A stretch of DNA of 64,000 nt, taken from the NCBI GenBank assembly GCA_900318115.1, contig ONJJ01000008.1, positions 23,698 through 87,697 on the forward strand, in the 5' to 3' direction. Origin of the DNA: an uncultured Prevotellaceae bacterium (GTDB taxonomy: Bacteria; Bacteroidota; Bacteroidia; Bacteroidales; Bacteroidaceae). Position 1 is the stretch's first letter. Every line of letters starts with the position of its first letter. Positions 1 through 64,000 of the stretch are shown here, piece after piece. Position numbers and translations under genes: made by a program. The notes below the pieces were generated by a model. It was not told the DNA's origin. It made no database searches and was given only the letters and a program-made list of their open reading frames with translations.

Positions 1-712
1 TTCCGAAGGGGCCGGGGATGAAACCGGTGCCTCCCTCTACGATGGGGTTGAAGGTGTCGATGGTGCGCACGCCGGTCTCAAGGAGTTTGAAGGGACGTGG
101 TTTCTCGCGGTAGTTCGTCATGGCGAACTTCACGGGCCAGTGCTGGATCATGTTGACGTCGAGGTCGGTGCCATCCTCGAGGGTGAGGGTGGCGATGGTG
201 TCCTCCACGCGGTACTTGCCTGCCTTGGCGATGCTCTTGACAGTGGCTGTCCCCTGCATCTGGAAGGGTGCCATGATCTTCAGGGGCTGGGAGTTCTCCT
301 CCACCTTTCCGAGCCAAGCGCTTGACTCCACCTTGTCTCCCGCTTTGACGATGGGTTCAAAGTCCCAGAGACGCTCGCGGTCGAGCGGGTCTGTGTACTG
401 GCCGCGGCGGAGGAAGACGCCCTCCATCTTGTCGAGGTCGTTCTGCAGACCATCGAAGTTTTTACTCAGCATGCCTGGTGCGAGCTGCACCTCGAGCATG
501 TGCCCCGTGAACTCGGCTGTCGCGCCGACCTTCAGTCCGCGGGTACTCTCGAAGACTTGTACATAGACGTCCTGTCCTACGACCTTGATGACTTCGCTCA
601 TGAGCTTGTCACCTCCCGTCTCGATGTAGCAGATTTCACCCTGCCTGACAGGTCCGTCCACGCGAAGTGTGACCATGTTGGCGATCACGCCTCTAACTGT
701 TCCTTTTGTCAT
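1..712 (-). CDS. ntpA: V-type ATP synthase subunit A, N-terminal part (cut by window edge)
   Basis: Catalytic, nucleotide-binding subunit of the V/A-type ATPase head, which couples ATP turnover to ion movement across the inner membrane. About 237 residues are visible, starting MTKGTVRGVIANMVTLRVDG at the ATG (complement 710-712). They cover the N-terminal beta-barrel and the non-homologous 'bulge' region, ending at IPGPFG, the first residues of the expected P-loop PGPFGAGKT; the rest lies outside the window. It is the third gene of a minus-strand set after subunit E and the DUF2764 protein, 109 bases after the latter. The gap holds a degenerate repeat of AATGT-type units (about 720-775). Family assignment is secure; the gene is partial only because of the window boundary. 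Confidence 0.93.
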   Translation of the reverse strand, partial: MTKGTVRGVIANMVTLRVDGPVRQGEICYIETGGDKLMSEVIKVVGQDVYVQVFESTRGLKVGATAEFTGHMLEVQLAPGMLSKNFDGLQNDLDKMEGVFLRRGQYTDPLDRERLWDFEPIVKAGDKVESSAWLGKVEENSQPLKIMAPFQMQGTATVKSIAKAGKYRVEDTIATLTLEDGTDLDVNMIQHWPVKFAMTNYREKPRPFKLLETGVRTIDTFNPIVEGGTGFIPGPFG

Positions 713-821
713 ATATACTGTTGAATGTTAAATGTCGATTCGTAGATTCGTGGAATGTCAAATGTTGAATGTCAAGGTGTTCTATGAAACATCTTCCATG
801 TCACATTTCTCATTTTGCCGT

Positions 822-1730
822 TCAGCGGCGGATGAATTCCTCTGGCACTTTGACAGTACCTCTCAGATCCTCGATGATTTGAGTGAATCGCTGACGTCCC
901 TGTTCGGGGTCGAGCAGCGCCCAGCGTTCGAGGATCTCGGTGCGAACGAGGTAGGCGAAGACGGCCGTGATGTCAAAGGGCTCGAAGAACGTGCGCTCGT
1001 CCAGCCAGTTCCAGCGGAGGGCGTCGATCTGTCGTTCCTTGTCCACGGGGTCTGTGGTCTCGGCAGCGCGCATCAGGGGTTGCACGTAGTCAAATTCTGC
1101 TCCGAGACCAAAGTCGGCCTGTGTGCTATGCTCGAGCAGAGCATTGACGACGGGGCCACTGCCCTGGACGTAATCTGCCAGTTGCCAGCCCTGACGACGA
1201 GCGATGAGGGCCGTCAGGATGTTGAGGATGTTGAAGTTCAGTTCGTACCAATCTGCCATCATCGTGTTGTGGCACTGGCGTGCGTAGTCGTAGTAGGCGA
1301 CCATGATAGCATCACGCGCAAACCATTTGAGGTCATTCAGATGAGTGTCGTAGGTACGCACGAAATCTGCCATGAATGCGGGGAAGCCCTTGACGGTGCC
1401 ATCGGTGGCCCTGGCGTCCTCCACGAATTGCTTGATGGTGGAATGGTCGTACAGGGCTGCTTTATTCCACTTTCCGTAGTCCTCGGGGAGCGGCAGGGTC
1501 TTGTTCGGGTCAACGATGATGTCGTAGGGACTCTTGCGTTTTCCGGCCTCAAGCATCTCCACCAGATTCTCGCAGTCGAAGCGGAGGAAATAGGTCTGGA
1601 GCAGGCGCTGGTCCTGAGGTTCCAGGATGCCTTCCAGTTCTTCCTTCATCTGGAGTAGGGAGTGCCGTGGCTGGGCGTCGGTGAGCTTCACATCGGGCAG
1701 GCCCGCCATTAAGCAATAGTAGTTTGCCAT
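822..1730 (-). CDS. DUF2764 family protein of the V-type ATPase operon
   Basis: A 302-residue soluble protein beginning MANYYCLMAGLPDVKLTD and ending near VPEEFIRR. This is the DUF2764 family, found between subunits E and A in bacteroidal V-ATPase operons. It is usually thought to take the place of subunit C (the central-stalk socket), although as far as I know this is an inference from position and helical content. No signal peptide or membrane segment is visible and the composition is helix-rich. It lies 121 bases after ntpE. That gap consists largely of short tandem units (TTTAATGA-type at 1738-1775, TCCTTAAA-type at 1835-1850). It is probably co-transcribed from the promoter upstream of ntpE. 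Confidence 0.88.
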   Translation of the reverse strand: MANYYCLMAGLPDVKLTDAQPRHSLLQMKEELEGILEPQDQRLLQTYFLRFDCENLVEMLEAGKRKSPYDIIVDPNKTLPLPEDYGKWNKAALYDHSTIKQFVEDARATDGTVKGFPAFMADFVRTYDTHLNDLKWFARDAIMVAYYDYARQCHNTMMADWYELNFNILNILTALIARRQGWQLADYVQGSGPVVNALLEHSTQADFGLGAEFDYVQPLMRAAETTDPVDKERQIDALRWNWLDERTFFEPFDITAVFAYLVRTEILERWALLDPEQGRQRFTQIIEDLRGTVKVPEEFIRR

Positions 1731-1851
1731 ATTTTGGATTTAATGATTTAATGATTTGTAATTTAATGATTTTGCATTCTTGTCAGCGGATCTCCTCTGG
1801 AGAGGAACCGTCCGGGGCAATCCTGCAATATAAAATCCTTAAATCCTTAAA

Positions 1852-2439
1852 TCAGAATAGCATGTCAATCAGTTGTGGGCGGAGGAAGTTCTTGAAGTAT
1901 GCTTCCAGTTCTTCCTTGCCGAAGTCCACGCGGTAGCTGCCGTCGGCGGGCTGCACGCTGAAGAGGGTCTGGTGTCCGTTGACCTTCTCGATCTTGACTC
2001 CCTTGTCGAGGAGTTCTTTTGCTTGTCGTGCGAAGTAAGCCTTGAGTGCTTCGGCATCCTCGGCAGAGATGACGATTTCCTGGTTCTTAGCCCATTCTGT
2101 GGCAATGGCCACGGCAAATCGGCCGAGGAAGTCCTTGTCGTCGGTCAGTGATTTGACGCTCTGTGCAACGATGCGATCTGTGACAACGTTGGTGATTTCG
2201 CTCTTCAGTGCGTTGAGTGCCTGGCTGGTGTAGAGTCGTAGTTCGCTCTTGGTGTTCTGGTCCAGTTCGGCCGCATCTTTCTTTGCTTTCTGGGAAATGG
2301 CCTCGGCTTGCGCTTTGGCGTCAGCGACGATTTTAGCGGCTTGCTGCTTGGCTTCGGCAACGATGCGTGCAGCTTCCTCCTGTCCTTTTTCTACGCCTTC
2401 GCGACGGATTCTGTCGGTGAGTTCTTGAATCTTTTCCAT
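1852..2439 (-). CDS. ntpE: V-type ATP synthase subunit E
   Basis: Peripheral-stalk subunit of the V/A-type ATPase, 195 residues. The first 80 residues form a charged, alanine-rich coiled coil (repeats such as AARIVAEAKQQAAKIVADAK). This is followed by a mixed alpha/beta head that binds the A/B ring, as usual for subunit E. It is the first gene of the minus-strand operon and has a near-consensus Bacteroidetes promoter 46 bases upstream. The stop TGA is immediately followed by GATTTAAG tandem units that belong to an intergenic repeat. Length and architecture fit the family well. Confidence 0.92.
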   Translation of the reverse strand: MEKIQELTDRIRREGVEKGQEEAARIVAEAKQQAAKIVADAKAQAEAISQKAKKDAAELDQNTKSELRLYTSQALNALKSEITNVVTDRIVAQSVKSLTDDKDFLGRFAVAIATEWAKNQEIVISAEDAEALKAYFARQAKELLDKGVKIEKVNGHQTLFSVQPADGSYRVDFGKEELEAYFKNFLRPQLIDMLF

Positions 2440-2484
2440 TGGGTGTTATGATGTTTTTATGTGATAATCCTTAAAAAACGCGTG

Positions 2485-2515
2485 CAAAAGTAGTCAAAAT
2501 CTTGCAGATAGCAAA
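2485..2515 (-). promoter_or_regulatory. Promoter of the V-ATPase operon
   Basis: On the minus strand TACTTTTG (complement 2485-2492) matches the Bacteroidetes -7 box TAnnTTTG. TTTG (complement 2512-2515) is a -33 box at the preferred 19-base spacing. The predicted transcript starts near 2478, giving a leader of about 38 bases before ntpE. Confidence 0.75.
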
Positions 2516-2638
2516 ATCTTTTCTCACCTTTTTGGACTTTTCGGCAGAAAAGAGCTTAGAAAAGGCGGAAAGGGACGTCCCGCTCACCCGTTTTGGGGTG
2601 TTGCGGAAGTCAGTTTGGTGTGAGAAGTGATGTCTGTG

Positions 2639-4804
2639 CTACTGTTCGGGGTCGAGGATAAAATCAAGTTGTTTCTTGTCGAGGTTGGCACGAGCGACTC
2701 TCACGCGGATGGGGTCGCCGAGGGTGAAGCGGCGATGGTGACGTTTGCCCCAGAGTTGGTAGTTGCGTTCGTCGAACTCATAGAAGTCGTCGTCGAGGTC
2801 GCGCAGAGGAATCATTCCCTCGCAGTGATTGTCGTTGAGTTCCACATAGATGCCGAACTCCGTCACGCCGGAAATGATGCCGTCGAAGGGCTTGCCAATC
2901 TTGTCGGCCATAAATTCCACTTGCTTATACTTGATGCTGGCTCGTTCGGCCAATGCCGCGGTCTGTTCGTTCTCTGAGGACAGCTCGCACAGGGCCTCGT
3001 ACTTCTCGGCGTTGGCACTGCGACCGCCTTCGGCGTAGCGCGAGAGCAGGCGGTGGACCATCAGGTCGGGGTAACGGCGGATGGGGGAGGTGAAATGGGT
3101 GTAATAGTCGAAGGCCAGTCCGTAGTGCCCGATATTAACCGTGGAATACTTGGCTTTCATCATGGCGCGCAGGGCCACCATTTCGACGAGGTTCTGTTCC
3201 TTGCTTCCGTGGACGTCGTGCAGGAGTTTGTTGAGGTTGTGCGAGATTTCAGTCTTGGTGCCGGTGTATTTCAACTTACGGCCGAACTTGGTGACGAACT
3301 GGCTGAGGTTGGCCAGCTTTTCTTGGTCGGGCTGCTCGTGGATGCGGTAGGGGAGCACCTTGGCCTTCTTGCCTTTGGGCACGCGCCCGATGCTTTCTGC
3401 CACAGTGCGGTTGGCCAGCAGCATAAACTCCTCGATGAGCTTGTTGGCATCTTTGGCTACCTTGATGTATGTGCCAAGAGGCTTGCCCTTTTCGTCGATG
3501 TCGAAGCGCACTTCCGGACGGTCGAAGTCCACGGCGCCCTTCTGGAACCGACGCTGGCGCAGAATCTTGGCCAGGCGGTTGAGGCAGAGCAGGGCTCCCT
3601 CCAGCTGTCCCAGAGGTGAGGACTTCTGTTCCTCGGTGATGGCATCGAACCAAGGTGTATCCTTGTCCTGGCCGGCGTTCTGGCTGAAGTTGGAGCCTGG
3701 CAGTGGTGTCGTGTGGTCTCCCGGAGCCTGATAGTCCTCCGGGCTGGCCTCGCCTCTGGCTTCCAGCAGGGCTTGCACTTCCTCGTAGGTGAAACGTCGG
3801 TCGCTGCGAGTGACGGTGTGTGCCAAATGCCAACGCTTGACTTCCGCCTTGTCGTTCATCTCGAAGATGACGCTGTAGGTGAGTTTGTCTTCGTTGGGAC
3901 GCAGGGAACATATCAGGTTGCAGAGGCGTTCGGGCAGCATAGGCACAGTTCTGTCCACGAGGTAGATGCTGGTGCCGCGTCGCATGGCTTCCTTGTCGAT
4001 GACAGAGCCCTCGGTGACGTAGTGACTGACGTCGGCGATGTGAACTCCTACCTCATACAGCTTGCTATTGGGTGATTTACTGCTTGTTATCTCGCGGAAG
4101 CTGAGGGCGTCGTCAAAATCCTTGGCATCGCGCGGGTCGATGGTGAAAGTGAGTCTGTCGCGCAGGTCCTCGCGCTCGGCGACGTCGCCGGGGGTAATCT
4201 GGCCACTGATCTGGTTGGCAGCCTCCTCCACATTTTTTGGGTAGGTGTAGGGCAGGTTGAACTCGGCGAGGATGGCGTGCATCTCCGTCTCGTTGTCTCC
4301 GGCTCGTCCCAGCACCTCCACGACACGCCCCACGGGGTTGCGTGCTCCCTCTGGCCAGTCGACGATGCGTGCCGTGACTTTGTCGCCCGTCTTGGCTCCT
4401 CGCAGCTGGTTCTTTGGGATGAAGATGTCGCCCCCGACCTCGCGGTTGTCTATGAGCAGGAAGGCGAAGTCCTTGCGCACGTCCATCCGCCCGACAAAGG
4501 TCTTCTGCATGAGTTGCTGTCGGCGTTCGTCGGCTTCCTGTTGCTTGCGTTCCTTGGCGGTAGGCTGCCCTGTGCGCTCGTAGCGCAGTGGCTCGCGCTC
4601 GACAATGAAATCCTGCATGACGAGGTCGTCAAGGACGTCCATGCAGAGGAGCTTGGATGGATGGGTGTTCAGGCCCAAGGTGCGAAAGAGGTTGCGAACG
4701 TCCACAATCTCGCCGTTGTGCTGCGAGAAGTAGTCGATGACCATTTGTGCAAGCTGAGGCTTGCGGAGGTGGCGGCTGTTGCCGTGTTTCTTTCCTTTAG
4801 ACAT
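2639..4804 (-). CDS. rnr: Ribonuclease R
   Basis: Processive 3'-5' exoribonuclease of the RNB/RNR family, 721 residues; it degrades structured RNA in the cytoplasm. An N-terminal winged-helix region (about 10-75) precedes cold-shock-like domains. The RNB catalytic domain carries the acidic signature TIDPRDAKDFDDALSF (about 246-261), with the metal-binding aspartates intact. The region near HFTSPIRRYPDLMVHRLL is the usual RNB C-terminal motif, and a C-terminal S1 domain begins around GKPFDGIISGVTEFGIYVEL. A family insertion of about 45 residues follows the TYEEVQALL segment (DYQAPGDHTTPLPGSNF...). The gene stands alone on the minus strand between divergent promoters. Assignment is secure. Confidence 0.95.
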   Translation of the reverse strand: MSKGKKHGNSRHLRKPQLAQMVIDYFSQHNGEIVDVRNLFRTLGLNTHPSKLLCMDVLDDLVMQDFIVEREPLRYERTGQPTAKERKQQEADERRQQLMQKTFVGRMDVRKDFAFLLIDNREVGGDIFIPKNQLRGAKTGDKVTARIVDWPEGARNPVGRVVEVLGRAGDNETEMHAILAEFNLPYTYPKNVEEAANQISGQITPGDVAEREDLRDRLTFTIDPRDAKDFDDALSFREITSSKSPNSKLYEVGVHIADVSHYVTEGSVIDKEAMRRGTSIYLVDRTVPMLPERLCNLICSLRPNEDKLTYSVIFEMNDKAEVKRWHLAHTVTRSDRRFTYEEVQALLEARGEASPEDYQAPGDHTTPLPGSNFSQNAGQDKDTPWFDAITEEQKSSPLGQLEGALLCLNRLAKILRQRRFQKGAVDFDRPEVRFDIDEKGKPLGTYIKVAKDANKLIEEFMLLANRTVAESIGRVPKGKKAKVLPYRIHEQPDQEKLANLSQFVTKFGRKLKYTGTKTEISHNLNKLLHDVHGSKEQNLVEMVALRAMMKAKYSTVNIGHYGLAFDYYTHFTSPIRRYPDLMVHRLLSRYAEGGRSANAEKYEALCELSSENEQTAALAERASIKYKQVEFMADKIGKPFDGIISGVTEFGIYVELNDNHCEGMIPLRDLDDDFYEFDERNYQLWGKRHHRRFTLGDPIRVRVARANLDKKQLDFILDPEQ

Positions 4805-4828
4805 AGCTGTATAGGTTTAGTTTTGGCG

Positions 4829-4836
4829 CAAAGATA
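4829..4836 (-). promoter_or_regulatory. Probable -7 box for rnr
   Basis: TATCTTTG on the minus strand, 25 bases upstream of the rnr ATG, matches TAnnTTTG. The nearest TTTG upstream is at a longer than usual spacing (24), so only the -7 element is well supported. Confidence 0.55.
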
Positions 4837-4910
4837 GGGAAAAGTTGGATATTTAAAGTGCAAAATGGAATTTTTTTGTTGTCAGGGTGCACTTTTTGCT
4901 ACATTTTCAC

Positions 4911-4918
4911 TACTTTTG
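4911..4918 (+). promoter_or_regulatory. Probable -7 box for the epimerase gene
   Basis: TACTTTTG matches the Bacteroidetes -7 box and lies 24 bases before the chosen ATG at 4942. This argues against the in-frame start at 4858, which lies upstream of the promoter. No -33 box at ideal spacing is seen. Confidence 0.55.
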
Positions 4919-4941
4919 CGCTCAAATTAGTGAAAAGACCT

Positions 4942-5958
4942 ATGCGTATACTCGTTACTGGAGCCTCTGGCTTCATCGGAAGTTTTATAGTGAGCGAAGC
5001 GCTGGATCGCGGCCACGAGGTGTGGGCTGGCATCCGGGCTACGAGCAACTTGCAGTACATCATGGACAAGCGTATCAATTTCCTGGATCTGAACCTGAGT
5101 TCTCCGGAACAGCTGCATCTGCAGCTCTCTGCCGTGAAGGAACAGATGGGAGGCAGTTGGGACTACGTCATCCATGCGGCAGGTGCCACCAAGGCCCGTC
5201 ACTCTCGCGACTTCTATCGCACGAACTTCGAGGGCACGCGCAACCTCGTCAACGCTCTGATTCAGGAAGAAATGGTTCCCCGTCGTTTTGTCTTCCTCAG
5301 CTCCCTCAGCATCTTCGGTGCTATTCGCGAGCAAGACTACAGCCCCATCCGTGACACCGATACCCCTCAGCCCAACACCCATTACGGCAAGAGCAAGTGG
5401 CAGGCAGAGCAATGGCTGCAGGAGCAGAAAGAAGTGCCTTGGGTCATCCTGCGCCCTACGGGGGTCTATGGTCCTCGTGAGCGTGACTACTACCTGATGG
5501 CAAAGAGCATCAAGCAACATGTGGATTTCGCTGTGGGCTATCGCCCCCAGGAAATCACCTTTGTCTATGTCCGCGATGTGGTGCAGGCTGTGTTCTTGGC
5601 CTGCGAACGTCCGGCAGAGGACGTGGTCCACCACGCTTTCTTCCTCTCCGATGGCAAGAGCTACAGCAGCCGTGCTTTCAGCGACCTCCTTCAGCGGGAG
5701 ATTGGTGTGCGCCACGTGCTCCACGTCAAGGCTCCGAAATGGTTCCTCCGTGCCATCTGTGCCGTCAACGGCACCTTCTGCAAGCTGGCGGGAACGTTGA
5801 CTACACTGAATATGGACAAATATCATATTCTGAGCCAACGCAATTGGAATTGTGACATCGAACCCGCCCGCCGGCTGCTGGGCTTCGATCCCCAATGGGG
5901 ACTCGAGGCTGGCGTGAAAGAGACCGTGGCCTGGTACAAGGAAAAGGGCTGGCTTTAA
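4942..5958 (+). CDS. NAD(P)-dependent epimerase/dehydratase (extended SDR)
   Basis: A 338-residue extended short-chain dehydrogenase, probably acting on a nucleotide sugar or sterol-like substrate in the cytoplasm. The N-terminus has the Rossmann motif VTGASGFIGS, then HAAGATKA for the cofactor pocket. The catalytic set is Ser in SSLSIFGA plus Tyr-x3-Lys in HYGKSKW. The C-terminal part is consistent with a substrate-binding lid. The substrate cannot be deduced, since neighbours give no pathway context. The start is at 4942 rather than 4858 because the promoter-like TACTTTTG lies at 4911-4918. The stop codon sits in the middle of a 24-base perfect palindrome. Confidence 0.85.
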   Translation: MRILVTGASGFIGSFIVSEALDRGHEVWAGIRATSNLQYIMDKRINFLDLNLSSPEQLHLQLSAVKEQMGGSWDYVIHAAGATKARHSRDFYRTNFEGTRNLVNALIQEEMVPRRFVFLSSLSIFGAIREQDYSPIRDTDTPQPNTHYGKSKWQAEQWLQEQKEVPWVILRPTGVYGPRERDYYLMAKSIKQHVDFAVGYRPQEITFVYVRDVVQAVFLACERPAEDVVHHAFFLSDGKSYSSRAFSDLLQREIGVRHVLHVKAPKWFLRAICAVNGTFCKLAGTLTTLNMDKYHILSQRNWNCDIEPARRLLGFDPQWGLEAGVKETVAWYKEKGWL

Positions 5959-5968
5959 AGCCAGCCCT
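5945..5968. terminator. 24-base perfect palindrome between convergent genes
   Basis: The sequence from AGGGCTGGCT to AGCCAGCCCT is its own reverse complement over 24 bases. It contains the epimerase stop TAA and lies 28 bases from the 3' end of the facing rlmL-like gene. It is probably a bidirectional terminator, although no long T run follows on either strand. Confidence 0.6.
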
Positions 5969-5995
5969 GGGAGTTGTCGCTTAATCCGTTTCAGC

Positions 5996-7522
5996 TTAAT
6001 CTTCATCTTCATCGCGCCCGCCGAAGAAACGCCTACGGGCTTCCTGGCGTGCTGCGCGGTCGTTGCCCTTCGAGCGGTAGTCTTTACCGCCGCCGCCTCG
6101 ACGGCTCTTTCCTCCGCCACGATCCGACGAATCGCCGCGGAAGGATCGTCCGCGGTCGCCACGGCTGTCGCGATCGCTGGAGTCGCCCTTGACACCACGT
6201 CCGCGCTTGGAGTATTTGTTGAAGCGGTGGTCGCCTGCGCGCTCCTCACGTTCGTCTTCGCGGTCATCGTGGTCGCCAAAGCTGCGCTTGAACTCATCGC
6301 GATGCTGCTTGAAGCGCCGTTTCTGGGCCATCTGCCTGCGCTCGTCGTCCGTCTTCACGGTGCCGCCTGCTGCACGATGGGATTCCAGCCGCCCGTCGAA
6401 GAGCACGTATTTGCGCAGCTCGCATTCCAGCGAGCCGTTGAAGAGCGGAGTCTTCAGCGAGGGCTTCAGCCCAATCTGCTCGAAACACTCCTCGCGGTAG
6501 CTGAGCACCCAAGCTTCGCCACCAGTGTGCTCGCGCTTCAGTTTCTGTCCGATAGTGCGGTAGAGTCCCAGCAGGTCGGGGCTGGAAATTCGTTCGCCGT
6601 AGGGTGGGTTGGTGACGATGAGCGGTGTGGCGGCCTCGGGCAGCGCGAGGGGTCGTTTCGTGAAGTCTGCTTCTTCGATGGTGATGTCCTTGGCCAGTCC
6701 TGCTGCACGAACGTTGCGCGATGCGATGCCTACGGCTTTCGGATCGATATCCCGCCCGTAAATGTGATGGGTGAAATCGCGTTCCTGCGAGTCGTCGTTG
6801 TAGATCTTCTCAAATAGATCGCGGTCGAAGTCCGACCATTTCTCGAATGCGTAGCCCTGGCGGAACACACCCGGAGCGATGCCGCGTGCGATGAGTGCTG
6901 CCTCGATACACAGGGTGCCACTGCCGCAGAAAGGATCCAGGAAGTCCGTCTCGCCGCGCCAGCCCGTCATCAGGATGATGCCCGCTGCCAGCACCTCGTT
7001 CAGGGGGGCTGCCACCGTCTCCTGGCGATAGCCTCGGCGATGCAGGCTCTCGCCGCTGCTGTCCAGTGCCAGCGTGGCGTCGTACTCCGAGATGTGGATG
7101 TGCAGCTGCAGATCAGGGTTGGAAACACTGACGTTTGGGCGGCGTCCTGTGCGCTCGCGGAACTGGTCGGCGATGGCATCCTTGACCTTGTAGGCCACGA
7201 ACTTGGAGTGGTGGAATTCAGGCGAGAAGACTACGCTGTCCACGGCAAACGTGGTCTGCTCTGTCAGGTACTCTGTCCAGTCGATGGCCTTCACGGCGTT
7301 GTACACGTCGTCGGCGCTCTTGGCCTTGAAATGTTTGATGGGTTTGAGCACGCGGATGGCGGTGCGCAGGCAGAAGTTGGCGCGATACATCATTTCCTTG
7401 TCACCCGTGAAGGTGACCATTCGGCGGCCAATCTGAATATCGCTGGCACCCAGTTCCGTAAGTTCCTGGGCGAGCAGGGGTTCAAGACCTTGGAAAGTCT
7501 TGGCAATGAGTTCGGTTGTCAT
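5996..7522 (-). CDS. THUMP-domain class I RNA methyltransferase (RlmL N-half-like) with RGG/acidic tail
   Basis: A 508-residue SAM-dependent methyltransferase predicted to make m2G in RNA (23S rRNA as in the RlmL N-terminal half, or tRNA as in TrmN/YpsC relatives). A THUMP domain (about 45-155) precedes the Rossmann fold, with SAM motif FLDPFCGSGTLCIEAALIA and catalytic motif IVTNPPYGERIS. The last 110 residues or so (from about MAQKRRFKQHRDEF) are a low-complexity Arg/Gly/Asp/Ser tail with SSDRGGGKSRRGGGGKDYR-type repeats, which looks like an RNA-binding disordered extension. It follows the serine acetyltransferase gene by 15 bases and probably shares its transcript. The exact target nucleotide is not known. 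Confidence 0.85.
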   Translation of the reverse strand: MTTELIAKTFQGLEPLLAQELTELGASDIQIGRRMVTFTGDKEMMYRANFCLRTAIRVLKPIKHFKAKSADDVYNAVKAIDWTEYLTEQTTFAVDSVVFSPEFHHSKFVAYKVKDAIADQFRERTGRRPNVSVSNPDLQLHIHISEYDATLALDSSGESLHRRGYRQETVAAPLNEVLAAGIILMTGWRGETDFLDPFCGSGTLCIEAALIARGIAPGVFRQGYAFEKWSDFDRDLFEKIYNDDSQERDFTHHIYGRDIDPKAVGIASRNVRAAGLAKDITIEEADFTKRPLALPEAATPLIVTNPPYGERISSPDLLGLYRTIGQKLKREHTGGEAWVLSYREECFEQIGLKPSLKTPLFNGSLECELRKYVLFDGRLESHRAAGGTVKTDDERRQMAQKRRFKQHRDEFKRSFGDHDDREDEREERAGDHRFNKYSKRGRGVKGDSSDRDSRGDRGRSFRGDSSDRGGGKSRRGGGGKDYRSKGNDRAARQEARRRFFGGRDEDED

Positions 7523-7537
7523 TTTGTTTTTGGGGGG

Positions 7538-8458
7538 TTAGTGGCAGTATTTATTTTGGAGGATGCGCGTGCCGGGCGGCACGTCCTCCGTCACCCAGAT
7601 GTTACCTCCGATGACGGCGTCGTGGCCGATGGTGATGCGTCCGAGCACCGTGGAGTTGGCATAGACGATGACGTTGTCCTCGAGGATGGGGTGGCGTGGA
7701 ATGCCTTTGATGGGGTTGCCCTGGTCGTCCACGGGGAAGCTCTTGGCACCCAGGGTGACACCCTGATAGAGCTTCACGCCATTGCCGATGATGCAGGTGG
7801 CACCGATGACGACGCCAGTGCCGTGGTCGATGGTGAAGTGGTGGCCGATGGTGGCGGCAGGATGGATGTCGATACCTGTCTCGCTGTGCGCCATCTCGGT
7901 GATGATGCGTGGGATGAGGGGCACACCCAGCTTCAGCAGTTCGTGGGCGATGCGGTAGTTGGTGACGGCCTTGATGACAGGGTAGCAGGAAATGACTTCG
8001 CCATAGGTCTCTGCGGCAGGGTCGCCCAGGTAGGCCGCTTCCACGTCGGTGGCCAGTGTCTGGCGCAGGATGGGCAGTTTCTGTACGAAAGCCCGTGCCA
8101 GTTCCGATGCCTTGCGGCGTCGGGAGTTCTGGGCAGAGGCATAGGTCTCGCCGTAGGCCTCCGCTTCGCCCCAGCCCGTGGCGAAGCACAGTCCGGCCTG
8201 GATCTGCTCACAGAGGATGCCGTAGAGGCGCTCCATTCCAACGCCGATGTGATAGATGAGATTCTGGGAGTTCACGTTGCTCTTCCCATAGAATCCCGGG
8301 AAGAGGATGCTGCGGCACAAATCCATTGCCTCAGCCAACTCTGGCTGAGAGGGAAGCGGGTCGCCGTCACGATGCTCGTGGAACAGGCCGCACAGCGACT
8401 TCGGGCTGGCCAGCTCTGTGGCCACCGTCGTCAGGAGGGATTGCGTAGAACGATTCAT
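7538..8458 (-). CDS. cysE: Serine O-acetyltransferase
   Basis: Transfers acetyl from acetyl-CoA to L-serine, the first committed step of cysteine synthesis; cytoplasmic. It has 306 residues, with an N-terminal helical domain of about 180 residues. A left-handed beta-helix follows, visible as hexapeptide repeats from IDIHPAATIGHHFTIDHGTG through VIGATCIIGNGVKLYQGVTLGAKSF to VLGRITIGHDAVIGGN. The active-site His lies in the DHGTG segment as in known CysE/EpsC enzymes. The protein ends RILQNKYCH. The length and insert pattern are those of the bacteroidal, EpsC-like type. First gene of a two-gene minus-strand set. Confidence 0.92.
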   Translation of the reverse strand: MNRSTQSLLTTVATELASPKSLCGLFHEHRDGDPLPSQPELAEAMDLCRSILFPGFYGKSNVNSQNLIYHIGVGMERLYGILCEQIQAGLCFATGWGEAEAYGETYASAQNSRRRKASELARAFVQKLPILRQTLATDVEAAYLGDPAAETYGEVISCYPVIKAVTNYRIAHELLKLGVPLIPRIITEMAHSETGIDIHPAATIGHHFTIDHGTGVVIGATCIIGNGVKLYQGVTLGAKSFPVDDQGNPIKGIPRHPILEDNVIVYANSTVLGRITIGHDAVIGGNIWVTEDVPPGTRILQNKYCH

Positions 8459-8469
8459 TTTTTCCGGCG

Positions 8470-8499
8470 CAAAGGTAGATATTATTTTACGACTTCAAG
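8470..8499 (-). promoter_or_regulatory. Promoter for cysE and rlmL-like gene
   Basis: TACCTTTG (complement 8470-8477) matches the -7 box. CTTG at complement 8496-8499 is a weak -33 box at 18 bases. The start would fall only about 5 bases before the ATG, so the mRNA has an unusually short leader. Confidence 0.55.
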
Positions 8500-8585
8500 T
8501 AAAAGGAATCCTTAAATTTTGCTAAAAGTTCGCCTCCTGCGTATTGTTTCCTCTTTCTGGCGCTGACGAAATCACATTTTATACC

Positions 8586-8593
8586 TAACTTTG
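8586..8593 (+). promoter_or_regulatory. Probable -7 box for putA-like gene
   Basis: TAACTTTG matches TAnnTTTG and lies about 48 bases upstream of the ATG at 8642. No clear -33 TTTG at standard spacing. Confidence 0.45.
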
Positions 8594-8641
8594 CCCTCGA
8601 AGAACTGGAATTGACATAATACCTTTACCGATTTTGTAGTT

Positions 8642-11600
8642 ATGGCAGAACAAAACATACCGACTATCGATGAGGTTTTCGCATGGATGCGGAAACTCTA
8701 CGACGAGAGCTATTCGGGGCTTACCAGCACCGAAAAGAGCGAGCAGCACATGTACGGTACCATGGTCACCACTCCTACAGACAAGAAGTTCATTGTCCGT
8801 ATGCTCGATGAGACCAGCCAGGTGCGCGACACGCAGAAACTGGCACGCCGCGTGAAGGAACTGATAGACCAGTATGGCATCCCCAAGTTCCTCGACACCA
8901 CGGACCATGCTCTCTTCTGGATGTATCAGAAGTTCGCCTACCTGCCACTCTTCAACTGGGCGGCAGTGCCTATCATCAAGTGGCGTCTGCGCCGCGATAC
9001 CAGCCGCGTGATCATCAATGCTGCCCGTCCCAGCCTCACGCGTCACCTGGCCACCCGCTTCAACGATGACATCGGGCAGAATGTGAACCTCCTGGGTGAG
9101 GTCGTGCTGGGCGAGGCAGAGGCCGACAAACGTTATCACTCCTATTTCCAAGCGCTCAAGGAACCCGATATCAACTACATATCCGTCAAGATATCGGGCA
9201 TCTACGCCCAGACGCACGCCCTAAATTATAAGGAGTGCTACCCGGAACTCATCCGTCGCATCTCTGCGCTCTATCAGGCTGCCATCGATCATCCCTACAC
9301 AGACGCCAACGGCGTGACACGTCCCAAATTCATCAATCTCGATATGGAAGAATACAAGGACGCCCACCTGACGATGAAGGTCTTCAAGGATGTGCTCTCG
9401 CTGCCCCAGTTCAAGAACTACGAGGCGGGCATCGTGGTGCAAGCCTACTTGCCGGATGCCGAGGGCTTCCAGACGGAGTTGCTGGAGTTTGCACGCAAGC
9501 GTGTGGCCGAGGGCGGTTCGCCCATCAAAATGCGCATCGTCAAGGGGTGCAATCTGGACATGGAAAATATCGTCAGCGACTTGCGCGGATGGCCCAATCC
9601 CGTGCGGGGAAGCAAGACCGAGGTGGACGCCAACTACCTGCATCTCATCGAGCGCGGACTGAAGCCTGAGAACGCCCGCGTTCTGCATATCGGCATGGCG
9701 TCCCACAACCTGTTCACCATTAGCTACGCCTACCTGCTCACCCAGCTGTATCAGACGCCGAAGGACTGCTTCTGCTTCGAGATGCTGGAGGGAATGGCAA
9801 ACCACGTCTGGCGCGCTCAGAAGAAGCTGGGCAACCACGTCATCCTCTACACCCCCGTGGTGAAGAAGGAGAACTTCCTCAACGCCATCAGCTACCTCGT
9901 GCGCCGCATGGATGAGAACACGGCGCCCGACAACTTCCTGACGCACTCCTTCTCCCTGCGTCCCGACACCCCCGAGTGGCGCGAGCTGCAGCAGCAGTTC
10001 ATCGATGCCTACAACATGAAGGATCACCTCAACCACACACCCACTCGCACGCAGGACCGCAACCAGCCCTACGCGGGCGTGGCACCCCAGGATGAGTTCC
10101 ACTTCGAGCCCGACACGGACTTCGACCGCTTCTGCAACCAAGAGTGGGTGGAGAAAATCCTGGAGAAGTGGAGTAATCCGAGTATTCTGAGTAATCTGAG
10201 TAATCTGAGTGATCAGAGTAATCAGAATAATCAGAGTAATCAGAATAATCCGAGTAATCAGAATATTCCGAGTACTCCGACTCCGATTACTCCGACCACC
10301 CTCTGGGCTGTTGCCAACAATCTCGGGAGCATGCGCGCAGACCTCTGTGGATGCCTCTGTGCGTCGCTGAACAAGACCATCGAGGAGGCGGACGGCGAAG
10401 TCTCCGCTGCCATGGACTACTGCCGCTACTACGACCTCTCGGCCAAGTACTTCAGGCAGTTCGACGACCTCGACATCCAACCCGTGGGCGACATCGAGGT
10501 GACCGCCACTTGGACGGGAGCCTGTGCTGCGGTCGTGGGGCGTATTGCAGCAGCTTTGGCCGCAGGCAACACCTGCACCCTGAAGGCCGACGAGAAGTCC
10601 GTTCCCGTGGCGCGCCTCGTGGCACAGGCGTTCTTCGCTGCCGGCGTCTCGCCGCAGACTCTCAAACTGGAGCTGGACACGCCCGTTCCGTTCCGCTACC
10701 CCGAAGGCTCCAAGAACGCTATCTTCCTCACCGCCAAGGGCGACCGCGGCCACGCCATCATGAAGGCTTGCCAGTCCGCGTTCTCCGGTGCTGGACAGAA
10801 AGCGGCTTCCTGCTCGCTGTTCGTCGTGGAGCGTTCTGTTTACGAGAGCGACGACTTCCTCGAGAAACTGAAGGACTGCGCGACGTCGCTCAAGTGCGGC
10901 CCCGTGAGCAACCCTGGCAATGTTGTGGGCCCCATGATTTCAAGCGATAACCCCATGCTGGAACGTGCATTCGTCCTGGATCATGGCGAGCGCTGGCTCG
11001 TCTCTCCCTCCTTCGTGGACGAGGAGCATCGTATCATGCGACCTGCCGTCAAGCTCGGTGTGGAGCCTGGCTCCTTCACGTACTGCACACCCCTCTTTGC
11101 CCCCCTGCTGGCTGTGGTGCCCTTCGACAACCTTGAGGAGGCCGTGGACCTCGTCAACTCGCTGGGCTACAGCGTGGCCGCAGGACTCCAGTCGCTGGAC
11201 GAGGAGGAACAGCGCCTCTGGAAGAACCGCTGCTGCGCCGGCAATCTCTATATCAATCGCGGAATCACAGGGGCTGTCGTGGGACGTCAACCCTTCGGCA
11301 GCCTCAACGCCCACGAGGACTACACCCCCAAGAGCGGAGGTCCCAACTACCTCACGCACTTCATGCACTTCAGCGACAACCCCGCCTCCTCCACCGACTA
11401 CCGGGCCTCCTATGCCGAATGGTACGAGCGTGAGTTCCGCCACGCCCGCAACCTGCATCCTGAGATCCGTGGCGAGCAGAACATCTTCCGCTACTTGCCG
11501 ATCAAGGGTGGGGTGATTATGCGCCTCTTCGGTGGCGAGACGTGGGAGCACGTGCAGATGGTGGTGCTGGCAGCCCAGACCGTGGGCACACCGCTCATCA

Positions 11601-11911
11601 TCTCTGCCGACGAGAGCCATTCGCTGGCCGGGCAATTAAGGAATTGTCCCTCCGGCGCGAACCTGACAGTCAAGTTTGAGTCGCAGGCTGCTTTCATCAA
11701 CTCCATCCCCAATTACGATCGCATCCGCAGCCTCACCGCAGACGTCCCTGAGGAAGTCCGGCGTGCAGCACACCTGAACAACAAGTTTATCCTGAAGGCA
11801 CTGCCCGTGCGCAACGGGCGTGTGGAACTCCTCCGGTTCCTCAACGAGCAGTCCATTTCCAACGAATACCACCGCTACGGCTCGCAGATCGAGGTGCCGC
11901 CCATAGAATAA
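8642..11911 (+). CDS. putA: PutA-like protein: proline dehydrogenase plus degenerate aldehyde dehydrogenase domain
   Basis: 1089 residues. Residues ~60-470 form a proline dehydrogenase barrel (FAD enzyme oxidising proline to pyrroline-5-carboxylate) with the characteristic SYLVRRMDENTA near the C-terminus of the barrel. A Ser/Asn/Gln linker (about 512-550) encoded by 9-base repeats follows. Residues ~550-1000 resemble glutamate-semialdehyde dehydrogenase: AALAAGNTCTLKADEKSVP is recognisable, as is GAGQKAASCSLFVVE. In family members the catalytic cysteine directly follows GQK/GQR; here that position is Ala. The stretch that normally carries the FTGS loop and the general-base Glu is reduced to about 15 residues (LELDTPVPFRYPEGSKNA). 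So the second activity is doubtful. The extreme C-terminus (about 1000-1089) is of unknown role. A Cys three positions on (AASC) could substitute, but I consider that unlikely. Confidence 0.85.
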   Translation: MAEQNIPTIDEVFAWMRKLYDESYSGLTSTEKSEQHMYGTMVTTPTDKKFIVRMLDETSQVRDTQKLARRVKELIDQYGIPKFLDTTDHALFWMYQKFAYLPLFNWAAVPIIKWRLRRDTSRVIINAARPSLTRHLATRFNDDIGQNVNLLGEVVLGEAEADKRYHSYFQALKEPDINYISVKISGIYAQTHALNYKECYPELIRRISALYQAAIDHPYTDANGVTRPKFINLDMEEYKDAHLTMKVFKDVLSLPQFKNYEAGIVVQAYLPDAEGFQTELLEFARKRVAEGGSPIKMRIVKGCNLDMENIVSDLRGWPNPVRGSKTEVDANYLHLIERGLKPENARVLHIGMASHNLFTISYAYLLTQLYQTPKDCFCFEMLEGMANHVWRAQKKLGNHVILYTPVVKKENFLNAISYLVRRMDENTAPDNFLTHSFSLRPDTPEWRELQQQFIDAYNMKDHLNHTPTRTQDRNQPYAGVAPQDEFHFEPDTDFDRFCNQEWVEKILEKWSNPSILSNLSNLSDQSNQNNQSNQNNPSNQNIPSTPTPITPTTLWAVANNLGSMRADLCGCLCASLNKTIEEADGEVSAAMDYCRYYDLSAKYFRQFDDLDIQPVGDIEVTATWTGACAAVVGRIAAALAAGNTCTLKADEKSVPVARLVAQAFFAAGVSPQTLKLELDTPVPFRYPEGSKNAIFLTAKGDRGHAIMKACQSAFSGAGQKAASCSLFVVERSVYESDDFLEKLKDCATSLKCGPVSNPGNVVGPMISSDNPMLERAFVLDHGERWLVSPSFVDEEHRIMRPAVKLGVEPGSFTYCTPLFAPLLAVVPFDNLEEAVDLVNSLGYSVAAGLQSLDEEEQRLWKNRCCAGNLYINRGITGAVVGRQPFGSLNAHEDYTPKSGGPNYLTHFMHFSDNPASSTDYRASYAEWYEREFRHARNLHPEIRGEQNIFRYLPIKGGVIMRLFGGETWEHVQMVVLAAQTVGTPLIISADESHSLAGQLRNCPSGANLTVKFESQAAFINSIPNYDRIRSLTADVPEEVRRAAHLNNKFILKALPVRNGRVELLRFLNEQSISNEYHRYGSQIEVPPIE
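10171..10296 (+). repeat. 9-base in-frame tandem repeat in putA linker
   Basis: About 13 units of GAGTAATCA and variants run without interruption, encoding SNQ/SNL/NNQ/SNP triplets and then a Thr/Pro stretch. Because the unit is three codons, copy-number change would alter linker length without breaking the frame. Confidence 0.9.
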
Positions 11912-11921
11912 GCATCTCAGT

Positions 11922-13223
11922 TCATACCTTGTCGATCCGGAACAGCTTGTCGCTGGGCCGGATCTTTGTTTCTACCCTGAAGCTGACGTTCGCCCCCTGC
12001 CGGGCTACTTCCACGGGCAGGTTCGTGTCATCGTGCATCTCCTCGATGATGCCGTAGATGGCACCCGTCGTGGGACCTGTGACCAGGAACTTGTCGCCCA
12101 CGTGCAGTTCAGTGGCCTCGATGTGGAACTCGCCCAGCCCCAGGCGTGAGTAGTACTTCGTGCCGCGTCCCACGTACACCTTGCGCTCTGTCGTCTGCGA
12201 GCCGTAGGTCTGCGACCATTCGCCCAGGCGCTGTCCCTGATAGTATCCGTCCCAGAAACCGCGGTTGAAGACCGTCTTCAGCCGTTCGTCCCAGGCGTCC
12301 AGGCGCCCGGCGAAGGCAGGATGCCCGAAGTCCGGTTTGCCTGCTCCGGCAGTCGTCTCCGCGCCGGCTTCCCCGTTTTCTATTTCCAATTTCAGGTCTA
12401 TGGCCTCGCGGTAGCATTCCACCACCGTCCGCACATATTCCGGTCCTCGCGCGCGCCCTTCTATTTTAAACACGCGTACGCCCGCGTCCACCAGTTTGTC
12501 GAGGAAGCGTATGGTCTTCAGGTCCTTGGGCGACATGATGTATGGTCCGTCCACTTCCAGCTCTGTCTCCGTCTCCTTGTCGCGGACGAGATAGCTGCGG
12601 CGGCAGAGCTGCATGCACTCGCCGCGGTTTGCCGACCGCCCGGCGTTCATCAGGCTGAGGTAGCACTTGCCGGACACCGCCATGCACAATGCTCCGTGGC
12701 AGAACATTTCTATTCGGATGAGTTCTCCCTTGGGACCGCAGATGCGATCCTGCTGGATAGCGTCGTAGATAGCCCTCACCTGCTGGATATTCAGCTCGCG
12801 CGCCAGCACCACGACGTCGGCGAACTGGGCGTAGAAGCGCAGCGCCTCCACGTTGGAGATATTCAGTTGGGTGCTCAGGTGCACTTCCAGCCCTATGCGG
12901 CGTGCATAGGTCATCACGGCCACGTCCGAGGCGATGACGGCAGAGATCTCTGCAGCCTTGGCGGCATCCAGGATCTGGCGCATTAGCGGCAGGTCTTCGC
13001 CATAGATGATGGTGTTCACGGTCAGGTAGCTCCGCACGCCTTTCTCGCGGCACGTGGCGGCGATGTCCTTCAGGTCGTCGATGGTGAACGCCGATGCGGA
13101 GTGTGCACGCATGTTCAGACGTTCGATGCCGAAATAGATGCTGTCGGCTCCTGCCTGCAGGGCGGCAGCCAGGCTTTCCCGCGAACCCACGGGGGCCATA
13201 ATCTCAAATTCTTCGCGTTTCAT
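11922..13223 (-). CDS. U32 family protein, RNA hydroxylation (TrhP/RlhA-like)
   Basis: 433 residues of the U32 'peptidase' family. Characterised relatives in E. coli (TrhP/YegQ, RlhA) take part in C5-hydroxylation of uridine in tRNA or cytidine in rRNA, so the protease name is historical. It opens FEIMAPVGSRESLAAALQAGADSIY (TIM-barrel start). It carries the conserved cysteine set MFCHGALCMAVSGKCYLS...GECMQLCR expected to bind an iron-sulfur cluster or prephenate, and KDLKTIRFLDKLVDAG further on. A C-terminal beta domain follows (about 350-433). Size suits TrhP better than the longer RlhA. It converges on putA with an 11-base gap. The -7 box ends 5 bases before the ATG, so the message may be leaderless. 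Confidence 0.82.
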   Translation of the reverse strand: MKREEFEIMAPVGSRESLAAALQAGADSIYFGIERLNMRAHSASAFTIDDLKDIAATCREKGVRSYLTVNTIIYGEDLPLMRQILDAAKAAEISAVIASDVAVMTYARRIGLEVHLSTQLNISNVEALRFYAQFADVVVLARELNIQQVRAIYDAIQQDRICGPKGELIRIEMFCHGALCMAVSGKCYLSLMNAGRSANRGECMQLCRRSYLVRDKETETELEVDGPYIMSPKDLKTIRFLDKLVDAGVRVFKIEGRARGPEYVRTVVECYREAIDLKLEIENGEAGAETTAGAGKPDFGHPAFAGRLDAWDERLKTVFNRGFWDGYYQGQRLGEWSQTYGSQTTERKVYVGRGTKYYSRLGLGEFHIEATELHVGDKFLVTGPTTGAIYGIIEEMHDDTNLPVEVARQGANVSFRVETKIRPSDKLFRIDKV

Positions 13224-13227
13224 GGTG

Positions 13228-13257
13228 CAAAGGTACGGAAAAATCCCTAAAAGACAA
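13228..13257 (-). promoter_or_regulatory. Promoter of the U32 gene (possibly leaderless)
   Basis: TACCTTTG (complement 13228-13235) matches the -7 box, with CTTG at complement 13254-13257 (spacing 18). The expected start nearly coincides with the ATG at complement 13221-13223. Confidence 0.55.
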
Positions 13258-13259
13258 GC

Positions 13260-13320
13260 CGCGAGGCAAAAACTTTCAACTTTGGGCTCTCAACTCTCAA
13301 CTTTCAACTCCCAACTTTGG
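13260..13320. repeat. CAACTTT/CAACTC degenerate tandem repeat
   Basis: Units of about 9-10 bases (CTCAACTCT, CTTTCAACTC, CCAACTTTGG) fill the gap between the divergent U32 and dus genes. The last unit supplies the -33 TTTG of the dus promoter. Confidence 0.7.
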
Positions 13321-13348
13321 ACTTTTCTTCAACTTTTCCGTACCTTTG
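13316..13348 (+). promoter_or_regulatory. Promoter of dus
   Basis: TTTG at 13316-13319 and TACCTTTG at 13341-13348 are spaced by 21 bases, in the preferred range. The ATG at 13357 follows 9 bases after the -7 box, giving a very short leader, and fixes the start against an upstream in-frame ATG at 13138. Confidence 0.7.
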
Positions 13349-13356
13349 CAGCCGCA

Positions 13357-14415
13357 ATGAAGATAGGAACAATAGATTTGGGCGAGCGGCCTGCGCTGCT
13401 GGCGCCCATGGAAGACGTGACGGATATCGGTTTCCGGCTCCTGTGCCGACGCATGGGGGCTGCCATGGTGTATTCTGAATTTGTGGCGGCCGACGCCCTC
13501 GTGCGGATGGTCAACAAGAGCCTGCGCAAGCTTGAGGTCTGCCCCGAGGAGCGCCCCGTGGCCATTCAGATCTACGGCAAGGAGCCTGGTCCCATGGCCG
13601 ATGCCGCGCGCATCGTGGTCGAGCAGGCACACCCTGATGTGCTGGACCTCAACTTCGGTTGCCCCGTGAAGAAGATTGCCACCAAGGGTGCCGGTGCAGG
13701 ACTGCTGCGCGACATCCCCAAGATGCTGGACATCACGCGGGCTGTGGTCGATGCCGTGGGGTCGCAGGTGCCAGTCACCGTGAAGACACGCCTCGGCTGG
13801 GACCACGAGCACAAGATTATCGTGGAGCTGGCAGAGCAGCTGCAGGACTGCGGCATCTCGGCTCTCACCATCCACGGCCGCACGCGCTCCCAGCTCTATT
13901 CCGACCAGGCGGACTGGACACTTATCGGCGAAGTCAAGAAGAACCCTCGCATGCACATTCCCATCATCGGGAATGGCGACATCACCTCCGCCGAGCGTGC
14001 CGTGGAAGCCTTCGAACGATGGGGCGTAGATGCCATCATGGTCGGTCGGGCCACCTTCGGCAGGCCCTGGATATTCAGGGAGATTGTGGAGAAGACCCAC
14101 CCCCAGACTCCTCCCGTCAGGGAGGGGAGCCCCTCCGGCTTGGCTGCTGGTCTCGCCGGGGAGGGTCAACTCACTCTGGACTGGAAGCTGGACATCCTGA
14201 AGGAGCAAGTCCTCACCTCCGTGGCGCGCTCCAACGAGCTCAGCGGCATCCGCCACATCCGCCGCCACCTCGCCGCCACACCCCTCTTCAAGGGCATCCC
14301 CGACTTCCGCCAGACTCGCATCCGTATGCTGCAGGCCGAGACCGTCGATGAACTCTTCGAGGTCATGGAGCACACGCGCACACTCCTCCACCGCCAATTA
14401 AGAATTAAAAATTAA
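13357..14415 (+). CDS. dusB: tRNA-dihydrouridine synthase (DusB type) with in-frame palindrome insertion
   Basis: FMN enzyme reducing uridines in the tRNA D-loop; 352 residues, cytoplasmic. Motifs in order: LLAPMEDVTDIGFRLLCRRMG at the barrel start, LDLNFGCPVKKIATKGAGAGLL containing the catalytic Cys, TVKTRLGWD, TIHGRTRSQLYSDQADW, and IIGNGDI for phosphate binding. After RPWIFREIVEKTH a stretch of about 17 residues (PQTPPVREGSPSGLAAGLAG) is encoded by a GC-rich palindromic element (14106-14166) of the type that fills intergenic DNA in this window. This part of DusB is normally a short loop before the helical domain (here LDWKLDILKEQVL). The last codons (QLRIKN, stop) lie inside an AATTAAAAATTAAAAG repeat. 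Confidence 0.92.
   Translation: MKIGTIDLGERPALLAPMEDVTDIGFRLLCRRMGAAMVYSEFVAADALVRMVNKSLRKLEVCPEERPVAIQIYGKEPGPMADAARIVVEQAHPDVLDLNFGCPVKKIATKGAGAGLLRDIPKMLDITRAVVDAVGSQVPVTVKTRLGWDHEHKIIVELAEQLQDCGISALTIHGRTRSQLYSDQADWTLIGEVKKNPRMHIPIIGNGDITSAERAVEAFERWGVDAIMVGRATFGRPWIFREIVEKTHPQTPPVREGSPSGLAAGLAGEGQLTLDWKLDILKEQVLTSVARSNELSGIRHIRRHLAATPLFKGIPDFRQTRIRMLQAETVDELFEVMEHTRTLLHRQLRIKN
14106..14166. repeat. GC-rich palindromic element inside dus
   Basis: CTCCCgtcaGGGAG, followed by a second palindromic pair CCCTCC ... GGAGGG, inserted in frame between barrel and C-terminal domain. It resembles the CTCCCCCC-AAGGGGGGAG elements at 20.3-22.7 kb. Confidence 0.65.
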
Positions 14416-14448
14416 AAGAGAAAAATTAAAAATGAATTAAAAACGAAA

Positions 14449-14564
14449 AATAAGAAGCTCAAGTTTCGCAAGTATGTCAACAGTCAGTAAGGGAGCGCCC
14501 CGAAGGGGCAATAAGATGTCAGCCCTTTCAGGGCGTTATTTACTTGCGAAACTTGAATAAGAAG
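14449..14564. mobile_element. MITE-like element with 15-base terminal inverted repeats
   Basis: CAAGTTTCGCAAGTA at 14460-14474 is exactly inverted as TACTTGCGAAACTTG at 14541-14555. The interior holds two small hairpins (GCCCCgaaGGGGC and GCCCTttcAGGGC). AATAAGAAG occurs on both sides (14449-14457 and 14556-14564), as a target-site duplication would, though the left copy is two bases away from the repeat. It encodes no protein. Confidence 0.6.
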
Positions 14565-14587
14565 TAGATGAACACCATTGGTTTACA

Positions 14588-14651
14588 TTTTAGACACAGA
14601 GGCACAGAGAAAAAATAATCTTCTCTGTCCCTCTGTGCCTCTGTGTCTAAA
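14588..14651. repeat. Inverted repeat, 'acacagaggcacagag' family
   Basis: TTTAGACACAGAGGCACAGAG (14588-14608) is exactly inverted at 14631-14651 with a 22-base AT-rich loop. Related copies lie at about 14735-14765, 21301-21390, 21535-21570 and 63470-63535. Confidence 0.8.
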
Positions 14652-14831
14652 TACATAATCCCCTTCCCCTTATAATAAATTTTTCTCTTTTAATTCATTT
14701 TTAGTTTTTCTCTTTTAATTTTTAATTCTTCTTCTCTGTGCCTCCGTGCCTCTGTGTCTAAATACATAAATATCCCCTTCCCCTTATAATTTTTCGTTTT
14801 TAATTCATTTTTAATTTTTCTCTTTTAATTT

Positions 14832-15923
14832 TTAATTTTTCTCGAAGCATAGCCCGTCGAGGAGGCGGATGTAGTCCTCGATGGCAGCATGAATCTCGGA
14901 GATACAGATGAACTCGTCGGCCGTGTGGCTGCGGGCGCTGTTGCCGGGTCCCATTTTCATCGACGGCCACGGCATCAGAGCCTGGTCCGAGAGCGTGGGG
15001 GAACCGAACGGCCTGCGCTCCTGCCCGTCGGGAGCAGGTCCCAGTGCCAGTGCGCTGCGGACCAGCGGGTGGGAAGGATCTATGCGCGAAGAGTTGAGGC
15101 GGAAGGACCGGGCATGAACGTCGCTCCCCACGTGGGAGCAGATCTGCCGGTACAGCTCTTCGTTGGAATAACACTCATTGCTGCGGACGTCCACCGTGAA
15201 CCGGCATTCGTCGGGCACCACGTTGTGCTGCGTGCCCGCCTGGATGACCGTGACGCTCATCTTCACGGGCCCCAGCAGCGCGCTCGCGTCGGGGAAGCGG
15301 AACGAGCGGAACCACGCGATGTCGTCCATGGCACGGTAGATGGCATTGATGCCCTCCTCGCGCGCAGCATGTCCGGCACGTCCGTGGGCCGTGACGTCCA
15401 GCACCATCAGCCCCTTCTCGGCTATCGCAGGTTGCATCCCCGTGGGCTCGCCCACGAGGGCTACGTCGATGCGCGGCAGGCGGGTCAGAGCCCGCTCGAT
15501 GCCGTCGCGCCCTGACACCTCCTCCTCGGCGGAGGCCAGCAGGATGAGGTTGTAGGACTGCGGACGCCCCGCGAGGACGCGGAAAGCCTGCGTCAGCGCC
15601 ACCAGCGAGGCGCCGTCGTCGTTGGTGCCCAGGCCGTAGAGGCGGTCGCCCTCCAGCGAGGGTAGGAGAGGGTCGCGCGTCCAGGCGCTGACGGCGCGGA
15701 CGGTGTCTAAATGTGCGTTCAGCAGCAGCGTGGGCCTCTCCGCAGAGTAGCCCTCGGCCGTGCACCATACGTTGTTCGCCTCGCGCTGGGGAGCGAAGCC
15801 TCGCTGCGCCATGAAATCAGCAAAGAGCGTGGCGGCAGCCTCCTCGCTGCGGCTCGTGCGCGGCGTGGCCACAAGTAGCTTCAGAAGCTCTACGGCTTCC
15901 GCTGTCAGGAATTCCGTGTTCAT
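14832..15923 (-). CDS. argE: M20 family metallo-deacylase, ArgE-like
   Basis: 363-residue zinc hydrolase of the M20 family. In Bacteroidales such a protein removes the acyl group of N-acyl-ornithine/citrulline in arginine synthesis, so ArgE is the best guess; other amidohydrolase roles are possible. Metal-binding motifs: LLLNAHLDTVRA (His and Asp), YGLGTNDDGASL (bridging Asp), SAEEEVSGRDG (catalytic Glu pair), LVGEPTGMQPAIAEKG, and the C-terminal His in ARSHTADEFI. The dimerisation domain is around HGRAGHAAREEG. No signal peptide. The stop codon is within an AT-rich repeat unit (FEKN, TAA). Confidence 0.82.
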   Translation of the reverse strand: MNTEFLTAEAVELLKLLVATPRTSRSEEAAATLFADFMAQRGFAPQREANNVWCTAEGYSAERPTLLLNAHLDTVRAVSAWTRDPLLPSLEGDRLYGLGTNDDGASLVALTQAFRVLAGRPQSYNLILLASAEEEVSGRDGIERALTRLPRIDVALVGEPTGMQPAIAEKGLMVLDVTAHGRAGHAAREEGINAIYRAMDDIAWFRSFRFPDASALLGPVKMSVTVIQAGTQHNVVPDECRFTVDVRSNECYSNEELYRQICSHVGSDVHARSFRLNSSRIDPSHPLVRSALALGPAPDGQERRPFGSPTLSDQALMPWPSMKMGPGNSARSHTADEFICISEIHAAIEDYIRLLDGLCFEKN

Positions 15924-15944
15924 GTCTTATAGCTTTCGACGCGG

Positions 15945-15952
15945 CAAAGGTA
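15945..15952 (-). promoter_or_regulatory. -7 box for the M20 gene
   Basis: TACCTTTG on the minus strand, 22 bases upstream of the ATG; no ideal -33 box seen. Confidence 0.5.
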
Positions 15953-16112
15953 CGGAAAAAGTTTAAGGTATATCGTTTAAAGTTCAAGGAAAATGCAGTC
16001 CGCGACGTAAAACCGGAGAATTTTAGGGCTGAAAAAAGGAAAAACGGGGGCGGAAAAGGGAAAACTTTCAACTTCGGGCTTTCAAATGTCCCGCTATTCC
16101 AAAACTTTTGTG

Positions 16113-16120
16113 TACCTTTG
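16113..16120 (+). promoter_or_regulatory. -7 box for the acyl-CoA synthetase gene
   Basis: TACCTTTG, 28 bases before the ATG at 16149. It supports that start over an in-frame ATG at 16086, which lies upstream of the promoter. Confidence 0.5.
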
Positions 16121-16148
16121 TGGCGCTAATAATAAAAAAAGTACGGCT

Positions 16149-17957
16149 ATGTTGAACAATTCTCCGCTTTCTGAGCTGATCCACTCCCAGGCCAAGGTCT
16201 ATGGCGAGAAGACAGCACTGAGTTATCGCGACTACTCCACGGGCACGTGGAAGGAGATTTCCTGGAATCAGTTCTCCCACACCGTGGCATTGGTGGCCAA
16301 CGCCCTCGTGGAGCTGGGTGTGGGCGTTCAGGAGAACATCGCGGTCTTCACCCAGAACAAGCCCGAGGGCGTTTGCGTGGACTTCGGAGCCTATGGCGCC
16401 AGGGCAGTCAGCATACCCTTCTACGCCACCAGCAGCGAGGCCCAGATCCAGTACATGATCAACGATGCCGACGTGCGCTTCGTCTTCGTTGGCGAGCAGT
16501 ACCAGTACGACACCGCCTTCCGCGTCCTCAAGATGTGCCCCTCCCTGCAGCGCCTGATAATCTTCGACCCCACGGTCGTGCGCAATCCGCAGGACACTAT
16601 CTCTATGTACTTCGATGAGTTCCTGAAGCTGGGCGAAGGCTTCCCCCACGACACGGAAGTGGCCCGGCGCGCTTCGTCCGTGCAACCCGACGACCTGGTC
16701 AACATCCTCTACACCAGCGGCACCACAGGGGTCTCCAAGGGCGTCACCCTCACCTATCGGATGTACTCCGCCGCCATCCCCGCCAACGACAAGGTCATGG
16801 ACCTCTCGGACAAGGATGTCATCATGTGCTTCCTGCCCTTCACCCACGTCTTCGAGCGCGCCTGGAGCTACTGGTGCCTCAGCCGCGGATGCCAGCTGGC
16901 CATCAACCTCAAGCCGCAGGACATCCTGATGACCCTGCGAGAGGTGCACCCCACCTGCATGGCAGCCGTGCCCCGCTTCTGGGAGAAAGTCTATGCCGGA
17001 GTGCAGGAGAAGATTGCCGCCAGCAACGCCATGCAGCGCAAACTCATTCTCGACGCACTGGCCGTGGGCAAGAAATACAACGTGGACTACAAGATGCGAG
17101 GACTCATCCCGCCCCTGGCCCTGAAGCTGCGCTACAAGTTCTACGAGAAGACCATCATCGCCCTGCTCAAGAAGACCCTCGGACTCGAGAACGCCAACTT
17201 CTTCCCCACGGCAGGCTCCTTCATTCCACCCGCCATCGAGGAGTTCGTCCACAGCTGCGGCATCAACATGACAGCCGGCTACGGCATGACCGAGACCACG
17301 GCCACCGTCAGTTGCGACTGGCACCACTCGCCAACCAGCATAGGCTCCGTAGGACGAGTCCTCGAGGGCATAGAAATCAAGTTCGGCGACATGAACGAAA
17401 TCCTGCTCCGAGGCGACACCATCACCAAGCAATACTACCGCAAGGCCGAGATCACCGCCCAAGCCTACGACGACGAAGGATGGTTCCACACCGGCGACTG
17501 CGGATACATCAAGAACGGCGAGCTCTTCCTGACAGACCGCATCAAGGACCTCTTCAAGACCAGCAACGGCAAGTACATCTCGCCCCAGGCCCTGGAGTCC
17601 AAGTTCGTCGTCGACCGCTACATCGACGAGGTCGCCATCATTGCCGACGAGCACAAGTTCGTCTCCGCACTCGTCATCCCCGACTACAACCTCCTCGAAC
17701 AGTGGGCACGGGACAACGCCATCGACTTCGACAGCCGCGAGCAGCTATGCCAGAATCCCCTCGTCAACAAGATGGTCATGAGCCGCATAGAGACACTGCA
17801 GCAGGAGTTCGCCCACTACGAGCAAGTCAAGCGCATCACACTCCTGCCCCAACCCTTCAGCATGGAGCGTGGCGAACTCACCAACACACTGAAAATCAAA
17901 CGACCCGTCATCGCCAAGAACTACAAGGCACAGATCGATGCCATGTACGCCGAATAA
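16149..17957 (+). CDS. fadD: Long-chain acyl-CoA synthetase (AMP-forming)
   Basis: 602-residue ANL-superfamily enzyme that activates fatty acids to acyl-CoA via acyl-AMP. Motifs: P-loop-like LYTSGTTGVSKGVTLTYR (about 195-212), MTAGYGMTETTATVS (A5), FHTGDCGYIKNGELFLTDR (A7/A8), and KTSNGKYISPQALES just before the C-terminal lid domain. In this family the lid lysine acts in adenylation; a late lysine is present in NTLKIKRPVIAKN. The size matches bacterial long-chain ligases of about 600 residues. No transmembrane segment. Codon use shifts toward A- and C-ending codons from here through the CYTH gene, compared with genes upstream. Confidence 0.9.
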   Translation: MLNNSPLSELIHSQAKVYGEKTALSYRDYSTGTWKEISWNQFSHTVALVANALVELGVGVQENIAVFTQNKPEGVCVDFGAYGARAVSIPFYATSSEAQIQYMINDADVRFVFVGEQYQYDTAFRVLKMCPSLQRLIIFDPTVVRNPQDTISMYFDEFLKLGEGFPHDTEVARRASSVQPDDLVNILYTSGTTGVSKGVTLTYRMYSAAIPANDKVMDLSDKDVIMCFLPFTHVFERAWSYWCLSRGCQLAINLKPQDILMTLREVHPTCMAAVPRFWEKVYAGVQEKIAASNAMQRKLILDALAVGKKYNVDYKMRGLIPPLALKLRYKFYEKTIIALLKKTLGLENANFFPTAGSFIPPAIEEFVHSCGINMTAGYGMTETTATVSCDWHHSPTSIGSVGRVLEGIEIKFGDMNEILLRGDTITKQYYRKAEITAQAYDDEGWFHTGDCGYIKNGELFLTDRIKDLFKTSNGKYISPQALESKFVVDRYIDEVAIIADEHKFVSALVIPDYNLLEQWARDNAIDFDSREQLCQNPLVNKMVMSRIETLQQEFAHYEQVKRITLLPQPFSMERGELTNTLKIKRPVIAKNYKAQIDAMYAE

Positions 17958-17998
17958 GTAAATCACATCATCCGTAAATCCCATAATCCGAAAATCCA

Positions 17999-19111
17999 TT
18001 GATTACCCCCGACCAACTCAAGGAAATACAAGAGCGCACCCAGGCCCTCAACCACTACCTCGACATCCCGCGCAAGCAGATGGAGTACGAGGAAGAACAA
18101 CTGCGCACCCAGGCACCTGACTTCTGGGAAGACGCCAAGCGCGCAGAAGACCAGATGAAGAAAGTCAAGAGCCTCGAGAAGTGGATCAAAGGCTACGCAG
18201 AAGTCCGCACACTCGCCGACGAACTCGCTACGGCCTTCGACTTCTACAAGGAAGAACTCGTCACCGAGCAGGAAGTGGACGACATCTATGCCCGCACCGT
18301 CAGCGCCATCGAGAACCTCGAACTCAAGAACATGCTCCGCCAGGAAGAAGACCCCATGGATGCCGTCCTCAAAATCAACTCCGGAGCCGGAGGCACTGAG
18401 GCACAGGACTGGGCACAGATGCTCATGAGAATGTACATGCGATGGGCCGAACAGAACGGCTACAAGTGCGTCGTCAGCAACCTGCTCGAAGCCGACGACG
18501 CTGGCATCAAGTCCTGCACACTCGAAATCATGGGAGAGTACGCCTACGGATACCTCAAAGGCGAGAACGGAGTCCACCGCCTCGTGCGCGTCTCACCCTA
18601 CAACGCACAGGGCAAGCGCATGACCAGCTTCGCCAGCGTCTTCGTCACACCCCTCGTCGATGACTCCATAGAAGTCAACATCGAGCAGGCACGCATCTCG
18701 TGGGACACCTTCCGCAGCAGCGGAGCCGGAGGACAGAACGTCAACAAAGTAGAATCCGGAGTACGACTGCGCTATCAGTACAAAGACCCCTACACCGGAG
18801 AGGAAGAGGAAATACTCATCGAGAACACCGAGACGCGCGACCAGCCCAAGAACAAGGAAAACGCACTCCGACTCCTCCGCTCCATGCTCTACGACAAGGA
18901 ACTCCAACACCGCATGGCAGAGCAAGCCAAGGTCGAAGCCGGAAAGAAGAAAATCGAATGGGGATCACAAATACGATCCTACGTCTTCGACGACCGACGC
19001 GTCAAGGACCACCGCACCGGCTACCAGACTTCAGACGTCGGAGCCGTCATGGACGGCAAAATAGACGCCTTCATCAAAGCATACCTCATGGAGTTCGGAG
19101 GCGAGAACTGA
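17999..19111 (+). CDS. prfB: Peptide chain release factor 2, no programmed frameshift
   Basis: Class I release factor for UGA/UAA stops, 370 residues. The GGQ motif is in SSGAGGQNVNKVES. The codon-recognition tripeptide position reads SPY (RVSPYNAQGKR) where E. coli has SPF. The segment that in many bacteria contains the autoregulatory in-frame UGA (E. coli ...YL-UGA-D...) reads NHYLDIPRK with codons CTC GAC and no interruption, so translation does not need a +1 shift. The start is TTG at 17999-18001. The N-terminus ITPDQLKEIQERTQALNHYL fits homologues, and the next ATG is 26 codons in. The start lies in a run of ATCCGTAAATCC-type repeat units. Confidence 0.93.
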   Translation: MITPDQLKEIQERTQALNHYLDIPRKQMEYEEEQLRTQAPDFWEDAKRAEDQMKKVKSLEKWIKGYAEVRTLADELATAFDFYKEELVTEQEVDDIYARTVSAIENLELKNMLRQEEDPMDAVLKINSGAGGTEAQDWAQMLMRMYMRWAEQNGYKCVVSNLLEADDAGIKSCTLEIMGEYAYGYLKGENGVHRLVRVSPYNAQGKRMTSFASVFVTPLVDDSIEVNIEQARISWDTFRSSGAGGQNVNKVESGVRLRYQYKDPYTGEEEEILIENTETRDQPKNKENALRLLRSMLYDKELQHRMAEQAKVEAGKKKIEWGSQIRSYVFDDRRVKDHRTGYQTSDVGAVMDGKIDAFIKAYLMEFGGEN

Positions 19112-19206
19112 GCAGCCCGCAACAACGAGAACAACCACTTCTCATCCTCCCAGCCACCTAAATCCGTAAATCTGTAAATCCGTAAATTTATAAAAACCTA
19201 AGACTT

Positions 19207-19347
19207 ATGAGCAAAGCAAAGAAAGACCTTCGCGCTGCCAAGAAAGCAGCCCGCGAGGAACAGCAGGGAAAACGCATCATCCAGTGGATTGCAGGAATAC
19301 TCGTCGCACTGCTGTTCATCAGCGTACTCTTCTGGGCCATCCTCTAA
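19207..19347 (+). CDS. Small single-pass membrane protein, 46 residues
   Basis: ATG at 19207, stop TAA at 19345-19347. The N-terminal half is very basic (MSKAKKDLRAAKKAAREEQQ) and the C-terminal half is one hydrophobic helix (IIQWIAGILVALLFISVLFW) ending AIL. It sits between prfB and the CYTH gene, 15 bases from the latter, in the same direction. Amphipathic positive head plus TM helix suggests an inner-membrane protein with its N-terminus inside. The function is unknown and I do not recognise a family. Confidence 0.6.
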   Translation: MSKAKKDLRAAKKAAREEQQGKRIIQWIAGILVALLFISVLFWAIL

Positions 19348-19362
19348 GAGCCCCTGCAACCC

Positions 19363-19848
19363 ATGGCACAAGAAATCGAACGCAAGTTCCTCGTCGAAGG
19401 CGACGCCTACCGGGCGCTCGCCTTCGATTCCTCACGCATCGCACAGGGATACATCAGCAGCACCGGAGGCCGCACCGTGCGAGTGCGCATCCGCGACCAG
19501 CGAGCCTACCTCACCATCAAGGGACCCAGTGCCGACGGAGGCCTCTCGCGCTATGAGTTCGAGACAGAAATCCCCCTCTCCGACGCCCGCGACCTCCTCG
19601 CCATCTGCGAGCCTGGCATCATACAGAAAACACGCTACCTCGTCCGCGCTGCGGACGACCACGTCTTCGAGGTCGATGAGTTCTACGGCGACAACGAAGG
19701 ACTCGTCATGGCAGAAGTAGAACTCCAGAGCCCCGACGAACCCTACGTCAAACCCGACTTCATCGGGCGCGAAGTCACCGGCGACCGGCGCTTCTACAAC
19801 TCACACCTCCGCCACTACCCCTTTAGGCTCTGGAAAGACAGCCTCTGA
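19363..19848 (+). CDS. CYTH domain protein
   Basis: 161 residues spanning one CYTH (triphosphate tunnel) domain. The defining ExExK motif is at the N-terminus (QEIERKFLVEG). Charged tunnel residues follow as VRVRIRDQRAYLTIKG and the acidic EVDEFYGDNEGLVMAEVEL. Bacterial members hydrolyse inorganic triphosphate or nucleoside triphosphates with a divalent metal; the substrate here is not determinable. Last gene of the plus-strand run that begins with the acyl-CoA synthetase. Confidence 0.9.
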   Translation: MAQEIERKFLVEGDAYRALAFDSSRIAQGYISSTGGRTVRVRIRDQRAYLTIKGPSADGGLSRYEFETEIPLSDARDLLAICEPGIIQKTRYLVRAADDHVFEVDEFYGDNEGLVMAEVELQSPDEPYVKPDFIGREVTGDRRFYNSHLRHYPFRLWKDSL

Positions 19849-19902
19849 ACCCGGAAGACGCAACTATTTCCAAACTGGAAAAAGTTCATCAGGAAACATA
19901 AT

Positions 19903-19936
19903 CAGCCCCCGCTATCCTCTCGGACGGCGGGGGCTG
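19903..19936 (+). terminator. Hairpin after CYTH gene
   Basis: CAGCCCCCGC and GCGGGGGCTG form a perfect 10-base stem with a 14-base loop, 54 bases after the CYTH stop. A T-rich run does not follow directly, so it may be a terminator or a boundary to the minus-strand island. Confidence 0.6.
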
Positions 19937-19999
19937 CAACGTCTGACATTCCATAAAAAACCTATCCTTTATTCACCATGTATGAAAGAGAGCTGTTCG

Positions 20000-20071
20000 T
20001 GGCGGGAGAGGGATTCGGACCCTCGACCTGCTGGTTATGAGCCAGCCGAGCTGCCGCTGCTCCACCCCGCA
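20000..20071 (-). tRNA. tRNA-Met (anticodon CAT), atypical
   Basis: Cloverleaf on the minus strand: anticodon stem GCTGG/CCAGC with loop CTCATAA, T-arm GAGGG-TCCGAAT-CCCTC, D-arm GAGC/GCTC with an unusually short loop. The acceptor pairs GCGGGG with TCCCGC, leaving position 1 (T) unpaired against C72, an initiator-like mismatch. However, the anticodon stem has only two of the three consecutive G:C pairs typical of initiators. No CCA is encoded. It lies 14 bases downstream of the smalltalk gene. Confidence 0.75.
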
Positions 20072-20085
20072 ACCTCTTGCGTGCC

Positions 20086-20196
20086 CTATTGCACGATGTT
20101 GGCGGCGTGCGCCCCGAGTGTGGTCAGCAGCGCCGTGATGATGGTGATGATGAGTTCGCCGATGCGGCGAAGCGCCTTCTTCGTACTGTCCTTCAT
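20086..20196 (-). CDS. Smalltalk-like small protein, 36 residues
   Basis: ATG at complement 20194-20196, stop TAG at 20086. The sequence MKDSTKKALRRIGELIITII, then TALLTTLGAHAANIVQ, is a basic head followed by a hydrophobic Ile/Thr/Leu helix. Length, composition and place match the 'smalltalk' micro-proteins of Bacteroidales. Those occur next to an HU-like gene and an N-acetylmuramoyl-alanine amidase; here the HU-like gene is upstream (378 bases) but the amidase is replaced by a tRNA. Function unknown. Confidence 0.65.
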   Translation of the reverse strand: MKDSTKKALRRIGELIITIITALLTTLGAHAANIVQ

Positions 20197-20574
20197 TGTG
20201 TTTTGAGTTTAGAGTTTAGAGCTTTTTTCTAAGTTTAGAGTTTCTCAGTTTTAAGTGACGCGGATTACACGGCTTTTATCTTTCGTTTGATCCACGTGGC
20301 ACTCGAAAGCAGCGTAGCCTTTCGCACTTAGCCCCCCTCTAACTCCCCCCAGGGGGGGAGGACTTCGTTTCCGCTGGAACTATTGAAGAACCGCGTTAAT
20401 CCGCGTCCATCCGTGGTCTTTTAATTCGCTGTGCGCGAGCCCGTTTCCGCTTAGCCCCCCTTCAGCTCCCCCGAGGGGGAGGGTTCATGTCCGGCTGCCT
20501 AACTGGAGTCCTCCCCCCTTGGGGGGAGTTAGAGGGGGGCTGGAGGGGGGCTGGGGGGCTGGAGGGGGTGGGCT
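20197..20574. repeat. Repeat-filled gap between HU-like and smalltalk genes
   Basis: No gene is visible. It contains AGTTTAGAG tandem units (20205-20250) and a dispersed repeat (20255-20460) beginning ACGCGGATTACACGGC and including CCGCGTTAATCCGCGTCC, which recurs at 23858-23990. It also contains three CCCCCCTCTAACTCCCCCC/GGGGGGAG-type palindromes at about 20330-20362, 20452-20482 and 20509-20542. Confidence 0.8.
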
Positions 20575-21066
20575 TTACGGCTCTACCTCTTCGCCTTCCT
20601 CGTCGGTCTTGGGCGTCCAGTCGGCAGAGGTCTGTCCCTCCTTCTGAGCCTCGAGAGCGGCGGCCTGAGCGGCGCGGGTGGTGGTCTGCTCGAACTCGGC
20701 GTCGCGGCGCAGGTTGAGCAGTGCGCCGCCCTTCAAGAAGTTCACGCGCAGGTCGAGGATGTTCTGGGCGGTGAAGCTCTTGAGGTCCACGGCGCCCTTG
20801 GTCTTGATGGTGGGGGTCAGGGTGCCCAGGTCGCCGAGGTCGATCTTGTAGCCCTGGAGCAGGAGCTCGCGGATGCAGGCGCTGAGCTCGGTGAGGATGC
20901 CGATGATGGTGCCCTGGGAGAACACGCTGTTGTGCTCGCTGATGTGCTTGCTGAGCTCGCTGAGACGGATGACGCCGGTGAGCTGGATGGTGCCGTAGGC
21001 CTTCTTGGGGTCGTCCTCATGGCCGGGGTTTCCCATCAGGGAGACGGAATACTGAATCTTCTTCAT
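20575..21066 (-). CDS. HU-family DNA-binding protein, long bacteroidal type
   Basis: 163 residues. The N-terminal 125 fit the HU/IHF fold as found in the Bacteroidales 'HU-related' family, with an extra N-terminal strand (MKKIQYSVSLMGNPGHEDDP). Then come helices (LSELSKHISEHNSVFSQGTI) and the dimer core (LLLQGYKIDLGDLGTLTPTI). The last 40 residues are an Ala/Gln/Glu-rich acidic tail ending EEGEEVEP. Such proteins typically neighbour smalltalk and amidase genes and mobile islands. It is transcribed from a consensus promoter at 21202-21233, with a leader of about 130 bases. Confidence 0.85.
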   Translation of the reverse strand: MKKIQYSVSLMGNPGHEDDPKKAYGTIQLTGVIRLSELSKHISEHNSVFSQGTIIGILTELSACIRELLLQGYKIDLGDLGTLTPTIKTKGAVDLKSFTAQNILDLRVNFLKGGALLNLRRDAEFEQTTTRAAQAAALEAQKEGQTSADWTPKTDEEGEEVEP

Positions 21067-21201
21067 AGTGGTTGTTGTGTTTTAGATTGTGAAACAATAG
21101 TGTTGATTGAGTTGTGTGTTGTGGCTGAGTTCGGGGTCGTCCTGTGTCCGTCTTTCGGCTGCGCGCTTGCCGCGGGGACTTTACCTCCCTCTTTCCGAAT
21201 G

Positions 21202-21233
21202 CAAAGATACAAAGTATCTTTGACGTGGCCAAA
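21202..21233 (-). promoter_or_regulatory. Promoter of the HU-like gene inside a palindrome
   Basis: TATCTTTG (complement 21202-21209) with TTTG at complement 21230-21233, spacing 20. The -7 box forms half of the inverted repeat CAAAGATAC-aaa-GTATCTTTG (21202-21222), so a -7-like box also exists on the plus strand. The symmetry could be an operator. Confidence 0.7.
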
Positions 21234-21300
21234 TATTTTGCCGTTTTTTTTCATTTCCCTTCGTTTTTTTCGTCGTTTTGGCTTCTTTGGGTGCCGTTTT

Positions 21301-21584
21301 GCTATCCATTTCAGTACACAGCGACGCAGAGGACGTCGTGCAAAAATGAGAAACTTATAAACCCTGTGCCTCTGTGTCTCTGTGTCCTAAAGATTGTGAT
21401 TTAAATCGATTGACGAAAAGATTGACGAAAAGATTGACGATAAGATTGACGATGATTGACGTCCCAAATAAAAGCGATTAAGTCGTCAATCGACGTCAAT
21501 CTAATCATCAATCGGAATCATTAGTTTCATTTTAGGACACAGAGTCACGGAGGCACAGAGAATAAATTATAATTTTCTAATTTT
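21301..21584. repeat. Gap with 'acacagag' relics and 12-base iteron-like repeats
   Basis: GATTGACGA occurs at 21408, 21420, 21432 and 21444 with exact 12-base phasing, plus a fifth partial unit at 21454. Inverted copies (TCGTCAATCG at 21483, ACGTCAATC at 21493, ATCAATCGG near 21508) follow. Both flanks carry remnants of the 'acacagaggcacagag' family. No gene is seen. Confidence 0.8.
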
Positions 21585-21995
21585 CTAATCTTTGCTCGAA
21601 GTGGCGAGGGGGCTTCCCTCTTCCTCGAAGAAGCGGTCATAGGCCCTTTGTGCCTCTGTGTCCTGCGCCTCGGCGCGCACCTGCTCCAGGGACTTCGTGC
21701 GCTGCTTGCCGCGGGCCTTCTCCAAGTGTGCTTCATAGATTGATTCAAGCCAGCGGCGCCGCTTCATGTAGCTGCCCATTCGGCTGCTGATGCTCCAGAA
21801 AGGAAGCGTCTCCCAGCGCATCTGCCCCTGCTTGTTCGTGGCAGACCAGTAGCAGAAGAATTCCTCCACGCCGTCCTCCGGCCAATCCCATTGGTCGCCG
21901 CGCAGACCGTTGTGGTGCGCCGCGCACTTCTGGCATTTTTTCCAGAACTGTGCCCTACGGCTCTCCAAAGTTTCAAAAAAAGACGAAGTGGACAT
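21585..21995 (-). CDS. Uncharacterised phage-like protein, 136 residues
   Basis: Starts MSTSSFFETLESRRAQFWKK. The core EEFFCYWSATNKQGQMRWETLPFW resembles the short 'YW.E...G.MRFE.E..F' motif seen in Bacteroidales replication-associated domains (DUF7833-like). I recognise only the motif, not a defined family. The C-terminus is charged and helical. It belongs to the minus-strand island. The stop TAG is the first part of an AAAATTAGA tandem repeat. No signal peptide or TM. Confidence 0.6.
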   Translation of the reverse strand: MSTSSFFETLESRRAQFWKKCQKCAAHHNGLRGDQWDWPEDGVEEFFCYWSATNKQGQMRWETLPFWSISSRMGSYMKRRRWLESIYEAHLEKARGKQRTKSLEQVRAEAQDTEAQRAYDRFFEEEGSPLATSSKD

Positions 21996-22158
21996 ACTTT
22001 TGTTTGTTTGTTTGTTTTTTTGTTTATTTATTTGTTTTTCTTTCTTCTCTTTCTTTATATAGGGGTGCAGGGGGAAAACCTTTCTTTCTCTTCTTTCTTA
22101 AAAGGCTTACACGGAGGCTGGAAAAGGCCCCGCCGCGGTGGGTGGTGGAGGGAGGACA

Positions 22159-22290
22159 GCCCCCCTCCAGCTCCCCCCAAGGGGGGAGGGAAGCGTTTCC
22201 GCTTAGCCCCTCTCTAACTCCCCCTAAGGGGGGGAGGACTGCGTTTCCGCTTAGCCCCCCTCTAACTCCCCCCAAGGGGGGAGGACTTCG
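22159..22290. repeat. Tandem array of GC-rich palindromes (three copies)
   Basis: Three units of about 47-50 bases, each an AGCCCCCCTCTAACTCCCCC / AAGGGGGGAGG hairpin followed by a GCGTTTCCGCTT spacer, lie head to tail upstream of the 136-residue gene's neighbour. Single copies lie at 22613-22660 (inside a gene), 23188-23225 and 28130-28165. Confidence 0.85.
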
Positions 22291-22357
22291 TTTCCGCTTG
22301 TTTTCATAGATTCACTTTTCCTTTTTTACTTCATTTTTCTTTTTTCTCTTTTAATTT

Positions 22358-22678
22358 TTAATTTTCTTCAAACCCTATGAGTCTGTCGCGGATGAGGCAT
22401 CGCCAGCCTCCGCGCTGCGTGTCCCAGTAGTTCAACAGGAACGCAGGCGGCGTCTTAAGCCCCTTGGGGTGGTACTCGGGCGGTATGATGGCGTGGCAGC
22501 GCGTGCCGTAGGCATCGCGCAGGCTACCGTCCTTCTTGCGGTAGATCATGTGTACGATGCGCAGGGAGAGCTCGTGCTCCAGCGCCTCGATGTCCTCGTT
22601 GTAGATAATGACGGAGGGGGGGCAGCCCCCCTCCAGCTCCCCCCAAGGGGGGAGGGAAGCGTTTCCGTTTGTTTTCAT
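22358..22678 (-). CDS. DUF2693-like SH3-fold small protein with palindrome-encoded N-terminus
   Basis: 106 residues. Residues ~25-105 (IIYNEDIEALEHELSLRIVHMIYRKKDGSLRDAYGT and following) look like the DUF2693/WYL_2-like small beta-barrel family common in Bacteroidales phages and islands. The first 22 residues (MKTNGNASLPPWGELEGGC..) are encoded by a GC-rich palindrome (22613-22660), so either the protein gained a new N-terminus or translation really starts later. No good internal ATG precedes the barrel until the Met in VHMIY. The stop codon is supplied by an AATTAAAAATTAAAAG repeat. Function unknown. Confidence 0.6.
   Translation of the reverse strand: MKTNGNASLPPWGELEGGCPPSVIIYNEDIEALEHELSLRIVHMIYRKKDGSLRDAYGTRCHAIIPPEYHPKGLKTPPAFLLNYWDTQRGGWRCLIRDRLIGFEEN
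22613..22660. repeat. GC-rich palindrome inside the DUF2693-like gene
   Basis: Hairpin CCCCCCTCCAGCTCCCCCC / AAGGGGGGAGG followed by GAAGCGTTTCCG, the same element and spacer as the array at 22159-22290, read in frame on the minus strand. Confidence 0.8.
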
Positions 22679-22726
22679 AGATACTTTTAATTTTTCAATT
22701 CATTTTTCTCTTTTCTCTTTTAATTT

Positions 22727-23167
22727 TTAATTCTTATAGATCACTTGCCGGCGTGGTTCCTCGCTCCAGCTGATGTGGATCCAGCGGGGGCGTCCGAGGT
22801 TGTCGCACCGTTCGGCGATGCACTGGTCGAAGTTCACGCGCGAGGTGTGGGCGAGGATGAGTCCCAGGAGCTTGCGGTTGAGGTCGAGGTCGCCCGTGGT
22901 GATGTCGGCGGCCTGTCCGCGGCAGTGCTGGCTGTTCTTGGCTCCGTGGACGAGTTGGTTGAGCCTCGGGCTGCGGTATCCGCTGTTGACCATGATGGGC
23001 TTGCCGTAGATCCATCTGAGGGGGTCCAGCACCTCGTCGCAGAGCATCTGCAGGTTCTCGATGTGTTCAGGTTTGGGCAGGTTGGTGATGCCGTTCTTCT
23101 TCGCAGTGTCTGACTGCGTCAGTTCGCGGAGCGTGAAATAGATTGCCCGGAAGTCTTCTGCATTCAT
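22727..23167 (-). CDS. Peptidase M15A family D-Ala-D-Ala carboxypeptidase-like protein
   Basis: 146 residues, cytoplasmic by sequence (no signal peptide), as expected for a phage-type endolysin that cleaves peptidoglycan cross-links. Zinc-site motif SQHCRGQAADI (S-x-H-x6-D), preceded by VNSGYRSPRLNQLV, and the final metal-binding WIHISW. The length is typical for M15A domain-only proteins in Bacteroidales prophages. It lies between the HNH gene and the DUF2693-like gene, same strand. The stop (KN, TAA) is inside an AT-rich repeat. Confidence 0.88.
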   Translation of the reverse strand: MNAEDFRAIYFTLRELTQSDTAKKNGITNLPKPEHIENLQMLCDEVLDPLRWIYGKPIMVNSGYRSPRLNQLVHGAKNSQHCRGQAADITTGDLDLNRKLLGLILAHTSRVNFDQCIAERCDNLGRPRWIHISWSEEPRRQVIYKN

Positions 23168-23240
23168 GATTTTTCGGTTTTTTTAGAGCCCCCCGCAGCC
23201 CCCAAAGGGGGGCAATTGGGATTCCCTGTGAAGGGGGCAA

Positions 23241-23828
23241 TTAGATGTTTTCTGTTTGTTTATCCCTCCCCTGGAGGGGCTGCTGGCCCGCCAGCCGCTG
23301 TGCTCTGCGTTCGGCCGCCTTGGCCTTGCGCTGGGCGTTGCTGAGGCCTTTGGAGGACTTACCCAGTCGCCTTGCGCACTCCATGAACTTCTCGCTGCGC
23401 CTTAGGTTCTCGCTCTGGCTGATGACCTGCAGGTTCGATGGTCGGTTGTTCATCGGGTTGCCGTCGATGTGATCGACCACCCAGTGGCGCGGGTCGGCGA
23501 TGGTGAAGCCCATCTGGCAGTGCATGGTCAGCTGGGAGACTCTGAGATGAACAAAATGGCCTTTGTGGGAGATTTTTATTTCTTCTCGGATCATCGGTTT
23601 CGCCTTGATGCCCCGCTTGCGCTGGCCGGTCTGCACGTCCGTCTTGAACGTCTTCACGGGGTAGATGATGTCGCCGAGCCGGCGGTGGTGCAGCCGTCGG
23701 TAGAAGGTCAGTGGTCGGTCGAGCTGGATGTCCAGCGGGTCGTAGTAAAGGACTCCGTCCCATGCGGGCACGGGTCTGAGCAGCTTCCAGTGATGTTTCG
23801 GCAGCCGCCGTTCAGTGTATGGTTCCAT
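23241..23828 (-). CDS. HNH endonuclease
   Basis: 195 residues. The HNH signature is WVVDHIDGNPMNNRPSNLQV followed by ISQSENLRRSEKF, with the first His, central Asn and last Asn/His positions of phage-type HNH enzymes. The basic C-terminus (AQRKAKAAERRAQRLAG) should bind DNA. Such genes occur as free-standing homing nucleases or as phage packaging partners. No terminase is present nearby, so a homing or island role is more likely. The last residues lie next to a GC-rich repeat. Confidence 0.85.
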   Translation of the reverse strand: MEPYTERRLPKHHWKLLRPVPAWDGVLYYDPLDIQLDRPLTFYRRLHHRRLGDIIYPVKTFKTDVQTGQRKRGIKAKPMIREEIKISHKGHFVHLRVSQLTMHCQMGFTIADPRHWVVDHIDGNPMNNRPSNLQVISQSENLRRSEKFMECARRLGKSSKGLSNAQRKAKAAERRAQRLAGQQPLQGRDKQTENI

Positions 23829-23857
23829 TATAGTTTAGAGTTTAGAGTTTAGAGTTA

Positions 23858-23990
23858 ATTAGACCACGGATTACGCGGATTACACGGCTTTTATCTTTCG
23901 TTTCCGCTGGAATTATTATAGAACCGCGTTAATCCGCGTCCATCCGCGATCTTTTAATTCGCCGTGCGCGAGCCCGCTTCCGCTTGCTCG
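23858..23990. repeat. Second copy of the 'acgcggattacacgg' dispersed repeat
   Basis: Shares ACGCGGATTACACGGCTTTT, CCGCGTTAATCCGCGTCCAT and the GTGCGCGAGCCCG..TTCCGCTT tail with the copy at 20255-20460. The internal palindromic GCGGATTA / TAATCCGC halves could fold. It overlaps the 3' end of the 45-residue gene and provides its stop codon. Confidence 0.8.
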
Positions 23991-24091
23991 GATGTGGAGC
24001 AGTACGCGTCCCATACTTCGGGCGGGGTCTCTTCGAGCAGGTCCTTGACTTGCTCATAGACCTCGCAGAGGTGTCGTTGTCCTTCGGTCAT
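23954..24091 (-). CDS. Small acidic protein, 45 residues, translationally coupled
   Basis: ATG at complement 24089-24091 overlaps the TGA of the preceding gene (ATGA). The sequence MTEGQRHLCEVYEQVKDLLE, then ETPPEVWDAYCSTSEQAEAGSRTAN, has a helical acidic N-terminal part; the last dozen residues are encoded by the dispersed repeat 23858-23990. No family recognised. The coupling argues that it is translated. Confidence 0.5.
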   Translation of the reverse strand: MTEGQRHLCEVYEQVKDLLEETPPEVWDAYCSTSEQAEAGSRTAN

Positions 24092-24486
24092 AGTACTGCG
24101 ATGTCTGGTTCGATGTCCTCGTAGGGCGAGGGCGTCAGTGGTTCGCCTCGCAGCTCGTAGTGTATGCGCTCTGCCTCGGGAATGCCGAGGTCAGTTTGCA
24201 GCCGCATGACGTCGAGCATGACCCCGTAGTGCTGGCCGCGCAGCAGTTGGAGCACGGGTGTTTGTTGGTTTATCACGTTCAGCAGTTCCAGCAATCGTAG
24301 CACGCGCTTCCTTGCGTCGCTGGCTTCCACGATTTCCTTGGCCATGGCCTGGCGGAGCAATCCTGTGTAGATTTTCGTCCGCAGGTCTTCCAGCGTCTTG
24401 ATGTCCTTGTTCAGCCTGCGCTCGTCGCGCAGGTCGCCGCGCAGCCGTTGGCGCCGTGCGTCCTGGATGTTGTAGGCGTAGCTCAT
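24088..24486 (-). CDS. Uncharacterised helical protein, 132 residues
   Basis: MSYAYNIQDARRQRLRGDLR onward, strongly helical and charged, with a probable coiled coil at 10-70 (RRLNKDIKTLEDLRTKIYTG). No signal peptide, TM or catalytic motif is seen. It is coupled at both ends by ATGA overlaps, with the upstream 35-residue membrane protein and the downstream 45-residue protein. This suggests the three are made in fixed proportion. Function unknown. Confidence 0.65.
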   Translation of the reverse strand: MSYAYNIQDARRQRLRGDLRDERRLNKDIKTLEDLRTKIYTGLLRQAMAKEIVEASDARKRVLRLLELLNVINQQTPVLQLLRGQHYGVMLDVMRLQTDLGIPEAERIHYELRGEPLTPSPYEDIEPDIAVL

Positions 24487-24590
24487 GCCGCACCTCCCTG
24501 CAGCACCGCTGCCAGATAGAGCAGGGCGCAGCCGGTGAGCGCGAGCAGCATCAGCTGTGCCAGTTGTCGCAGAAATTCCTTGTCTGTCAT
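24483..24590 (-). CDS. Small membrane protein, 35 residues
   Basis: MTDKEFLRQLAQLMLLALTG, then CALLYLAAVLQGGAA: a short polar start and one hydrophobic helix. Its TGA overlaps the ATG of the next gene. It is the first gene after a consensus promoter (complement 24654-24685). Holin-like size and topology, next to an M15 peptidase further downstream, make a lysis-related role conceivable but unproven. Confidence 0.55.
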   Translation of the reverse strand: MTDKEFLRQLAQLMLLALTGCALLYLAAVLQGGAA

Positions 24591-24653
24591 AATCGTACCT
24601 TTCTTTTTGACATGGTTAATAAAAGAGTTTCGAATCCTCGCTGATTCTTGGCG

Positions 24654-24685
24654 CAAAGGTACGGAGAATGGCGCAGTCGTACAAA
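24654..24685 (-). promoter_or_regulatory. Promoter of the three-gene coupled set
   Basis: TACCTTTG (complement 24654-24661) and TTTG (complement 24682-24685) spaced by 20 bases, matching the Bacteroidetes consensus. Leader about 55 bases. Confidence 0.75.
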
Positions 24686-24693
24686 TAAAGAGA

Positions 24694-24736
24694 GGGGACA
24701 GAAAAGGACTGTCCTCTCGAGTCCTTTTCTGTCCCC
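24694..24736 (-). terminator. 17-base perfect hairpin after the NYGTIN-protein gene
   Basis: GGGGACAGAAAAGGACT (24694-24710) and its exact inverse (24720-24736) with a 9-base loop. In the minus direction the stem is followed by TCTCTTTATTTG, so it can end transcription of the 24773-26212 genes. It also lies just upstream of the next promoter. Confidence 0.7.
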
Positions 24737-24772
24737 TGTTTCGGGAGCTTTTCGGCCTATGTCATGCCGCCT

Positions 24773-25210
24773 CTACGGCTTCATCTGCTGCATGATCAGC
24801 TGCTTCTCGGCCGGCGTGAAGCGGGTTGCCATTTGGCGGTAGAAATTGGAGCGCGCCCCGATGTCGCCGAAGGCAGAGCATAGTTGTTCGTAGGACGGCA
24901 GGTCCGTGAGCCACCCCGCCTCTGCGGCGCAGGTGACCACGAGTGCCGCGCGCTTGCCCTTGTGCCCCCGGATGAGGTTCGCCATCAGCGTCAGTTGCTC
25001 CTCGGCACGGGCGGCGTCTGCGAAGAGGTCCCTGATGTCCCCCCTGCCGCCCGGCCGCCCCGCGGGTGGCGCGGCCGGAGCTTCCGGGGCCTCTGCCGCT
25101 GCCGGCTGCTGCGCCGCCAGCGGTCGGACCTCGCCGTCGGCACCTATCACGACCACACCCGCCTGCACCTCATTGATGGTGCCATAGTTATAGAGATGGT
25201 TCACGTTCAT
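24773..25210 (-). CDS. Uncharacterised 'NYGTIN' protein, 145 residues
   Basis: Begins MNVNHLYNYGTINEVQAGVV, followed by an Ala/Pro/Gly-rich linker (AAEAPEAPAAPPAGRPGGRG) and a C-terminal helical domain (DLFADAARAEEQLTLMANLI ... MATRFTPAEKQLIMQQMKP). The N-terminal motif recurs at the C-terminus of the upstream HIRAN-like protein. Similar N-terminal 'hNYGTIN' strands occur in hypothetical Bacteroidales proteins as far as I recall. No known domain. It follows the HIRAN gene by 30 bases and is likely co-transcribed. Confidence 0.6.
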   Translation of the reverse strand: MNVNHLYNYGTINEVQAGVVVIGADGEVRPLAAQQPAAAEAPEAPAAPPAGRPGGRGDIRDLFADAARAEEQLTLMANLIRGHKGKRAALVVTCAAEAGWLTDLPSYEQLCSAFGDIGARSNFYRQMATRFTPAEKQLIMQQMKP

Positions 25211-25240
25211 GGCTTTCTGTTGCTCCTTTTTTTCAGCGTT

Positions 25241-26212
25241 TTACAAATCATTTATCGTTCCGTAGTTGTAGAGTCTGTCCACGGAGAATCCGCCCGTTTC
25301 GCGCTTGCCGGCATCAGCGCCCAGGCCCCCAAGCCTCCGCCGTGCGTCGTCCATCAGCGCCAGCCCCGAGAGGAATTTGCGCAGCGCCTGGCGCGGAGGG
25401 TGCACATAGTGCAGCCGGCGTGCAAAGAGCTTCGGGTCGTGGATTCTCATCGCCGCCAGATTGCCGGGGAAGGCCATCACCTGCTCTTGCAGCAGCCGGT
25501 AGTCCAGCCGCCCCGTGCACCGCATCATGTCTGCGAACTCCGGCGTCTCGTGCAACTCCGTCAGGCGCCGGGTCAGGGCATCGAAGTACTCGTGGCGGCT
25601 GAGTTCATGCAGCTCCGCCTCCAGCCGGGCGGCATTCTTGTCCTGCCGGCTGGCCAGGAAGCGCAGCAGCGAGCCGCGGAAACGGAAAATCTCCTCCGAG
25701 CAGTCCAGCTGATGCAGCGCGAGGAACTTCTCCAGGTACGCCTGCGCCTGGCTGTCCCATGGCAGCTGCTCAAGCAGCACCAGCTTCAGGAACTCCATCG
25801 CGCCCTGCAGGCACTTCTCGTCCTCCGACAGCGGCATCAGGGGACCCGTGTACTCCCACTGCTCATACGGCCTGTTCTGTTCCAGGTCACCGCGGGAGTC
25901 GTCCTCCGGCGAGGGCAGCGTGCAGGCCACCTTCAGCTTGTAGTACGGCTCCGTCACCGTTCCCACCACCTTTCCCAGCAGCGATTCGCACGCGCTGGCA
26001 TCCATGGCGGCCGCCACCTCCGGCGACTCCTGGGCGCAGACATATCCTGCCACCTCGGCGAGGAAGTGCACCCGCACCGCATTCGGGTCCACATTCTGCG
26101 GCTCGCGAATGAGCACCACGGTGCCGCCTGCCGCTTCGCGCAGCAGTTCCTCCGGGCGGTCGGACCAATGATGATGTGACAAAGAATTTATCGTTAATAT
26201 ACTCTTTTTCAT
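25241..26212 (-). CDS. HIRAN-like domain protein with C-terminal NYGTIN motif, 323 residues
   Basis: Residues ~28-75 (VLIREPQNVDPNAVRVHF, then AEVAGYVCAQESPEVAAAMD) resemble a HIRAN domain, which in known proteins binds DNA ends or stalled replication forks. The remainder (about 130-300) is a large charged helical region with no recognised fold. The last residues, FSVDRLYNYGTINDL, match the first residues of the next gene's product. Its promoter at 26280-26310 is close to consensus. HIRAN proteins often sit with DNA repair or defence modules; here the partners are unknown. Confidence 0.6.
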   Translation of the reverse strand: MKKSILTINSLSHHHWSDRPEELLREAAGGTVVLIREPQNVDPNAVRVHFLAEVAGYVCAQESPEVAAAMDASACESLLGKVVGTVTEPYYKLKVACTLPSPEDDSRGDLEQNRPYEQWEYTGPLMPLSEDEKCLQGAMEFLKLVLLEQLPWDSQAQAYLEKFLALHQLDCSEEIFRFRGSLLRFLASRQDKNAARLEAELHELSRHEYFDALTRRLTELHETPEFADMMRCTGRLDYRLLQEQVMAFPGNLAAMRIHDPKLFARRLHYVHPPRQALRKFLSGLALMDDARRRLGGLGADAGKRETGGFSVDRLYNYGTINDL

Positions 26213-26279
26213 AGGACTTAGGATGAATAGGCGCCACAGTTTCTATGTAGCCGAAGCCTTTTCCTCTCTTTTCTGGCCA

Positions 26280-26310
26280 CAAAGTTATACATTCTTCCCC
26301 AATCTCCAAA
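26280..26310 (-). promoter_or_regulatory. Promoter of the HIRAN/NYGTIN gene pair
   Basis: TAACTTTG (complement 26280-26287) and TTTG (complement 26307-26310), spacing 19. Predicted leader about 60 bases. Confidence 0.75.
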
Positions 26311-26329
26311 ATTTTGTGCAGAAAAAGTG

Positions 26330-26540
26330 GGGTTGATGGGGTTGATGGGGGTTGATGGGGGTTGATGGGGTTGATGGGGTTAATGGGGTTAATGGGGGTG
26401 ATGGGGTTAATGGGCGGGCTGCCCCGCGGGGTGATGCGGGCTGCGCCGCGGGGTGATGCGTCCTGTGCCGCGGTGTGATGCGGGCTGCACCGCGACGTAA
26501 ACGTTCGGACGCCACGGTGTGCAGGGCCACACGCCGTGGT
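26330..26540. repeat. Two successive tandem repeats, G-rich
   Basis: 26330-26412: about nine GGTTGATGGG/GGTTAATGGG units of 9-10 bases. 26412-26540: four degenerate units of about 22 bases of the form GCGGGCTGCgCCGCGGGGTGAT. The first block has many GGG/GGGG runs in series and could form G-quadruplexes on the plus strand. The gap 26213-26744 contains no gene. Confidence 0.85.
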
Positions 26541-26549
26541 GTATAACAA

Positions 26550-26597
26550 AAAAACGAGAGAGGAGGGCGGCCACGGGGCTGCCCTCCTCTCGTTTTT
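26550..26597. terminator. Bidirectional terminator-like hairpin
   Basis: AAAAACGAGAG..GGAGGGC pairs with GCCCTCCTCTCGTTTTT (26581-26597) around an inner GCC/GGC pair. A/T runs at both ends make it usable from either side; it separates the island from the flotillin operon. Confidence 0.7.
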
Positions 26598-26706
26598 GCC
26601 CTCTCCCTGCTCGCGAAAGTAATGGGGGGGAGTTTTGCCCTCTCCCTGCTCGCGAAAGCAATGGGGGGAGTTTTGCCCTCTCCCCGCCCGCGAAAATAAT
26701 GGGGGC
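26598..26706. repeat. 38-39-base tandem repeat, 2.8 copies
   Basis: GCCCTCTCCCTGCTCGCGAA followed by AGTAATGGGGGGGAGTTTT begins at 26598, 26637 and 26675 (the last truncated and diverged), immediately downstream of the flotillin gene. Confidence 0.85.
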
Positions 26707-26744
26707 CGCGGGCGGTGGGAGAGGGGGGATGTTGGGTGTCGGGT

Positions 26745-28118
26745 TTACTTCACTTCCTCGGCCTCGGCAGCGTCGTTCTCTGCCTTGCGCTTGGCGAGGT
26801 ACTCGGGGAGGTCGAGTCCGGCTTGCTCGAAGAGGTCGTGGAGGGGAGGGATGGACTTCATGAGTCCGCTGAGGAATCCGGCCGTGGAGCTCTTGCCGTC
26901 GGCGCCGCCCTGTCCGCTGTCCCATACGGTGACCTTGTCGATGCTGATGCCCTTGATGGCTTCGACCTGTGTCTTGACGAGTTCGGGCAGTTTCTCGAGC
27001 AGGAGGAGGGAGTAGGCGGCGGTGGCGTCGCCTCCGGCGGCCTGCACCATCTTGTCGTAGCCCTGTGCCTGGCGTGTCAGTATCTCGTAGAGACCCTTAG
27101 CCTCTGCTTCCATCTTGGCGAAGACGGCGTCGGCCTCACCTCGTGCGATGGCTCTTTTCTGCTCGGCCTCGGCTTCTGCGGCGATGATGAGTCGCTGCTT
27201 CTCGATTTCCTGCTGTACGATGACGTTGGCAGTCTCGGTGGCTCGTTCGCGCTCGGCGCGTGCGGTCTCTGCCAGTTGCTCTGCTGCGTAGGCTTCCTCG
27301 AGTGCCTTTGCCTGCTGGACTTTCTCTGCGGCGTTGGCCTTGCGCGCAGCCTCTGCTTCCTTCTCGCGGCGATAGGCTTCGGAGTTGGCAATCTCCACCT
27401 TGGCCTCGTTCTCGCCCTTCACGGCCTGTGCGTTGGCCTCTGCGGTGCGGACGCGTGTCTCGCGGACGGCTTCTGCCTTGCCGATTTCACCAATCTTGTC
27501 CTGCTCTGCCACGCGCACCTTGGCTTCGTTGATGGCCTTGGCTGCAGCCTCTCGGCCGAGGGCTTCGATGTAGCCGCTCTCGTCCTTGATGTCGGTGACG
27601 TTGACGTTGATGAGCCGGAGTCCGATTTTCTTGAGCTCGACTTCGACGTTGGTGGAGATGGCTTCGAGGAACTTGTCGCGGTCGGAGTTCAGCTCCTCGA
27701 TGGACATCGTGGCGATGACCAGACGGAGCTGTCCGAAGAGGATGTCGCGGGCGAGTTCCTGGATCTGCTGCGGTGTCTGCCCCAGCAGACGCTCGGCGGC
27801 GGCTTGCATGTACTCGGGCTCGGTGCTGATGCCCACGGTGAAGCGGCAGGGGACATCTACTCGGATGTTCTGGCGCGAGAGGGCGTTGGTCAGGTTGGCA
27901 TCGATGCTCAGGGGGGTCAGCGACATGTAGGCGTAGTCCTGAATGATGGGCCAGACGAAGGTGCCTCCGCCGTGGACGCACTTGGCAGAGCCCTTGGCGG
28001 CGCTGGTTCCGTAGATGACGAGGATTTTGTCCGAGGGACAACGGCGATAGCGATTGAAGATTGCTACGACCAGGAAGAAGGCAACAACGGCTGCCACAAC
28101 GATTACGTAGAGTTCCAT
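26745..28118 (-). CDS. Flotillin-like SPFH protein
   Basis: 457 residues. An N-terminal membrane helix (MELYVIVVAAVVAFFLVVAI) leads to an SPFH domain (about 30-190). A long Ala/Glu/Lys coiled coil follows (about 190-350) with the EA-rich repeats typical of flotillins, then a C-terminal oligomerisation region (LLLEKLPELVKTQVEAIKG). It is probably in the inner membrane, facing the cytoplasm and organising membrane microdomains. It follows an NfeD-type gene, the classic partner, with a possible 27-residue gene between. Assignment secure at family level. Confidence 0.92.
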   Translation of the reverse strand: MELYVIVVAAVVAFFLVVAIFNRYRRCPSDKILVIYGTSAAKGSAKCVHGGGTFVWPIIQDYAYMSLTPLSIDANLTNALSRQNIRVDVPCRFTVGISTEPEYMQAAAERLLGQTPQQIQELARDILFGQLRLVIATMSIEELNSDRDKFLEAISTNVEVELKKIGLRLINVNVTDIKDESGYIEALGREAAAKAINEAKVRVAEQDKIGEIGKAEAVRETRVRTAEANAQAVKGENEAKVEIANSEAYRREKEAEAARKANAAEKVQQAKALEEAYAAEQLAETARAERERATETANVIVQQEIEKQRLIIAAEAEAEQKRAIARGEADAVFAKMEAEAKGLYEILTRQAQGYDKMVQAAGGDATAAYSLLLLEKLPELVKTQVEAIKGISIDKVTVWDSGQGGADGKSSTAGFLSGLMKSIPPLHDLFEQAGLDLPEYLAKRKAENDAAEAEEVK

Positions 28119-28235
28119 GTTGTTTTAAAAGGCGGACCCCCTCCCCGCTCCCCCTAAAGGGGGAGAGCAGTATGTGCTTGAGCGGTAGAGGCGGAATCCA
28201 TTTTTTTTGAGGTTATTAATGAATTTGTTGGGTGA

Positions 28236-28319
28236 TTACTTGTAATGTCGGCGATTGCGGACATGCTGCCACCAGGCGACGATGACGACAATGATGGCGA
28301 GGATGGTGAAAATGCCCAT
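28236..28319 (-). CDS. Possible membrane micro-protein between nfeD and flotillin, 27 residues
   Basis: ATG at complement 28317-28319 to TAA at 28236. MGIFTILAIIVVIVAWWQHV, then RNRRHYK, gives one hydrophobic helix and a basic tail. Position inside the nfeD-flotillin pair is suggestive. The ATG lacks an obvious ribosome-binding site, so translation is uncertain. Confidence 0.4.
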   Translation of the reverse strand: MGIFTILAIIVVIVAWWQHVRNRRHYK

Positions 28320-28370
28320 GGTGTCCGGAGTTTAAAGTTTCAGGTTTCAAGTTTCAGGGATGACCGCTGC

Positions 28371-29027
28371 TCAGATTTTCTCTACGAGGAGCGAGCCGCT
28401 GTCGATGACGCTGATGACGCGGACGCGGGTGCCGGTGGGGAGGAAGTCGCCGTCGGTGAAGGCGTTGAGCTCATAGACGCTGCCGTTGATGCTGATCTGG
28501 ATCTTGCCGGAGCCCTGGTGGGCGGCGGGGATGCGGAGATAGACGTTGGCGGTCTGGCCCACGCAGTCCTTGATGTGGAAGTTGCCGCTCTTCTCCAGCT
28601 TGAGCATGGCGCGCAGCATCACCACGAAGACGGCCACGAAGAGCAGTCCGCAGAGGAAGGAGACGAGCACGAGCAGGCTCTTGCTCTGGATGACGGGGGC
28701 GAAGCTGATGCCGCCCCAGCCGAAGCCGAGGAAGAAGTTGATGAAGTTGCGCAGGGTGAACAGCGAGAAGATGCCGGCCTGACCCAGCGTGCCCTCGTGG
28801 CCGGTGTGGCCTGTGGAGATGTCGGCGTCGGCGCCGCTGCTGTCGCCGTCGAAGTCTGTGTGGACGTCGAAGTCGGTGCTCACATCGGCATCGACATCGC
28901 TGTCCATGTCGCCGAGACCCATCAGCATGAGGGCGTTCTGGATGATGAACACGATGCTGGCGGCGATGGCGCAAGCCCAGAAGAAACGCATCGTGGGGTC
29001 GAGGGAAGAGAACCAAGTGGAAAGCAT
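28371..29027 (-). CDS. NfeD-family membrane protein
   Basis: 218 residues, partner of SPFH proteins. TM1 lies around FWACAIAASIVFIIQNALML. An acidic loop (about 38-70: DMDSDVDADVSTDFDVHTDF, then DGDSSGADADIST) contains roughly a dozen Asp residues spaced two apart. Further TM segments are near FINFFLGFGWGGISFA and LLVLVSFLCGLLFVAVFVVM. The C-terminal soluble OB-fold (NFHIKDCVGQTANVYLRIPA ... GSLLVEKI) is the NfeD-C domain. Resembles the YqiJ/YuaF type without the ClpP-like protease domain. Confidence 0.87.
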   Translation of the reverse strand: MLSTWFSSLDPTMRFFWACAIAASIVFIIQNALMLMGLGDMDSDVDADVSTDFDVHTDFDGDSSGADADISTGHTGHEGTLGQAGIFSLFTLRNFINFFLGFGWGGISFAPVIQSKSLLVLVSFLCGLLFVAVFVVMLRAMLKLEKSGNFHIKDCVGQTANVYLRIPAAHQGSGKIQISINGSVYELNAFTDGDFLPTGTRVRVISVIDSGSLLVEKI

Positions 29028-29175
29028 ATTTATTTACGGATTTACGGGTTTACGGGTTTACAGATGTATTGCCTCTGCATTCGTTTATTCAGGTAAATGG
29101 GGGCAAAGTGACCCTTTCGGGGGGCAAATTTATGAAAATATTTCGTTTCGGCCTCACTTTTCGGCAGAAAGTTCT

Positions 29176-29183
29176 TACTTTTG
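29176..29183 (+). promoter_or_regulatory. -7 box for the SpmAB gene
   Basis: TACTTTTG 60 bases upstream of the ATG. The corresponding -33 box is not clear. A minus-strand TAAATTTG (complement 29125-29132) could serve nfeD divergently. Confidence 0.5.
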
Positions 29184-29242
29184 CAGCCGAAAAGCGAAAA
29201 GTCCGTCTGTCGGGACCATAAATAAATCCGTAAATAATCCTC

Positions 29243-30475
29243 ATGAGTCTGAACTATATTTGGATTGCATTCTTCTTCATCGCAGCAGCCGTTGCAGCGT
29301 GCAAGTTGATTTTCTTCGGCGACGTGGAGGTGTTCCCCGCCGTCATGAACGCCACGATGGACTCCGCCAAGTCCGGTTTCGAGATCTCGTTGGGCCTCAC
29401 GGCCGTGCTCTCGCTGTGGATGGGAATCATGAAAATCGGCGAGCGTGGCGGTATGGTTGAGCTGCTGGCGCGGTGGCTCTCGCCGCTGTTCCGCCGCCTG
29501 TTCCCTGACGTTCCGGAGGGTCATCCCGTGGTTGGACATATCTTCATGAACCTCAGTGCCAATATGCTGGGGCTGGACAATGCCGCCACGCCACTGGGGC
29601 TGAAGGCTATGGAGGGCTTGCAGGAGCTGAATCCGAAGAAGGACACGGCCTCCAACCCGATGATTATGTTCCTGGTGATGAACACGGCGGGCCTGACCAT
29701 CGTGCCGGTGAGCATCCTGGCCTACCGCGCCCAGTTGGGTGCTGCGCAGCCGACGGATGTCTTTGTGCCAATCTTGCTGGCGACGCTGATTTCCATGGTC
29801 GTCGGCGTGGCCATCACGGGTGCGCTGCAGCGCATCAGCCTCTGGAACCGCCCGGTGATGATCACCCTGGCGCTGTTCTCGCTCATCGTGGCGGGCATGG
29901 CGTGGGCCTCGCAGACGCTCTCGCGGGAGGCGATGGGAGTCTTCTCCGGCAATGTGGCGAACATCATCCTGCTGGGCATCATCATCGTGTTCCTTCTCGC
30001 GGGCGCGCGTAAAAAGATAAATGTGTACGATGCCTTCATCGAGGGCGCCAAGGGAGGTTTCCAGACGGCCGTGGGCATCATCCCGTACTTGATCGCCATC
30101 CTCGTGGGCATCGGCGTCTTCCGCGCCTCGGGAGCCATGGACTGGCTGCTGGGCGGCATAGGATGGGTGGTGGAGGCCTGTGGCGGCAATGCCGACATCA
30201 CCGGAGCCCTGCCTACGGCGCTGATGAAACCCCTCAGCGGCAGCGGCGCCCGCGGCATGATGCTGGAGTGCATGCAGACCTACGGCCCCGACTCGTTTGC
30301 CGGTCGCCTGAGCTGTATCTTCCAGGGCAGCACGGATACCACGTTCTATATCCTGGCCGTGTATTTCGGCTCTGTGGGTATCCGCAACACGCGCTACGCC
30401 CTGCCCTGCGGCCTGGCTGCGGACTTGGCTTCGATGGTGGCCGCCATCATCGTGGCTACCTTGTTCTTCGGCTGA
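29243..30475 (+). CDS. SpmA-SpmB fused nucleoside-recognition membrane protein
   Basis: 410 residues and about 10 hydrophobic segments. The first half has the SpmA signature SANMLGLDNAATPLGLKAM and MNTAGLTIVPVSILAYR. The second half has the SpmB-type GAKGGFQTAVGIIPYLIAIL and FQGSTDTTFYILAVYFGSVG, i.e. two Gate (nucleoside-recognition) domains in one chain. In spore formers the two are separate proteins needed for core dehydration; in non-sporulating Bacteroidetes the fused form has an unknown transport-related role. The gene is monocistronic and converges with the GH97 gene. Confidence 0.88.
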   Translation: MSLNYIWIAFFFIAAAVAACKLIFFGDVEVFPAVMNATMDSAKSGFEISLGLTAVLSLWMGIMKIGERGGMVELLARWLSPLFRRLFPDVPEGHPVVGHIFMNLSANMLGLDNAATPLGLKAMEGLQELNPKKDTASNPMIMFLVMNTAGLTIVPVSILAYRAQLGAAQPTDVFVPILLATLISMVVGVAITGALQRISLWNRPVMITLALFSLIVAGMAWASQTLSREAMGVFSGNVANIILLGIIIVFLLAGARKKINVYDAFIEGAKGGFQTAVGIIPYLIAILVGIGVFRASGAMDWLLGGIGWVVEACGGNADITGALPTALMKPLSGSGARGMMLECMQTYGPDSFAGRLSCIFQGSTDTTFYILAVYFGSVGIRNTRYALPCGLAADLASMVAAIIVATLFFG

Positions 30476-30507
30476 TAATTCATAGGAAACACCTGTAGAA
30501 CGCGCCT

Positions 30508-33240
30508 TCAGTCGTCGGCGAGCACAATCACAAAGCCGCCCCGAGGCTGGCAGGTGACGGTGGCTGGCACCGCTACGTTCTCCGAAATGGCGAAGTGAGT
30601 GACACGCTCGCCAGCCACGGCCTCGCCGTCGAGGAAGAGCGCGCTGGCAGAGGGCTGCTGGCCGGCGTCGCGCCGGCGGGCACGCAGCTGGCTGATTTCT
30701 TTCAGGTCTATCTCTCGCGCGGAGTCGCTGCCATTGATGCCGGCGACGTACCACGTGCGTCCGCTGCGGCGTGCCATGACGGCGAACTCACCGGGATAGC
30801 CGTCGAGCAGTCGCGTCTCGTCCCAGGCTGCGGGCAGCCGGCTGAGGAACTGCTGCACGGCAGCGGGCTGCGAGAGGTAGCTCTCCGGGCGGTCGGCGAT
30901 GTGCTGCAGGCCGCTCTCGAAGAGCACTGTCAGCGCCAGTTCGTGGGCATCGGAGGTGATGTGGGGGTGCTGGGAGTCGCTGAAGGTGCAGGGCGTGTAG
31001 TCCATCGGACCCACGACATTGCGGGTGAAGGGGAGGGTGGCGTTGTGGCGCGCGGCACGCTCGGTGAAGGTGGGGACGTTGTTGTACCACTCGGCACCAT
31101 AGACGCCTTCGGTGGACAGCAGGTTCGGGTAGGTGCGCTGCCATCCGCGGGGAATGGTGGCGCCGTGGAAGTTGACGAGCAGGTGGTGCCGGGCGGCATC
31201 CTCGATGAGGTCGAGGCAGTAATCCATATTCTCCTGCGTGTCGCCCGAGAAGAAGTCGATCTTCACGCCTGCCACGCCGATGCGCTGGCACCAGGCGAAC
31301 TCCCGCTCGCGGTCCTCGGGCTTGTTCAGCCGGAACTTGGGACCCGGGGCTCCGTTGATCCATCCTACGCTGGAGTTATACCAGATGAGTGGCTTGATGT
31401 TGCAGGCGCGGGCGTAGGCCACGGCGTCCTCGATGGTCTTGCCGTCCTTCATCTCGTCCCATTCGGCATCGATGAGGACGTAGGGGAGGCTGAGCTTGAC
31501 CGCCATATCCACGTACTGCTTGATGATGTTGTAGTCGTTGCTGCCATGGTTGTGAGCCCAGTAGATCCACGATACCACGCCCGGCTGGATCCAGCTGACG
31601 TCCTGCAGCTGGCAGGGCTCGGCGACGTCGGTGACCAGCGTGGATTCCACGACGTCGGCCAGCGACCCGGTGATGACCAGTCGCCACGGCGTGTGCCAGC
31701 TGCCGGACAGGCGGAGCTCGTTCTTGTCGGGTACCACGCGGTAGCGGTCCCCTTCGCTGTAGAGGCAGGCAGCGCTCTGGCGGCGCTGGATGTTCGCTTC
31801 GGTGATGAGGGCGAAGAGCCCGTCGGCAGGTTGCAGCAGGGCGGGGAACCCGATGCGGGTGCTGTCCTTGCTGCGAATATCCGTCAGTGGGTAGAAACCT
31901 TCGTAGGCGTCGGTCCAGCGCTGCATCCAGCGACGTGTGCCGTCGGGGATTCGGAAGGTGGTCTGTTCCTGCGGAGCGAGCACGTTGTCCAGCCCCGTGC
32001 ACTCGTAGCGGAACGCCAGTCCGTCGTCGTAGAGTCGCACGCGCAGCAGGAGGTCGCTGGCGAGCTCTGCCGTGTACTCGAAGGCATCGTTCGTGCAGCG
32101 ATGGCGCTTGCCGGCGAGCATCTGGTAGTCCTCGTGGATGTGGCGCGCAAAGGTCAGCGGACTGCTCAGCGCGGCAGCGTTCTGCCCCATTCCGAGGACG
32201 GGCAGTTCCACCACCGTTTGTCCCCGGAAGGCCAGGCGCAGGCCGCCTTCGTAGGGCGTGAGGGTGAGGTCTCCGGAGGGCGAGACGACGGGGCGCGAGA
32301 GCACCTGAGCCCCCTCCTTGCCGGGGTTCGCGCTGACGAACGCCCCCTTCTCCAGCGTCCAGCCCTCGCGCTGCGCCAGCTTGGGGTTCGTGCCTGTGAA
32401 CCAGGCAGCCGCCTGGGCATCGTTCTTCAGTTGCCAGTCGAGCCAGGCACGAGCGACCACGGCGAACTCGCCGCCGTGGGGCTGGCGGTAGGTGCCGCCA
32501 TGGCCTACGGGCAGGTTGGCAGCATAGGCGGGTACGTGGCGGATGCGGTGGAAGTCGTCCATGCCATTCTCGTAGGCGATGTCCGGCTGGCCGCCCAGGA
32601 GGTAGAGCACGGGGCAGTGGAGCTGCTCCAGCTTGCTCTTGGGAGGCATAGGCATCCCGCCCTTGGCGGTGTGGGCGTTCTGGGCATTGAAGAGGCCGCT
32701 GTTGCAAATCATGATGGTCGTGATGCGCGGGTCGGCGCAGTTGTAGAGCGTCTGCAGGCCGCCGCAGGACATACCGGCAGCACAGAGGTGGCGGGTGTCT
32801 ATCTTGTCATAATAAGGTGACTGCGGGTCGGCGGCTTGTGCGTAGGCCCAGTCGATGGATTCCAGCTGCTGCAGGGTGGTGGACATCGGGCCGTTGTACG
32901 GCTCCTCTTTCATGGGGATGTAGCCTGTGGCAATGACGAGGTAGCCGTAGGAGGCTATCTCGTTGAGGAACTTGAAGTGCTCCCAGGGCGAATTGGTGCA
33001 GGCTCCGTTGCCCCAGACCATGACGGGCAGTTGCCGGTCCTTGCCGAAAGCGGAGAGGTCTTGGGGGTGGAAGACGGTGTGCGCTTCCAGGCCTGGCACC
33101 TCGGTCATGATGGCTTTGTAGGGTCCTGTGCCTCCGTCTTCCACGACGAGAGAGCGGAGGGGGGCTTGTACGCTGGTGGCCTGTGCCATCGCTGCGACGG
33201 CCAGAGCGAGGATGATGATAGATGAGAAGAGGCGTTTCAT
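30508..33240 (-). CDS. Secreted fusion: alpha/beta-hydrolase esterase + GH97 glycosidase
   Basis: 910 residues with signal peptide MKRLFSSIIILALAVAAMAQ. Residues ~25-295 are an alpha/beta hydrolase with the nucleophile elbow CAAGMSCGGLQTL, an acid residue in LLGGQPDIAYENG and a His in LPVGHGGTYR. Residues ~300-910 are GH97: N-terminal beta-sandwich (SGDLTLTPYEGGLRLAFRG..), barrel with YVLIDAEWD and IKPLIWYNSS. GVKIDFFSGDTQENMDY supplies an Asp at the nucleophile position of retaining (alpha-galactosidase-type) GH97, and NFHGATIPRGWQRTYPNLLS leads to the TEG acid/base. Two enzymes for the same decorated glycan in one chain is uncommon. Third gene of a minus-strand set after GH43x2 and an esterase. 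Confidence 0.88.
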   Translation of the reverse strand: MKRLFSSIIILALAVAAMAQATSVQAPLRSLVVEDGGTGPYKAIMTEVPGLEAHTVFHPQDLSAFGKDRQLPVMVWGNGACTNSPWEHFKFLNEIASYGYLVIATGYIPMKEEPYNGPMSTTLQQLESIDWAYAQAADPQSPYYDKIDTRHLCAAGMSCGGLQTLYNCADPRITTIMICNSGLFNAQNAHTAKGGMPMPPKSKLEQLHCPVLYLLGGQPDIAYENGMDDFHRIRHVPAYAANLPVGHGGTYRQPHGGEFAVVARAWLDWQLKNDAQAAAWFTGTNPKLAQREGWTLEKGAFVSANPGKEGAQVLSRPVVSPSGDLTLTPYEGGLRLAFRGQTVVELPVLGMGQNAAALSSPLTFARHIHEDYQMLAGKRHRCTNDAFEYTAELASDLLLRVRLYDDGLAFRYECTGLDNVLAPQEQTTFRIPDGTRRWMQRWTDAYEGFYPLTDIRSKDSTRIGFPALLQPADGLFALITEANIQRRQSAACLYSEGDRYRVVPDKNELRLSGSWHTPWRLVITGSLADVVESTLVTDVAEPCQLQDVSWIQPGVVSWIYWAHNHGSNDYNIIKQYVDMAVKLSLPYVLIDAEWDEMKDGKTIEDAVAYARACNIKPLIWYNSSVGWINGAPGPKFRLNKPEDREREFAWCQRIGVAGVKIDFFSGDTQENMDYCLDLIEDAARHHLLVNFHGATIPRGWQRTYPNLLSTEGVYGAEWYNNVPTFTERAARHNATLPFTRNVVGPMDYTPCTFSDSQHPHITSDAHELALTVLFESGLQHIADRPESYLSQPAAVQQFLSRLPAAWDETRLLDGYPGEFAVMARRSGRTWYVAGINGSDSAREIDLKEISQLRARRRDAGQQPSASALFLDGEAVAGERVTHFAISENVAVPATVTCQPRGGFVIVLADD

Positions 33241-33375
33241 TGTTTTTAGGGGGGAGTTGAGGGGGAGGGGGGAGAGGGGCCGCGGATAAAATCCGCGGGT
33301 AAGAGACGGGACGGAGAGGGGGAGGAGGGGATTGGAGGGGGATTGAGGGGGAGGAGGATTGGAGGGGGAGAATTG
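33241..33375. repeat. Polypurine tract with a palindrome
   Basis: GGGGGAGG/GGATTGGAGGGGGATTGA units make the plus strand almost all purine. At 33280-33298 CCGCGGATaaaATCCGCGG is a perfect 8-base inverted repeat. It lies between the esterase gene and the GH97 gene. Confidence 0.75.
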
Positions 33376-33381
33376 TGGATT

Positions 33382-34713
33382 CTATCGGATGACCTTCTTG
33401 CCATTGATGATATAGAGGCCATGGCCGAGACGGGTGACGCGCTGACCGCGGACGTCGTAGATGGCGGGGTCGCTGGAGTGGGAGGACTGGGTGGCGGGGG
33501 CGCTGGAGTGGAAGGACTGGGTGGCGGAAGGGGAGGGGAGCTCGCCGATGCCTGCTCCAGGACCGGAGGTGATGGCGATTTCTGTGGTGACGGTGGCTCG
33601 GGTGAAGTCGGTGTAGCTGACGGTGACGGTGCCGCTGCCCTCCTCGGCCACCTTGATCTGGTTGCCGCTGAGGGCGAGGAAATCGGGCCCCGAAAGGTGT
33701 ACGGAGTCCGTCACGTCCTCCGTGTGGCCGTCGAGGAAGGTGGCAGTCACCTTAACGCGCTTGCTGCGCCCTTTCTTCAGGGTCAGTTCGCCTTCGATGT
33801 CCGTCTTCAGCTCCGTGGCGGTGAACAGGCGCTTCAGGTTGTTGGGCAACCTGTAGTCCTCGTTCTGCAGCGTGGGCTGCCCCATCACCTTCAGGGCTTG
33901 GAAGGCGTAGCGCTTGCCCAGGATGCGATAACCCATTGCGGAGAAGTGCCAAGGGTCCTGGCCGTTGCCGGGACATCCTTCGGAGGAGATGACATACGCG
34001 GTGGGCACGGTCTTGGGCATCTTGGCCACCACGCTGTTGTGGCCCCAGCAGGCACCTCCCTCCTCTTGGCGCAGCGTCTCGCCGACGAAGAGGGGTACGT
34101 CGGCTGCTTCCAGCTGGAGGTCGGCGAGGATGTCCTTGTAGATTTTCTTCACCATATTTGGCCAGTTGGGGTCGCCGTTGTTGGAGCAACCTTGGTGCAG
34201 AAGTATTCCCTTGATGACCCCCACCTCCTGTGCTTTGCGAGCCATGTCGATGAGGCGTTGGTAGGGGTTGCCGCCATAGTGCTGCTTGGCCAGGATGGCC
34301 CACCACTCGTTGGGGTTATCTGCCAGTTTCTTCGCGTATTTGTCCTTGTCGAACATCTCGATGGGGCTGCCGCCCATGGCCACCGCGACTACTCCCACCT
34401 TTACGTTCTTGGGCAAGGCAGCCACGAGGGTGCGTCCGAAGTAGTCCGTAGGACCCAGGTTGCCGGCAGGATTGACGATGGGAACCTTGGCGACATACCA
34501 GTGTCCCAGGGCGCGTGCTGGGTTGTCGAACTTGCAGGTCGCAAGCATCTTGAAGCGGGAATCCACTTGGGCATCGATGGATTCGGCCTTGGCATTGCCC
34601 TCCATGTTCGACTGACCAAAGCATAGGTATATGTAGTAGTTGGGGTCAACCTCGGCGGTCGCGCCCACGAAAGGAATCATCAGCAATAATGTAGCCCAGA
34701 GAAAATGTCTCAT
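33382..34713 (-). CDS. Secreted SGNH carbohydrate esterase (sialate O-acetylesterase/CE6-like)
   Basis: 443 residues; signal peptide MRHFLWATLLLMIPFVGATA. Block I GQSNMEGN carries the catalytic Ser; GGSPIEMF and ILLHQGCSNNGD are the Gly and Asn blocks; WHFSAMGYRILGKR holds the C-terminal His. This fits acetyl esterases acting on xylan or sialic acid side chains. Residues ~290-395 form a bacterial-Ig-like domain (VKVTATFLDGHTEDVTDSVH). The C-terminus IYDVRGQRVTRLGHGLYIIN, then GKKVIR, is a tail common on exported Prevotella proteins. A Ser/Pro linker (about 398-420) comes from a duplicated DNA unit of about 33 bases. Xylan context (GH43, GH115) favours acetyl-xylan esterase. Confidence 0.82.
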   Translation of the reverse strand: MRHFLWATLLLMIPFVGATAEVDPNYYIYLCFGQSNMEGNAKAESIDAQVDSRFKMLATCKFDNPARALGHWYVAKVPIVNPAGNLGPTDYFGRTLVAALPKNVKVGVVAVAMGGSPIEMFDKDKYAKKLADNPNEWWAILAKQHYGGNPYQRLIDMARKAQEVGVIKGILLHQGCSNNGDPNWPNMVKKIYKDILADLQLEAADVPLFVGETLRQEEGGACWGHNSVVAKMPKTVPTAYVISSEGCPGNGQDPWHFSAMGYRILGKRYAFQALKVMGQPTLQNEDYRLPNNLKRLFTATELKTDIEGELTLKKGRSKRVKVTATFLDGHTEDVTDSVHLSGPDFLALSGNQIKVAEEGSGTVTVSYTDFTRATVTTEIAITSGPGAGIGELPSPSATQSFHSSAPATQSSHSSDPAIYDVRGQRVTRLGHGLYIINGKKVIR

Positions 34714-34743
34714 AAGTAGTAAGCAAAGGATTATTGAGTGTTT

Positions 34744-37458
34744 TTACTTTTGGAACTGCCACCAATCCAGGCGGACGTCGCCGCGGACATCGCCAAAGGT
34801 GATGTAGAGTTCGTGGACGCCCGAGGCCCCTTGCACCTTGGTGGAGAAGGCGCGATACTTGTCCACGGAGCCTGTGCGGGTGATCTTCACGGTGCCGAGG
34901 ACGGGACCTTCGGGGCTGTCGGCGCGGAGGGTGACGGTGCAGCCTTCCGTGGCAGCAGCGGTGATGCTGAATCGCTTGGCGCCGGCACCGAAGTCCACTC
35001 CGCGCAGGCGGATGTATTCCCCGTCGTTGAGGTCGAAGACATACATGTTCCGGCGCCCGGTGGAGGTCGGCATATCGGCCACCACGCCAGTGTTGGGGAT
35101 GCCCATTTTTGCTGTCTTCAGTCCGTAGCCCCATGCCATGGTCTCTGCTTCCACGCGCTGATAGGGATTCAGCCACTGCAGCTGCCGCACGGGCTGCTGG
35201 TCCAGCCAGTAGGGCACCTCCTGGATGGTGCCGTCGGGGTTGTAGGTGATTTCGGTTACGGAGACGCTGCGGCGCTCGTGGTGCTCGAAGGTCTCGAGGT
35301 GCATCACGTCGTAGTTCTGACCGAAGCAGTAGCTGTGCCCCTTGAAGTCACAGATGCCGGGGTGGTTGCCGCGGTCGCGAGGAGTGGGACGCATGATGTA
35401 GCCCTTCCACTCCCAGGGACCTGTCGGCGAGTCGCTCATGGCATAGCCCAGCGCCTCGGGGCAGCAGGTGGAGGCGAAGCCGAGGTAGTAGTGCCCCTGG
35501 CGTTTGTAGAACCAGGGCCCTTCCTGGTAGTTGGGGATATGCGGCAGCTGGGTGATGCCGCTGGCGAGCGAGATCATGTCGTCGCCGAGCTTGGCCCAGT
35601 AGGTGTGGGGGTTGCCCCAGTACATATAGGCTTGTCCGTCGTCGTCGGTGAAGACAGTGGGGTCGATGTCGTTCCAGTGCTCGCGCTGCCATACCAGCGG
35701 CTCGCCCAGGGGGTCGCGGTAGGGACCGTAGGGCGAGTCGGCCACGAGGACGCCGATGCCGTGGCCGTGGAGGGGAGCATAGAGGTAGTACTTGCCACCG
35801 CGTTCCACGGTCTGTATGGCCCATCCTCCGTTCTCACGACTGCGCCAGGTGAAGTCCTTCAGCGATGCCACGGCGCCATGCTCCGTCCAGTTCACCATAT
35901 CAGTCGTGGTCCAGAGCAGCCAGTCGTACATGAAAAAGCCGGCGGAGTTCTTCTCGTTCTCGTCGGGGATGTCCTCGGGCGATGCGTCGTGGGAGGTGAA
36001 GAGGAACAGCGTGTCGCCCACGACCAGCGGCGAGGGGTCGGCAGTGAACTTCGTCTGGAACAGCGGCATGTTCACCTGCTCCAGGCCACGGATCTCCCAC
36101 CAGTCGAAGTTGAAGAGCTTGGGGCCCTTGCGACCCGTGAAGACGAAGAAGAGATCGTGGGTGCCGGAGGCTGCGACGGGGAAGTCCAGCGTCAGCGTCT
36201 GCCACTGCTCCCAGCCTCCTGTGCCGGGCACGTCGAGGCGCCCCAGCAGCTGACCGCGGACGCTGTCGAGACGTACCTCGATGCCACCACCGCGCAGGCC
36301 GCTGGCCACGCGGGCCGTGAAGGTGCGGGGCACCCGCGAGCCGAAGGCCACGTTCTGCAGCTTGATGTAGTCGCCGTTGTGGATGTCTGTGACATAGACG
36401 CCTACTTGGTCGTTCTGCTCGGTCTTCACGCCGCGCGAGAAGGCCATGGTCTCTGCCTCTACCTTGCGATAGGGGTCGAACGTGGCCAGGGGCTTCACGC
36501 CCTCGTCCGTAGGCAGAATCGTGGGGAACGAGCCGTCTGGGTTATACTGGAACTCCTCCACGGCCACACTGCGGCCGAACCCGCCGCCACCAGGCAGCTT
36601 GCCCGTGTGGTAGAAGAAGTAAGAGTGCCCCTGGTAGTCCGCCACGCCGCAGTGGTTCGTGAAGGACTTGGTATCGCAGAGGGGCATGATCTCGCCGGCG
36701 TAGGTCCAGGGACCCGTGGGGTGCGGAGCCGTGGAATAGCTGATGTGCTCAGGCACGCCTCCGGCAGCGTAGAGGAGCTGGTAGGTGCCCTGGCGCTTGG
36801 TCAGCCAGGGACCTTCCACGTAGCTGTCCTTGTATTTCTTGCCCTTCTCGCGTTCGTTCATGGCGGGCGACCCGAACGCCTGCTCGGTCATGGGCAGTAA
36901 GCCCACTTCGCCCTCATAGGAGATCATGTCGCGGTTCAGCTTCAGGTAATAGACCCGCGGATTGCCCCACATCAGCCAAGCCTGTCCGTCGTCGTCAATC
37001 ATCACGGTGGGGTCGATGTGGTCCCACTTGCCGTCCTCGTACAGCGGGCGCCCGATGGCGTCGCGGAAAGGTCCTGTCGGAGAGTCGCTGACGGCAACGC
37101 CGATGGCCATGCCGTGGGAGCGGCGGGAGTGGGCGCAAATGTACCAGAAGAACTTGCCGTCGCGCTCGATGCACTGGGAAGCCCAGGCGCGGTCGTCGGC
37201 CCACGAGAAGCTCTCCAGTGCCAGCGGGGAGCCGTGGTCCTGCCAGTTCACCATATCACGCGTGGAGTACACGCGCCACTCCTGCATCCAGAAGAAGTCG
37301 GCGTGGTCCTCGTCGTGACCGGTATAAACGTACATCGTGCCGTCGTGCACCAGGGGTGCAGGGTCGGAGGTGTACCAGGTTTGAACAAAGGGGTTCTGTG
37401 CACTCAGTGCTGTGGCCACGAGCCACATCAGGGCAGAAAGGAAATGTCTCTTGATCAT
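34744..37458 (-). CDS. Secreted tandem GH43-CBM6-GH43-CBM6 glycosidase
   Basis: 904 residues with signal peptide MIKRHFLSALMWLVATALSA. Two complete GH43 five-blade propellers alternate with CBM6-like domains. Each propeller keeps the base Asp (WYTSDPAPLVHDG; KFTADPSPLVVGD), the pKa-tuning Asp (HIDPTVMIDDDGQAWLMWGN; DIDPTVFTDDDGQAYMYWGN) and the acid Glu (SYVEGPWLTKRQG; NYQEGPWFYKRQG). Each CBM6-like part starts with the same YRKVEAETMAFSRGVKT/YQRVEAETMAWGYGLKT element. So it is an internal duplication with both halves probably active (arabinofuranosidase or xylosidase on xylan-type glycans). The start is 37458; an ATG six codons upstream (37476) is an alternative, while the one at 37566 lies upstream of the -7 box. 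First gene of the minus-strand set. Confidence 0.9.
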   Translation of the reverse strand: MIKRHFLSALMWLVATALSAQNPFVQTWYTSDPAPLVHDGTMYVYTGHDEDHADFFWMQEWRVYSTRDMVNWQDHGSPLALESFSWADDRAWASQCIERDGKFFWYICAHSRRSHGMAIGVAVSDSPTGPFRDAIGRPLYEDGKWDHIDPTVMIDDDGQAWLMWGNPRVYYLKLNRDMISYEGEVGLLPMTEQAFGSPAMNEREKGKKYKDSYVEGPWLTKRQGTYQLLYAAGGVPEHISYSTAPHPTGPWTYAGEIMPLCDTKSFTNHCGVADYQGHSYFFYHTGKLPGGGGFGRSVAVEEFQYNPDGSFPTILPTDEGVKPLATFDPYRKVEAETMAFSRGVKTEQNDQVGVYVTDIHNGDYIKLQNVAFGSRVPRTFTARVASGLRGGGIEVRLDSVRGQLLGRLDVPGTGGWEQWQTLTLDFPVAASGTHDLFFVFTGRKGPKLFNFDWWEIRGLEQVNMPLFQTKFTADPSPLVVGDTLFLFTSHDASPEDIPDENEKNSAGFFMYDWLLWTTTDMVNWTEHGAVASLKDFTWRSRENGGWAIQTVERGGKYYLYAPLHGHGIGVLVADSPYGPYRDPLGEPLVWQREHWNDIDPTVFTDDDGQAYMYWGNPHTYWAKLGDDMISLASGITQLPHIPNYQEGPWFYKRQGHYYLGFASTCCPEALGYAMSDSPTGPWEWKGYIMRPTPRDRGNHPGICDFKGHSYCFGQNYDVMHLETFEHHERRSVSVTEITYNPDGTIQEVPYWLDQQPVRQLQWLNPYQRVEAETMAWGYGLKTAKMGIPNTGVVADMPTSTGRRNMYVFDLNDGEYIRLRGVDFGAGAKRFSITAAATEGCTVTLRADSPEGPVLGTVKITRTGSVDKYRAFSTKVQGASGVHELYITFGDVRGDVRLDWWQFQK

Positions 37459-37490
37459 ATTTGTTGGGGATTTCATGTTGTTTTCGGCGG

Positions 37491-37498
37491 CAAAGGTA
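37491..37498 (-). promoter_or_regulatory. -7 box for the GH43-esterase-GH97 set
   Basis: TACCTTTG on the minus strand, 32 bases upstream of the chosen start; no clear -33 box. Confidence 0.5.
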
Positions 37499-37570
37499 AT
37501 CATTTTCCCGCACACGTGAATAAAAAGATGTCTCAAAAAGAAACAATCCTGTGTCAAAAGGGGCAAAGAA

Positions 37571-37602
37571 AATCCCCGTTGCGCTTCTGCACAACGGGGA
37601 CC
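37571..37602 (-). terminator. Terminator after tRNA-Leu
   Basis: CCCCGTTG (37574-37581) and CAACGGGG (37592-37599) form a stem with a 10-base loop. On the minus strand it is followed by ATTTTCTTT, a fitting Rho-independent end for the tRNA transcript. Confidence 0.75.
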
Positions 37603-37612
37603 GGGCGTCTTG

Positions 37613-37694
37613 TACCCCGAGCCGGGGTCGAACCGGCACGGGTTTCCCCACTGGTGTTTGAGACCAGCGCGTCTACCGATTCCGCCATCGGGGC
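37613..37694 (-). tRNA. tRNA-Leu (anticodon CAA)
   Basis: Class II tRNA with a full cloverleaf on the minus strand: acceptor GCCCCGA/TCGGGGT, anticodon stem CTGGT/ACCAG with loop CTCAAAC, a variable arm (TGGGGAAACCCGT), and T-arm GCCGG-TTCGACC-CCGGC. CCA is not encoded. Confidence 0.95.
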
Positions 37695-37822
37695 TGGTTA
37701 AGACGGGCGCAAAGGTACGACAAATTCGTCAACCAACAACACATTCTTGCCAAAAAATGATGATTTGGAGACAAAAACCAGCTTTTTTTGATGAAAAACG
37801 CGGCAACTAACGAGAATAATTG

Positions 37823-37830
37823 TAACTTTG
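37823..37830 (+). promoter_or_regulatory. -7 box for the Gfo/Idh-DUF1080 gene set
   Basis: TAACTTTG, about 52 bases before the ATG at 37882. Confidence 0.5.
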
Positions 37831-37881
37831 CGGCACCAATGTGGCTTTCGAGCCAATGAAAACTCATAATAGACCTAAGAA

Positions 37882-38973
37882 ATGATGATTATCACAGTCG
37901 GAATTATCGGTTTCGGGCGCATGGGGCGGTGCTACCTCAAGGCGCTGCAAGCTGATTCCCGCTACCGAGTGACCTATATATGTGACCCCGTTGAGGAGTG
38001 CCGCACGCTGGCTGCGCGACTGGCACCGGAGGCGAAAGTGGTGGCTGACGAGGAAGAAGTCCTCCAGGCAGAAGACGTCGCGTGCGTGGTGCTGTGTGCG
38101 CTATGCGATGCACGCCCCAAGGAAATAGCACGGGCGCTGGCCTGTGGAAAGCACGTCATCACCGAGAAACCCCTGGCGGAACACATCGAGCAGGAATGGC
38201 AGATGGTTCGTTTGGCCGAGGAGGCCGAGCAGCGCGGCCTGTTCTGCACAGTCAATATGTATCTCCAGAATTCCTGGTACCACCACCTGATGCGCGACCT
38301 GGCAGAGAGCGGCGAACTGGGAGAACTGGCCATCATGCGCATTTGCCATATGACACCGGGGCTGGCTCCCGGCGAAGGGCACGAAGCCGAAGGACCCTCG
38401 TTCCACGACTGCGGCATGCATTATGTGGGTCTGGCACGATTCTTCGCCCGCTGTGATTTCAAGACCTGGCACGCGCAGGCCCTGCGCATGTGGTCCTGGA
38501 AGGATCCCTGGTGGCTGCAGTGCCACGGCACCATGGAGTCGGGCGTGGTCTTCGACATCACACAGGGCTTCGTCTATGGGCAACTCTCCAAGGACCAGAC
38601 CCACAACTCCTACGTGGAACTCATCGGGACACAGGGCTTCTGCCGCATGACGCATGACTTCAAGACGGCTGTCGTGGAGCTGCACGGCGTCACCCGCACG
38701 GAGCGCATCGAACGTCCCCACGGAGGGAAGAACATCGATGTGCTCATCGATGAAATGGCTCAGAGCATCCTCAGCGGCGAGCGTCATCCTAATATGCCTC
38801 TGTTCAGCTGCGCCGCCACGGCTTCGGACTTCGCCTGGCGAATGCTCGACGATGCGCGCCAGCACGATCTTCCGGCCATCGGCAACCTGGATGAACTGGA
38901 GCGCATCCGCGAGCGCAGACGCAATATGACCGACGGCTACGGACTGCTCCCTCGTAACAACAAGAACGTATAA
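37882..38973 (+). CDS. Gfo/Idh/MocA family oxidoreductase (cytoplasmic)
   Basis: 363 residues. Rossmann motif VGIIGFGRMGRCYLKAL near the N-terminus, the family's EKPLAE motif (KHVITEKPLAEHI), and a C-terminal alpha/beta domain with HDCGMHYVGLARFF, where HDxGxH provides catalytic/metal-like residues. No signal peptide. It probably oxidises a sugar or inositol-like substrate with NAD(P). First gene of a five-gene plus-strand set with a Tat-exported homologue, two DUF1080 proteins and an isomerase-like protein, which points to 3-keto-sugar metabolism. The precise substrate is unknown. Confidence 0.88.
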   Translation: MMIITVGIIGFGRMGRCYLKALQADSRYRVTYICDPVEECRTLAARLAPEAKVVADEEEVLQAEDVACVVLCALCDARPKEIARALACGKHVITEKPLAEHIEQEWQMVRLAEEAEQRGLFCTVNMYLQNSWYHHLMRDLAESGELGELAIMRICHMTPGLAPGEGHEAEGPSFHDCGMHYVGLARFFARCDFKTWHAQALRMWSWKDPWWLQCHGTMESGVVFDITQGFVYGQLSKDQTHNSYVELIGTQGFCRMTHDFKTAVVELHGVTRTERIERPHGGKNIDVLIDEMAQSILSGERHPNMPLFSCAATASDFAWRMLDDARQHDLPAIGNLDELERIRERRRNMTDGYGLLPRNNKNV

Positions 38974-39008
38974 CAACCCTAACTTTAACCCCTTAAAACT
39001 CAAACACT

Positions 39009-40490
39009 ATGGCAGACCTCACAAGAAGAGATTTCCTCAAGCGCGGCTCCGCTGCGCTGGCGGGCATGATTGTTGCCCCCACCATCGTTCCCAGTAGCGT
39101 ACTGGGAGCCAAAGTTGGCAAGAAAGCCCCAAGCGACAAGTTGAACATCCTCGGCGTAGGCGTCGGCGGACGCGGTGCCGCAGATATCGCTGAGATGGCA
39201 AAGACAGAGAACATCGTAGGACTCTGCGATTGCGACTGGAAGTATGCAAAACCCGTCCTGGATCGCTACCCCGATGCGAAGAAATACAACGACTACCGCA
39301 AGATGTACGACGAAATGCTGAAGTCGGCCGACGCCGTCATGGTGGCCACCGCCGACCACACTCACGCCATCATCGCTGCCGATGCCATCCAGGCCGGCAA
39401 GCACGTCTATGTCGAGAAACCTATGACCCTGTATGCCTACGAGAGCCGCCTGCTCACCCGGCTGGCTGCGAAGTACAAAGTGGCTACCCAGCAGGGAAAC
39501 CAAGGCGCATCCAGCGCCGGCACCCGCAAGGCCATCAACTGGCTGTGGAACGGCGAAATTGGTGAAGTGACCCGCATCGAAGCTTTCACCAACCGTCCTA
39601 TCTGGCCGCAGGGTATGCCCACTCCCACTGAGATTCAGACCCCGCCCAGCACCATGAACTGGGAAGCCTTCATCGGACCCGCAAAGATGCGCCCCTACAA
39701 CGAAGCCTACACCCCCTGGAACTTCCGCGGATGGTGGCCCTTCGGCTCCGGCGCACTGGGTGACATGGCCAACCACATCCTTGCCGTGGCCTTCACGGGC
39801 CTGAAGCTGGGGTCCCCCACTGCCATCCTCGGCAGCTCCACGATGCTGATGCCCGATTCCTGCCCCAGCGCTCAGAAGGTCACCTACCGCTTCCCCGCCC
39901 GCGACAACCTGCCCAAGCTGGGTCTGCCCGCCTGCGAACTTACGTGGTACGACGGTGGCCTGCGCCCGAATATCCCGTTCGACATGCCCGAAGGCAAGCA
40001 CTTCGACGGCAACGGAGTCTGCATCTTCTATGGCACGAAGGACATCATGGTCGTCGGAACTTATGGCTACGATCCGTTCCTCGTCAGCGGCCGTGACCCC
40101 AAGGTGCCCGAACTCTGCCGCGTCGTCAAGAACGACAACCACCAGCAAGACTGGATCCGTGCCTGCAAGGAGAGTGCCGACAGCCGCGTGCCTGCCGCTT
40201 CCGACTTTGCCGTCAGCGGACCGCTGAACGAGAATATCGTAATGGGAGTCGCTGCCGTGCGCCTGCAGGAGCTCGACCAGTGGCTGAAGTGGGACGGCGA
40301 AAGCATGCAGTTCACAAACATCGCTCCCGATGCCAAGCTGCACGTCTCCAACGCCATCGAGTTCTCCATCCACGACGGTCATCCTTCCTTCACCTCTGCC
40401 GACAAGGTCGAGATCAACGCAGCCGAGTATGCCGCACGCCTCATCAAGCCCGTTTACGAGAACGGCTACGTGCTGCCCGAACTGCCTTAA
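39009..40490 (+). CDS. Tat-exported Gfo/Idh/MocA oxidoreductase
   Basis: 493 residues. The twin-arginine signal LTRRDFLKRGSAALAGMIVA means export of a folded, cofactor-loaded protein. Rossmann motif LNILGVGVGGRGAADIAEMA, EKP motif HVYVEKPMTLYAYES, and the large C-terminal domain seen in bacteroidal members (WPFGSGALGDMANHILAVAF). Exported Gfo/Idh proteins of this type carry tightly bound NAD(H). Some act as glycoside hydrolases by transient oxidation (GH109-like), others as glycoside 3-dehydrogenases. Next to DUF1080 genes the latter is favoured. It lies 35 bases after the cytoplasmic homologue. Confidence 0.9.
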   Translation: MADLTRRDFLKRGSAALAGMIVAPTIVPSSVLGAKVGKKAPSDKLNILGVGVGGRGAADIAEMAKTENIVGLCDCDWKYAKPVLDRYPDAKKYNDYRKMYDEMLKSADAVMVATADHTHAIIAADAIQAGKHVYVEKPMTLYAYESRLLTRLAAKYKVATQQGNQGASSAGTRKAINWLWNGEIGEVTRIEAFTNRPIWPQGMPTPTEIQTPPSTMNWEAFIGPAKMRPYNEAYTPWNFRGWWPFGSGALGDMANHILAVAFTGLKLGSPTAILGSSTMLMPDSCPSAQKVTYRFPARDNLPKLGLPACELTWYDGGLRPNIPFDMPEGKHFDGNGVCIFYGTKDIMVVGTYGYDPFLVSGRDPKVPELCRVVKNDNHQQDWIRACKESADSRVPAASDFAVSGPLNENIVMGVAAVRLQELDQWLKWDGESMQFTNIAPDAKLHVSNAIEFSIHDGHPSFTSADKVEINAAEYAARLIKPVYENGYVLPELP

Positions 40491-40501
40491 TCTTCTCTCA
40501 C

Positions 40502-40615
40502 AACGAATTAGACGAATGCAACGGATGTGCGGTAACGCCCCATTCCGTATTCGTCTAATTCGTTGGCAACAGAGAATCTGCAAACAGAAATTCTTTTAAT
40601 CAGCCTAATTCGTTG
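40502..40615. repeat. Inverted repeat between the oxidoreductase and DUF1080 genes
   Basis: AACGAATTAGACGAAT (40502-40517) is exactly inverted at 40549-40564 around a 31-base loop, and a third half-copy CTAATTCGTTG lies at 40605-40615. The hairpin could cut down read-through into the DUF1080 genes; alternative pairing with the third copy is possible. Confidence 0.75.
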
Positions 40616-40631
40616 TAAAAAAGACAACATC

Positions 40632-41450
40632 ATGAAAAAAATATTGTTAGTGTGCAGTTTCCTGGCTCTGGCCGCAGCGCCTGCCGTGGCGCAGAAGGGC
40701 CCGAAGACTGTCACCATCGTCTGTTCTCAGGGTCTGCTGGGTCCTGAACTGTGGGATCGCCACGAACTGCCTGTTGACAAGAAAGGCTTCTTTCCCATTT
40801 TTGATGGCAAGACCTTTGCCGGATGGCGCGGCTACGGCAAGAACTACATCCCCAACAAATGGAAGATCGAGGACGGCTGCATCCACCTCGACAGCAAGGC
40901 CAAGGGCGAGGGCGGCGACATCATCTTCGCCCACAGGTTCGGTCCCGACTTTGAGTTCGAAATGGAGTGGAAAATCGCCGAGGGCGGTAATTCCGGCATC
41001 TTCTATCTCGCCCAGGAAACCATCAATCCCGACGGCACAGGACTGGAACCGATCTACATTTCCTGCCCGGAATGTCAGGTGCTGGACAACGAACGCCACC
41101 CCGACGCCAAGCTCGGCAAGGACAACAACCGCCAGGCTGGCTCCCTCTACGACATGATTCCCGCCAAGCCCCAGAACGCCAAGCCCGCAGGACAATGGAA
41201 TAAGGTACGTGTGCGCGTGCAAGGCGGCACCGTCACCCACTTCCAGAACGACGTGCAGGTGCTGCAGTACAAGCTCTGGACCCCCGAGTGGACACGCCTG
41301 CTGCAGGAGAGCAAGTTCAGCGAGAAGGCCTGGCCTGCTGCCTTCCGCCTCCTCAACAACTGCGGAGGCCCTGAGCACAAGGGATTTATCGGTATGCAGG
41401 ACCACGGCGACGACGTCTGGTACAGGAATATTAAAGTCAAGGAATTGTAA
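40632..41450 (+). CDS. DUF1080 protein (3-keto-glycoside hydrolase/lyase-like), secreted
   Basis: 272 residues with signal peptide MKKILLVCSFLALAAAPAVA. Start at 40632; the in-frame ATG at 40563 lies within the hairpin region. One DUF1080 concanavalin-like beta-sandwich: FFPIFDGKTFAGWRGYGKNY, WKIAEGGNSGIFYLAQE and WYRNIKVKEL are the hallmark segments. Recent work on such proteins shows cleavage or hydration of 3-keto-glycosides produced by a 3-dehydrogenase. The following gene is a paralogue 2 bases away. Periplasmic. Confidence 0.88.
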   Translation: MKKILLVCSFLALAAAPAVAQKGPKTVTIVCSQGLLGPELWDRHELPVDKKGFFPIFDGKTFAGWRGYGKNYIPNKWKIEDGCIHLDSKAKGEGGDIIFAHRFGPDFEFEMEWKIAEGGNSGIFYLAQETINPDGTGLEPIYISCPECQVLDNERHPDAKLGKDNNRQAGSLYDMIPAKPQNAKPAGQWNKVRVRVQGGTVTHFQNDVQVLQYKLWTPEWTRLLQESKFSEKAWPAAFRLLNNCGGPEHKGFIGMQDHGDDVWYRNIKVKEL

Positions 41451-41452
41451 TT

Positions 41453-42319
41453 ATGAAAAAAGGTATATTATTCTTCATCCTGGGCGCAGTGGTCGGCTTT
41501 GGAGCTAAATGGCTCATGGATGATTGCTGCACCAAGTCCTGCGAGGCTCCCGAAGCCGCAGCCGGCGACAGCCCCGTGGCCCTCGTGGCCGACGGACCAA
41601 ACATTGATATTGCAGCCCTCCCGGTTGACGAGGAAGGCTTCATCGTGCTCTTCGACGGCCAGACGCTCAATGGCTGGCGAGGCTATGGTATGGAGGTGCC
41701 TCCCACCAGCTGGGAAGTCAGCGACGGCGCCATTCACCTGAAAGGCTCCGGCACCGGCGAGGCGCAGGTGGAAGGCGGCGGCGACCTCATCTTTGCCCAC
41801 AAGTTCCAGAACTTTGAACTCCAGCTGGAGTATAAGATCTCCGAAGGCGGCAACAGCGGCATCTTCTATCTCGCTCAGGAGGTCAAGGATGCCGAGGGCA
41901 AGGAATACCTGCCTATCTGGCAGTCCTGCTCCGAGTACCAGGTGCTGGACAACGCCAGGCACCCCGATGCACAGCTCGGCGTGGACGGCAACCGCCAGGC
42001 TGCCTCGCTCTACGACATGATTCCCGCCAAGCCCCAGAACGCCAACCCCGCAGGCGAGTGGAACCAGGCCAAGATCATGGTTTACAAGGGCACCGTCGTC
42101 CATGGTCAGAACGGCACAAATGTGCTTGAATATCACCTCTGGACTCCGAAGTGGACCCAGATGCTCCAGGACAGCAAGTTTGCCCAGGGCGGCGACTTCC
42201 CCTACGCCTTCAACCTCCTGAATAATATGGGCGGTGAGAACCACCAGGGCTACATCGGCCTTCAGGACCACGGCGACGACGTCTGGTACCGCAACATCCG
42301 AATCAAATTGATGGACTGA
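41453..42319 (+). CDS. DUF1080 paralogue with N-terminal membrane anchor
   Basis: 288 residues, about half identical by eye to the preceding gene's product in the core (WKIAEGGNSG vs YKISEGGNSG; QDHGDDVWYRNI in both). Instead of a cleavable signal it starts MKKGILFFILGAVVGFGAKW followed by a Cys-containing acidic stretch (LMDDCCTKSCEAPEAAAGD). This suggests an uncleaved inner-membrane anchor facing the periplasm. The two paralogues may divide the elimination and hydration steps or differ in anomer. Overlaps nothing; 1 base before the isomerase-like gene. Confidence 0.86.
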   Translation: MKKGILFFILGAVVGFGAKWLMDDCCTKSCEAPEAAAGDSPVALVADGPNIDIAALPVDEEGFIVLFDGQTLNGWRGYGMEVPPTSWEVSDGAIHLKGSGTGEAQVEGGGDLIFAHKFQNFELQLEYKISEGGNSGIFYLAQEVKDAEGKEYLPIWQSCSEYQVLDNARHPDAQLGVDGNRQAASLYDMIPAKPQNANPAGEWNQAKIMVYKGTVVHGQNGTNVLEYHLWTPKWTQMLQDSKFAQGGDFPYAFNLLNNMGGENHQGYIGLQDHGDDVWYRNIRIKLMD

Positions 42320-42320
42320 C

Positions 42321-43208
42321 ATGAAGAACGTCATGATAATGCTGGCAGCGCTGCTTCTTGCGCTGCCAGTTTCGGCCAAATCCAAAAAGGAGATGGCCCT
42401 GCAGCTCTACAGCATCCGGGAGGTCATCGGCTCGCCCGAGAACTACGCCAAGAATCATGTGGAGGTGTTCCGGAAGCTCGCCGCGTGGGGCTACACCGCC
42501 GTGGAGGCTGCCAGCTATGATCAGGGCAAGGGCACGTTCTATGGTGTCTCGCCCCAGCAGTTCAAGGCAGACTGCGAGGCTGCCGGACTGGAATGCCTCA
42601 GCAGCCACGCCACCCACGGACTCTCTGACGAAGAACTCAAGAACCATGATTTCACCGAGGCCCTGAAGTGGTGGGACAAGGCCATTGCCGACCACAAGGC
42701 TGCCGGAATGAGCTACATCGTCACGCCGGGATGGGGAGTGCCCAAGACGCTGAAGGAAGCACAGACACTCTGCGACTACGCCAACGCCATTGGCCGCAAG
42801 TGCGCTGCAGCGGGCCTGAAGTACGGCTACCACACTCATTCCCACGAGTTCCAGAAGGTAGAGAACGTGCGATGGATTGACTACATGATGGAGCACACAG
42901 ACCCCGCCTACTACTTCTGGCAAATGGATACCTACTGGTGTGTCATGGGCCAGCAGTCGCCCGTGCAGTACTTCAAGAAATACCCCGGCCGCTGCCGTAT
43001 GCTTCACATCAAGGACCTCTATGAACTCGGCCAGAGCGGCATGCTCGGCTTCGACGCCATCTTCAATGCCGCCGACACCGCAGGCCTGGAGTACTACGTG
43101 GTCGAAATGGAAGGCACCGACGGCACCATCGACATCATGGAAGGCGTGCGCCGTTGCGCCGACTTCCTCCTCAAGTCCAAGTTCGTCCGCAAGAGCTATC
43201 GGAAGTGA
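42321..43208 (+). CDS. Exported sugar isomerase/epimerase-like TIM-barrel protein
   Basis: 295 residues; signal peptide MKNVMIMLAALLLALPVSAK. AP-endonuclease-2/xylose-isomerase-like barrel: MALQLYSIREVIG, CLSSHATHG, GLKYGYHTHSHEFQ (metal His), YFWQMDTYWC, MLHIKDLY and YYVVEMEGTDG (metal Glu). In related gene sets such proteins act on 3-keto or 2-hydroxyglucal-type intermediates. Its signal peptide places it in the periplasm with the DUF1080 proteins. Its last 13 bases overlap the 3' end of the converging VanZ gene. Confidence 0.85.
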   Translation: MKNVMIMLAALLLALPVSAKSKKEMALQLYSIREVIGSPENYAKNHVEVFRKLAAWGYTAVEAASYDQGKGTFYGVSPQQFKADCEAAGLECLSSHATHGLSDEELKNHDFTEALKWWDKAIADHKAAGMSYIVTPGWGVPKTLKEAQTLCDYANAIGRKCAAAGLKYGYHTHSHEFQKVENVRWIDYMMEHTDPAYYFWQMDTYWCVMGQQSPVQYFKKYPGRCRMLHIKDLYELGQSGMLGFDAIFNAADTAGLEYYVVEMEGTDGTIDIMEGVRRCADFLLKSKFVRKSYRK

Positions 43209-43582
43209 CCCTTCCGAAGCGCAGGAAGAATAAACAACAAGGCACCAGCTACTGCTCCGATGCTGTCGGCTAAGAAGTCAAGCCATTCGCCGGAGCGGTA
43301 GGTGGTGCCGTATTTTTGCACCAGCTCCAGCACACCGCCCAATAGGGCAGGGTAAAGGCATCCCCAGAGAAATAAACCCAGTGCCGTGGGCCGGGGACGA
43401 TGGTTCCGCCAGTACTCAAAGCAGACGACCACCGACACGCACAGGTACATCACCATGTGCGTCCACTTATCCGCCAACGGAACGTCCTTTGCAAATTCAG
43501 GCGCCCCGATAGGAAGGGTGGACAGCGCAACCACCGCCACGGTCAAAAGAAGGCTCAGAGGATAATTTTTGATATAATTCAT
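43196..43582 (-). CDS. VanZ-like membrane protein
   Basis: 128 residues, about four TM helices: YPLSLLLTVAVVALSTLPIG, MVMYLCVSVVVCFEYWRN, LGLFLWGCLYPALLGGVLEL and SIGAVAGALLFILPAL. The family motif KWTHMVMYL and the acidic LVQKYG...GEWLDFLADSIG segment are present. VanZ-like proteins are linked to teicoplanin resistance in enterococci, but the broad family has no agreed function. The start is 43582 (MNYIKNYPLS) because the -7 box at 43616-43623 overlaps an upstream in-frame ATG at 43618. Confidence 0.85.
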   Translation of the reverse strand: MNYIKNYPLSLLLTVAVVALSTLPIGAPEFAKDVPLADKWTHMVMYLCVSVVVCFEYWRNHRPRPTALGLFLWGCLYPALLGGVLELVQKYGTTYRSGEWLDFLADSIGAVAGALLFILPALRKGHFR

Positions 43583-43615
43583 AAGTAAGAGCAGCAGTTT
43601 GTTTGAATTTTGTTG

Positions 43616-43644
43616 CAAAAGTACAATTATTATTCGTAATTTTG
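43616..43644. promoter_or_regulatory. Closely packed divergent promoters for vanZ and SNF transporter 1
   Basis: Minus strand TACTTTTG (complement 43616-43623) and plus strand TAATTTTG (43637-43644) are only 13 bases apart. The plus promoter would start RNA within about 4 bases of the ATG at 43654, a nearly leaderless message. The two cannot easily be occupied at once. Confidence 0.6.
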
Positions 43645-43653
43645 CGGCGGATT

Positions 43654-45018
43654 ATGGAAAAAAGAGCAAACTTCGGCAGCAAATTAGGCATTATTCTCGC
43701 TTCGGCAGGTTCTGCTGTAGGATTGGGCAACGTCTGGCGCTTCCCCACGGAGGTCGGCGAGAACGGTGGCGCGGCCTTCATTCTCATCTATATTCTGTGC
43801 GTCATTCTGCTGGGAGTACCTCTGATGGTGTCGGAATTTGTCATCGGCCGCCACACGCACAAGAACACCGCCGATGCCTACCAGCAGCTGGCGCCCCACT
43901 CGCCCTGGGTCTTTCAGGGATATCTGGGCGTCTTCACTTCGTGGTTCATTCTCTGCTACTATTCCGTGGTTGCCGGCTGGACGTTGAAGTACTTGTTCTC
44001 TGCCCTCGCAGGTCAGGTCGGTACGATAGAGGACAGCGCGGCCTACTTCACCGAGTTCACCGCCTCGCCGTGGCTGCCTCTGCTGTGCATGGTTGCGGTG
44101 ATGCTGATGTGTCACTGGGTCATCGCTCGCGGCGTGCAGGCTGGCATTGAGAAGTACAGCAAGCTGATGATGCCCCTCCTGCTGCTCATCATTACTGTGC
44201 TCGTCGTCTGTTCTTTTTCCATGCCCGGCAGCGACGAAGGTCTTCGGTTCCTCTTCAAACCTGATTTTTCCAAGATCGACTCTTCCGTGGTGCTCTCCGC
44301 CATGGGGCAGGCGTTCTTCTCACTCTCCATTGCGATGGGGTGCCTCTGCACCTACGCCAGCTATTTCCGCGACGATGCCAAGCTGGTGAGGACCGCAGGC
44401 AGCGTGGCCGTCATCGACACCACCGTGGCTATCATGAGTGGGTTCATCATCTTCCCCGCCGTGTTCTCCGTGGCGGAGGTCGCTCCGGATGCAGGCCCGG
44501 GCCTCGTCTTCATCACCCTGCCCAACGTGTTCCAGATAGCCTTTGGCCACGTGCCCTTCATCGGATGGCTCTTTGCTGTGATGTTCTACCTCCTGTTGTT
44601 GTTGGCGGCACTGACGAGCATGATGTCCATCCACGAACCCACCACCGCCTTCCTGCTCGAGCACTTCCACCTCCACCGCAGCACCGCCACGTGGATGGTC
44701 ACTCTCTCCTGCATCCTCATCGGCGTGCTCTGCTGCCTCAGCTTTGGTCCGCTGGCGGATGTGAAGTTCCTCTTCGGGATGACGTTCTTCGACTTCTTCG
44801 ACTTCGTCTCGGCCAAGATTTTCCTGCCCCTGGGCGGCATCATCATCTCGCTCTTCGTGGGGTGGAAACTCGACCGCCAACTGGTTTATGACGAGGTGAC
44901 AAATCGCGGCACCGTCCGCTTCCTGGCCTTCCCCGTTTATCGTTTCATTCTCCGCTGGCTGGCCCCCATCGCCATCGGCCTCATCTTCCTGAATGAGCTG
45001 GGAGTTCTAAAAGTATGA
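43654..45018 (+). CDS. Sodium-dependent SNF-family transporter 1
   Basis: 454 residues and about 12 TM helices of the LeuT-fold neurotransmitter:sodium symporter family, probably importing an amino acid with Na+. The signature LGIILASAGSAVGLGNVWRFPTEVGENGG forms TM1 with the unwound Na+/substrate site. Further landmarks are SALMGQAFFSL-type helix 6 (VVLSAMGQAFFSLSIAMGCL) and AALTSMMSIHEP (TM8). The start is at 43654, not the upstream in-frame ATG at 43603, because of the promoter. First of probably seven genes running to 57938. Confidence 0.92.
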   Translation: MEKRANFGSKLGIILASAGSAVGLGNVWRFPTEVGENGGAAFILIYILCVILLGVPLMVSEFVIGRHTHKNTADAYQQLAPHSPWVFQGYLGVFTSWFILCYYSVVAGWTLKYLFSALAGQVGTIEDSAAYFTEFTASPWLPLLCMVAVMLMCHWVIARGVQAGIEKYSKLMMPLLLLIITVLVVCSFSMPGSDEGLRFLFKPDFSKIDSSVVLSAMGQAFFSLSIAMGCLCTYASYFRDDAKLVRTAGSVAVIDTTVAIMSGFIIFPAVFSVAEVAPDAGPGLVFITLPNVFQIAFGHVPFIGWLFAVMFYLLLLLAALTSMMSIHEPTTAFLLEHFHLHRSTATWMVTLSCILIGVLCCLSFGPLADVKFLFGMTFFDFFDFVSAKIFLPLGGIIISLFVGWKLDRQLVYDEVTNRGTVRFLAFPVYRFILRWLAPIAIGLIFLNELGVLKV

Positions 45019-45042
45019 GTGGAGTAATTACCCGAGTGTCCT

Positions 45043-46467
45043 ATGAATAATGATCCGAATACAAAGGTTTCTGCTCCCACCCTGCCAAGGGAGGGGCGAG
45101 GCGGACAGTCCGCCCGAGGCAACTTCGCCACCCGACTGGGTATCGTCTTGGCCACCGCTGGTTCCGCCGTAGGGTTGGGTAACATCTGGCGTTTCCCCGT
45201 CGAGACGGGTGAGCACGGCGGCGCAGCCTTCATTCTCATCTATCTCCTCTGTGTCATCTTCCTCGGAGTGCCGATGATGACCGCCGAGTTCATCATTGGG
45301 CGTCGCGCACACACAGATATCGCTTCGGCCTATCAGCAGTTGGCACCCCGCCAGCCTTGGTTCTTGACCGGATATGCCGGAATGCTGTGTGTGACGCTCA
45401 TCCTTTCTTACTACTCGGTAGTAGCCGGATGGGTGCTTAAATATGCCGTGGATGCCGCGTCCGGAAGTCTTGCCGGCGTCAGTGACACCGCTTCCTACTT
45501 CACCGCCTTCAGCACCTCCACGTGGTCGCCTCTGCTCTTCGCCCTCGCTTTCTTGTTGCTGACCCACGTCATCATCGTTCGCGGAGTGCAGAATGGCATC
45601 GAGCGTTTCTCCAAACTGCTGATGCCTATACTCCTCCTCATCATGCTCCTGCTGGCAGTTGGTTCCATGACGATGCCCGGCGCTGCTGCCGGTGTGGAGT
45701 TCTTGCTGAAGCCCGATTTCTCAAAGATCGATTCCTCCGTCGTACTCTCGGCGCTCGGCCAGGCGTTCTTTTCGCTTTCGATAGCCATCGGCTGTCTGAG
45801 CACCTACGCCAGCTACTTCAAACCCGACGTGCCGTTGATGAAGACCGCAGCCAACGTCGTAGGCATCGACACCGCCGTGGCCATTCTCTCCGGTTTCATC
45901 ATCTTTCCTGCCGTCTTCTCCGTCCAGGACGTCTCGCCCGATGCCGGCCCCGGCCTCGTCTTCGTCACGTTGCCCCAGATCTTCAACTCCCTCTTCAGCG
46001 GTATCCCTGCGCTCGGCTACGTCTTCTCGCTGTTGTTCTACATCCTGCTGGTGCTGGCCGCCCTGACGAGCACCATCTCCATGCACGAGGAGGTCACCGC
46101 TTTCTTCGTCGATCGCTACAGCACCAGCCGCCGTCGTGCTGCTACCTATATGACCCTGACCACCATCGTGCTGGCTGCGTTGTGCTCGCTCAGCTTCGGT
46201 CCCTTGTCGGACTTCCGCCCCTTCTTCGGCCGTGGCTTCTTCGATGCGTTCAACGATGTCACCGCCCTGTGGATCATGCCTCTCAGCGGCATTGTCCTCA
46301 GCATCTTCGTCGGGTGGCGTCTGCCCAAGTCGCTCGTCATCGAGGAACTGACAAACCACCACACGCTGCGCTATCCCGACTGGCTCTTCCACGGTTTCTT
46401 CTTCCTCATCCGATGGGTGGCACCCATCGCCATCAGCTTCATTTTCCTGAATGAATTGTTAAGTTAA
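45043..46467 (+). CDS. Sodium-dependent SNF-family transporter 2, extended N-terminus
   Basis: 474 residues, a paralogue of the preceding gene's product (24 bases upstream) over the entire LeuT fold: LGIVLATAGSAVGLGNIWRF, VVLSALGQAFFSLSIAIGCL, ALTSTISMHEEV. The first 27 residues (MNNDPNTKVSAPTLPREGRG, then GQSARGN) are absent from the first transporter. They are encoded by a palindromic element (about 45075-45114), including the perfect GGCGGAcagTCCGCC. Loss or gain of this tail is the main difference besides sequence drift. Substrate unknown. Confidence 0.91.
   Translation: MNNDPNTKVSAPTLPREGRGGQSARGNFATRLGIVLATAGSAVGLGNIWRFPVETGEHGGAAFILIYLLCVIFLGVPMMTAEFIIGRRAHTDIASAYQQLAPRQPWFLTGYAGMLCVTLILSYYSVVAGWVLKYAVDAASGSLAGVSDTASYFTAFSTSTWSPLLFALAFLLLTHVIIVRGVQNGIERFSKLLMPILLLIMLLLAVGSMTMPGAAAGVEFLLKPDFSKIDSSVVLSALGQAFFSLSIAIGCLSTYASYFKPDVPLMKTAANVVGIDTAVAILSGFIIFPAVFSVQDVSPDAGPGLVFVTLPQIFNSLFSGIPALGYVFSLLFYILLVLAALTSTISMHEEVTAFFVDRYSTSRRRAATYMTLTTIVLAALCSLSFGPLSDFRPFFGRGFFDAFNDVTALWIMPLSGIVLSIFVGWRLPKSLVIEELTNHHTLRYPDWLFHGFFFLIRWVAPIAISFIFLNELLS
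45075..45114. repeat. Palindromic element in the 5' end of SNF transporter 2
   Basis: CCCTgccaAGGG followed by GGCGGAcagTCCGCC (45100-45114), read in frame. Confidence 0.6.
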
Positions 46468-46494
46468 GCCCGCCTTCAGAACCGACTCTAACCT

Positions 46495-47784
46495 ATGACA
46501 CTGGCTCCATTCGCATCACCGCTCTACGTCATGGCCAAACCCGTTGGCAGTCTCTGCAACCTCGCGTGCGACTATTGCTACTACCTCGAGAAGAGCAATC
46601 TCTACGCCGAGGAGGGCAAGGACCGCTATCTCATGACGGACGAGACCCTGGAGAGCTACATCCGGCAGTACATCCAGGCCCAGTCGCAGCCCCAGGTGCT
46701 CTTCACCTGGCATGGCGGCGAACCGCTGATGCGGCCGCTCAGCTTCTACCAGCGCGCCTTGGCCCTCCAGCGCCAATATGCCGACGGCCGCATCATCGAC
46801 AACTGTCTGCAGACCAATGGCACATTGCTGACCGATGAGTGGTGCCAGTTCTTCCGAGAGAACAATTGGCTCATAGGTATCTCCATCGACGGCCCCCAGG
46901 AGTTCCACGACGAGTACCGCAGGGCACGAGGCGGGCAACCCTCGTTCCAGAAGGTCATGCGAGGCATCTCACTTCTGGAGAAACACGGAGTGGAATGGAA
47001 TGCCATGGGGGTGGTCAATGATTTCAATGCGGACTATCCGCTTGACGTCTATCATTTCTACAAGGAGATTGGTGCCCGCTACATTCAGTTCGCACCTATC
47101 GTCGAGCGACTCCAGCGCCACGCCGACGGCCGTCATCTGACAGCCCCGCCTTCCGCCTCTGCGATCGAGTCTGCTCGCTCCAAACCTGGAGGACTCTCAA
47201 CTCCCACCTCCGAAACAGCTCCCTTCTCGGTCACTCCCGAGCAGTATGCTCATTTCATCTGCACGATGTTCGATGAGTGGGTGCGGCACGACGTCGGCGA
47301 AGTATTTGTCCAGCTCTTCGATGCCACGCTGGCCCGCTGGATGGGCGAGCAGCCTGGAGTCTGCTACATGGCTGAGTCCTGCGGCCACGCTGCCGTCATG
47401 GAGCACAATGGCGACATCTATTCCTGTGACCACTTCGTCTTCCCCGAGTACCGCCTCGGCAACATCCATCACGACAGCATCACCGCCATGATGTACAGCG
47501 ACCGTCAGCGCGACTTCGGGCGTGCCAAGATGGCGCAGCTGCCTGCTCAGTGCCGCACCTGTCCCTGGCTCTTTGCCTGCAACGGCGGATGTCCCAAGGA
47601 TCGCTTCCTGACCACCGCCGATGGTGAACCGCACCTGAATTACCTCTGCTCGGCCTATCGCAGCTTCTTCGATCATGTGGCCCCTTACATGGATTTCATG
47701 AAGAATGAACTCCTGCACCAGCGCCCGCCGGCCAATATCATGACCCAGTTCCCCGAAACCTCAACCCCCTCAATAAACCTCTGA
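46495..47784 (+). CDS. Anaerobic sulfatase-maturating radical SAM enzyme
   Basis: 429 residues. The radical SAM cluster motif is C21-x3-C25-x2-C28 in SLCNLACDYCYYLEK. The SPASM-type auxiliary clusters are in CYMAESCGHAAVMEHNGDIY-SCDHF and CRTCPWLFACNGGCPKDRF. This is the anSME pattern: it converts an active-site Cys or Ser of sulfatases to formylglycine. No sulfatase lies in the window, so its client is elsewhere or the enzyme acts on another peptide. A Ser/Thr/Pro stretch (about 210-245, TAPPSASAIESARSKPGGLS) looks like an insertion relative to the family. 27 bases after transporter 2 and 2 bases before GH35. Confidence 0.88.
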   Translation: MTLAPFASPLYVMAKPVGSLCNLACDYCYYLEKSNLYAEEGKDRYLMTDETLESYIRQYIQAQSQPQVLFTWHGGEPLMRPLSFYQRALALQRQYADGRIIDNCLQTNGTLLTDEWCQFFRENNWLIGISIDGPQEFHDEYRRARGGQPSFQKVMRGISLLEKHGVEWNAMGVVNDFNADYPLDVYHFYKEIGARYIQFAPIVERLQRHADGRHLTAPPSASAIESARSKPGGLSTPTSETAPFSVTPEQYAHFICTMFDEWVRHDVGEVFVQLFDATLARWMGEQPGVCYMAESCGHAAVMEHNGDIYSCDHFVFPEYRLGNIHHDSITAMMYSDRQRDFGRAKMAQLPAQCRTCPWLFACNGGCPKDRFLTTADGEPHLNYLCSAYRSFFDHVAPYMDFMKNELLHQRPPANIMTQFPETSTPSINL

Positions 47785-47786
47785 AT

Positions 47787-49979
47787 ATGAAACCTGCCAC
47801 CTCTCTGCATCTGATGAAAAGACTGCTCGTCGTTTCTGCATTGCTCTTCTCCTGCAGCCTGCTCTCCGCGCAGCCTGCTCTTCATCTCGGCACTGTCGTC
47901 TCCTGGGACCGCCACAGCCTGCTCTTCGACGGCCGCCGCGTATGCCCTGTCATGGGAGAAATCCACTACAGCCGCGTGCCTGCACAGGAGTGGCCTGCGG
48001 AGGTTCGTAAGATGCGCGAAGGGGGCGTCACCATCATCGCTACCTACGTCTTTTGGAATCATATCGAGGAGCAGGAGAATCAATTCGACTGGAGCGGGCA
48101 GCGCGACCTGCGACGTTTTCTCGAGGTCTGCAAGGCTGAGGGCATGCCCGTGGTACTGCGTATGGGGCCGTGGTGCCACGGCGAGGTGCGCAATGGCGGC
48201 CTGCCCGACTGGTTGTTCCAGAAGCAGTGCCGTGTGCGCTCCGAGGACTCCACCTTCCTGGCCTATACCACCCGCCTCTACCGCCAGATCTTCACACAGG
48301 TGCAGGGGCTTCAGTGGAAGGACGGCGGCCCCGTGCTGGCCGCTCAGTTCGACAACGAATATCGTGGCCCCGCCTCCTACCTGCTCGCCCTGAAACGCAT
48401 TGCCCTCAGCATCGGGTTCGACCTTCCGTTCTACACCCGCACGGGGTGGCCCGAGCTCACCACTCCTATGCCTTTCGGCGAGATGTTGCCTCTCTTCGGG
48501 GACTATGCCGATGGCTTCTGGGACAAGAGCACCCAGGAAGGTGTCGGCAGCTATTACAAGGCGTTTAATTTCAAGGGACAGCGCGTTTCCACGTCCATCG
48601 GAACGGATTTCCTTACTTATTCCAGCGATTCCGTGTCTGATGCCAAGCGCAAGTTATCAAGCACTTACCCCTACTTCACCTGCGAACTTGGAGGCGGAAT
48701 GGCCACAGCCTACCACCGCCGTCCCTACGTCTATCCCGAGGATGCCTATTCCATGGCGCTGGTGAAATTGGGCAGCGGCAGCAACCTCCTTGGATATTAC
48801 ATGTACCACGGCGGCACCAACCCCGAAGGACGCCTGAACACCCTCAACGAGTGCCAGACCTCCCCCTTCACTGCCAACAACGACCTGCCCGTTTGCACCT
48901 ATGACTTCCAGGCTCCGCTGGGTGAGTTCGGCCAGACCTATCCGCAGTACTACCGCCTGCGCCCCCTGCACCTCTTCATGCAGGACTTCGGCGAGCTGTT
49001 GGCACCCATGGAGGCCACCTTCCCTGCAGCGCAGGATCTGAAGCAGGCCGACGACTCTGCGCTGCGCTGGTCTGTGCGTGCCGATGGAAAATCCGCCTTC
49101 GTCTTCTTCAATAACTACGAGCGCTTCGCCAACCTCACGGCCAAGCGAGCCGTACAATTTGAAGCCTGCGGCGTCCGCTTCCCGCAGAAACCGATCACCA
49201 TCCCTGCAGGCTGCGCTGCCATCTTCCCCGTGAACGTGGCGGGGCTCCGCTATGCCACCGCTCAACTGGTTTCCTGTCGCGATGGCAAGATCTGCCTGAT
49301 GCAGGTTCCAGGTATTCCCACGACCATTGTCCTTCAGAACGGCAGGACGCTGAACAACGTCAAACCCCAGGGACTTGCGCGTCCGGTCTGTGATAACATC
49401 TATTTGCTCAGTCGTGATGAGGCCGAACACCTCTACTTGCCACAGCGCGCCGAACTGAAGCGTACCGACGTCCCCTTCCTCCGCTTACTGACGGCTGGCA
49501 CCCCTCGTTCCATCCAGAAAGGCAAGGCCAAGGTCGCCGCGGCTCCCACCGAGGAGGACTGGCAGCAGGCTGCCGTTTACCGCATCAAGATCGGGAGAGG
49601 CAGCAACGCAGCACAACTCTCGAGAGAAAATCCCGCCCCCTCCCTTGCAGGTAAGCAGGACGCGGCCCCCTCCCTCCCCCTTCTCTCTATCACCTATCGA
49701 GGTGACTGTGCCCGCCTCTATGCCATCATCCCCGCCTCTGCCAGCCCCAGTTCCATCACCGCCACCTCCGTAGGCTCCTCCGCCCGCCGCCTTGTCGCGG
49801 ACAACTTCTACTACGGCCGTCCCTTCCTCTATGGCCTCTGGCGCCTGCCCGCTGGTTGCGAGGAACTGGAACTGCGCATCCTCCCCCTCCAACCTGATGC
49901 TCCCATCTACCTACCCCGCGAGGCAGACCGCACCCCCGGCGAAGCTCTCTCCTCCATCTCCCTCATCCCCTGCAAATAA
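47787..49979 (+). CDS. GH35 beta-galactosidase-like, secreted
   Basis: 730 residues. Signal peptide MKRLLVVSALLFSCSLLSAQ, starting at the internal Met 10; the ATG at 47787 is two bases after the previous stop and is kept as the coupled start. GH35 barrel: MGEIHYSRVPAQEWPAEVRK, WNHIEEQENQFDWSGQRDL, VLRMGPWCHGEVRNGGLPDW. GGPVLAAQFDNEYRG has NEY as acid/base, and FTCELGGGM probably provides the nucleophile Glu. Near the C-terminus an insertion (SRENPAPSLAGKQDAAPSLP; 49630-49680) with CCCTCCC-type DNA looks like a degraded palindromic element. C-terminal beta domains follow. Confidence 0.87.
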   Translation: MKPATSLHLMKRLLVVSALLFSCSLLSAQPALHLGTVVSWDRHSLLFDGRRVCPVMGEIHYSRVPAQEWPAEVRKMREGGVTIIATYVFWNHIEEQENQFDWSGQRDLRRFLEVCKAEGMPVVLRMGPWCHGEVRNGGLPDWLFQKQCRVRSEDSTFLAYTTRLYRQIFTQVQGLQWKDGGPVLAAQFDNEYRGPASYLLALKRIALSIGFDLPFYTRTGWPELTTPMPFGEMLPLFGDYADGFWDKSTQEGVGSYYKAFNFKGQRVSTSIGTDFLTYSSDSVSDAKRKLSSTYPYFTCELGGGMATAYHRRPYVYPEDAYSMALVKLGSGSNLLGYYMYHGGTNPEGRLNTLNECQTSPFTANNDLPVCTYDFQAPLGEFGQTYPQYYRLRPLHLFMQDFGELLAPMEATFPAAQDLKQADDSALRWSVRADGKSAFVFFNNYERFANLTAKRAVQFEACGVRFPQKPITIPAGCAAIFPVNVAGLRYATAQLVSCRDGKICLMQVPGIPTTIVLQNGRTLNNVKPQGLARPVCDNIYLLSRDEAEHLYLPQRAELKRTDVPFLRLLTAGTPRSIQKGKAKVAAAPTEEDWQQAAVYRIKIGRGSNAAQLSRENPAPSLAGKQDAAPSLPLLSITYRGDCARLYAIIPASASPSSITATSVGSSARRLVADNFYYGRPFLYGLWRLPAGCEELELRILPLQPDAPIYLPREADRTPGEALSSISLIPCK

Positions 49980-50037
49980 CTCCCCCATCATTCCCCCTTC
50001 CTCATCATTATAGTTCTCATTCCCTTCTTCACTCCCC

Positions 50038-53000
50038 ATGCAGCGTTCCCCTCTCTCCCTCCTCATCATCCTCTTGCTCAGCGTAGGCAGCGGCAGTGCC
50101 GCTGCACAGGAACTCCTTGACCTCTCCGGCTCCTGGCACCTCACTTCGCGCCTGGCTGCCACCTCCGTCAACCTCCCCGGCTCACTCCTCACCAACGGCC
50201 TCGGCGACGACATCACCCCCACCACTCGATGGACCGGCTCCCTCTACGACTCCAGCTACTACTTCAATCCCTTCATGGAGCCCTACCGTCGCGCCGGCAA
50301 TATGTCCTTCCCCTTCTTCCTCACCCCTCGGAAACACTTCGTGGGTGAGGTCACCTACAGCCGCACCGTCGCCATTCCCAAGTCCTGGCGCCGCCAGCAG
50401 GTCACCCTCTTCCTCGAGCGTCCGCACATCGAGACCACCGTCGTCGTCAACGGTCACGCGGTAGGCCACCAGATGAGCCTCTCCGTCCCTCATCAGTATG
50501 ACATCACCCCTTACCTCCGCTTCGGCCGTGACAACGAAATCGCCATCCGCGTTTACAACGGTATCGAGAACGTCTGCGTCGGACAGGACTCCCACAGCGT
50601 CACCGACCAGACCCAAGGCAACTGGAACGGCATCGCCGGGCGCATAGAACTGCGCACCACACCTTATATTTACAAGCAGCGCGTCATCACAGACCTCGAT
50701 AGCCAGATCGCACACATCACCATTAACGAACAGTCTTTCCTCGTGCATGTGCCAGGAGCGAAGCCGTGGAACGAACACTCGCCACAACTCTACACGGCCA
50801 CGGTTGTCTATCACGGCCAGCCCGTACGCGTTACCTTTGGTTTCCGAGAGGTCGCCGTGCGGGGCCGGGACATCCTGCTCAACGGCCGTCCCATCCACCT
50901 GCGCGGCACCGTGGAGAACTGCTGTTTCCCCGAGACGGGCTTCCCGCCCACCGACACCGCCTCCTGGGAACGCATTTTCCGCATTTGCAAGGACTTCGGC
51001 CTCAACCACATGCGATTCCACAGCTACTGCCCGCCCGAGGCTGCCTTCGTCGCTGCCGACCGCCTGGGCTTCTACCTTCAGCCCGAAGGACCTTCGTGGC
51101 CCAACCACGGTGTGAAGCTCGGCAACGGGATGCCCATCGACAAATACCTCGCCGACGAGTGCCGTGCCATCCTCGACCGCTACGGTCACCACCCCTCCTT
51201 CATCATGCTTGCCGCTGGCAACGAGCCCGCAGGCAACTGGGTCAAGTGGGGCGCTGACTTCGTCCAGGAGATGAAAGCCTACGACCCCTCCCGCATATAT
51301 TGCACCGCCAGCGTCGGCGGCGGATGGGAATGGGACTACGGCTCGGAATACCACGTCAAGGGTGGTGCCCGCGGACTTGAGTGGAACCGCCGCCAGCCCA
51401 GCAGTGATGATGACTTCGCAGAGCAGATAGCCAAGCCGAGGAACTACAGACCCGCCCCCACACGTCAAGGAAACCAGGCCTCCGGCCAGGGAAAGGATGG
51501 CATCGCGCAGCAGCTCCCATCACAGAATGGAGAAGGCGTGGCTTCTCCTGGCGTCCTCATCAGCCACGAGCAAGGCCAGTGGTGCGCCTTCCCCGACTTC
51601 AAAGAAATCCCTCAATACACCGGTGTTTACAAGGCTGCCAACTTCCAGATCTTCCGCGACCTGCTCGCAGCCCACGGCATGGCATCGCAGGCCGAGAAGT
51701 TTCTGATGGCCAGCGGACGGCTGCAGGTGCTCGCCTACAAATATGAGATAGAGCGCCACCTGCGTACCCCTGGCTACGCTGGCTTCCAGCTCCTGGCCCT
51801 CAATGACTACAGCGGTCAGGGCACCGCCCTCGTCGGTCCCCTCAACGTCCATTGGCGAGAGAAGGGCTACTGCACCGCCGCCGACTGGCGCGAGTTCTGC
51901 AGCGACCTCGTCCCCCTCGCCCATTTCCCCCGCTTCACCTTCCAGACCTCCGACACCCTCCGCATCCCTGTCACCCTCTACGACGCCACCACTAATGCCC
52001 CCTCTTCCTCTCCCTCCCTTTCCCCTGCTCCCTCTCCCTCCCCCGCTCTCTCTCTTTCTCCCTCTCCCTCTTTCTCTTCTCTCTCCTCCTCCTCTTCTCT
52101 TTACTCCTCCTCTTCTCTTTCCCCCTCTCCCTCTCTTTCCTCTTCTCTCTCCTCTCCCTCCCCTTGTCCGCAGGCTGTTGGGTGCCCCGCGTATTCGCGG
52201 GGAGCTTCCAGCGTCCCCCGCTCCCTCGCCTACACCATCACCCTCGGCTCCGCCGTCCTCCAGCAGGGCACCTGCTCCCCCGGTGACATCATCACCTTCC
52301 TCCCTTCTGCCCTCAATCGCGCCTCCAAGCTCACCCTCACCCTCACTGCCGACGCCACCCACCGGAACCACTGGGATTTCTGGGTCTATCCCTCCTTCCC
52401 CTCCGATTCCTCCCCCTCCTCCCCCCACAATCCCTCCCCCTCCGTCATCATCTGCGACCTCTCATCCTCAAAGGTATCCGCTCCCTCCCTCACAGGGAGG
52501 GCGGGGGGTGGGTCTGTCCTCGAGGCTCTGGAGGCGGGAAAGGATGTCCTCCTCCTTGCTGGCGGCCAGATCAAGTACGGCAACGACGTCGTCCACCGCT
52601 TCCTGCCCGTCTTCTGGAACACCTCGTGGTTCAAGATGAAACCGCCCCACACCACGGGCGCCCTCATTCAGGCCGAGCACCCCCTCTTCCGTGACTTCCC
52701 CACCGACGACTGGCAAGACCTCCAATGGTGGGAACTCACCAACCGCGCCCAGTGCATCAACCTCGCAGAGTTCCCTGCGGACTACCAACCCATCGTGCAG
52801 CCCATCGATACCTGGCACCTCTCGCGCAAGCTCGGCATGCTCCTCGAAGCCCGTGTCGGCAAGGGACGCCTCATCCTCACCACCTTCGACCTCTCCAGTG
52901 ACCTCGACCGTCGCATCGTAGCCCGCCAACTCCGCTATAGCATCCTCCGCTACATGCAGAGCCCCGACTTCCAGCCCACTCTCAACCTCTCCCCGGATGT

Positions 53001-53097
53001 CCTCCGCCATCTCTTCGAGCGCGAAGCCCCGGCTGTAGATATGTTCACTCGCGAGTCGCCTGATGAACTCAAACCGAAATTCTCCAACCAGAACTGA
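50038..53097 (+). CDS. GH2-type glycosidase with large low-complexity insertions, secreted
   Basis: 1019 residues; signal peptide MQRSPLSLLIILLLSVGSGS. GH2 order: sugar-binding jelly roll (about 80-210), Ig-like domain, TIM barrel with GLNHMRFHSYCPPEAAFVAA. The acid/base Glu is in LAAGNEPAGNW and the nucleophile is probably the Glu in LISHEQGQWCAF. Four insertions of intergenic character interrupt it. They are a Gln/Asn-rich loop (RPAPTRQGNQASGQGKDG), a Ser/Pro tract of about 55 residues from polypyrimidine DNA (51994-52160), a CCCCGCGtattCGCGGGG palindrome (52185-52202), and a GGGAGGG element (52483-52512) encoding APSLTGRAGGGS. A C-terminal glutamine-amidotransferase-like or beta domain follows. 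Substrate unknown. Confidence 0.83.
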   Translation: MQRSPLSLLIILLLSVGSGSAAAQELLDLSGSWHLTSRLAATSVNLPGSLLTNGLGDDITPTTRWTGSLYDSSYYFNPFMEPYRRAGNMSFPFFLTPRKHFVGEVTYSRTVAIPKSWRRQQVTLFLERPHIETTVVVNGHAVGHQMSLSVPHQYDITPYLRFGRDNEIAIRVYNGIENVCVGQDSHSVTDQTQGNWNGIAGRIELRTTPYIYKQRVITDLDSQIAHITINEQSFLVHVPGAKPWNEHSPQLYTATVVYHGQPVRVTFGFREVAVRGRDILLNGRPIHLRGTVENCCFPETGFPPTDTASWERIFRICKDFGLNHMRFHSYCPPEAAFVAADRLGFYLQPEGPSWPNHGVKLGNGMPIDKYLADECRAILDRYGHHPSFIMLAAGNEPAGNWVKWGADFVQEMKAYDPSRIYCTASVGGGWEWDYGSEYHVKGGARGLEWNRRQPSSDDDFAEQIAKPRNYRPAPTRQGNQASGQGKDGIAQQLPSQNGEGVASPGVLISHEQGQWCAFPDFKEIPQYTGVYKAANFQIFRDLLAAHGMASQAEKFLMASGRLQVLAYKYEIERHLRTPGYAGFQLLALNDYSGQGTALVGPLNVHWREKGYCTAADWREFCSDLVPLAHFPRFTFQTSDTLRIPVTLYDATTNAPSSSPSLSPAPSPSPALSLSPSPSFSSLSSSSSLYSSSSLSPSPSLSSSLSSPSPCPQAVGCPAYSRGASSVPRSLAYTITLGSAVLQQGTCSPGDIITFLPSALNRASKLTLTLTADATHRNHWDFWVYPSFPSDSSPSSPHNPSPSVIICDLSSSKVSAPSLTGRAGGGSVLEALEAGKDVLLLAGGQIKYGNDVVHRFLPVFWNTSWFKMKPPHTTGALIQAEHPLFRDFPTDDWQDLQWWELTNRAQCINLAEFPADYQPIVQPIDTWHLSRKLGMLLEARVGKGRLILTTFDLSSDLDRRIVARQLRYSILRYMQSPDFQPTLNLSPDVLRHLFEREAPAVDMFTRESPDELKPKFSNQN
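51994..52160 (+). repeat. Polypyrimidine tract inside the GH2 gene
   Basis: Almost uninterrupted C/T on the plus strand (CCCTCTCC/TCTTCTCT units), encoding a Ser/Pro/Leu run. It is the same kind of tract as 33241-33375 but in frame and intragenic. Confidence 0.85.
52185..52202. repeat. Palindrome inside the GH2 gene
   Basis: CCCCGCGtattCGCGGGG, a 7-base perfect stem next to the polypyrimidine tract, encoding part of CPAYSRGAS. Confidence 0.7.
52483..52512. repeat. GC-rich palindromic element inside the GH2 gene
   Basis: CTCCCTcacAGGGAG followed by GGCGGGGGGTGGG, encoding PSLTGRAGGGS; same style as the elements in dus and transporter 2. Confidence 0.65.
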
Positions 53098-53098
53098 T

Positions 53099-54403
53099 AT
53101 GTACAACAAAGGCTTTCTTTATTTTATCTGCTCCGTATCTGCCATGGGCGGTCTGCTCTTTGGCTACGACTGGGTGGTTATTGGCGGTGCCAAGCCGTTC
53201 TATGAATTGTACTTTGGTATTGCAAACTCGCCAGTGATGCAGGGCGTGGCGATGACGACGGCACTCATCGGTTGCCTTGTGGGTGCAATGGTGGCAGGTG
53301 CTGCTGCCGACCGCTATGGGCGCAAGCCGCTTCTGACGCTTTCGGCGGTGCTGTTCACGGTGTCTGCTATCGGCACAGGTCTGTTCAATGACTTCACCTT
53401 ATTTAATATAGCGCGCTTCGTGGGCGGCGTAGGTATCGGTGTAGCCTCGGCGCTGGCTCCTATGTACATTGCCGAAGTCAGTCCTGCTCATATCCGCGGG
53501 CGCATGGTCAGCCTGAACCAGATGACCATCGTGCTGGGAATCCTGGCGGCACAGGTGGTGAACCTGCTGTTAGCTCGCGACACCAGTGTGGCCGAGAGTC
53601 AGGCGTGGAACGTGGCATGGGGCTGGCGTTGGATGTTTTGGGCGGAGACGCTGCCCGCTGCCCTATTCCTCATGATGAGTTTCTTCATTCCAGAGAGCCC
53701 TGTGTATGAAAGAATGAAAAAGAAGAGAAGCCCCGTCCCGTCCTCCCCCAAGGGGGAGGAGAACTGTAGGAGAAGCGATTCTAATGTAATTTCCTCCTTG
53801 TGGGAGAACAGGAGGGGGCTTCGCAAGGTATTGCTGCTTGGCCTGGTCATCGCGGTCTTCCAGCAGTGGTGTGGCACGAACGTCATCTTCAACTACGCTC
53901 AGGAGATATTCGTGGGTGCCGGCTTTGATGTGGACGGTATGTTTATCAACATCGTCATCACGGGTATTGCCAATGTTGTCTTCACCTTCGTGGCGCTCTA
54001 TACTATTGAGAAGTGGGGACGGCGGACACTGATGCTGCTGGGAGCCGGCGGGCTGGGTGTGATCTACGCCGTCCTAGGCTACTGCTACTATCAGCAACAG
54101 ACGGGCTTCGCGATGGTGGCACTCGTGGTGGCTGCCATCTCGGTTTATGCCATGACGCTGGGGCCTGTCACGTGGACCCTGTTGGCAGAGATTTTCCCCA
54201 ACCGCGTGCGTGGCTTGGCCATGGCTATCTGTACGTTCGCCTTGTGGGTGGGTTGTTGTACGCTGACATTCTCCTTCCCCTCGATGAATGCGGCGCTGGG
54301 CAGCAGCGGCACCTTCTGGGTGTACTCTGCCATCTGTGCATGTGCCTTCGTGTTCCTCTATCGCAACTGTCCTGAGACGAAAGGCAGGGAGTTGGAGGAA
54401 TAA
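53099..54403 (+). CDS. MFS sugar porter
   Basis: 434 residues, 12 TM helices, sugar-porter branch of the major facilitator family. Signatures: GGLLFGYDWVVIGGAKPFYE (TM1), RYGRKPLL (loop 2-3), IYIAEVSPAHIRGR-like MYIAEVSPAHIRGRMVSLNQ, FQQWCGTNVIFNYAQEI (TM7, sugar-binding QQ/N), PVTWTLLAEIFPNRVRG, and PETKGRELEE at the C-terminus. ATG at 53099, one base after the GH2 stop TGA; an in-frame ATG at 53063 lies inside GH2. The central cytoplasmic loop contains a palindromic insertion, PVPSSPKGEENCRR (53738-53775). Likely imports a mono- or disaccharide released by GH35/GH2. Confidence 0.92.
   Translation: MYNKGFLYFICSVSAMGGLLFGYDWVVIGGAKPFYELYFGIANSPVMQGVAMTTALIGCLVGAMVAGAAADRYGRKPLLTLSAVLFTVSAIGTGLFNDFTLFNIARFVGGVGIGVASALAPMYIAEVSPAHIRGRMVSLNQMTIVLGILAAQVVNLLLARDTSVAESQAWNVAWGWRWMFWAETLPAALFLMMSFFIPESPVYERMKKKRSPVPSSPKGEENCRRSDSNVISSLWENRRGLRKVLLLGLVIAVFQQWCGTNVIFNYAQEIFVGAGFDVDGMFINIVITGIANVVFTFVALYTIEKWGRRTLMLLGAGGLGVIYAVLGYCYYQQQTGFAMVALVVAAISVYAMTLGPVTWTLLAEIFPNRVRGLAMAICTFALWVGCCTLTFSFPSMNAALGSSGTFWVYSAICACAFVFLYRNCPETKGRELEE
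53738..53775. repeat. GC-rich palindromic element in the MFS central loop
   Basis: CTCCCCCaaGGGGGAG with short flanks, in frame between TM6 and TM7. Confidence 0.7.
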
Positions 54404-54443
54404 TATGAGAATAAAAGAATAAGAATTTCAATACTACGAAAAA

Positions 54444-57400
54444 ATGGTAAAAGCTTGGAGTGAACTACTCACCATCCCTACTTATGAGGTGGGTAAACCT
54501 GAAAAGAATCCAATGTTCCTGGAGAAGCGTGTCTACCAGGGCAGCAGTGGTGTGGTCTATCCCTATCCCGTGATCGAGAAGATTGCGGACGAGAAGGTGG
54601 ACCGTGAGTACCTGGCGGTATGGATAGAGAACGAATACATCAAGGTGATGATTCTGCCTGAACTGGGCGGTCGTGTGCAGATGGCCTACGACAAGATTCG
54701 TCAGCGTCACTTCGTCTACTACAACCACGTCATCAAACCAGCTCTAGTAGGACTTACGGGCCCGTGGATCAGCGGCGGCATCGAGTTCAACTGGCCGCAG
54801 CACCATCGCCCTTCTACCTTCCTGCCCGTGGACCACAAGATCGAGGAGGGCGAGGACGGCAGTGTCACCGTCTGGTGCAACGAGATGGAGCGGATGTTCC
54901 ATCAGAAGGCACTGGTAGGTTTCACGCTGCGTCCGGGGTGTGCGTACCTGGAAATCAAGGGTCGCCTCAGCAACCGTACACCGCTTCCCCAGACGTTCCT
55001 TTGGTGGGCAAACCCCGCCGTGGAGGTGAACGATGCGTACCAGAGTGTGTTCCCGCCAGACGTGAACGCGGTCTTCGACCACGGCAAGCGTGCCGTCTCT
55101 AGTTTCCCCGTTGCCACGGGTACGTACTACAAGATGGATTACAGCGCTGGCGTGGACATCTCGAACTATCGGAACATCAAAGTGCCCACCAGCTATATGG
55201 CCGTGAACTCCAAGTACGACTTCGAAGGAGGCTATGAGAACGACACCCAGGCTGGTATGCTGCACGTCGCCTCCCATCATTTCTCACCTGGCAAGAAGCA
55301 GTGGACCTGGGGCAACGGCGACTTCGGAAGGGCTTGGGACAGGAACCTGACAGATCCAGTCTCGGAGGGAGAGTCTTACTATCGCCCCTACATCGAGCTG
55401 ATGGCAGGCGTCTACACGGAGAACCAGCCGGACTTCACATGGCTGATGCCCTACGAGGAGAAGCAGTTCACGCAGTACTTCATGCCCTACCGTGAGTTGG
55501 GTGTGGTGAAGCAGGCTACCAAGGACTTCGTGTTCAATATCGAGGAAATTAAAGAAGTAAAAGAGGAAAGAGAAGCAACCAAAGAGGTGATGTCTGCAGT
55601 CCGCTTCAAGGTGCTGGCCACATCGAAGCAGACGGTACGTCTCACCCTGAGCGGCCCATTCAGGGAGACTCTCTATGAAAAAGTGGTCACGCTCTCGCCC
55701 GAAGCCGTCTTTGAGCAGGTTGTCGATATGAAGGGCATTCAGTTTACTGACCTCTACTTCACCATAAATCCACCGGATGAATTGCCGATGACCCCACTGA
55801 TGGAGTGGATGGCAGAACTTGATGAGGTGCGCCCCATCCCCGATTCTGCCGAGGCAGCACTGCCGCCAGTGGAGTGCAAGACCGTGGATCAGCTCTACCT
55901 GACGGGCCTGCACCTGGAGCAGTACCGCCATGCCACGTGGTCGGCACTCGACTACTACGAGGAGGCACTGCGCCGCGACCCCAACGACGTGCGTTGCCTG
56001 AACCAGATGGGACTCTGGTACCTCCGCCGCGGACGGTTCCAAAAGGCAGAGGAATACCTGCGCCGTGCCGTGAAGATATGGCAGCGCCGCAACCCTAACC
56101 CCTACGATGGTGAACCCGTCTTCAACCTCGCGCTTGCACTGAAGTTCGGGATGAAGGAAGACGAAGCCTACGAATGGTTCTGGAAAGCATCCTGGAACAA
56201 AGCTTGGGCGGACGCGGCTTTCTTCGAAGCTGCACGAATCAGCATCTGCAACGAGCGCTATGTTGATGCTCTCGACGAACTGGAGCGCTCACTCATCAGC
56301 AACAGCCACAACCATCAGGCACGTGCGCTCAAGGCCACCGTGCTGCGTAAGCTGGGGCGCAAGGACGAGGCACTGCGCTGGATTGCCGAATCCTACAAGA
56401 TCGACCCGTTCAACTACGTATGCATGGTGGAAGAGCACCTGCTCAGCGGTAGCGAAGAGCCCCTGCAGCGTATGATCCAGTTGATGAACGGCCAGGTGAA
56501 GAACTACCACGAGACCGCCCTCGAATACATGGCTGCCGGACTCAATGAAGAGGCTCAGCTGGTGCTGCAGCTGGCTCTGAAGCCTGAGGTGGAAGCATCA
56601 CCCCTTACCTATTATTATCTGGCTTGCATATCAAATATAGACGAAGCAGGACTATGGCTGGAGAAGGCTGCAGCGGCCGACCCGGCCTGCTGCTTCCCCA
56701 ACCGCCTGGAGGATGTTAAAGTGCTGACCATCGCCATCGAGATGAATTCCGAGGACGCCCGTGCTCCCTACTACCTCGGCTGCCTGTACTACGCCGCCCG
56801 ACAGTATGACCTTGCCATCGAGAACTGGGAACTCTCGGCGAAGCGGGATCCGCAGTTCCCCACCGTCTGGCGCAACCTGGCGCTGGCGCGCTTCAACAAA
56901 CAGGGGCGTCAGGACGAGGCCGTGGAGTACATGGAGCGTGCCTTCCACCTCGACGAGGACGATGAGCGCGTGCTCATGGAGTTGGACCAGCTCTACAAAC
57001 GCCTGCAGCGGCCTCATGCCCAGCGCCTGACTTTCCTCCAGCAGTATCCCGAACTCATCCAGCGTCGCGACGATCTCGTGCTCGAGGAAATCACTCTGCT
57101 GAATCAGGTAGGACGCTACGAAGAAGCCATGCAGAAGCTGGACCATCACATCTTCCACCCCTGGGAGGGTGGCGAAGGCAAGGTGCCGGCGCAGTATCAG
57201 TTCTGCCGCGTGGAACTGGCGAAACGCTTTCTAACAGAAGCCTCAGAAACCCCAGATGTCCCTGAAGCCTCAGGGAAGATTCAGCGGGCTATTAAACTAC
57301 TGACCGAGTGTCTGGAATATCCCCACCACCTCGGTGAAGGCAAGCTCTATGGTGCTCAGGAGAATGACTTTCACTATCTCCTCGGTCTGGCCTATGAACA

Positions 57401-57938
57401 GCAAGGCGACCTCGACGAGGCCCGCAGCCACTACGAACTGGCCACACAGGGTCCCACCGAGCCCGCTGCGGCCATGTACTACAACGACGCCAAACCCGAC
57501 AAGATCTTCTACGCCGCCCTCGCCTACCGCCGTCTGGCCGCCCTCGCCTCCTCCTCTCCCACCTCTGCAGCTTCTCCCTCCGTCTCCCTCTCTTCGGTTT
57601 TCCCTTCGGCCGTGGGTCCTGTGGTCGGCGGTTTGTCCGCCGACGCCCTCCTCGCTCGCGCCAACAGCCTCTGCTACAAGCTCCTGAACTATGGTCAGCA
57701 GCACCTCTTCGACGAGGTCGTCATGGACTACTTCGCCGTCTCGCTGCCCGACCTCCTCATCTGGGACGGCGACCTGCAGGAGAAGAACACCATCCACTGC
57801 AACCTCATGATGACCCTTGGACATCTGGGGCTGGGGCATAAGGAAAAGGCGCTCCACTTCCTTGGAGAAGTAGAACGCCTGGATGTGAATCATCCAGTGC
57901 CGCCTGCTCTGCGTTCGCTGATGGAGTTGGGGCTGTAG
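54444..57938 (+). CDS. DUF5107-TPR protein, 1164 residues
   Basis: No signal peptide. Residues ~1-340 are the DUF5107 domain (MVKAWSELLTIPTYEVGKPE ... LPELGGRVQMAYDKIRQRHF ... GGIEFNWPQHHRPSTFLPVD). This is a beta-rich fold reminiscent of aldose-epimerase/mutarotase-like sandwiches. Residues ~500-1150 are TPR helices (YYEEALRRDPNDVRCLNQMG, YLGCLYYAARQYDLAIENWE, AVEYMERAFHLDEDDERVLM and others). A Ser/Pro insertion with a GTCGGCGGtttgtCCGCCGAC palindrome (57540-57644) interrupts the last TPRs. Last gene of the long operon, 40 bases after the MFS gene; cytoplasmic sugar handling is plausible but the activity is unknown. Confidence 0.85.
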   Translation: MVKAWSELLTIPTYEVGKPEKNPMFLEKRVYQGSSGVVYPYPVIEKIADEKVDREYLAVWIENEYIKVMILPELGGRVQMAYDKIRQRHFVYYNHVIKPALVGLTGPWISGGIEFNWPQHHRPSTFLPVDHKIEEGEDGSVTVWCNEMERMFHQKALVGFTLRPGCAYLEIKGRLSNRTPLPQTFLWWANPAVEVNDAYQSVFPPDVNAVFDHGKRAVSSFPVATGTYYKMDYSAGVDISNYRNIKVPTSYMAVNSKYDFEGGYENDTQAGMLHVASHHFSPGKKQWTWGNGDFGRAWDRNLTDPVSEGESYYRPYIELMAGVYTENQPDFTWLMPYEEKQFTQYFMPYRELGVVKQATKDFVFNIEEIKEVKEEREATKEVMSAVRFKVLATSKQTVRLTLSGPFRETLYEKVVTLSPEAVFEQVVDMKGIQFTDLYFTINPPDELPMTPLMEWMAELDEVRPIPDSAEAALPPVECKTVDQLYLTGLHLEQYRHATWSALDYYEEALRRDPNDVRCLNQMGLWYLRRGRFQKAEEYLRRAVKIWQRRNPNPYDGEPVFNLALALKFGMKEDEAYEWFWKASWNKAWADAAFFEAARISICNERYVDALDELERSLISNSHNHQARALKATVLRKLGRKDEALRWIAESYKIDPFNYVCMVEEHLLSGSEEPLQRMIQLMNGQVKNYHETALEYMAAGLNEEAQLVLQLALKPEVEASPLTYYYLACISNIDEAGLWLEKAAAADPACCFPNRLEDVKVLTIAIEMNSEDARAPYYLGCLYYAARQYDLAIENWELSAKRDPQFPTVWRNLALARFNKQGRQDEAVEYMERAFHLDEDDERVLMELDQLYKRLQRPHAQRLTFLQQYPELIQRRDDLVLEEITLLNQVGRYEEAMQKLDHHIFHPWEGGEGKVPAQYQFCRVELAKRFLTEASETPDVPEASGKIQRAIKLLTECLEYPHHLGEGKLYGAQENDFHYLLGLAYEQQGDLDEARSHYELATQGPTEPAAAMYYNDAKPDKIFYAALAYRRLAALASSSPTSAASPSVSLSSVFPSAVGPVVGGLSADALLARANSLCYKLLNYGQQHLFDEVVMDYFAVSLPDLLIWDGDLQEKNTIHCNLMMTLGHLGLGHKEKALHFLGEVERLDVNHPVPPALRSLMELGL
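57624..57644. repeat. Palindrome inside the DUF5107-TPR gene
   Basis: GTCGGCGG-tttgt-CCGCCGAC, 8-base perfect stem, encoding VGGLSADA next to a Ser/Pro run. Confidence 0.7.
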
Positions 57939-57955
57939 GGTGAGGACCTTGCTCC

Positions 57956-60900
57956 TCAGAGCACGGCCACCTTCTTCCTGTTCTGGATGAACACCCCCCG
58001 TTGGCGGGGAGTGCTGCCGGGCAGACGATGCCCGTCCAGCGAGTACCAATTAGTGTCCGCATCACTGCTCATGGCGGTGGTGCGGACGCTTGTTGTCTCC
58101 ACTTTCTCTATGCGGAAGTAGTCGCACTTGAACCAGCCGCTGTTGTCCGTGGCCTGGCTGCCGTCGTTCTTGCGGTTGCTGGTCTTGATGCCGAAGGTCA
58201 GGTCCTCGCCCTCCTGCAGCACCACATAAACTTGCATCTCGCGCAGCACGACGGAGTTGCTCTGCCCGCCCGCATAGCCTGCGTAGCTGTTCACCTCGCC
58301 CGCCGTGAGCAGGTTCGTGTAGTCGCTCTTGTAGCCGTAGTACTGTACGAACTGGTTGGCGAAGAGGCGGCAAGTGGTCTTCTTCCCCTCTTCCACCCAC
58401 AGCAGGCAGCGCACGCGGTATGTGCCGGGTTCCAGCTCCGCGGCAGGAATGGTCTGCGAGAGTTCGAAGTTAGCCGGCATAGGGTTGGAATTGAACCAGC
58501 AGACGTTGCCGCCGTGGTAGTTCGTGGCATCCTGGTTCACGCCGTAGGAGTCCAGCCCGTTGGAGCCTTTCTTCAGCACACCTTTCTGGTTCCATCCGCA
58601 GGGCACTCCGCGTCCGATGTTGCCCGGCGCATTCTCCACGCAGTCGTGGTTCTGCTCGAAGTCATAGTTCTGGATGAGGCGCTCGGTCAGCGAGAGATCG
58701 ACGCTCACGGGCAGCGAGACACGGACATCGCTGACCACCACGCCCGGATCCATCAGTGCCACGCGCAGCCGCACCTTGCCGGCCGCCTTGGCCGTGTAGG
58801 TCGTGGTGGCGTCGTTGTAGCCTTGCAGCACCGTCTGGTTCCACTTGCCCTCCGTGGCCGTGGTCTTCAGAGAGATGGTCTTCGGCGAGCCGCCGTCGAT
58901 GCTCAGCGCCACACGCAGGTCGTAGCCCGTGTTCACGGGGAACGTGGGCAGACAGCGCACGGCTATCGTGTTCTCGCCTGCCTGCACGGGAACATTGTAT
59001 TCCACGTAGGGTGCCTGTGTGGCTGTGTATTTGGTCATATCCAGCGGCCAGATGCTGACGCTGTGGTCGCTGACTCCCAGACCCTCCAGCGCCACGATGC
59101 CCTCGCTGGCCTTGCTGTAGGCCGTGGCGGGCAGAATGGTGTCTGCCGGCTCCTCGGGCAGGGGCACCGTGAGGCTGGCGATGCTGCTCTCGGTGGCGGC
59201 GGTGGGCGTCTTGAACTGATCCAGTCCGCGTGGGGCCGAACTCATGATGCCGTTCCATTTGCCGTGGGCGATGCCGCCGTTGTATCGGGAGGTCAGGGTG
59301 CCGATCTGGCGATACGCCGTGCGCGCCTCCGCGGCGTAGGCCAGTGCCTGTTCGCGCTGGCCGCAGGCTGCCAGCTCCAGGCTCTCGGCAGCGCGGAAGG
59401 TCTTGACATTCATGTTGTAGGCACCCTTCACCGGGTACTCGATGAGTTGGTAGTAGGCATCCATGAGTGTCGAGGGCACGGCGGCCTTCACCTCGTCCAC
59501 GCGAGCGGCCAGGGCAGCGTAGTCCGCGATGCGACGATCCTTCTCGGCCCGGGTGTAGCTGACGGCGAAGACGTGCTCCGGCTTGCCGCCCGCTGCCAGG
59601 CGGTAGTACTCCCGCTTGATGGCGGCGATGTCGTCGGCCAGCTCTTCGCCGAAGGTCTCGGCAGCCCAGTGGCGGTTGTATTCGTAGGCATGCTCGGGAG
59701 TCCAGGCCTCGATGTCCCAGGCCAGATCCATGCAGAACTCCAGCTCTGCCTCGGCAGGTTTGATGTCGCCCACGTTGATCACCCACAGCGTCCGCACTCC
59801 CTGCGCATACGCCCTCGAGAGCTCATAGCTGATGAGCGAGGGCGAGTGGGAGCACAGCCACAGGTAGTCGTGCGGAGTGCCCCAGTACGAGACGTGGTAG
59901 TACACGCCGTTGCCGCCGCTGCGGGCCTGCTCCTTGGCCACCGGCAGCTGCCGGATGTATCCGTGGTTGTCGTCCACCCAGCACAGCGTCACGTCCTCCG
60001 GCACCTGCAGCCCGGCGTTGTAGGCGTCCAGCACCTCCTTGTAGGGGATGAACAGCTGCGGCACCTGCGTGGGGTCGCCGATGTGCTTCTGGATGAGCGA
60101 GCGCTGGAAAGCGATGATGTCCGTCAGGCCACGCACCTTGTCCTCCGTCGAGGGGTAGCCGCTGATGCCCCAGTCGTGTACGCCGCGCATGCCCAGGGTG
60201 TACATCGCGTCGTAGCCCGCGCTCTCCTGTGTGCGCTCCTCCCAGTACTGCTGGATCTTCTTGGTGTTCGTCACGTAGTTCCAGTCCTCGTTGGTGCCGT
60301 TCCAGGGGGCGCGGCGCCACTCCCATTCGTTGTCGCGCAGCATCTGTTCGCAGTGGCTGCTGCCCAGCATGATGTCATATTTCTTGGCCACGGGCAGGTT
60401 GTCCTTGTTGTCCCAGAAAGCCTGCGAGCAGGAGTGCATGGCAGGCCACAGCATGTTCGCCCGCAGGCGCAGCAGCAGCTCCATGACGCGGGCGTAGGTG
60501 CCCGGACCGATATTGTTGTACTTCTTGTCCAGGTTCTTGGCGGCCCAGGGCGTCAGGCCCCAGTCCTCGTCGTTGATGAAGATACCGCGGTAGCGCACGC
60601 TGGGCTCGCTGGAGATGCTCTTCGTGCCCACGGCGAACACCGCCTCGTGCTGCGCGGGGGCCACGTCGGCCCACCAGATGTAGGGCGAGACACCCATTCT
60701 GCGCGAGAGCTCCAGCAGGCCGTAGGCCGTGCCGCGGGGCGTGGAGCCATACACCACCAGGGCGCGTGCCACGCCCTCCGTCGGGGCCTCCACCATCTGC
60801 AGTCCATAGACCTCCCAGCGGCCGCGCACCGCCTCGGCGTCGATCTTGCCGGCGGCTGCCAGTGCGTCGATGAGGGGCGACTGCCCCAGCGTGCCGGCGA

Positions 60901-61186
60901 TGATGGGTTCGCTGCCGCCAGCCTTCTGGCCTACTTCCGCCAATTCTGCTGTAGTCACCTCCGGCTGCTGCCCCGTCACGGCGGCGATGTCTCCCGCCAG
61001 CATCTCTGCTGCCGTGGTCACCACTTCGGCATCCTCTGCGCCCACGACCAGCGTGGTCTTTGCTGCAGGCGTGGCGATGACGAATGCCCCTTCCGAGGAC
61101 TCGAAGACAAGGTGAATGTCGCCGGCAGCTGCCAGCTCCACTGCCAGCGACAGCAGGCAGCTCAGAACAACGTTTCTCTTACTCAT
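57956..61186 (-). CDS. GH115 xylan alpha-glucuronidase-like, secreted
   Basis: 1076 residues; signal peptide MSKRNVVLSCLLSLAVELAA. Start at 61186; an ATG at 61285 lies upstream of the -7 box. GH115 hallmarks: ELSRRMGVSPYIWWADVAPA, RYRGIFINDEDWGLTPWAAK, LRLRANMLWPAMH, and LCWVDDNHGYIRQLP. The long central helical domain (DDIAAIKREYYRLAAGGKPE) and C-terminal beta domains (about 640-1030) include a carbohydrate-binding-like module near QNYDFEQNHDCVENAPGNIG. The end, WYSLDGHRLPGSTPRQRGVF followed by IQNRKKVAVL, is a Prevotella-type C-terminal tail. Removes 4-O-methyl-glucuronic acid side chains from xylan, fitting the GH43 and acetyl esterase upstream. Confidence 0.92.
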   Translation of the reverse strand: MSKRNVVLSCLLSLAVELAAAGDIHLVFESSEGAFVIATPAAKTTLVVGAEDAEVVTTAAEMLAGDIAAVTGQQPEVTTAELAEVGQKAGGSEPIIAGTLGQSPLIDALAAAGKIDAEAVRGRWEVYGLQMVEAPTEGVARALVVYGSTPRGTAYGLLELSRRMGVSPYIWWADVAPAQHEAVFAVGTKSISSEPSVRYRGIFINDEDWGLTPWAAKNLDKKYNNIGPGTYARVMELLLRLRANMLWPAMHSCSQAFWDNKDNLPVAKKYDIMLGSSHCEQMLRDNEWEWRRAPWNGTNEDWNYVTNTKKIQQYWEERTQESAGYDAMYTLGMRGVHDWGISGYPSTEDKVRGLTDIIAFQRSLIQKHIGDPTQVPQLFIPYKEVLDAYNAGLQVPEDVTLCWVDDNHGYIRQLPVAKEQARSGGNGVYYHVSYWGTPHDYLWLCSHSPSLISYELSRAYAQGVRTLWVINVGDIKPAEAELEFCMDLAWDIEAWTPEHAYEYNRHWAAETFGEELADDIAAIKREYYRLAAGGKPEHVFAVSYTRAEKDRRIADYAALAARVDEVKAAVPSTLMDAYYQLIEYPVKGAYNMNVKTFRAAESLELAACGQREQALAYAAEARTAYRQIGTLTSRYNGGIAHGKWNGIMSSAPRGLDQFKTPTAATESSIASLTVPLPEEPADTILPATAYSKASEGIVALEGLGVSDHSVSIWPLDMTKYTATQAPYVEYNVPVQAGENTIAVRCLPTFPVNTGYDLRVALSIDGGSPKTISLKTTATEGKWNQTVLQGYNDATTTYTAKAAGKVRLRVALMDPGVVVSDVRVSLPVSVDLSLTERLIQNYDFEQNHDCVENAPGNIGRGVPCGWNQKGVLKKGSNGLDSYGVNQDATNYHGGNVCWFNSNPMPANFELSQTIPAAELEPGTYRVRCLLWVEEGKKTTCRLFANQFVQYYGYKSDYTNLLTAGEVNSYAGYAGGQSNSVVLREMQVYVVLQEGEDLTFGIKTSNRKNDGSQATDNSGWFKCDYFRIEKVETTSVRTTAMSSDADTNWYSLDGHRLPGSTPRQRGVFIQNRKKVAVL

Positions 61187-61218
61187 AATGAAATCTTTCT
61201 TTTTCTGTTTTTGCGCTG

Positions 61219-61226
61219 CAAAGATA
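61219..61226 (-). promoter_or_regulatory. -7 box for GH115
   Basis: TATCTTTG on the minus strand, 33 bases before the ATG. GTTG at complement 61248-61251 is a possible -33 box (spacing 21). Confidence 0.55.
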
Positions 61227-61404
61227 CAATCTTTCCCGCATAAGCAGCAACAATCCTTCGTCAAAATATCATTCAACCTGTTCAAACAGCCCTTTTTCCT
61301 AATTCTATCTGCCGCAATTCAGCCATCCGTATGCCCTGTCTTTCTCTCCTCTCCACAGCTGACTGCCAAGCGAATGCTGTATTGAGTGAAACCGGCTGCC
61401 ATGA

Positions 61405-61566
61405 ACGTCATGGCAAGTATCATTCCAGCTATGTAGTGAGTCCATTTCATCGTACCCAACACCTGTCTATTTTCGTGCTTACTTCGACTTCTTCGATGTC
61501 CTGACAGATGTCGATAACAGCTACGAAGTGAAGGGCAATCCCTTCGGTGACAGCGTCTTTGAGTAA
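61405..61566 (+). pseudogene. Possible gene remnant, C-terminal fragment
   Basis: An open frame without a start codon reads ...PVYFRAYFDFFDVLTDVDNS, then YEVKGNPFGDSVFE and stop TAA. The composition is protein-like (acidic, aromatic) and unlike its repeat-rich surroundings. I do not recognise the family. The gap 61187-61705 otherwise holds no gene; a 43-residue minus-strand frame (61450-61319, MKWTHYIAGMILAMTFMAAG...) is a weaker candidate for a small membrane protein. Confidence 0.35.
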
Positions 61567-61596
61567 AGAAGAGATAATACATTGCTCAAAATTGGA

Positions 61597-61635
61597 CTCG
61601 CCCCTCACAGCCATCTGTGTGGGGCGAGTTGACTT
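61597..61635. repeat. 39-base palindromic repeat, copy 1
   Basis: CTCGCCCCTCACA ... TGTGTGGGGCGAG with a TTGACTT tail; 37 of 39 bases match the copy at 63308-63346 in the same orientation. It lies 71 bases downstream of the AAA ATPase gene. Confidence 0.85.
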
Positions 61636-61705
61636 CCAACTAAACATTGCGAGTAGCCAAGACAAGAACAGGGGCTAAGTCCTCTGTTCCATCAGTCTTG
61701 CCAGT

Positions 61706-63142
61706 TTACTTGAACAAGTCTTTCAAGGTTACAGTATTTTGGAATATACTGCTATACTGATTGTTTGCCAATCCAAATGTAGTGACAAGGACAGGGTGTA
61801 TCGCCATCCTAACATTATTTGCAGCCCGGAATGCCCGCACTCGCCTTTCTATGTCATCATAATCCTTTTTCTTCATGGAATAATCACCATCATAGAATTT
61901 CATCTCGCATACGTTGACAACTTTGTCCGCTCTTTTTATGATGAGGTCTATCTGAGCTTTCTCTTCAGCCGACTGAGGGGTATTCCAGGAATATATATTG
62001 GTAATCACTCCGGCAATTCCCAAAGCCAGCTCTATTTGCTTGTGATGGTTCAGGCAAAGCTGCTCAAAAGCCAATCCTGCCCAAGTGTCATGCTGACGGG
62101 TTCCTATCTGATATTGCCAGAAAGGCTTGTCCGTGCCTCCATACTTCTTGATGAACTTATAATAGAAGAGAGAGAACGGGTCTATCAGCTGGTAGATGCC
62201 CATCTTTGACTTGTTGCCATAACTGTGATAGTATCTGATGAAGTCACAATCAATAAGATCTTGTAGGATTGTCGTGAAGTCACCACCGCTTTCCATTTTT
62301 GTTGCCTTAATCAGCTCGTCCCTTGTCAGTCCCTTGTTCTTTGAACTCAAAGCTGAAATTACTTTAATATAGTTCTCTGATTTATCGAACAAAGAGGCAT
62401 ACAGGGCATTGAATTCGTCATCGAGCCGACCTTTCTCCGCGAAGAACATCTCATCCACATTCTGTGAAAGGCTGGCTCCTCGCCGGATATTCTTAAGATA
62501 GAATGGTATGCCCCCCATTATCATATAACACTCGGCAATCTCCTTGTCCTCCATCAATATTCCACGGCTGTTAAGGTACTGTTTGCACTCTGACAATGTA
62601 AATGGTCGAATGTAAAGTTTCTGTGTCACCCTGTTATGAAGTCCTCCTCTGTTCTTCAGAATCTTCTTCGTCATCCATGAAGTAGCGGAACCACACACAA
62701 TCAGAATGATGTCATTCTGGGTTACGGCCCAGTCGTTCCAGAAGTGTTCCAAGGCAGAGACAAGATTGCCTCCTCTGGAGTCCATCCAAGGTAACTCGTC
62801 AATGAAAATGACACGCTTTCCCTCTGTTTGCACTGTTTCCAACAAATCTCGTAGCTCATCAAAAGCCTCATACCAAGTACGAGGTTTTGTGAACTTTTTG
62901 CCTATGCTATATCGGTTGAGCGATGTGGCAAAGTTTGCTAATTGCTCACGTTTACCCTTCTTGGCGAGACCTGTCAGTTTGAAAGTGTACTTATCATTAA
63001 AGTAAGAATTGACGAGGAAGGTCTTGCCCACTCGTCTGCGACCATATACGACAACAAGCTCTGCTTCTTTGGATGAAACGATTGCATCCAGATGCTTTAT
63101 TTCGGCTTCACGGCCAGTCAATATATCCTGTACTTGCTCCAT
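61706..63142 (-). CDS. AAA ATPase with C-terminal DUF234/PD-(D/E)XK-like domain
   Basis: 478 residues of the archaeal-type ATPase family that is multiplied in Prevotella and Bacteroides genomes. Walker A VVYGRRRVGKTFLVN, Walker B RVIFIDELPWMD, sensor region IVCGSATSWM, winged-helix part around SSKNKGLTRDELIKATKM. The C-terminal DUF234 region AQIDLIIKRADKVVNVCEMK carries a D-x(n)-ExK pattern of restriction-like nucleases. The gene is visibly AT-richer than its surroundings and is flanked by two near-identical 39-base palindromic repeats. Both suggest acquisition as a unit. Cellular role unknown. Confidence 0.9.
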   Translation of the reverse strand: MEQVQDILTGREAEIKHLDAIVSSKEAELVVVYGRRRVGKTFLVNSYFNDKYTFKLTGLAKKGKREQLANFATSLNRYSIGKKFTKPRTWYEAFDELRDLLETVQTEGKRVIFIDELPWMDSRGGNLVSALEHFWNDWAVTQNDIILIVCGSATSWMTKKILKNRGGLHNRVTQKLYIRPFTLSECKQYLNSRGILMEDKEIAECYMIMGGIPFYLKNIRRGASLSQNVDEMFFAEKGRLDDEFNALYASLFDKSENYIKVISALSSKNKGLTRDELIKATKMESGGDFTTILQDLIDCDFIRYYHSYGNKSKMGIYQLIDPFSLFYYKFIKKYGGTDKPFWQYQIGTRQHDTWAGLAFEQLCLNHHKQIELALGIAGVITNIYSWNTPQSAEEKAQIDLIIKRADKVVNVCEMKFYDGDYSMKKKDYDDIERRVRAFRAANNVRMAIHPVLVTTFGLANNQYSSIFQNTVTLKDLFK

Positions 63143-63164
63143 TGTATATGCCTTTTAGTTGGCG

Positions 63165-63195
63165 CAAAGGTAATAAGATTTATTGGATTGGCAAT
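63165..63195 (-). promoter_or_regulatory. Promoter of the AAA ATPase gene
   Basis: TACCTTTG (complement 63165-63172) with ATTG at complement 63192-63195 (spacing 19) as a near-consensus -33 box; leader about 16 bases. Confidence 0.65.
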
Positions 63196-63307
63196 GAAAA
63201 ACTGCAAACTTTCGCTCCAAAAGTTGTTTTTTTTATTGGATTTGGCGGGAAAGTATGTAAAAAGCACAGTGATGAGCCGACAACGAACACACATTCTCCA
63301 AACATAT

Positions 63308-63346
63308 CTCGCCCCGCACAGCCGTCTGTGTGGGGCGAGTTGACTT
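63308..63346. repeat. 39-base palindromic repeat, copy 2
   Basis: CTCGCCCCGCACA ... TGTGTGGGGCGAG with a TTGACTT tail; direct repeat of 61597-61635, about 165 bases upstream of the ATPase start. Confidence 0.85.
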
Positions 63347-63744
63347 AATCACCATGACTTGCTCCATCGCTTCATCCACCCTGCCGTGGCCACCTACCCG
63401 TTCTTTGTCATTCCATAACTCCCCAGGTGGACTGTCCACGGATTATTCCCTCTGCGACCAATTAGTTGACACTTTAGACACAGAGACGCAGAGTCAATAT
63501 ATATAAACTCTGTGTCTCCGTGCCTCTGTGTCCCCTTGCACAAGCCGAGCGCCCTCACGCGCTTCTCAACAACTTCTTCGATTAAGCAAGCTTATCTTGC
63601 ACTTGTCGAGCGCTGGGAAGTCATTTTTGAAGTCCCCGTTCAACTGCCTCCCTTTGCGCTTTGCGTCTTCTGCTTCGGTGCCTCACTCTGCCTCGGCACC
63701 TTGCACAAGCCGAGCGCTGCACCCCTCTTGAACGTTGACAACAC
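63347..63744. repeat. Gap with 'acacagag' repeat and duplicated CCTTGCACAAGCCGAGCGC
   Basis: No gene is seen. TTTAGACACAGAGACGCAGAG and a diverged inverse lie at 63470-63535. TTGCACAAGCCGAGCGC occurs at about 63536 and again at 63702, with a relative (TTGCACTTGTCGAGCGC) at about 63597. Confidence 0.7.
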
Positions 63745-64000
63745 TCAGTTGTCCCCGTTCAAGAGGTCCGTCGGCTCCAAGTCCTCGTAGTCGAGGATGG
63801 CGTGGAAGCATGGGCATTGTTTCAGCCATTCGTCTGGCTCCACGTGTCCGTTGCCATCCAGGTCGGGCGAGAGGTCGCGGTGCCCCATGATGATGGCCGA
63901 GGGGAACTGCTGGTGGAGTCGTGTCAGCAGGGCCCGCATGGATGTGCGCTGTGCGCGGGTGCGGGTGTCGCAGGGATTGCCGCAGGCATCGAGGCCTCCT
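63745..64000 (-). CDS. N-acetylmuramoyl-L-alanine amidase, C-terminal part (cut by window edge)
   Basis: The last 85 residues are visible, from GGLDACGNPCDTRTRAQRTS to the stop at 63745. IIMGHRDLSPDLDGNG contains the zinc-binding His/Asp of the T7-lysozyme-type (amidase_2) fold, and PDEWLKQCPCFHA is the typical end of the domain in Bacteroidales. These amidases usually follow HU-like and smalltalk genes, which would then lie just beyond the window edge. No start is visible; a Met at 63939 is internal. Confidence 0.88.
   Translation of the reverse strand, partial: GGLDACGNPCDTRTRAQRTSMRALLTRLHQQFPSAIIMGHRDLSPDLDGNGHVEPDEWLKQCPCFHAILDYEDLEPTDLLNGDN

Follow-up and report, generated by a model that had tools for sequence, protein, structure and literature searches.

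Dispersed REPIN-like palindromic elements of a Prevotella-like genus, located between genes and in frame within unrelated genes

Rickettsia palindromic elements (RPEs) are palindromic repeats of ~100-150 bp that lie in intergenic regions and also in frame in unrelated ORFs, where they encode a recurrent peptide (parts of PMC10969869 and PMC3767692); a passage of PMC10969869 calls an RPE-like mechanism in other prokaryotes conceivable. The presumed movers of REP-type elements are HuH enzymes, TnpA_REP/RAYT (a section of PMC6006769). The section of PMC3733652 concerned with intragenic REPs places them inside ORFs of several species, with repair genes among the hosts and the highest intragenic counts in O. 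terrae and R. conorii, and names Bacteroidetes among the phyla with CGTC repeats. Additionally, RAYT subclass 2.4, which is abundant in Cyanobacteria and Bacteroidetes, has REPs located in frame within its tnpA gene (same section of PMC6006769). In-frame REPs are already known from Rickettsia and other bacteria, and REP/REPIN is the closest framework for the elements presented here. The preliminary description of this locus knew of no such case in Bacteroidales; among open-licence PMC papers we found none on in-frame REPs across Bacteroidales genes, but the sections of PMC3733652 and PMC6006769 quoted here contain related cases.

The present elements resemble RPEs and Wolbachia palindromic elements, as portrayed in part of that literature, in that palindromes stand between genes and in frame in unrelated ORFs with a recurrent peptide. 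The likeness is one of description and not of sequence, and our case differs in the phylum, in a GC-rich Pro/Gly/Arg peptide and in being composed of two inverted REP units. With REP/REPINs mobilized by RAYT they share short high-copy hairpins, frequent inverted pairs, several families per genome, a position just behind gene 3' ends and the presence of HuH genes in the genome, whereas type A shows no GTAG/CGTC tag and was absent beside the 29 HuH genes examined, and a visible share is in frame in genes. The intragenic GTAG/CGTC REPs (PMC3733652) and the tnpA REPs (PMC6006769) are similar, in the sections cited, in their in-frame position in unrelated ORFs, in repair-gene hosts and in hairpins within HuH ORFs (here L238-L241), but the Bacteroidetes-linked case of those sections is the tnpA gene itself. 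We consider it likely that this Prevotella-like genus harbours miniature mobile elements of the REP/REPIN kind, some copies of which lie in frame in genes while disruptive ones would have been lost. The element is best seen as REPIN-like with a frequent coding form.

The window analyzed comprises 64,000 nt (positions 23698-87697 of contig C32 of assembly G000, which has 3.33 Mb in 74 contigs). All eight palindromic stretches listed by the preliminary description were read at its coordinates. A perfect GC-rich hairpin with arms of at least 6 nt is present in seven of the eight, but in the GH35 stretch (49630-49680) there is none. The list had described GC-rich palindromes of the CTCCC..GGGAG or CCGCC..GGCGG type; the sites represent at least three families, an apparently decayed copy and a palindrome assigned to none of the families. 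Hairpin and tail set types A, B and C apart, and a single element family was rejected for this reason. The features of the window are as follows.

14091-14167, minus strand: dus insert between the TIM barrel and the helical domain, with a diverged type A REP at ~14094-14129 and more hairpin sequence (edges approximate).
20330-20540, no strand assigned: three type B copies between genes.
22146-22298, no strand assigned: intergenic type B array of three copies.
22613-22660, minus strand: type B at the N-terminus of the PF10902 gene 22358-22678 (WYL_2; DUF2693-like in the preliminary description); over 35 nt it matches the intergenic copy 22158-22192 exactly.
28135-28169, no strand assigned: type B-like copy, neither flank called coding.
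45056-45114, plus strand: type A-like REP at the N-terminus of SNF transporter 2 (45043-46467), a weak nhmmer match (E 0.012), with a second small hairpin at 45100-45114.
49630-49680, plus strand: stretch in the GH35 gene (47787-49979), REP-like by eye, peptide APSLAGKQ; it looks like a decayed REP copy.
52185-52202, no strand assigned: palindrome CCCCGCGTATTCGCGGGG, assigned to no family, where GH2 is rich in Ser and Pro.
52461-52520, plus strand: type A REP in the GH2 gene (50038-53097), peptide KVSAPSLTGRAGGGS, matching the strict pattern and the 71-copy profile (nhmmer E 1.8e-15).
53738-53775, plus strand: variable loop of the MFS porter (53063-54403) that contains a type B hairpin, with one coding frame across both flanks.
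57552-57659, plus strand: insert of 33-36 aa in the DUF5107 gene (54444-57938), within which lies the type C hairpin 57624-57644.

Hairpins with arms of at least 8 nt and loops of 2-5 nt number 21 in the window, whereas 30 order-2 Markov simulations averaged 5.1 and never exceeded 10. Genome-wide, the pattern CTCCCN{1,12}GGGAG occurs at 229 places and its reversed control at 65.

Type A is a 46-nt REP-like unit, AAAGGTAACCGCT-CCCTCCCTnnnAGGGAGGG-CGGGGGGAGGGTCT, found singly or as an inverted pair (REPIN). Its profile was built from 71 copies matching a strict DNA pattern, namely all 37 strict places of genome G003 and 34 of the 47 of G016. Their alignment has a sharp consensus (AAAGGTAACCGCT-CCCTCCCT-nnn-AGGGAGGG-CGGGGGGAGGGTCT) that extends from ~13 nt upstream of the start of the hairpin to ~32 nt downstream of it, and this 71-copy consensus bears no GTAG/GGAG or CGTC tag at the foot of the hairpin. 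Inverted pairs (REPIN/BIME) are represented by 34 of 79 clusters, all in -+ arrangement, and paired elements have profile extents of 106-261 bp. Concerning the window, the GH2 copy at 52483 is a member, SNF transporter 2 is one weakly and dus by eye; the hairpin and GGGGGTGGGTC tail of the dus REP were matched by a minus-strand regular expression, and the type A nhmmer profile did not match it at E 1. The GH35 stretch shows neither a closed hairpin nor a type A profile match.

The strict pattern is present in 36 of the 61 genus genomes, our own included, and absent from 25. The own genome has 51 such places and one sister as many as 77, and there are none in the reversed control of any of the 61. 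Beyond the genus, 2 of 246 other genomes of an order-wide sample gave one match each, with one mismatch. The family looks genus-bound and differing among species. Many of the genomes surveyed are incomplete and assembly error is possible, though a REP-like stretch lies in frame in a GH35-like gene of the named strain Xylanibacter ruminicola D31d (L026) as well. Scanning sister genomes with the profile, as the preliminary description had proposed, revealed copies both inside and outside genes; the phenomenon is real, wider than first reported, and that description was largely right.

In order to place type A relative to genes, 79 clusters from three genomes were classified with a hexamer coding model trained on the own genome; they include weaker profile matches (E up to 0.02), and 11 come from 464 kb of the own genome. 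The model is bound to err in places: the kinase pair in L160, which on inspection by eye is read through, was classed as one-flank only. At 4000 random points the model returned the same frame on both sides for 2625, one side only for 1045, neither for 163, different frames for 103 and different strands for 64. Sixteen of the 79 clusters are in frame, stop-free and coding on both sides (1/11 in G000, 11/38 in G003 and 4/30 in G016), an RPE-like position in frame within unrelated ORFs. Among the remaining clusters, the flanks are on the same strand but differ in frame in 13, share a frame with a stop in 7 and are on opposite strands in 1; 38 clusters have one coding flank and 4 have none. The same-strand clusters without a shared open frame have the upstream stop codon at -3 to +6 nt in 18 of 20 cases, and 44 and 38 nt into the element in the other two; when all non-in-frame clusters entered by an upstream gene are taken, its stop codon lies at -3 to +8 nt in 28 of 32. 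A common type A position is therefore directly behind a stop codon; scored on these 32 clusters, type A is mainly extragenic near gene 3' ends, as REP/REPINs are. No clear out-of-frame copy in an intact gene was seen among the 79 clusters, although two discordant clusters are not accounted for by an adjacent stop codon and the 38 one-flank clusters lie outside this judgement.

Complete REPINs encode a recurrent peptide, DPPPALPVREG...APSLTGRAGGGS, in MnmG, FeoB, Mfd, SdaA, PurL and others, and with a kinase query the repeat-encoded stretch recurs in further long ORFs of the own and sister genomes. Thirty of 38 places with the peptide lie in ORFs of at least 225 aa, a figure biased by the peptide-based selection of the fetched regions. 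The DPPPALPVREG/APSLTGRAGGGS frame is used throughout by 11 and partly by 1 of the 16 in-frame clusters, as counted by eye, and these clusters had been located through the DNA pattern or the profile; the recurrent peptide thus has a preferred frame, as in RPEs. The numbers of stop-free copies among the 71 are 67, 61 and 29 in the forward frames and 26, 66 and 50 in the reverse frames, and the DPPPALPVREG/APSLTGRAGGGS frame itself is stop-free in 61/71 forward and 66/71 reverse. Because this frame is mostly open and an inverted pair reads much alike from both strands, the recurrence of the peptide can be explained without special selection.

Pfam was run on 20 of 30 listed host ORFs, and the hosts recognized with it include MnmG, FeoAB, Mfd, UxaA, SdaA, PurL, a CobC-CobQ fusion, an AAA helicase, a DHH protein, UvrA and a protein with an OmpR-type DNA-binding domain. 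By our own count the element stands between two domain matches in 9 of these 20 hosts, inside or splitting one in 6 (SdaA, helicase, MnmG, a flippase, GT2 and an AIR-synthase-like protein) and beside one or unclear in 4, while 1 has no match. The same linkers are reoccupied in sister species in dus, MutS2, the kinase, MnmG and UxaA (MutS2 and the kinase by eye), and a kinase homologue in G018 has no element. At the dus linker, 3 of 25 dus relatives carry other repeat-like inserts by eye.

The hairpin of type B, CTCCCCC..GGGGGAG, covers the DUF2693 and MFS sites of the window. Of 13 type B places, the model called both flanks coding in a common frame at 4, a single flank coding at 2 and neither at 7. 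In gene 22358-22678 the PF10902 match begins at residue 30. Type C is a GCGG..CCGC hairpin (e.g., GTCGGCGGTTTGTCCGCCGAC); 464 kb of the own genome contain it at 8 places and the reversed-sequence control at none. Both flanks code in a common frame at 4 of these places, a single flank is coding at 3 and neither at 1. One of these places is inside the transposase-like HuH gene L003, and type C-like hairpins also occur within the HuH ORFs L238-L241. The Fmt protein of the own genome has a type C hairpin in frame between its domains, as well as an N-terminal extension, with the alignment to the solved enzyme starting at residue 22.

Orthologues were scored as lacking a stretch when they had at most 40% of its residues and as carrying it at 60% or more. 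The preliminary description had named as contrary to insertion the finding of the same residues in all distant orthologues, and this pattern was not seen for DUF5107 or in most dus orthologues. The DUF5107 insert is absent in 79/79 orthologues and appears in the alignments as a clean insertion; the best relatives of this gene are mostly rumen and gut Prevotellaceae/Bacteroidaceae records. In dus, 20/30 orthologues lack the insert, 7 carry other residues and 3 are between, and the linker of sister genome G003 is short, so that the alignments support an insertion there. Evidence of insertion is mixed for GH2 and GH35. The type A REP of GH2 has flanks that are both coding, in the same frame and stop-free, and its residues at 52483 are lacking in 16/36 orthologues, carried by 19 and between in 1; the Ser/Pro-rich stretch at 52185 is largely missing in 9 aligned orthologues, with about a dozen residues in one. 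For GH35, 6/21 orthologues lack the stretch, 7 carry it and 8 are between. At the MFS site 59/72 orthologues carry the residues and 1 lacks them, so that it is a variable loop and an insertion is unsupported; in L063 and L032 this loop carries REP-like sequence. All eight sites lie within open frames as claimed, but the claim that the window has at least seven insertions goes too far, because the MFS loop is variable, the evidence for GH2 and GH35 is divided, and the SNF transporter 2 and DUF2693 sites are N-terminal. Its core, that dispersed intergenic elements occur in frame within unrelated genes as in Rickettsia, is supported. Where structure was modeled, the inserts are predicted to have little order: pLDDT is below 50 at residues 252-267 of dus, between helices, and at residues 1039-1060 of DUF5107, between two helices, in a model whose N-terminal part is poor (mean pLDDT 66.1).

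The own genome has three matches to PF01797 (HuH/Y1 transposase), and L003, scored by itself, reaches 21.2 bits against this family, below the cut-off of 23. L003-like HuH matches are present in 38 of the 61 genus genomes. Type A copies are found in 28/38 genomes with such a match and 8/23 without, and are lacking in 10/38 with one; counts of type A and of L003-like matches are correlated (rho 0.53, phylogeny uncorrected). Type A gave no match at E 1e-3 in 29 HuH loci, so that a REP flanking its own RAYT gene, as in a REPtron, was not observed for this family. The L003 family as the mover of type A is therefore unsupported by position (0/29 loci), and only the copy-number correlation speaks for it. 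Apart from type A, a GTAG-type hairpin was seen adjoining another HuH gene, L002. Because of the 0/29 HuH loci and the missing GTAG/CGTC tag, we speak of REPIN-like behaviour and do not file the family as a proven RAYT-REP member.

A course of events consistent with these data can be proposed, in which a HuH enzyme (TnpA_REP/RAYT-like) would mobilize the elements. Genes reading towards an intergenic copy usually end, with their stop codon, a few bases from the element at most, and some copies would land in genes. The GC-rich unit has four of six frames stop-free in most copies, and whichever strand is read, an inverted pair gives nearly the same peptide. Copies whose net length is a multiple of three would then add ~17-85 residues in loops, linkers and termini, which would be translated and presumably nearly neutral, while out-of-frame copies would be purged by selection and disruptive ones lost.

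Other explanations can be weighed against this one. The sites may be ancestral or drifting low-complexity loops, i.e., GC-rich Pro/Gly/Ser linkers that are palindromic by composition and were never inserted. This would suit the MFS site and partly those of GH2 and GH35, where many orthologues carry the residues, as well as the long Ser/Pro stretch of GH2. However, the hairpins far exceed those of simulated sequence, the residues are absent in all DUF5107 and most dus orthologues, and the GH2 copy at 52483 and the in-frame copies of sister genomes fit the same profile as the copies behind stop codons, the AAAGGTA flanking motif included; for types A and C, dispersed copies of one unit tell against such an origin, which we regard as very unlikely overall, although it may apply to the MFS site and to the GH2 palindrome at 52185. 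The inserts might also escape translation through ribosome bypass, for which the mobile bypassing elements of yeast mitochondria provide a precedent, or through removal of the RNA segment. Strong hairpins do lie within coding sequence, but bypassing would lift any constraint on frame, and the 16 intragenic copies are in frame and stop-free; the same-strand discordant clusters with a stop codon at the edge (18/20) look intergenic, which leaves two unexplained. Bypassing is unlikely because of this frame constraint, and bypass or removal strikes us as an extremely improbable account.

Finally, the inserts could be adaptive coding modules, kept since an additional linker alters the host protein or its regulation. 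Such a role could be read from the linkers struck in sister species (dus, MutS2, kinase, MnmG and UxaA) and from the presence of UvrA, MutS2 and Mfd among the hosts, repair genes being noted as REP hosts in the cited section of PMC3733652. Nevertheless, one and the same site is occupied by different repeats and in different frames, the hosts are functionally unrelated and the inserts are predicted to be disordered in both models made, and for these reasons tolerance suffices; we hold adaptive modules to be unlikely. Returning to REPIN-like mobile elements with a coding form, a bolder version is possible and is put forward only tentatively: a free-living Prevotella-like lineage may be remodelling its proteome by a mobile coding REPIN whose inverted arrangement yields nearly the same stop-free linker peptide from both strands, with about one cluster in five (16/79) in genes, repeatedly seeding linkers at the same sites in sister species, and coding ability may be part of the survival of the element.

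In-frame palindromes are best known from intracellular Rickettsiales, and here a dense and species-variable case is presented in a Prevotella-like genus. Odd Pro/Gly-rich inserts in enzymes of these bacteria should be interpreted with caution, as they may be repeat-derived and not functional domains. Filled and empty sites of the same gene in sister genomes would allow tests of neutrality, of the frequency of disruption and of the moving enzyme.

The GH2 gene of the window carries a long stretch rich in Ser/Pro in the region 51,976–52,240, which an alignment (n = 9) showed to be mostly missing in the orthologues. Regarding dus, the linker of the gene harbors different repeat-like inserts at the same place in sister species, as follows:

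dus linker inserts of loci L100, L109 and L111: GTTGACAAG repeats, GGTGAGAG repeats and another REP-like hairpin

The fmt gene of the genome to which the window belongs (L166, 537–1,622) has an N-terminal extension that is REP-like, a type C hairpin (GCGG..CCGC family) located between its domains and a further hairpin within the C-terminal domain.

An internal hairpin is also present in the HuH transposase-like ORFs L238 to L241, and in L003/L238 visual inspection places it where the HuH portion gives way to the Tyr portion. Another HuH gene (PF01797) sits at a contig end (L002, 778–1,828); it is adjoined by GTAGGGGCATACCCCCGTGTATGCCC, a GTAG-tagged REP form, and the peptide THRRGIPPCMP is repeated in frame upstream.

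Concerning other repeats of the window, dispersed ones centred on CTCTGTGCCTCTGTGTCT and its complement were located at 14,577–14,769, 21,358–21,560 and 63,461–63,543, and these are distinct from the in-frame and intergenic palindromes studied here. Additionally, an 89-nt repeat pair (20,364–20,452 and 23,897–23,985; 92% alike) contains CCGCGTTAATCCGCGTCCATCCG in both copies. Finally, positions 26,329–26,501 and 10,162–10,287 consist of short tandem repeats, the kinds of unit being GGGGTTGAT (9–10 nt), a 22-nt unit and the 9-nt GAGTAATCn.
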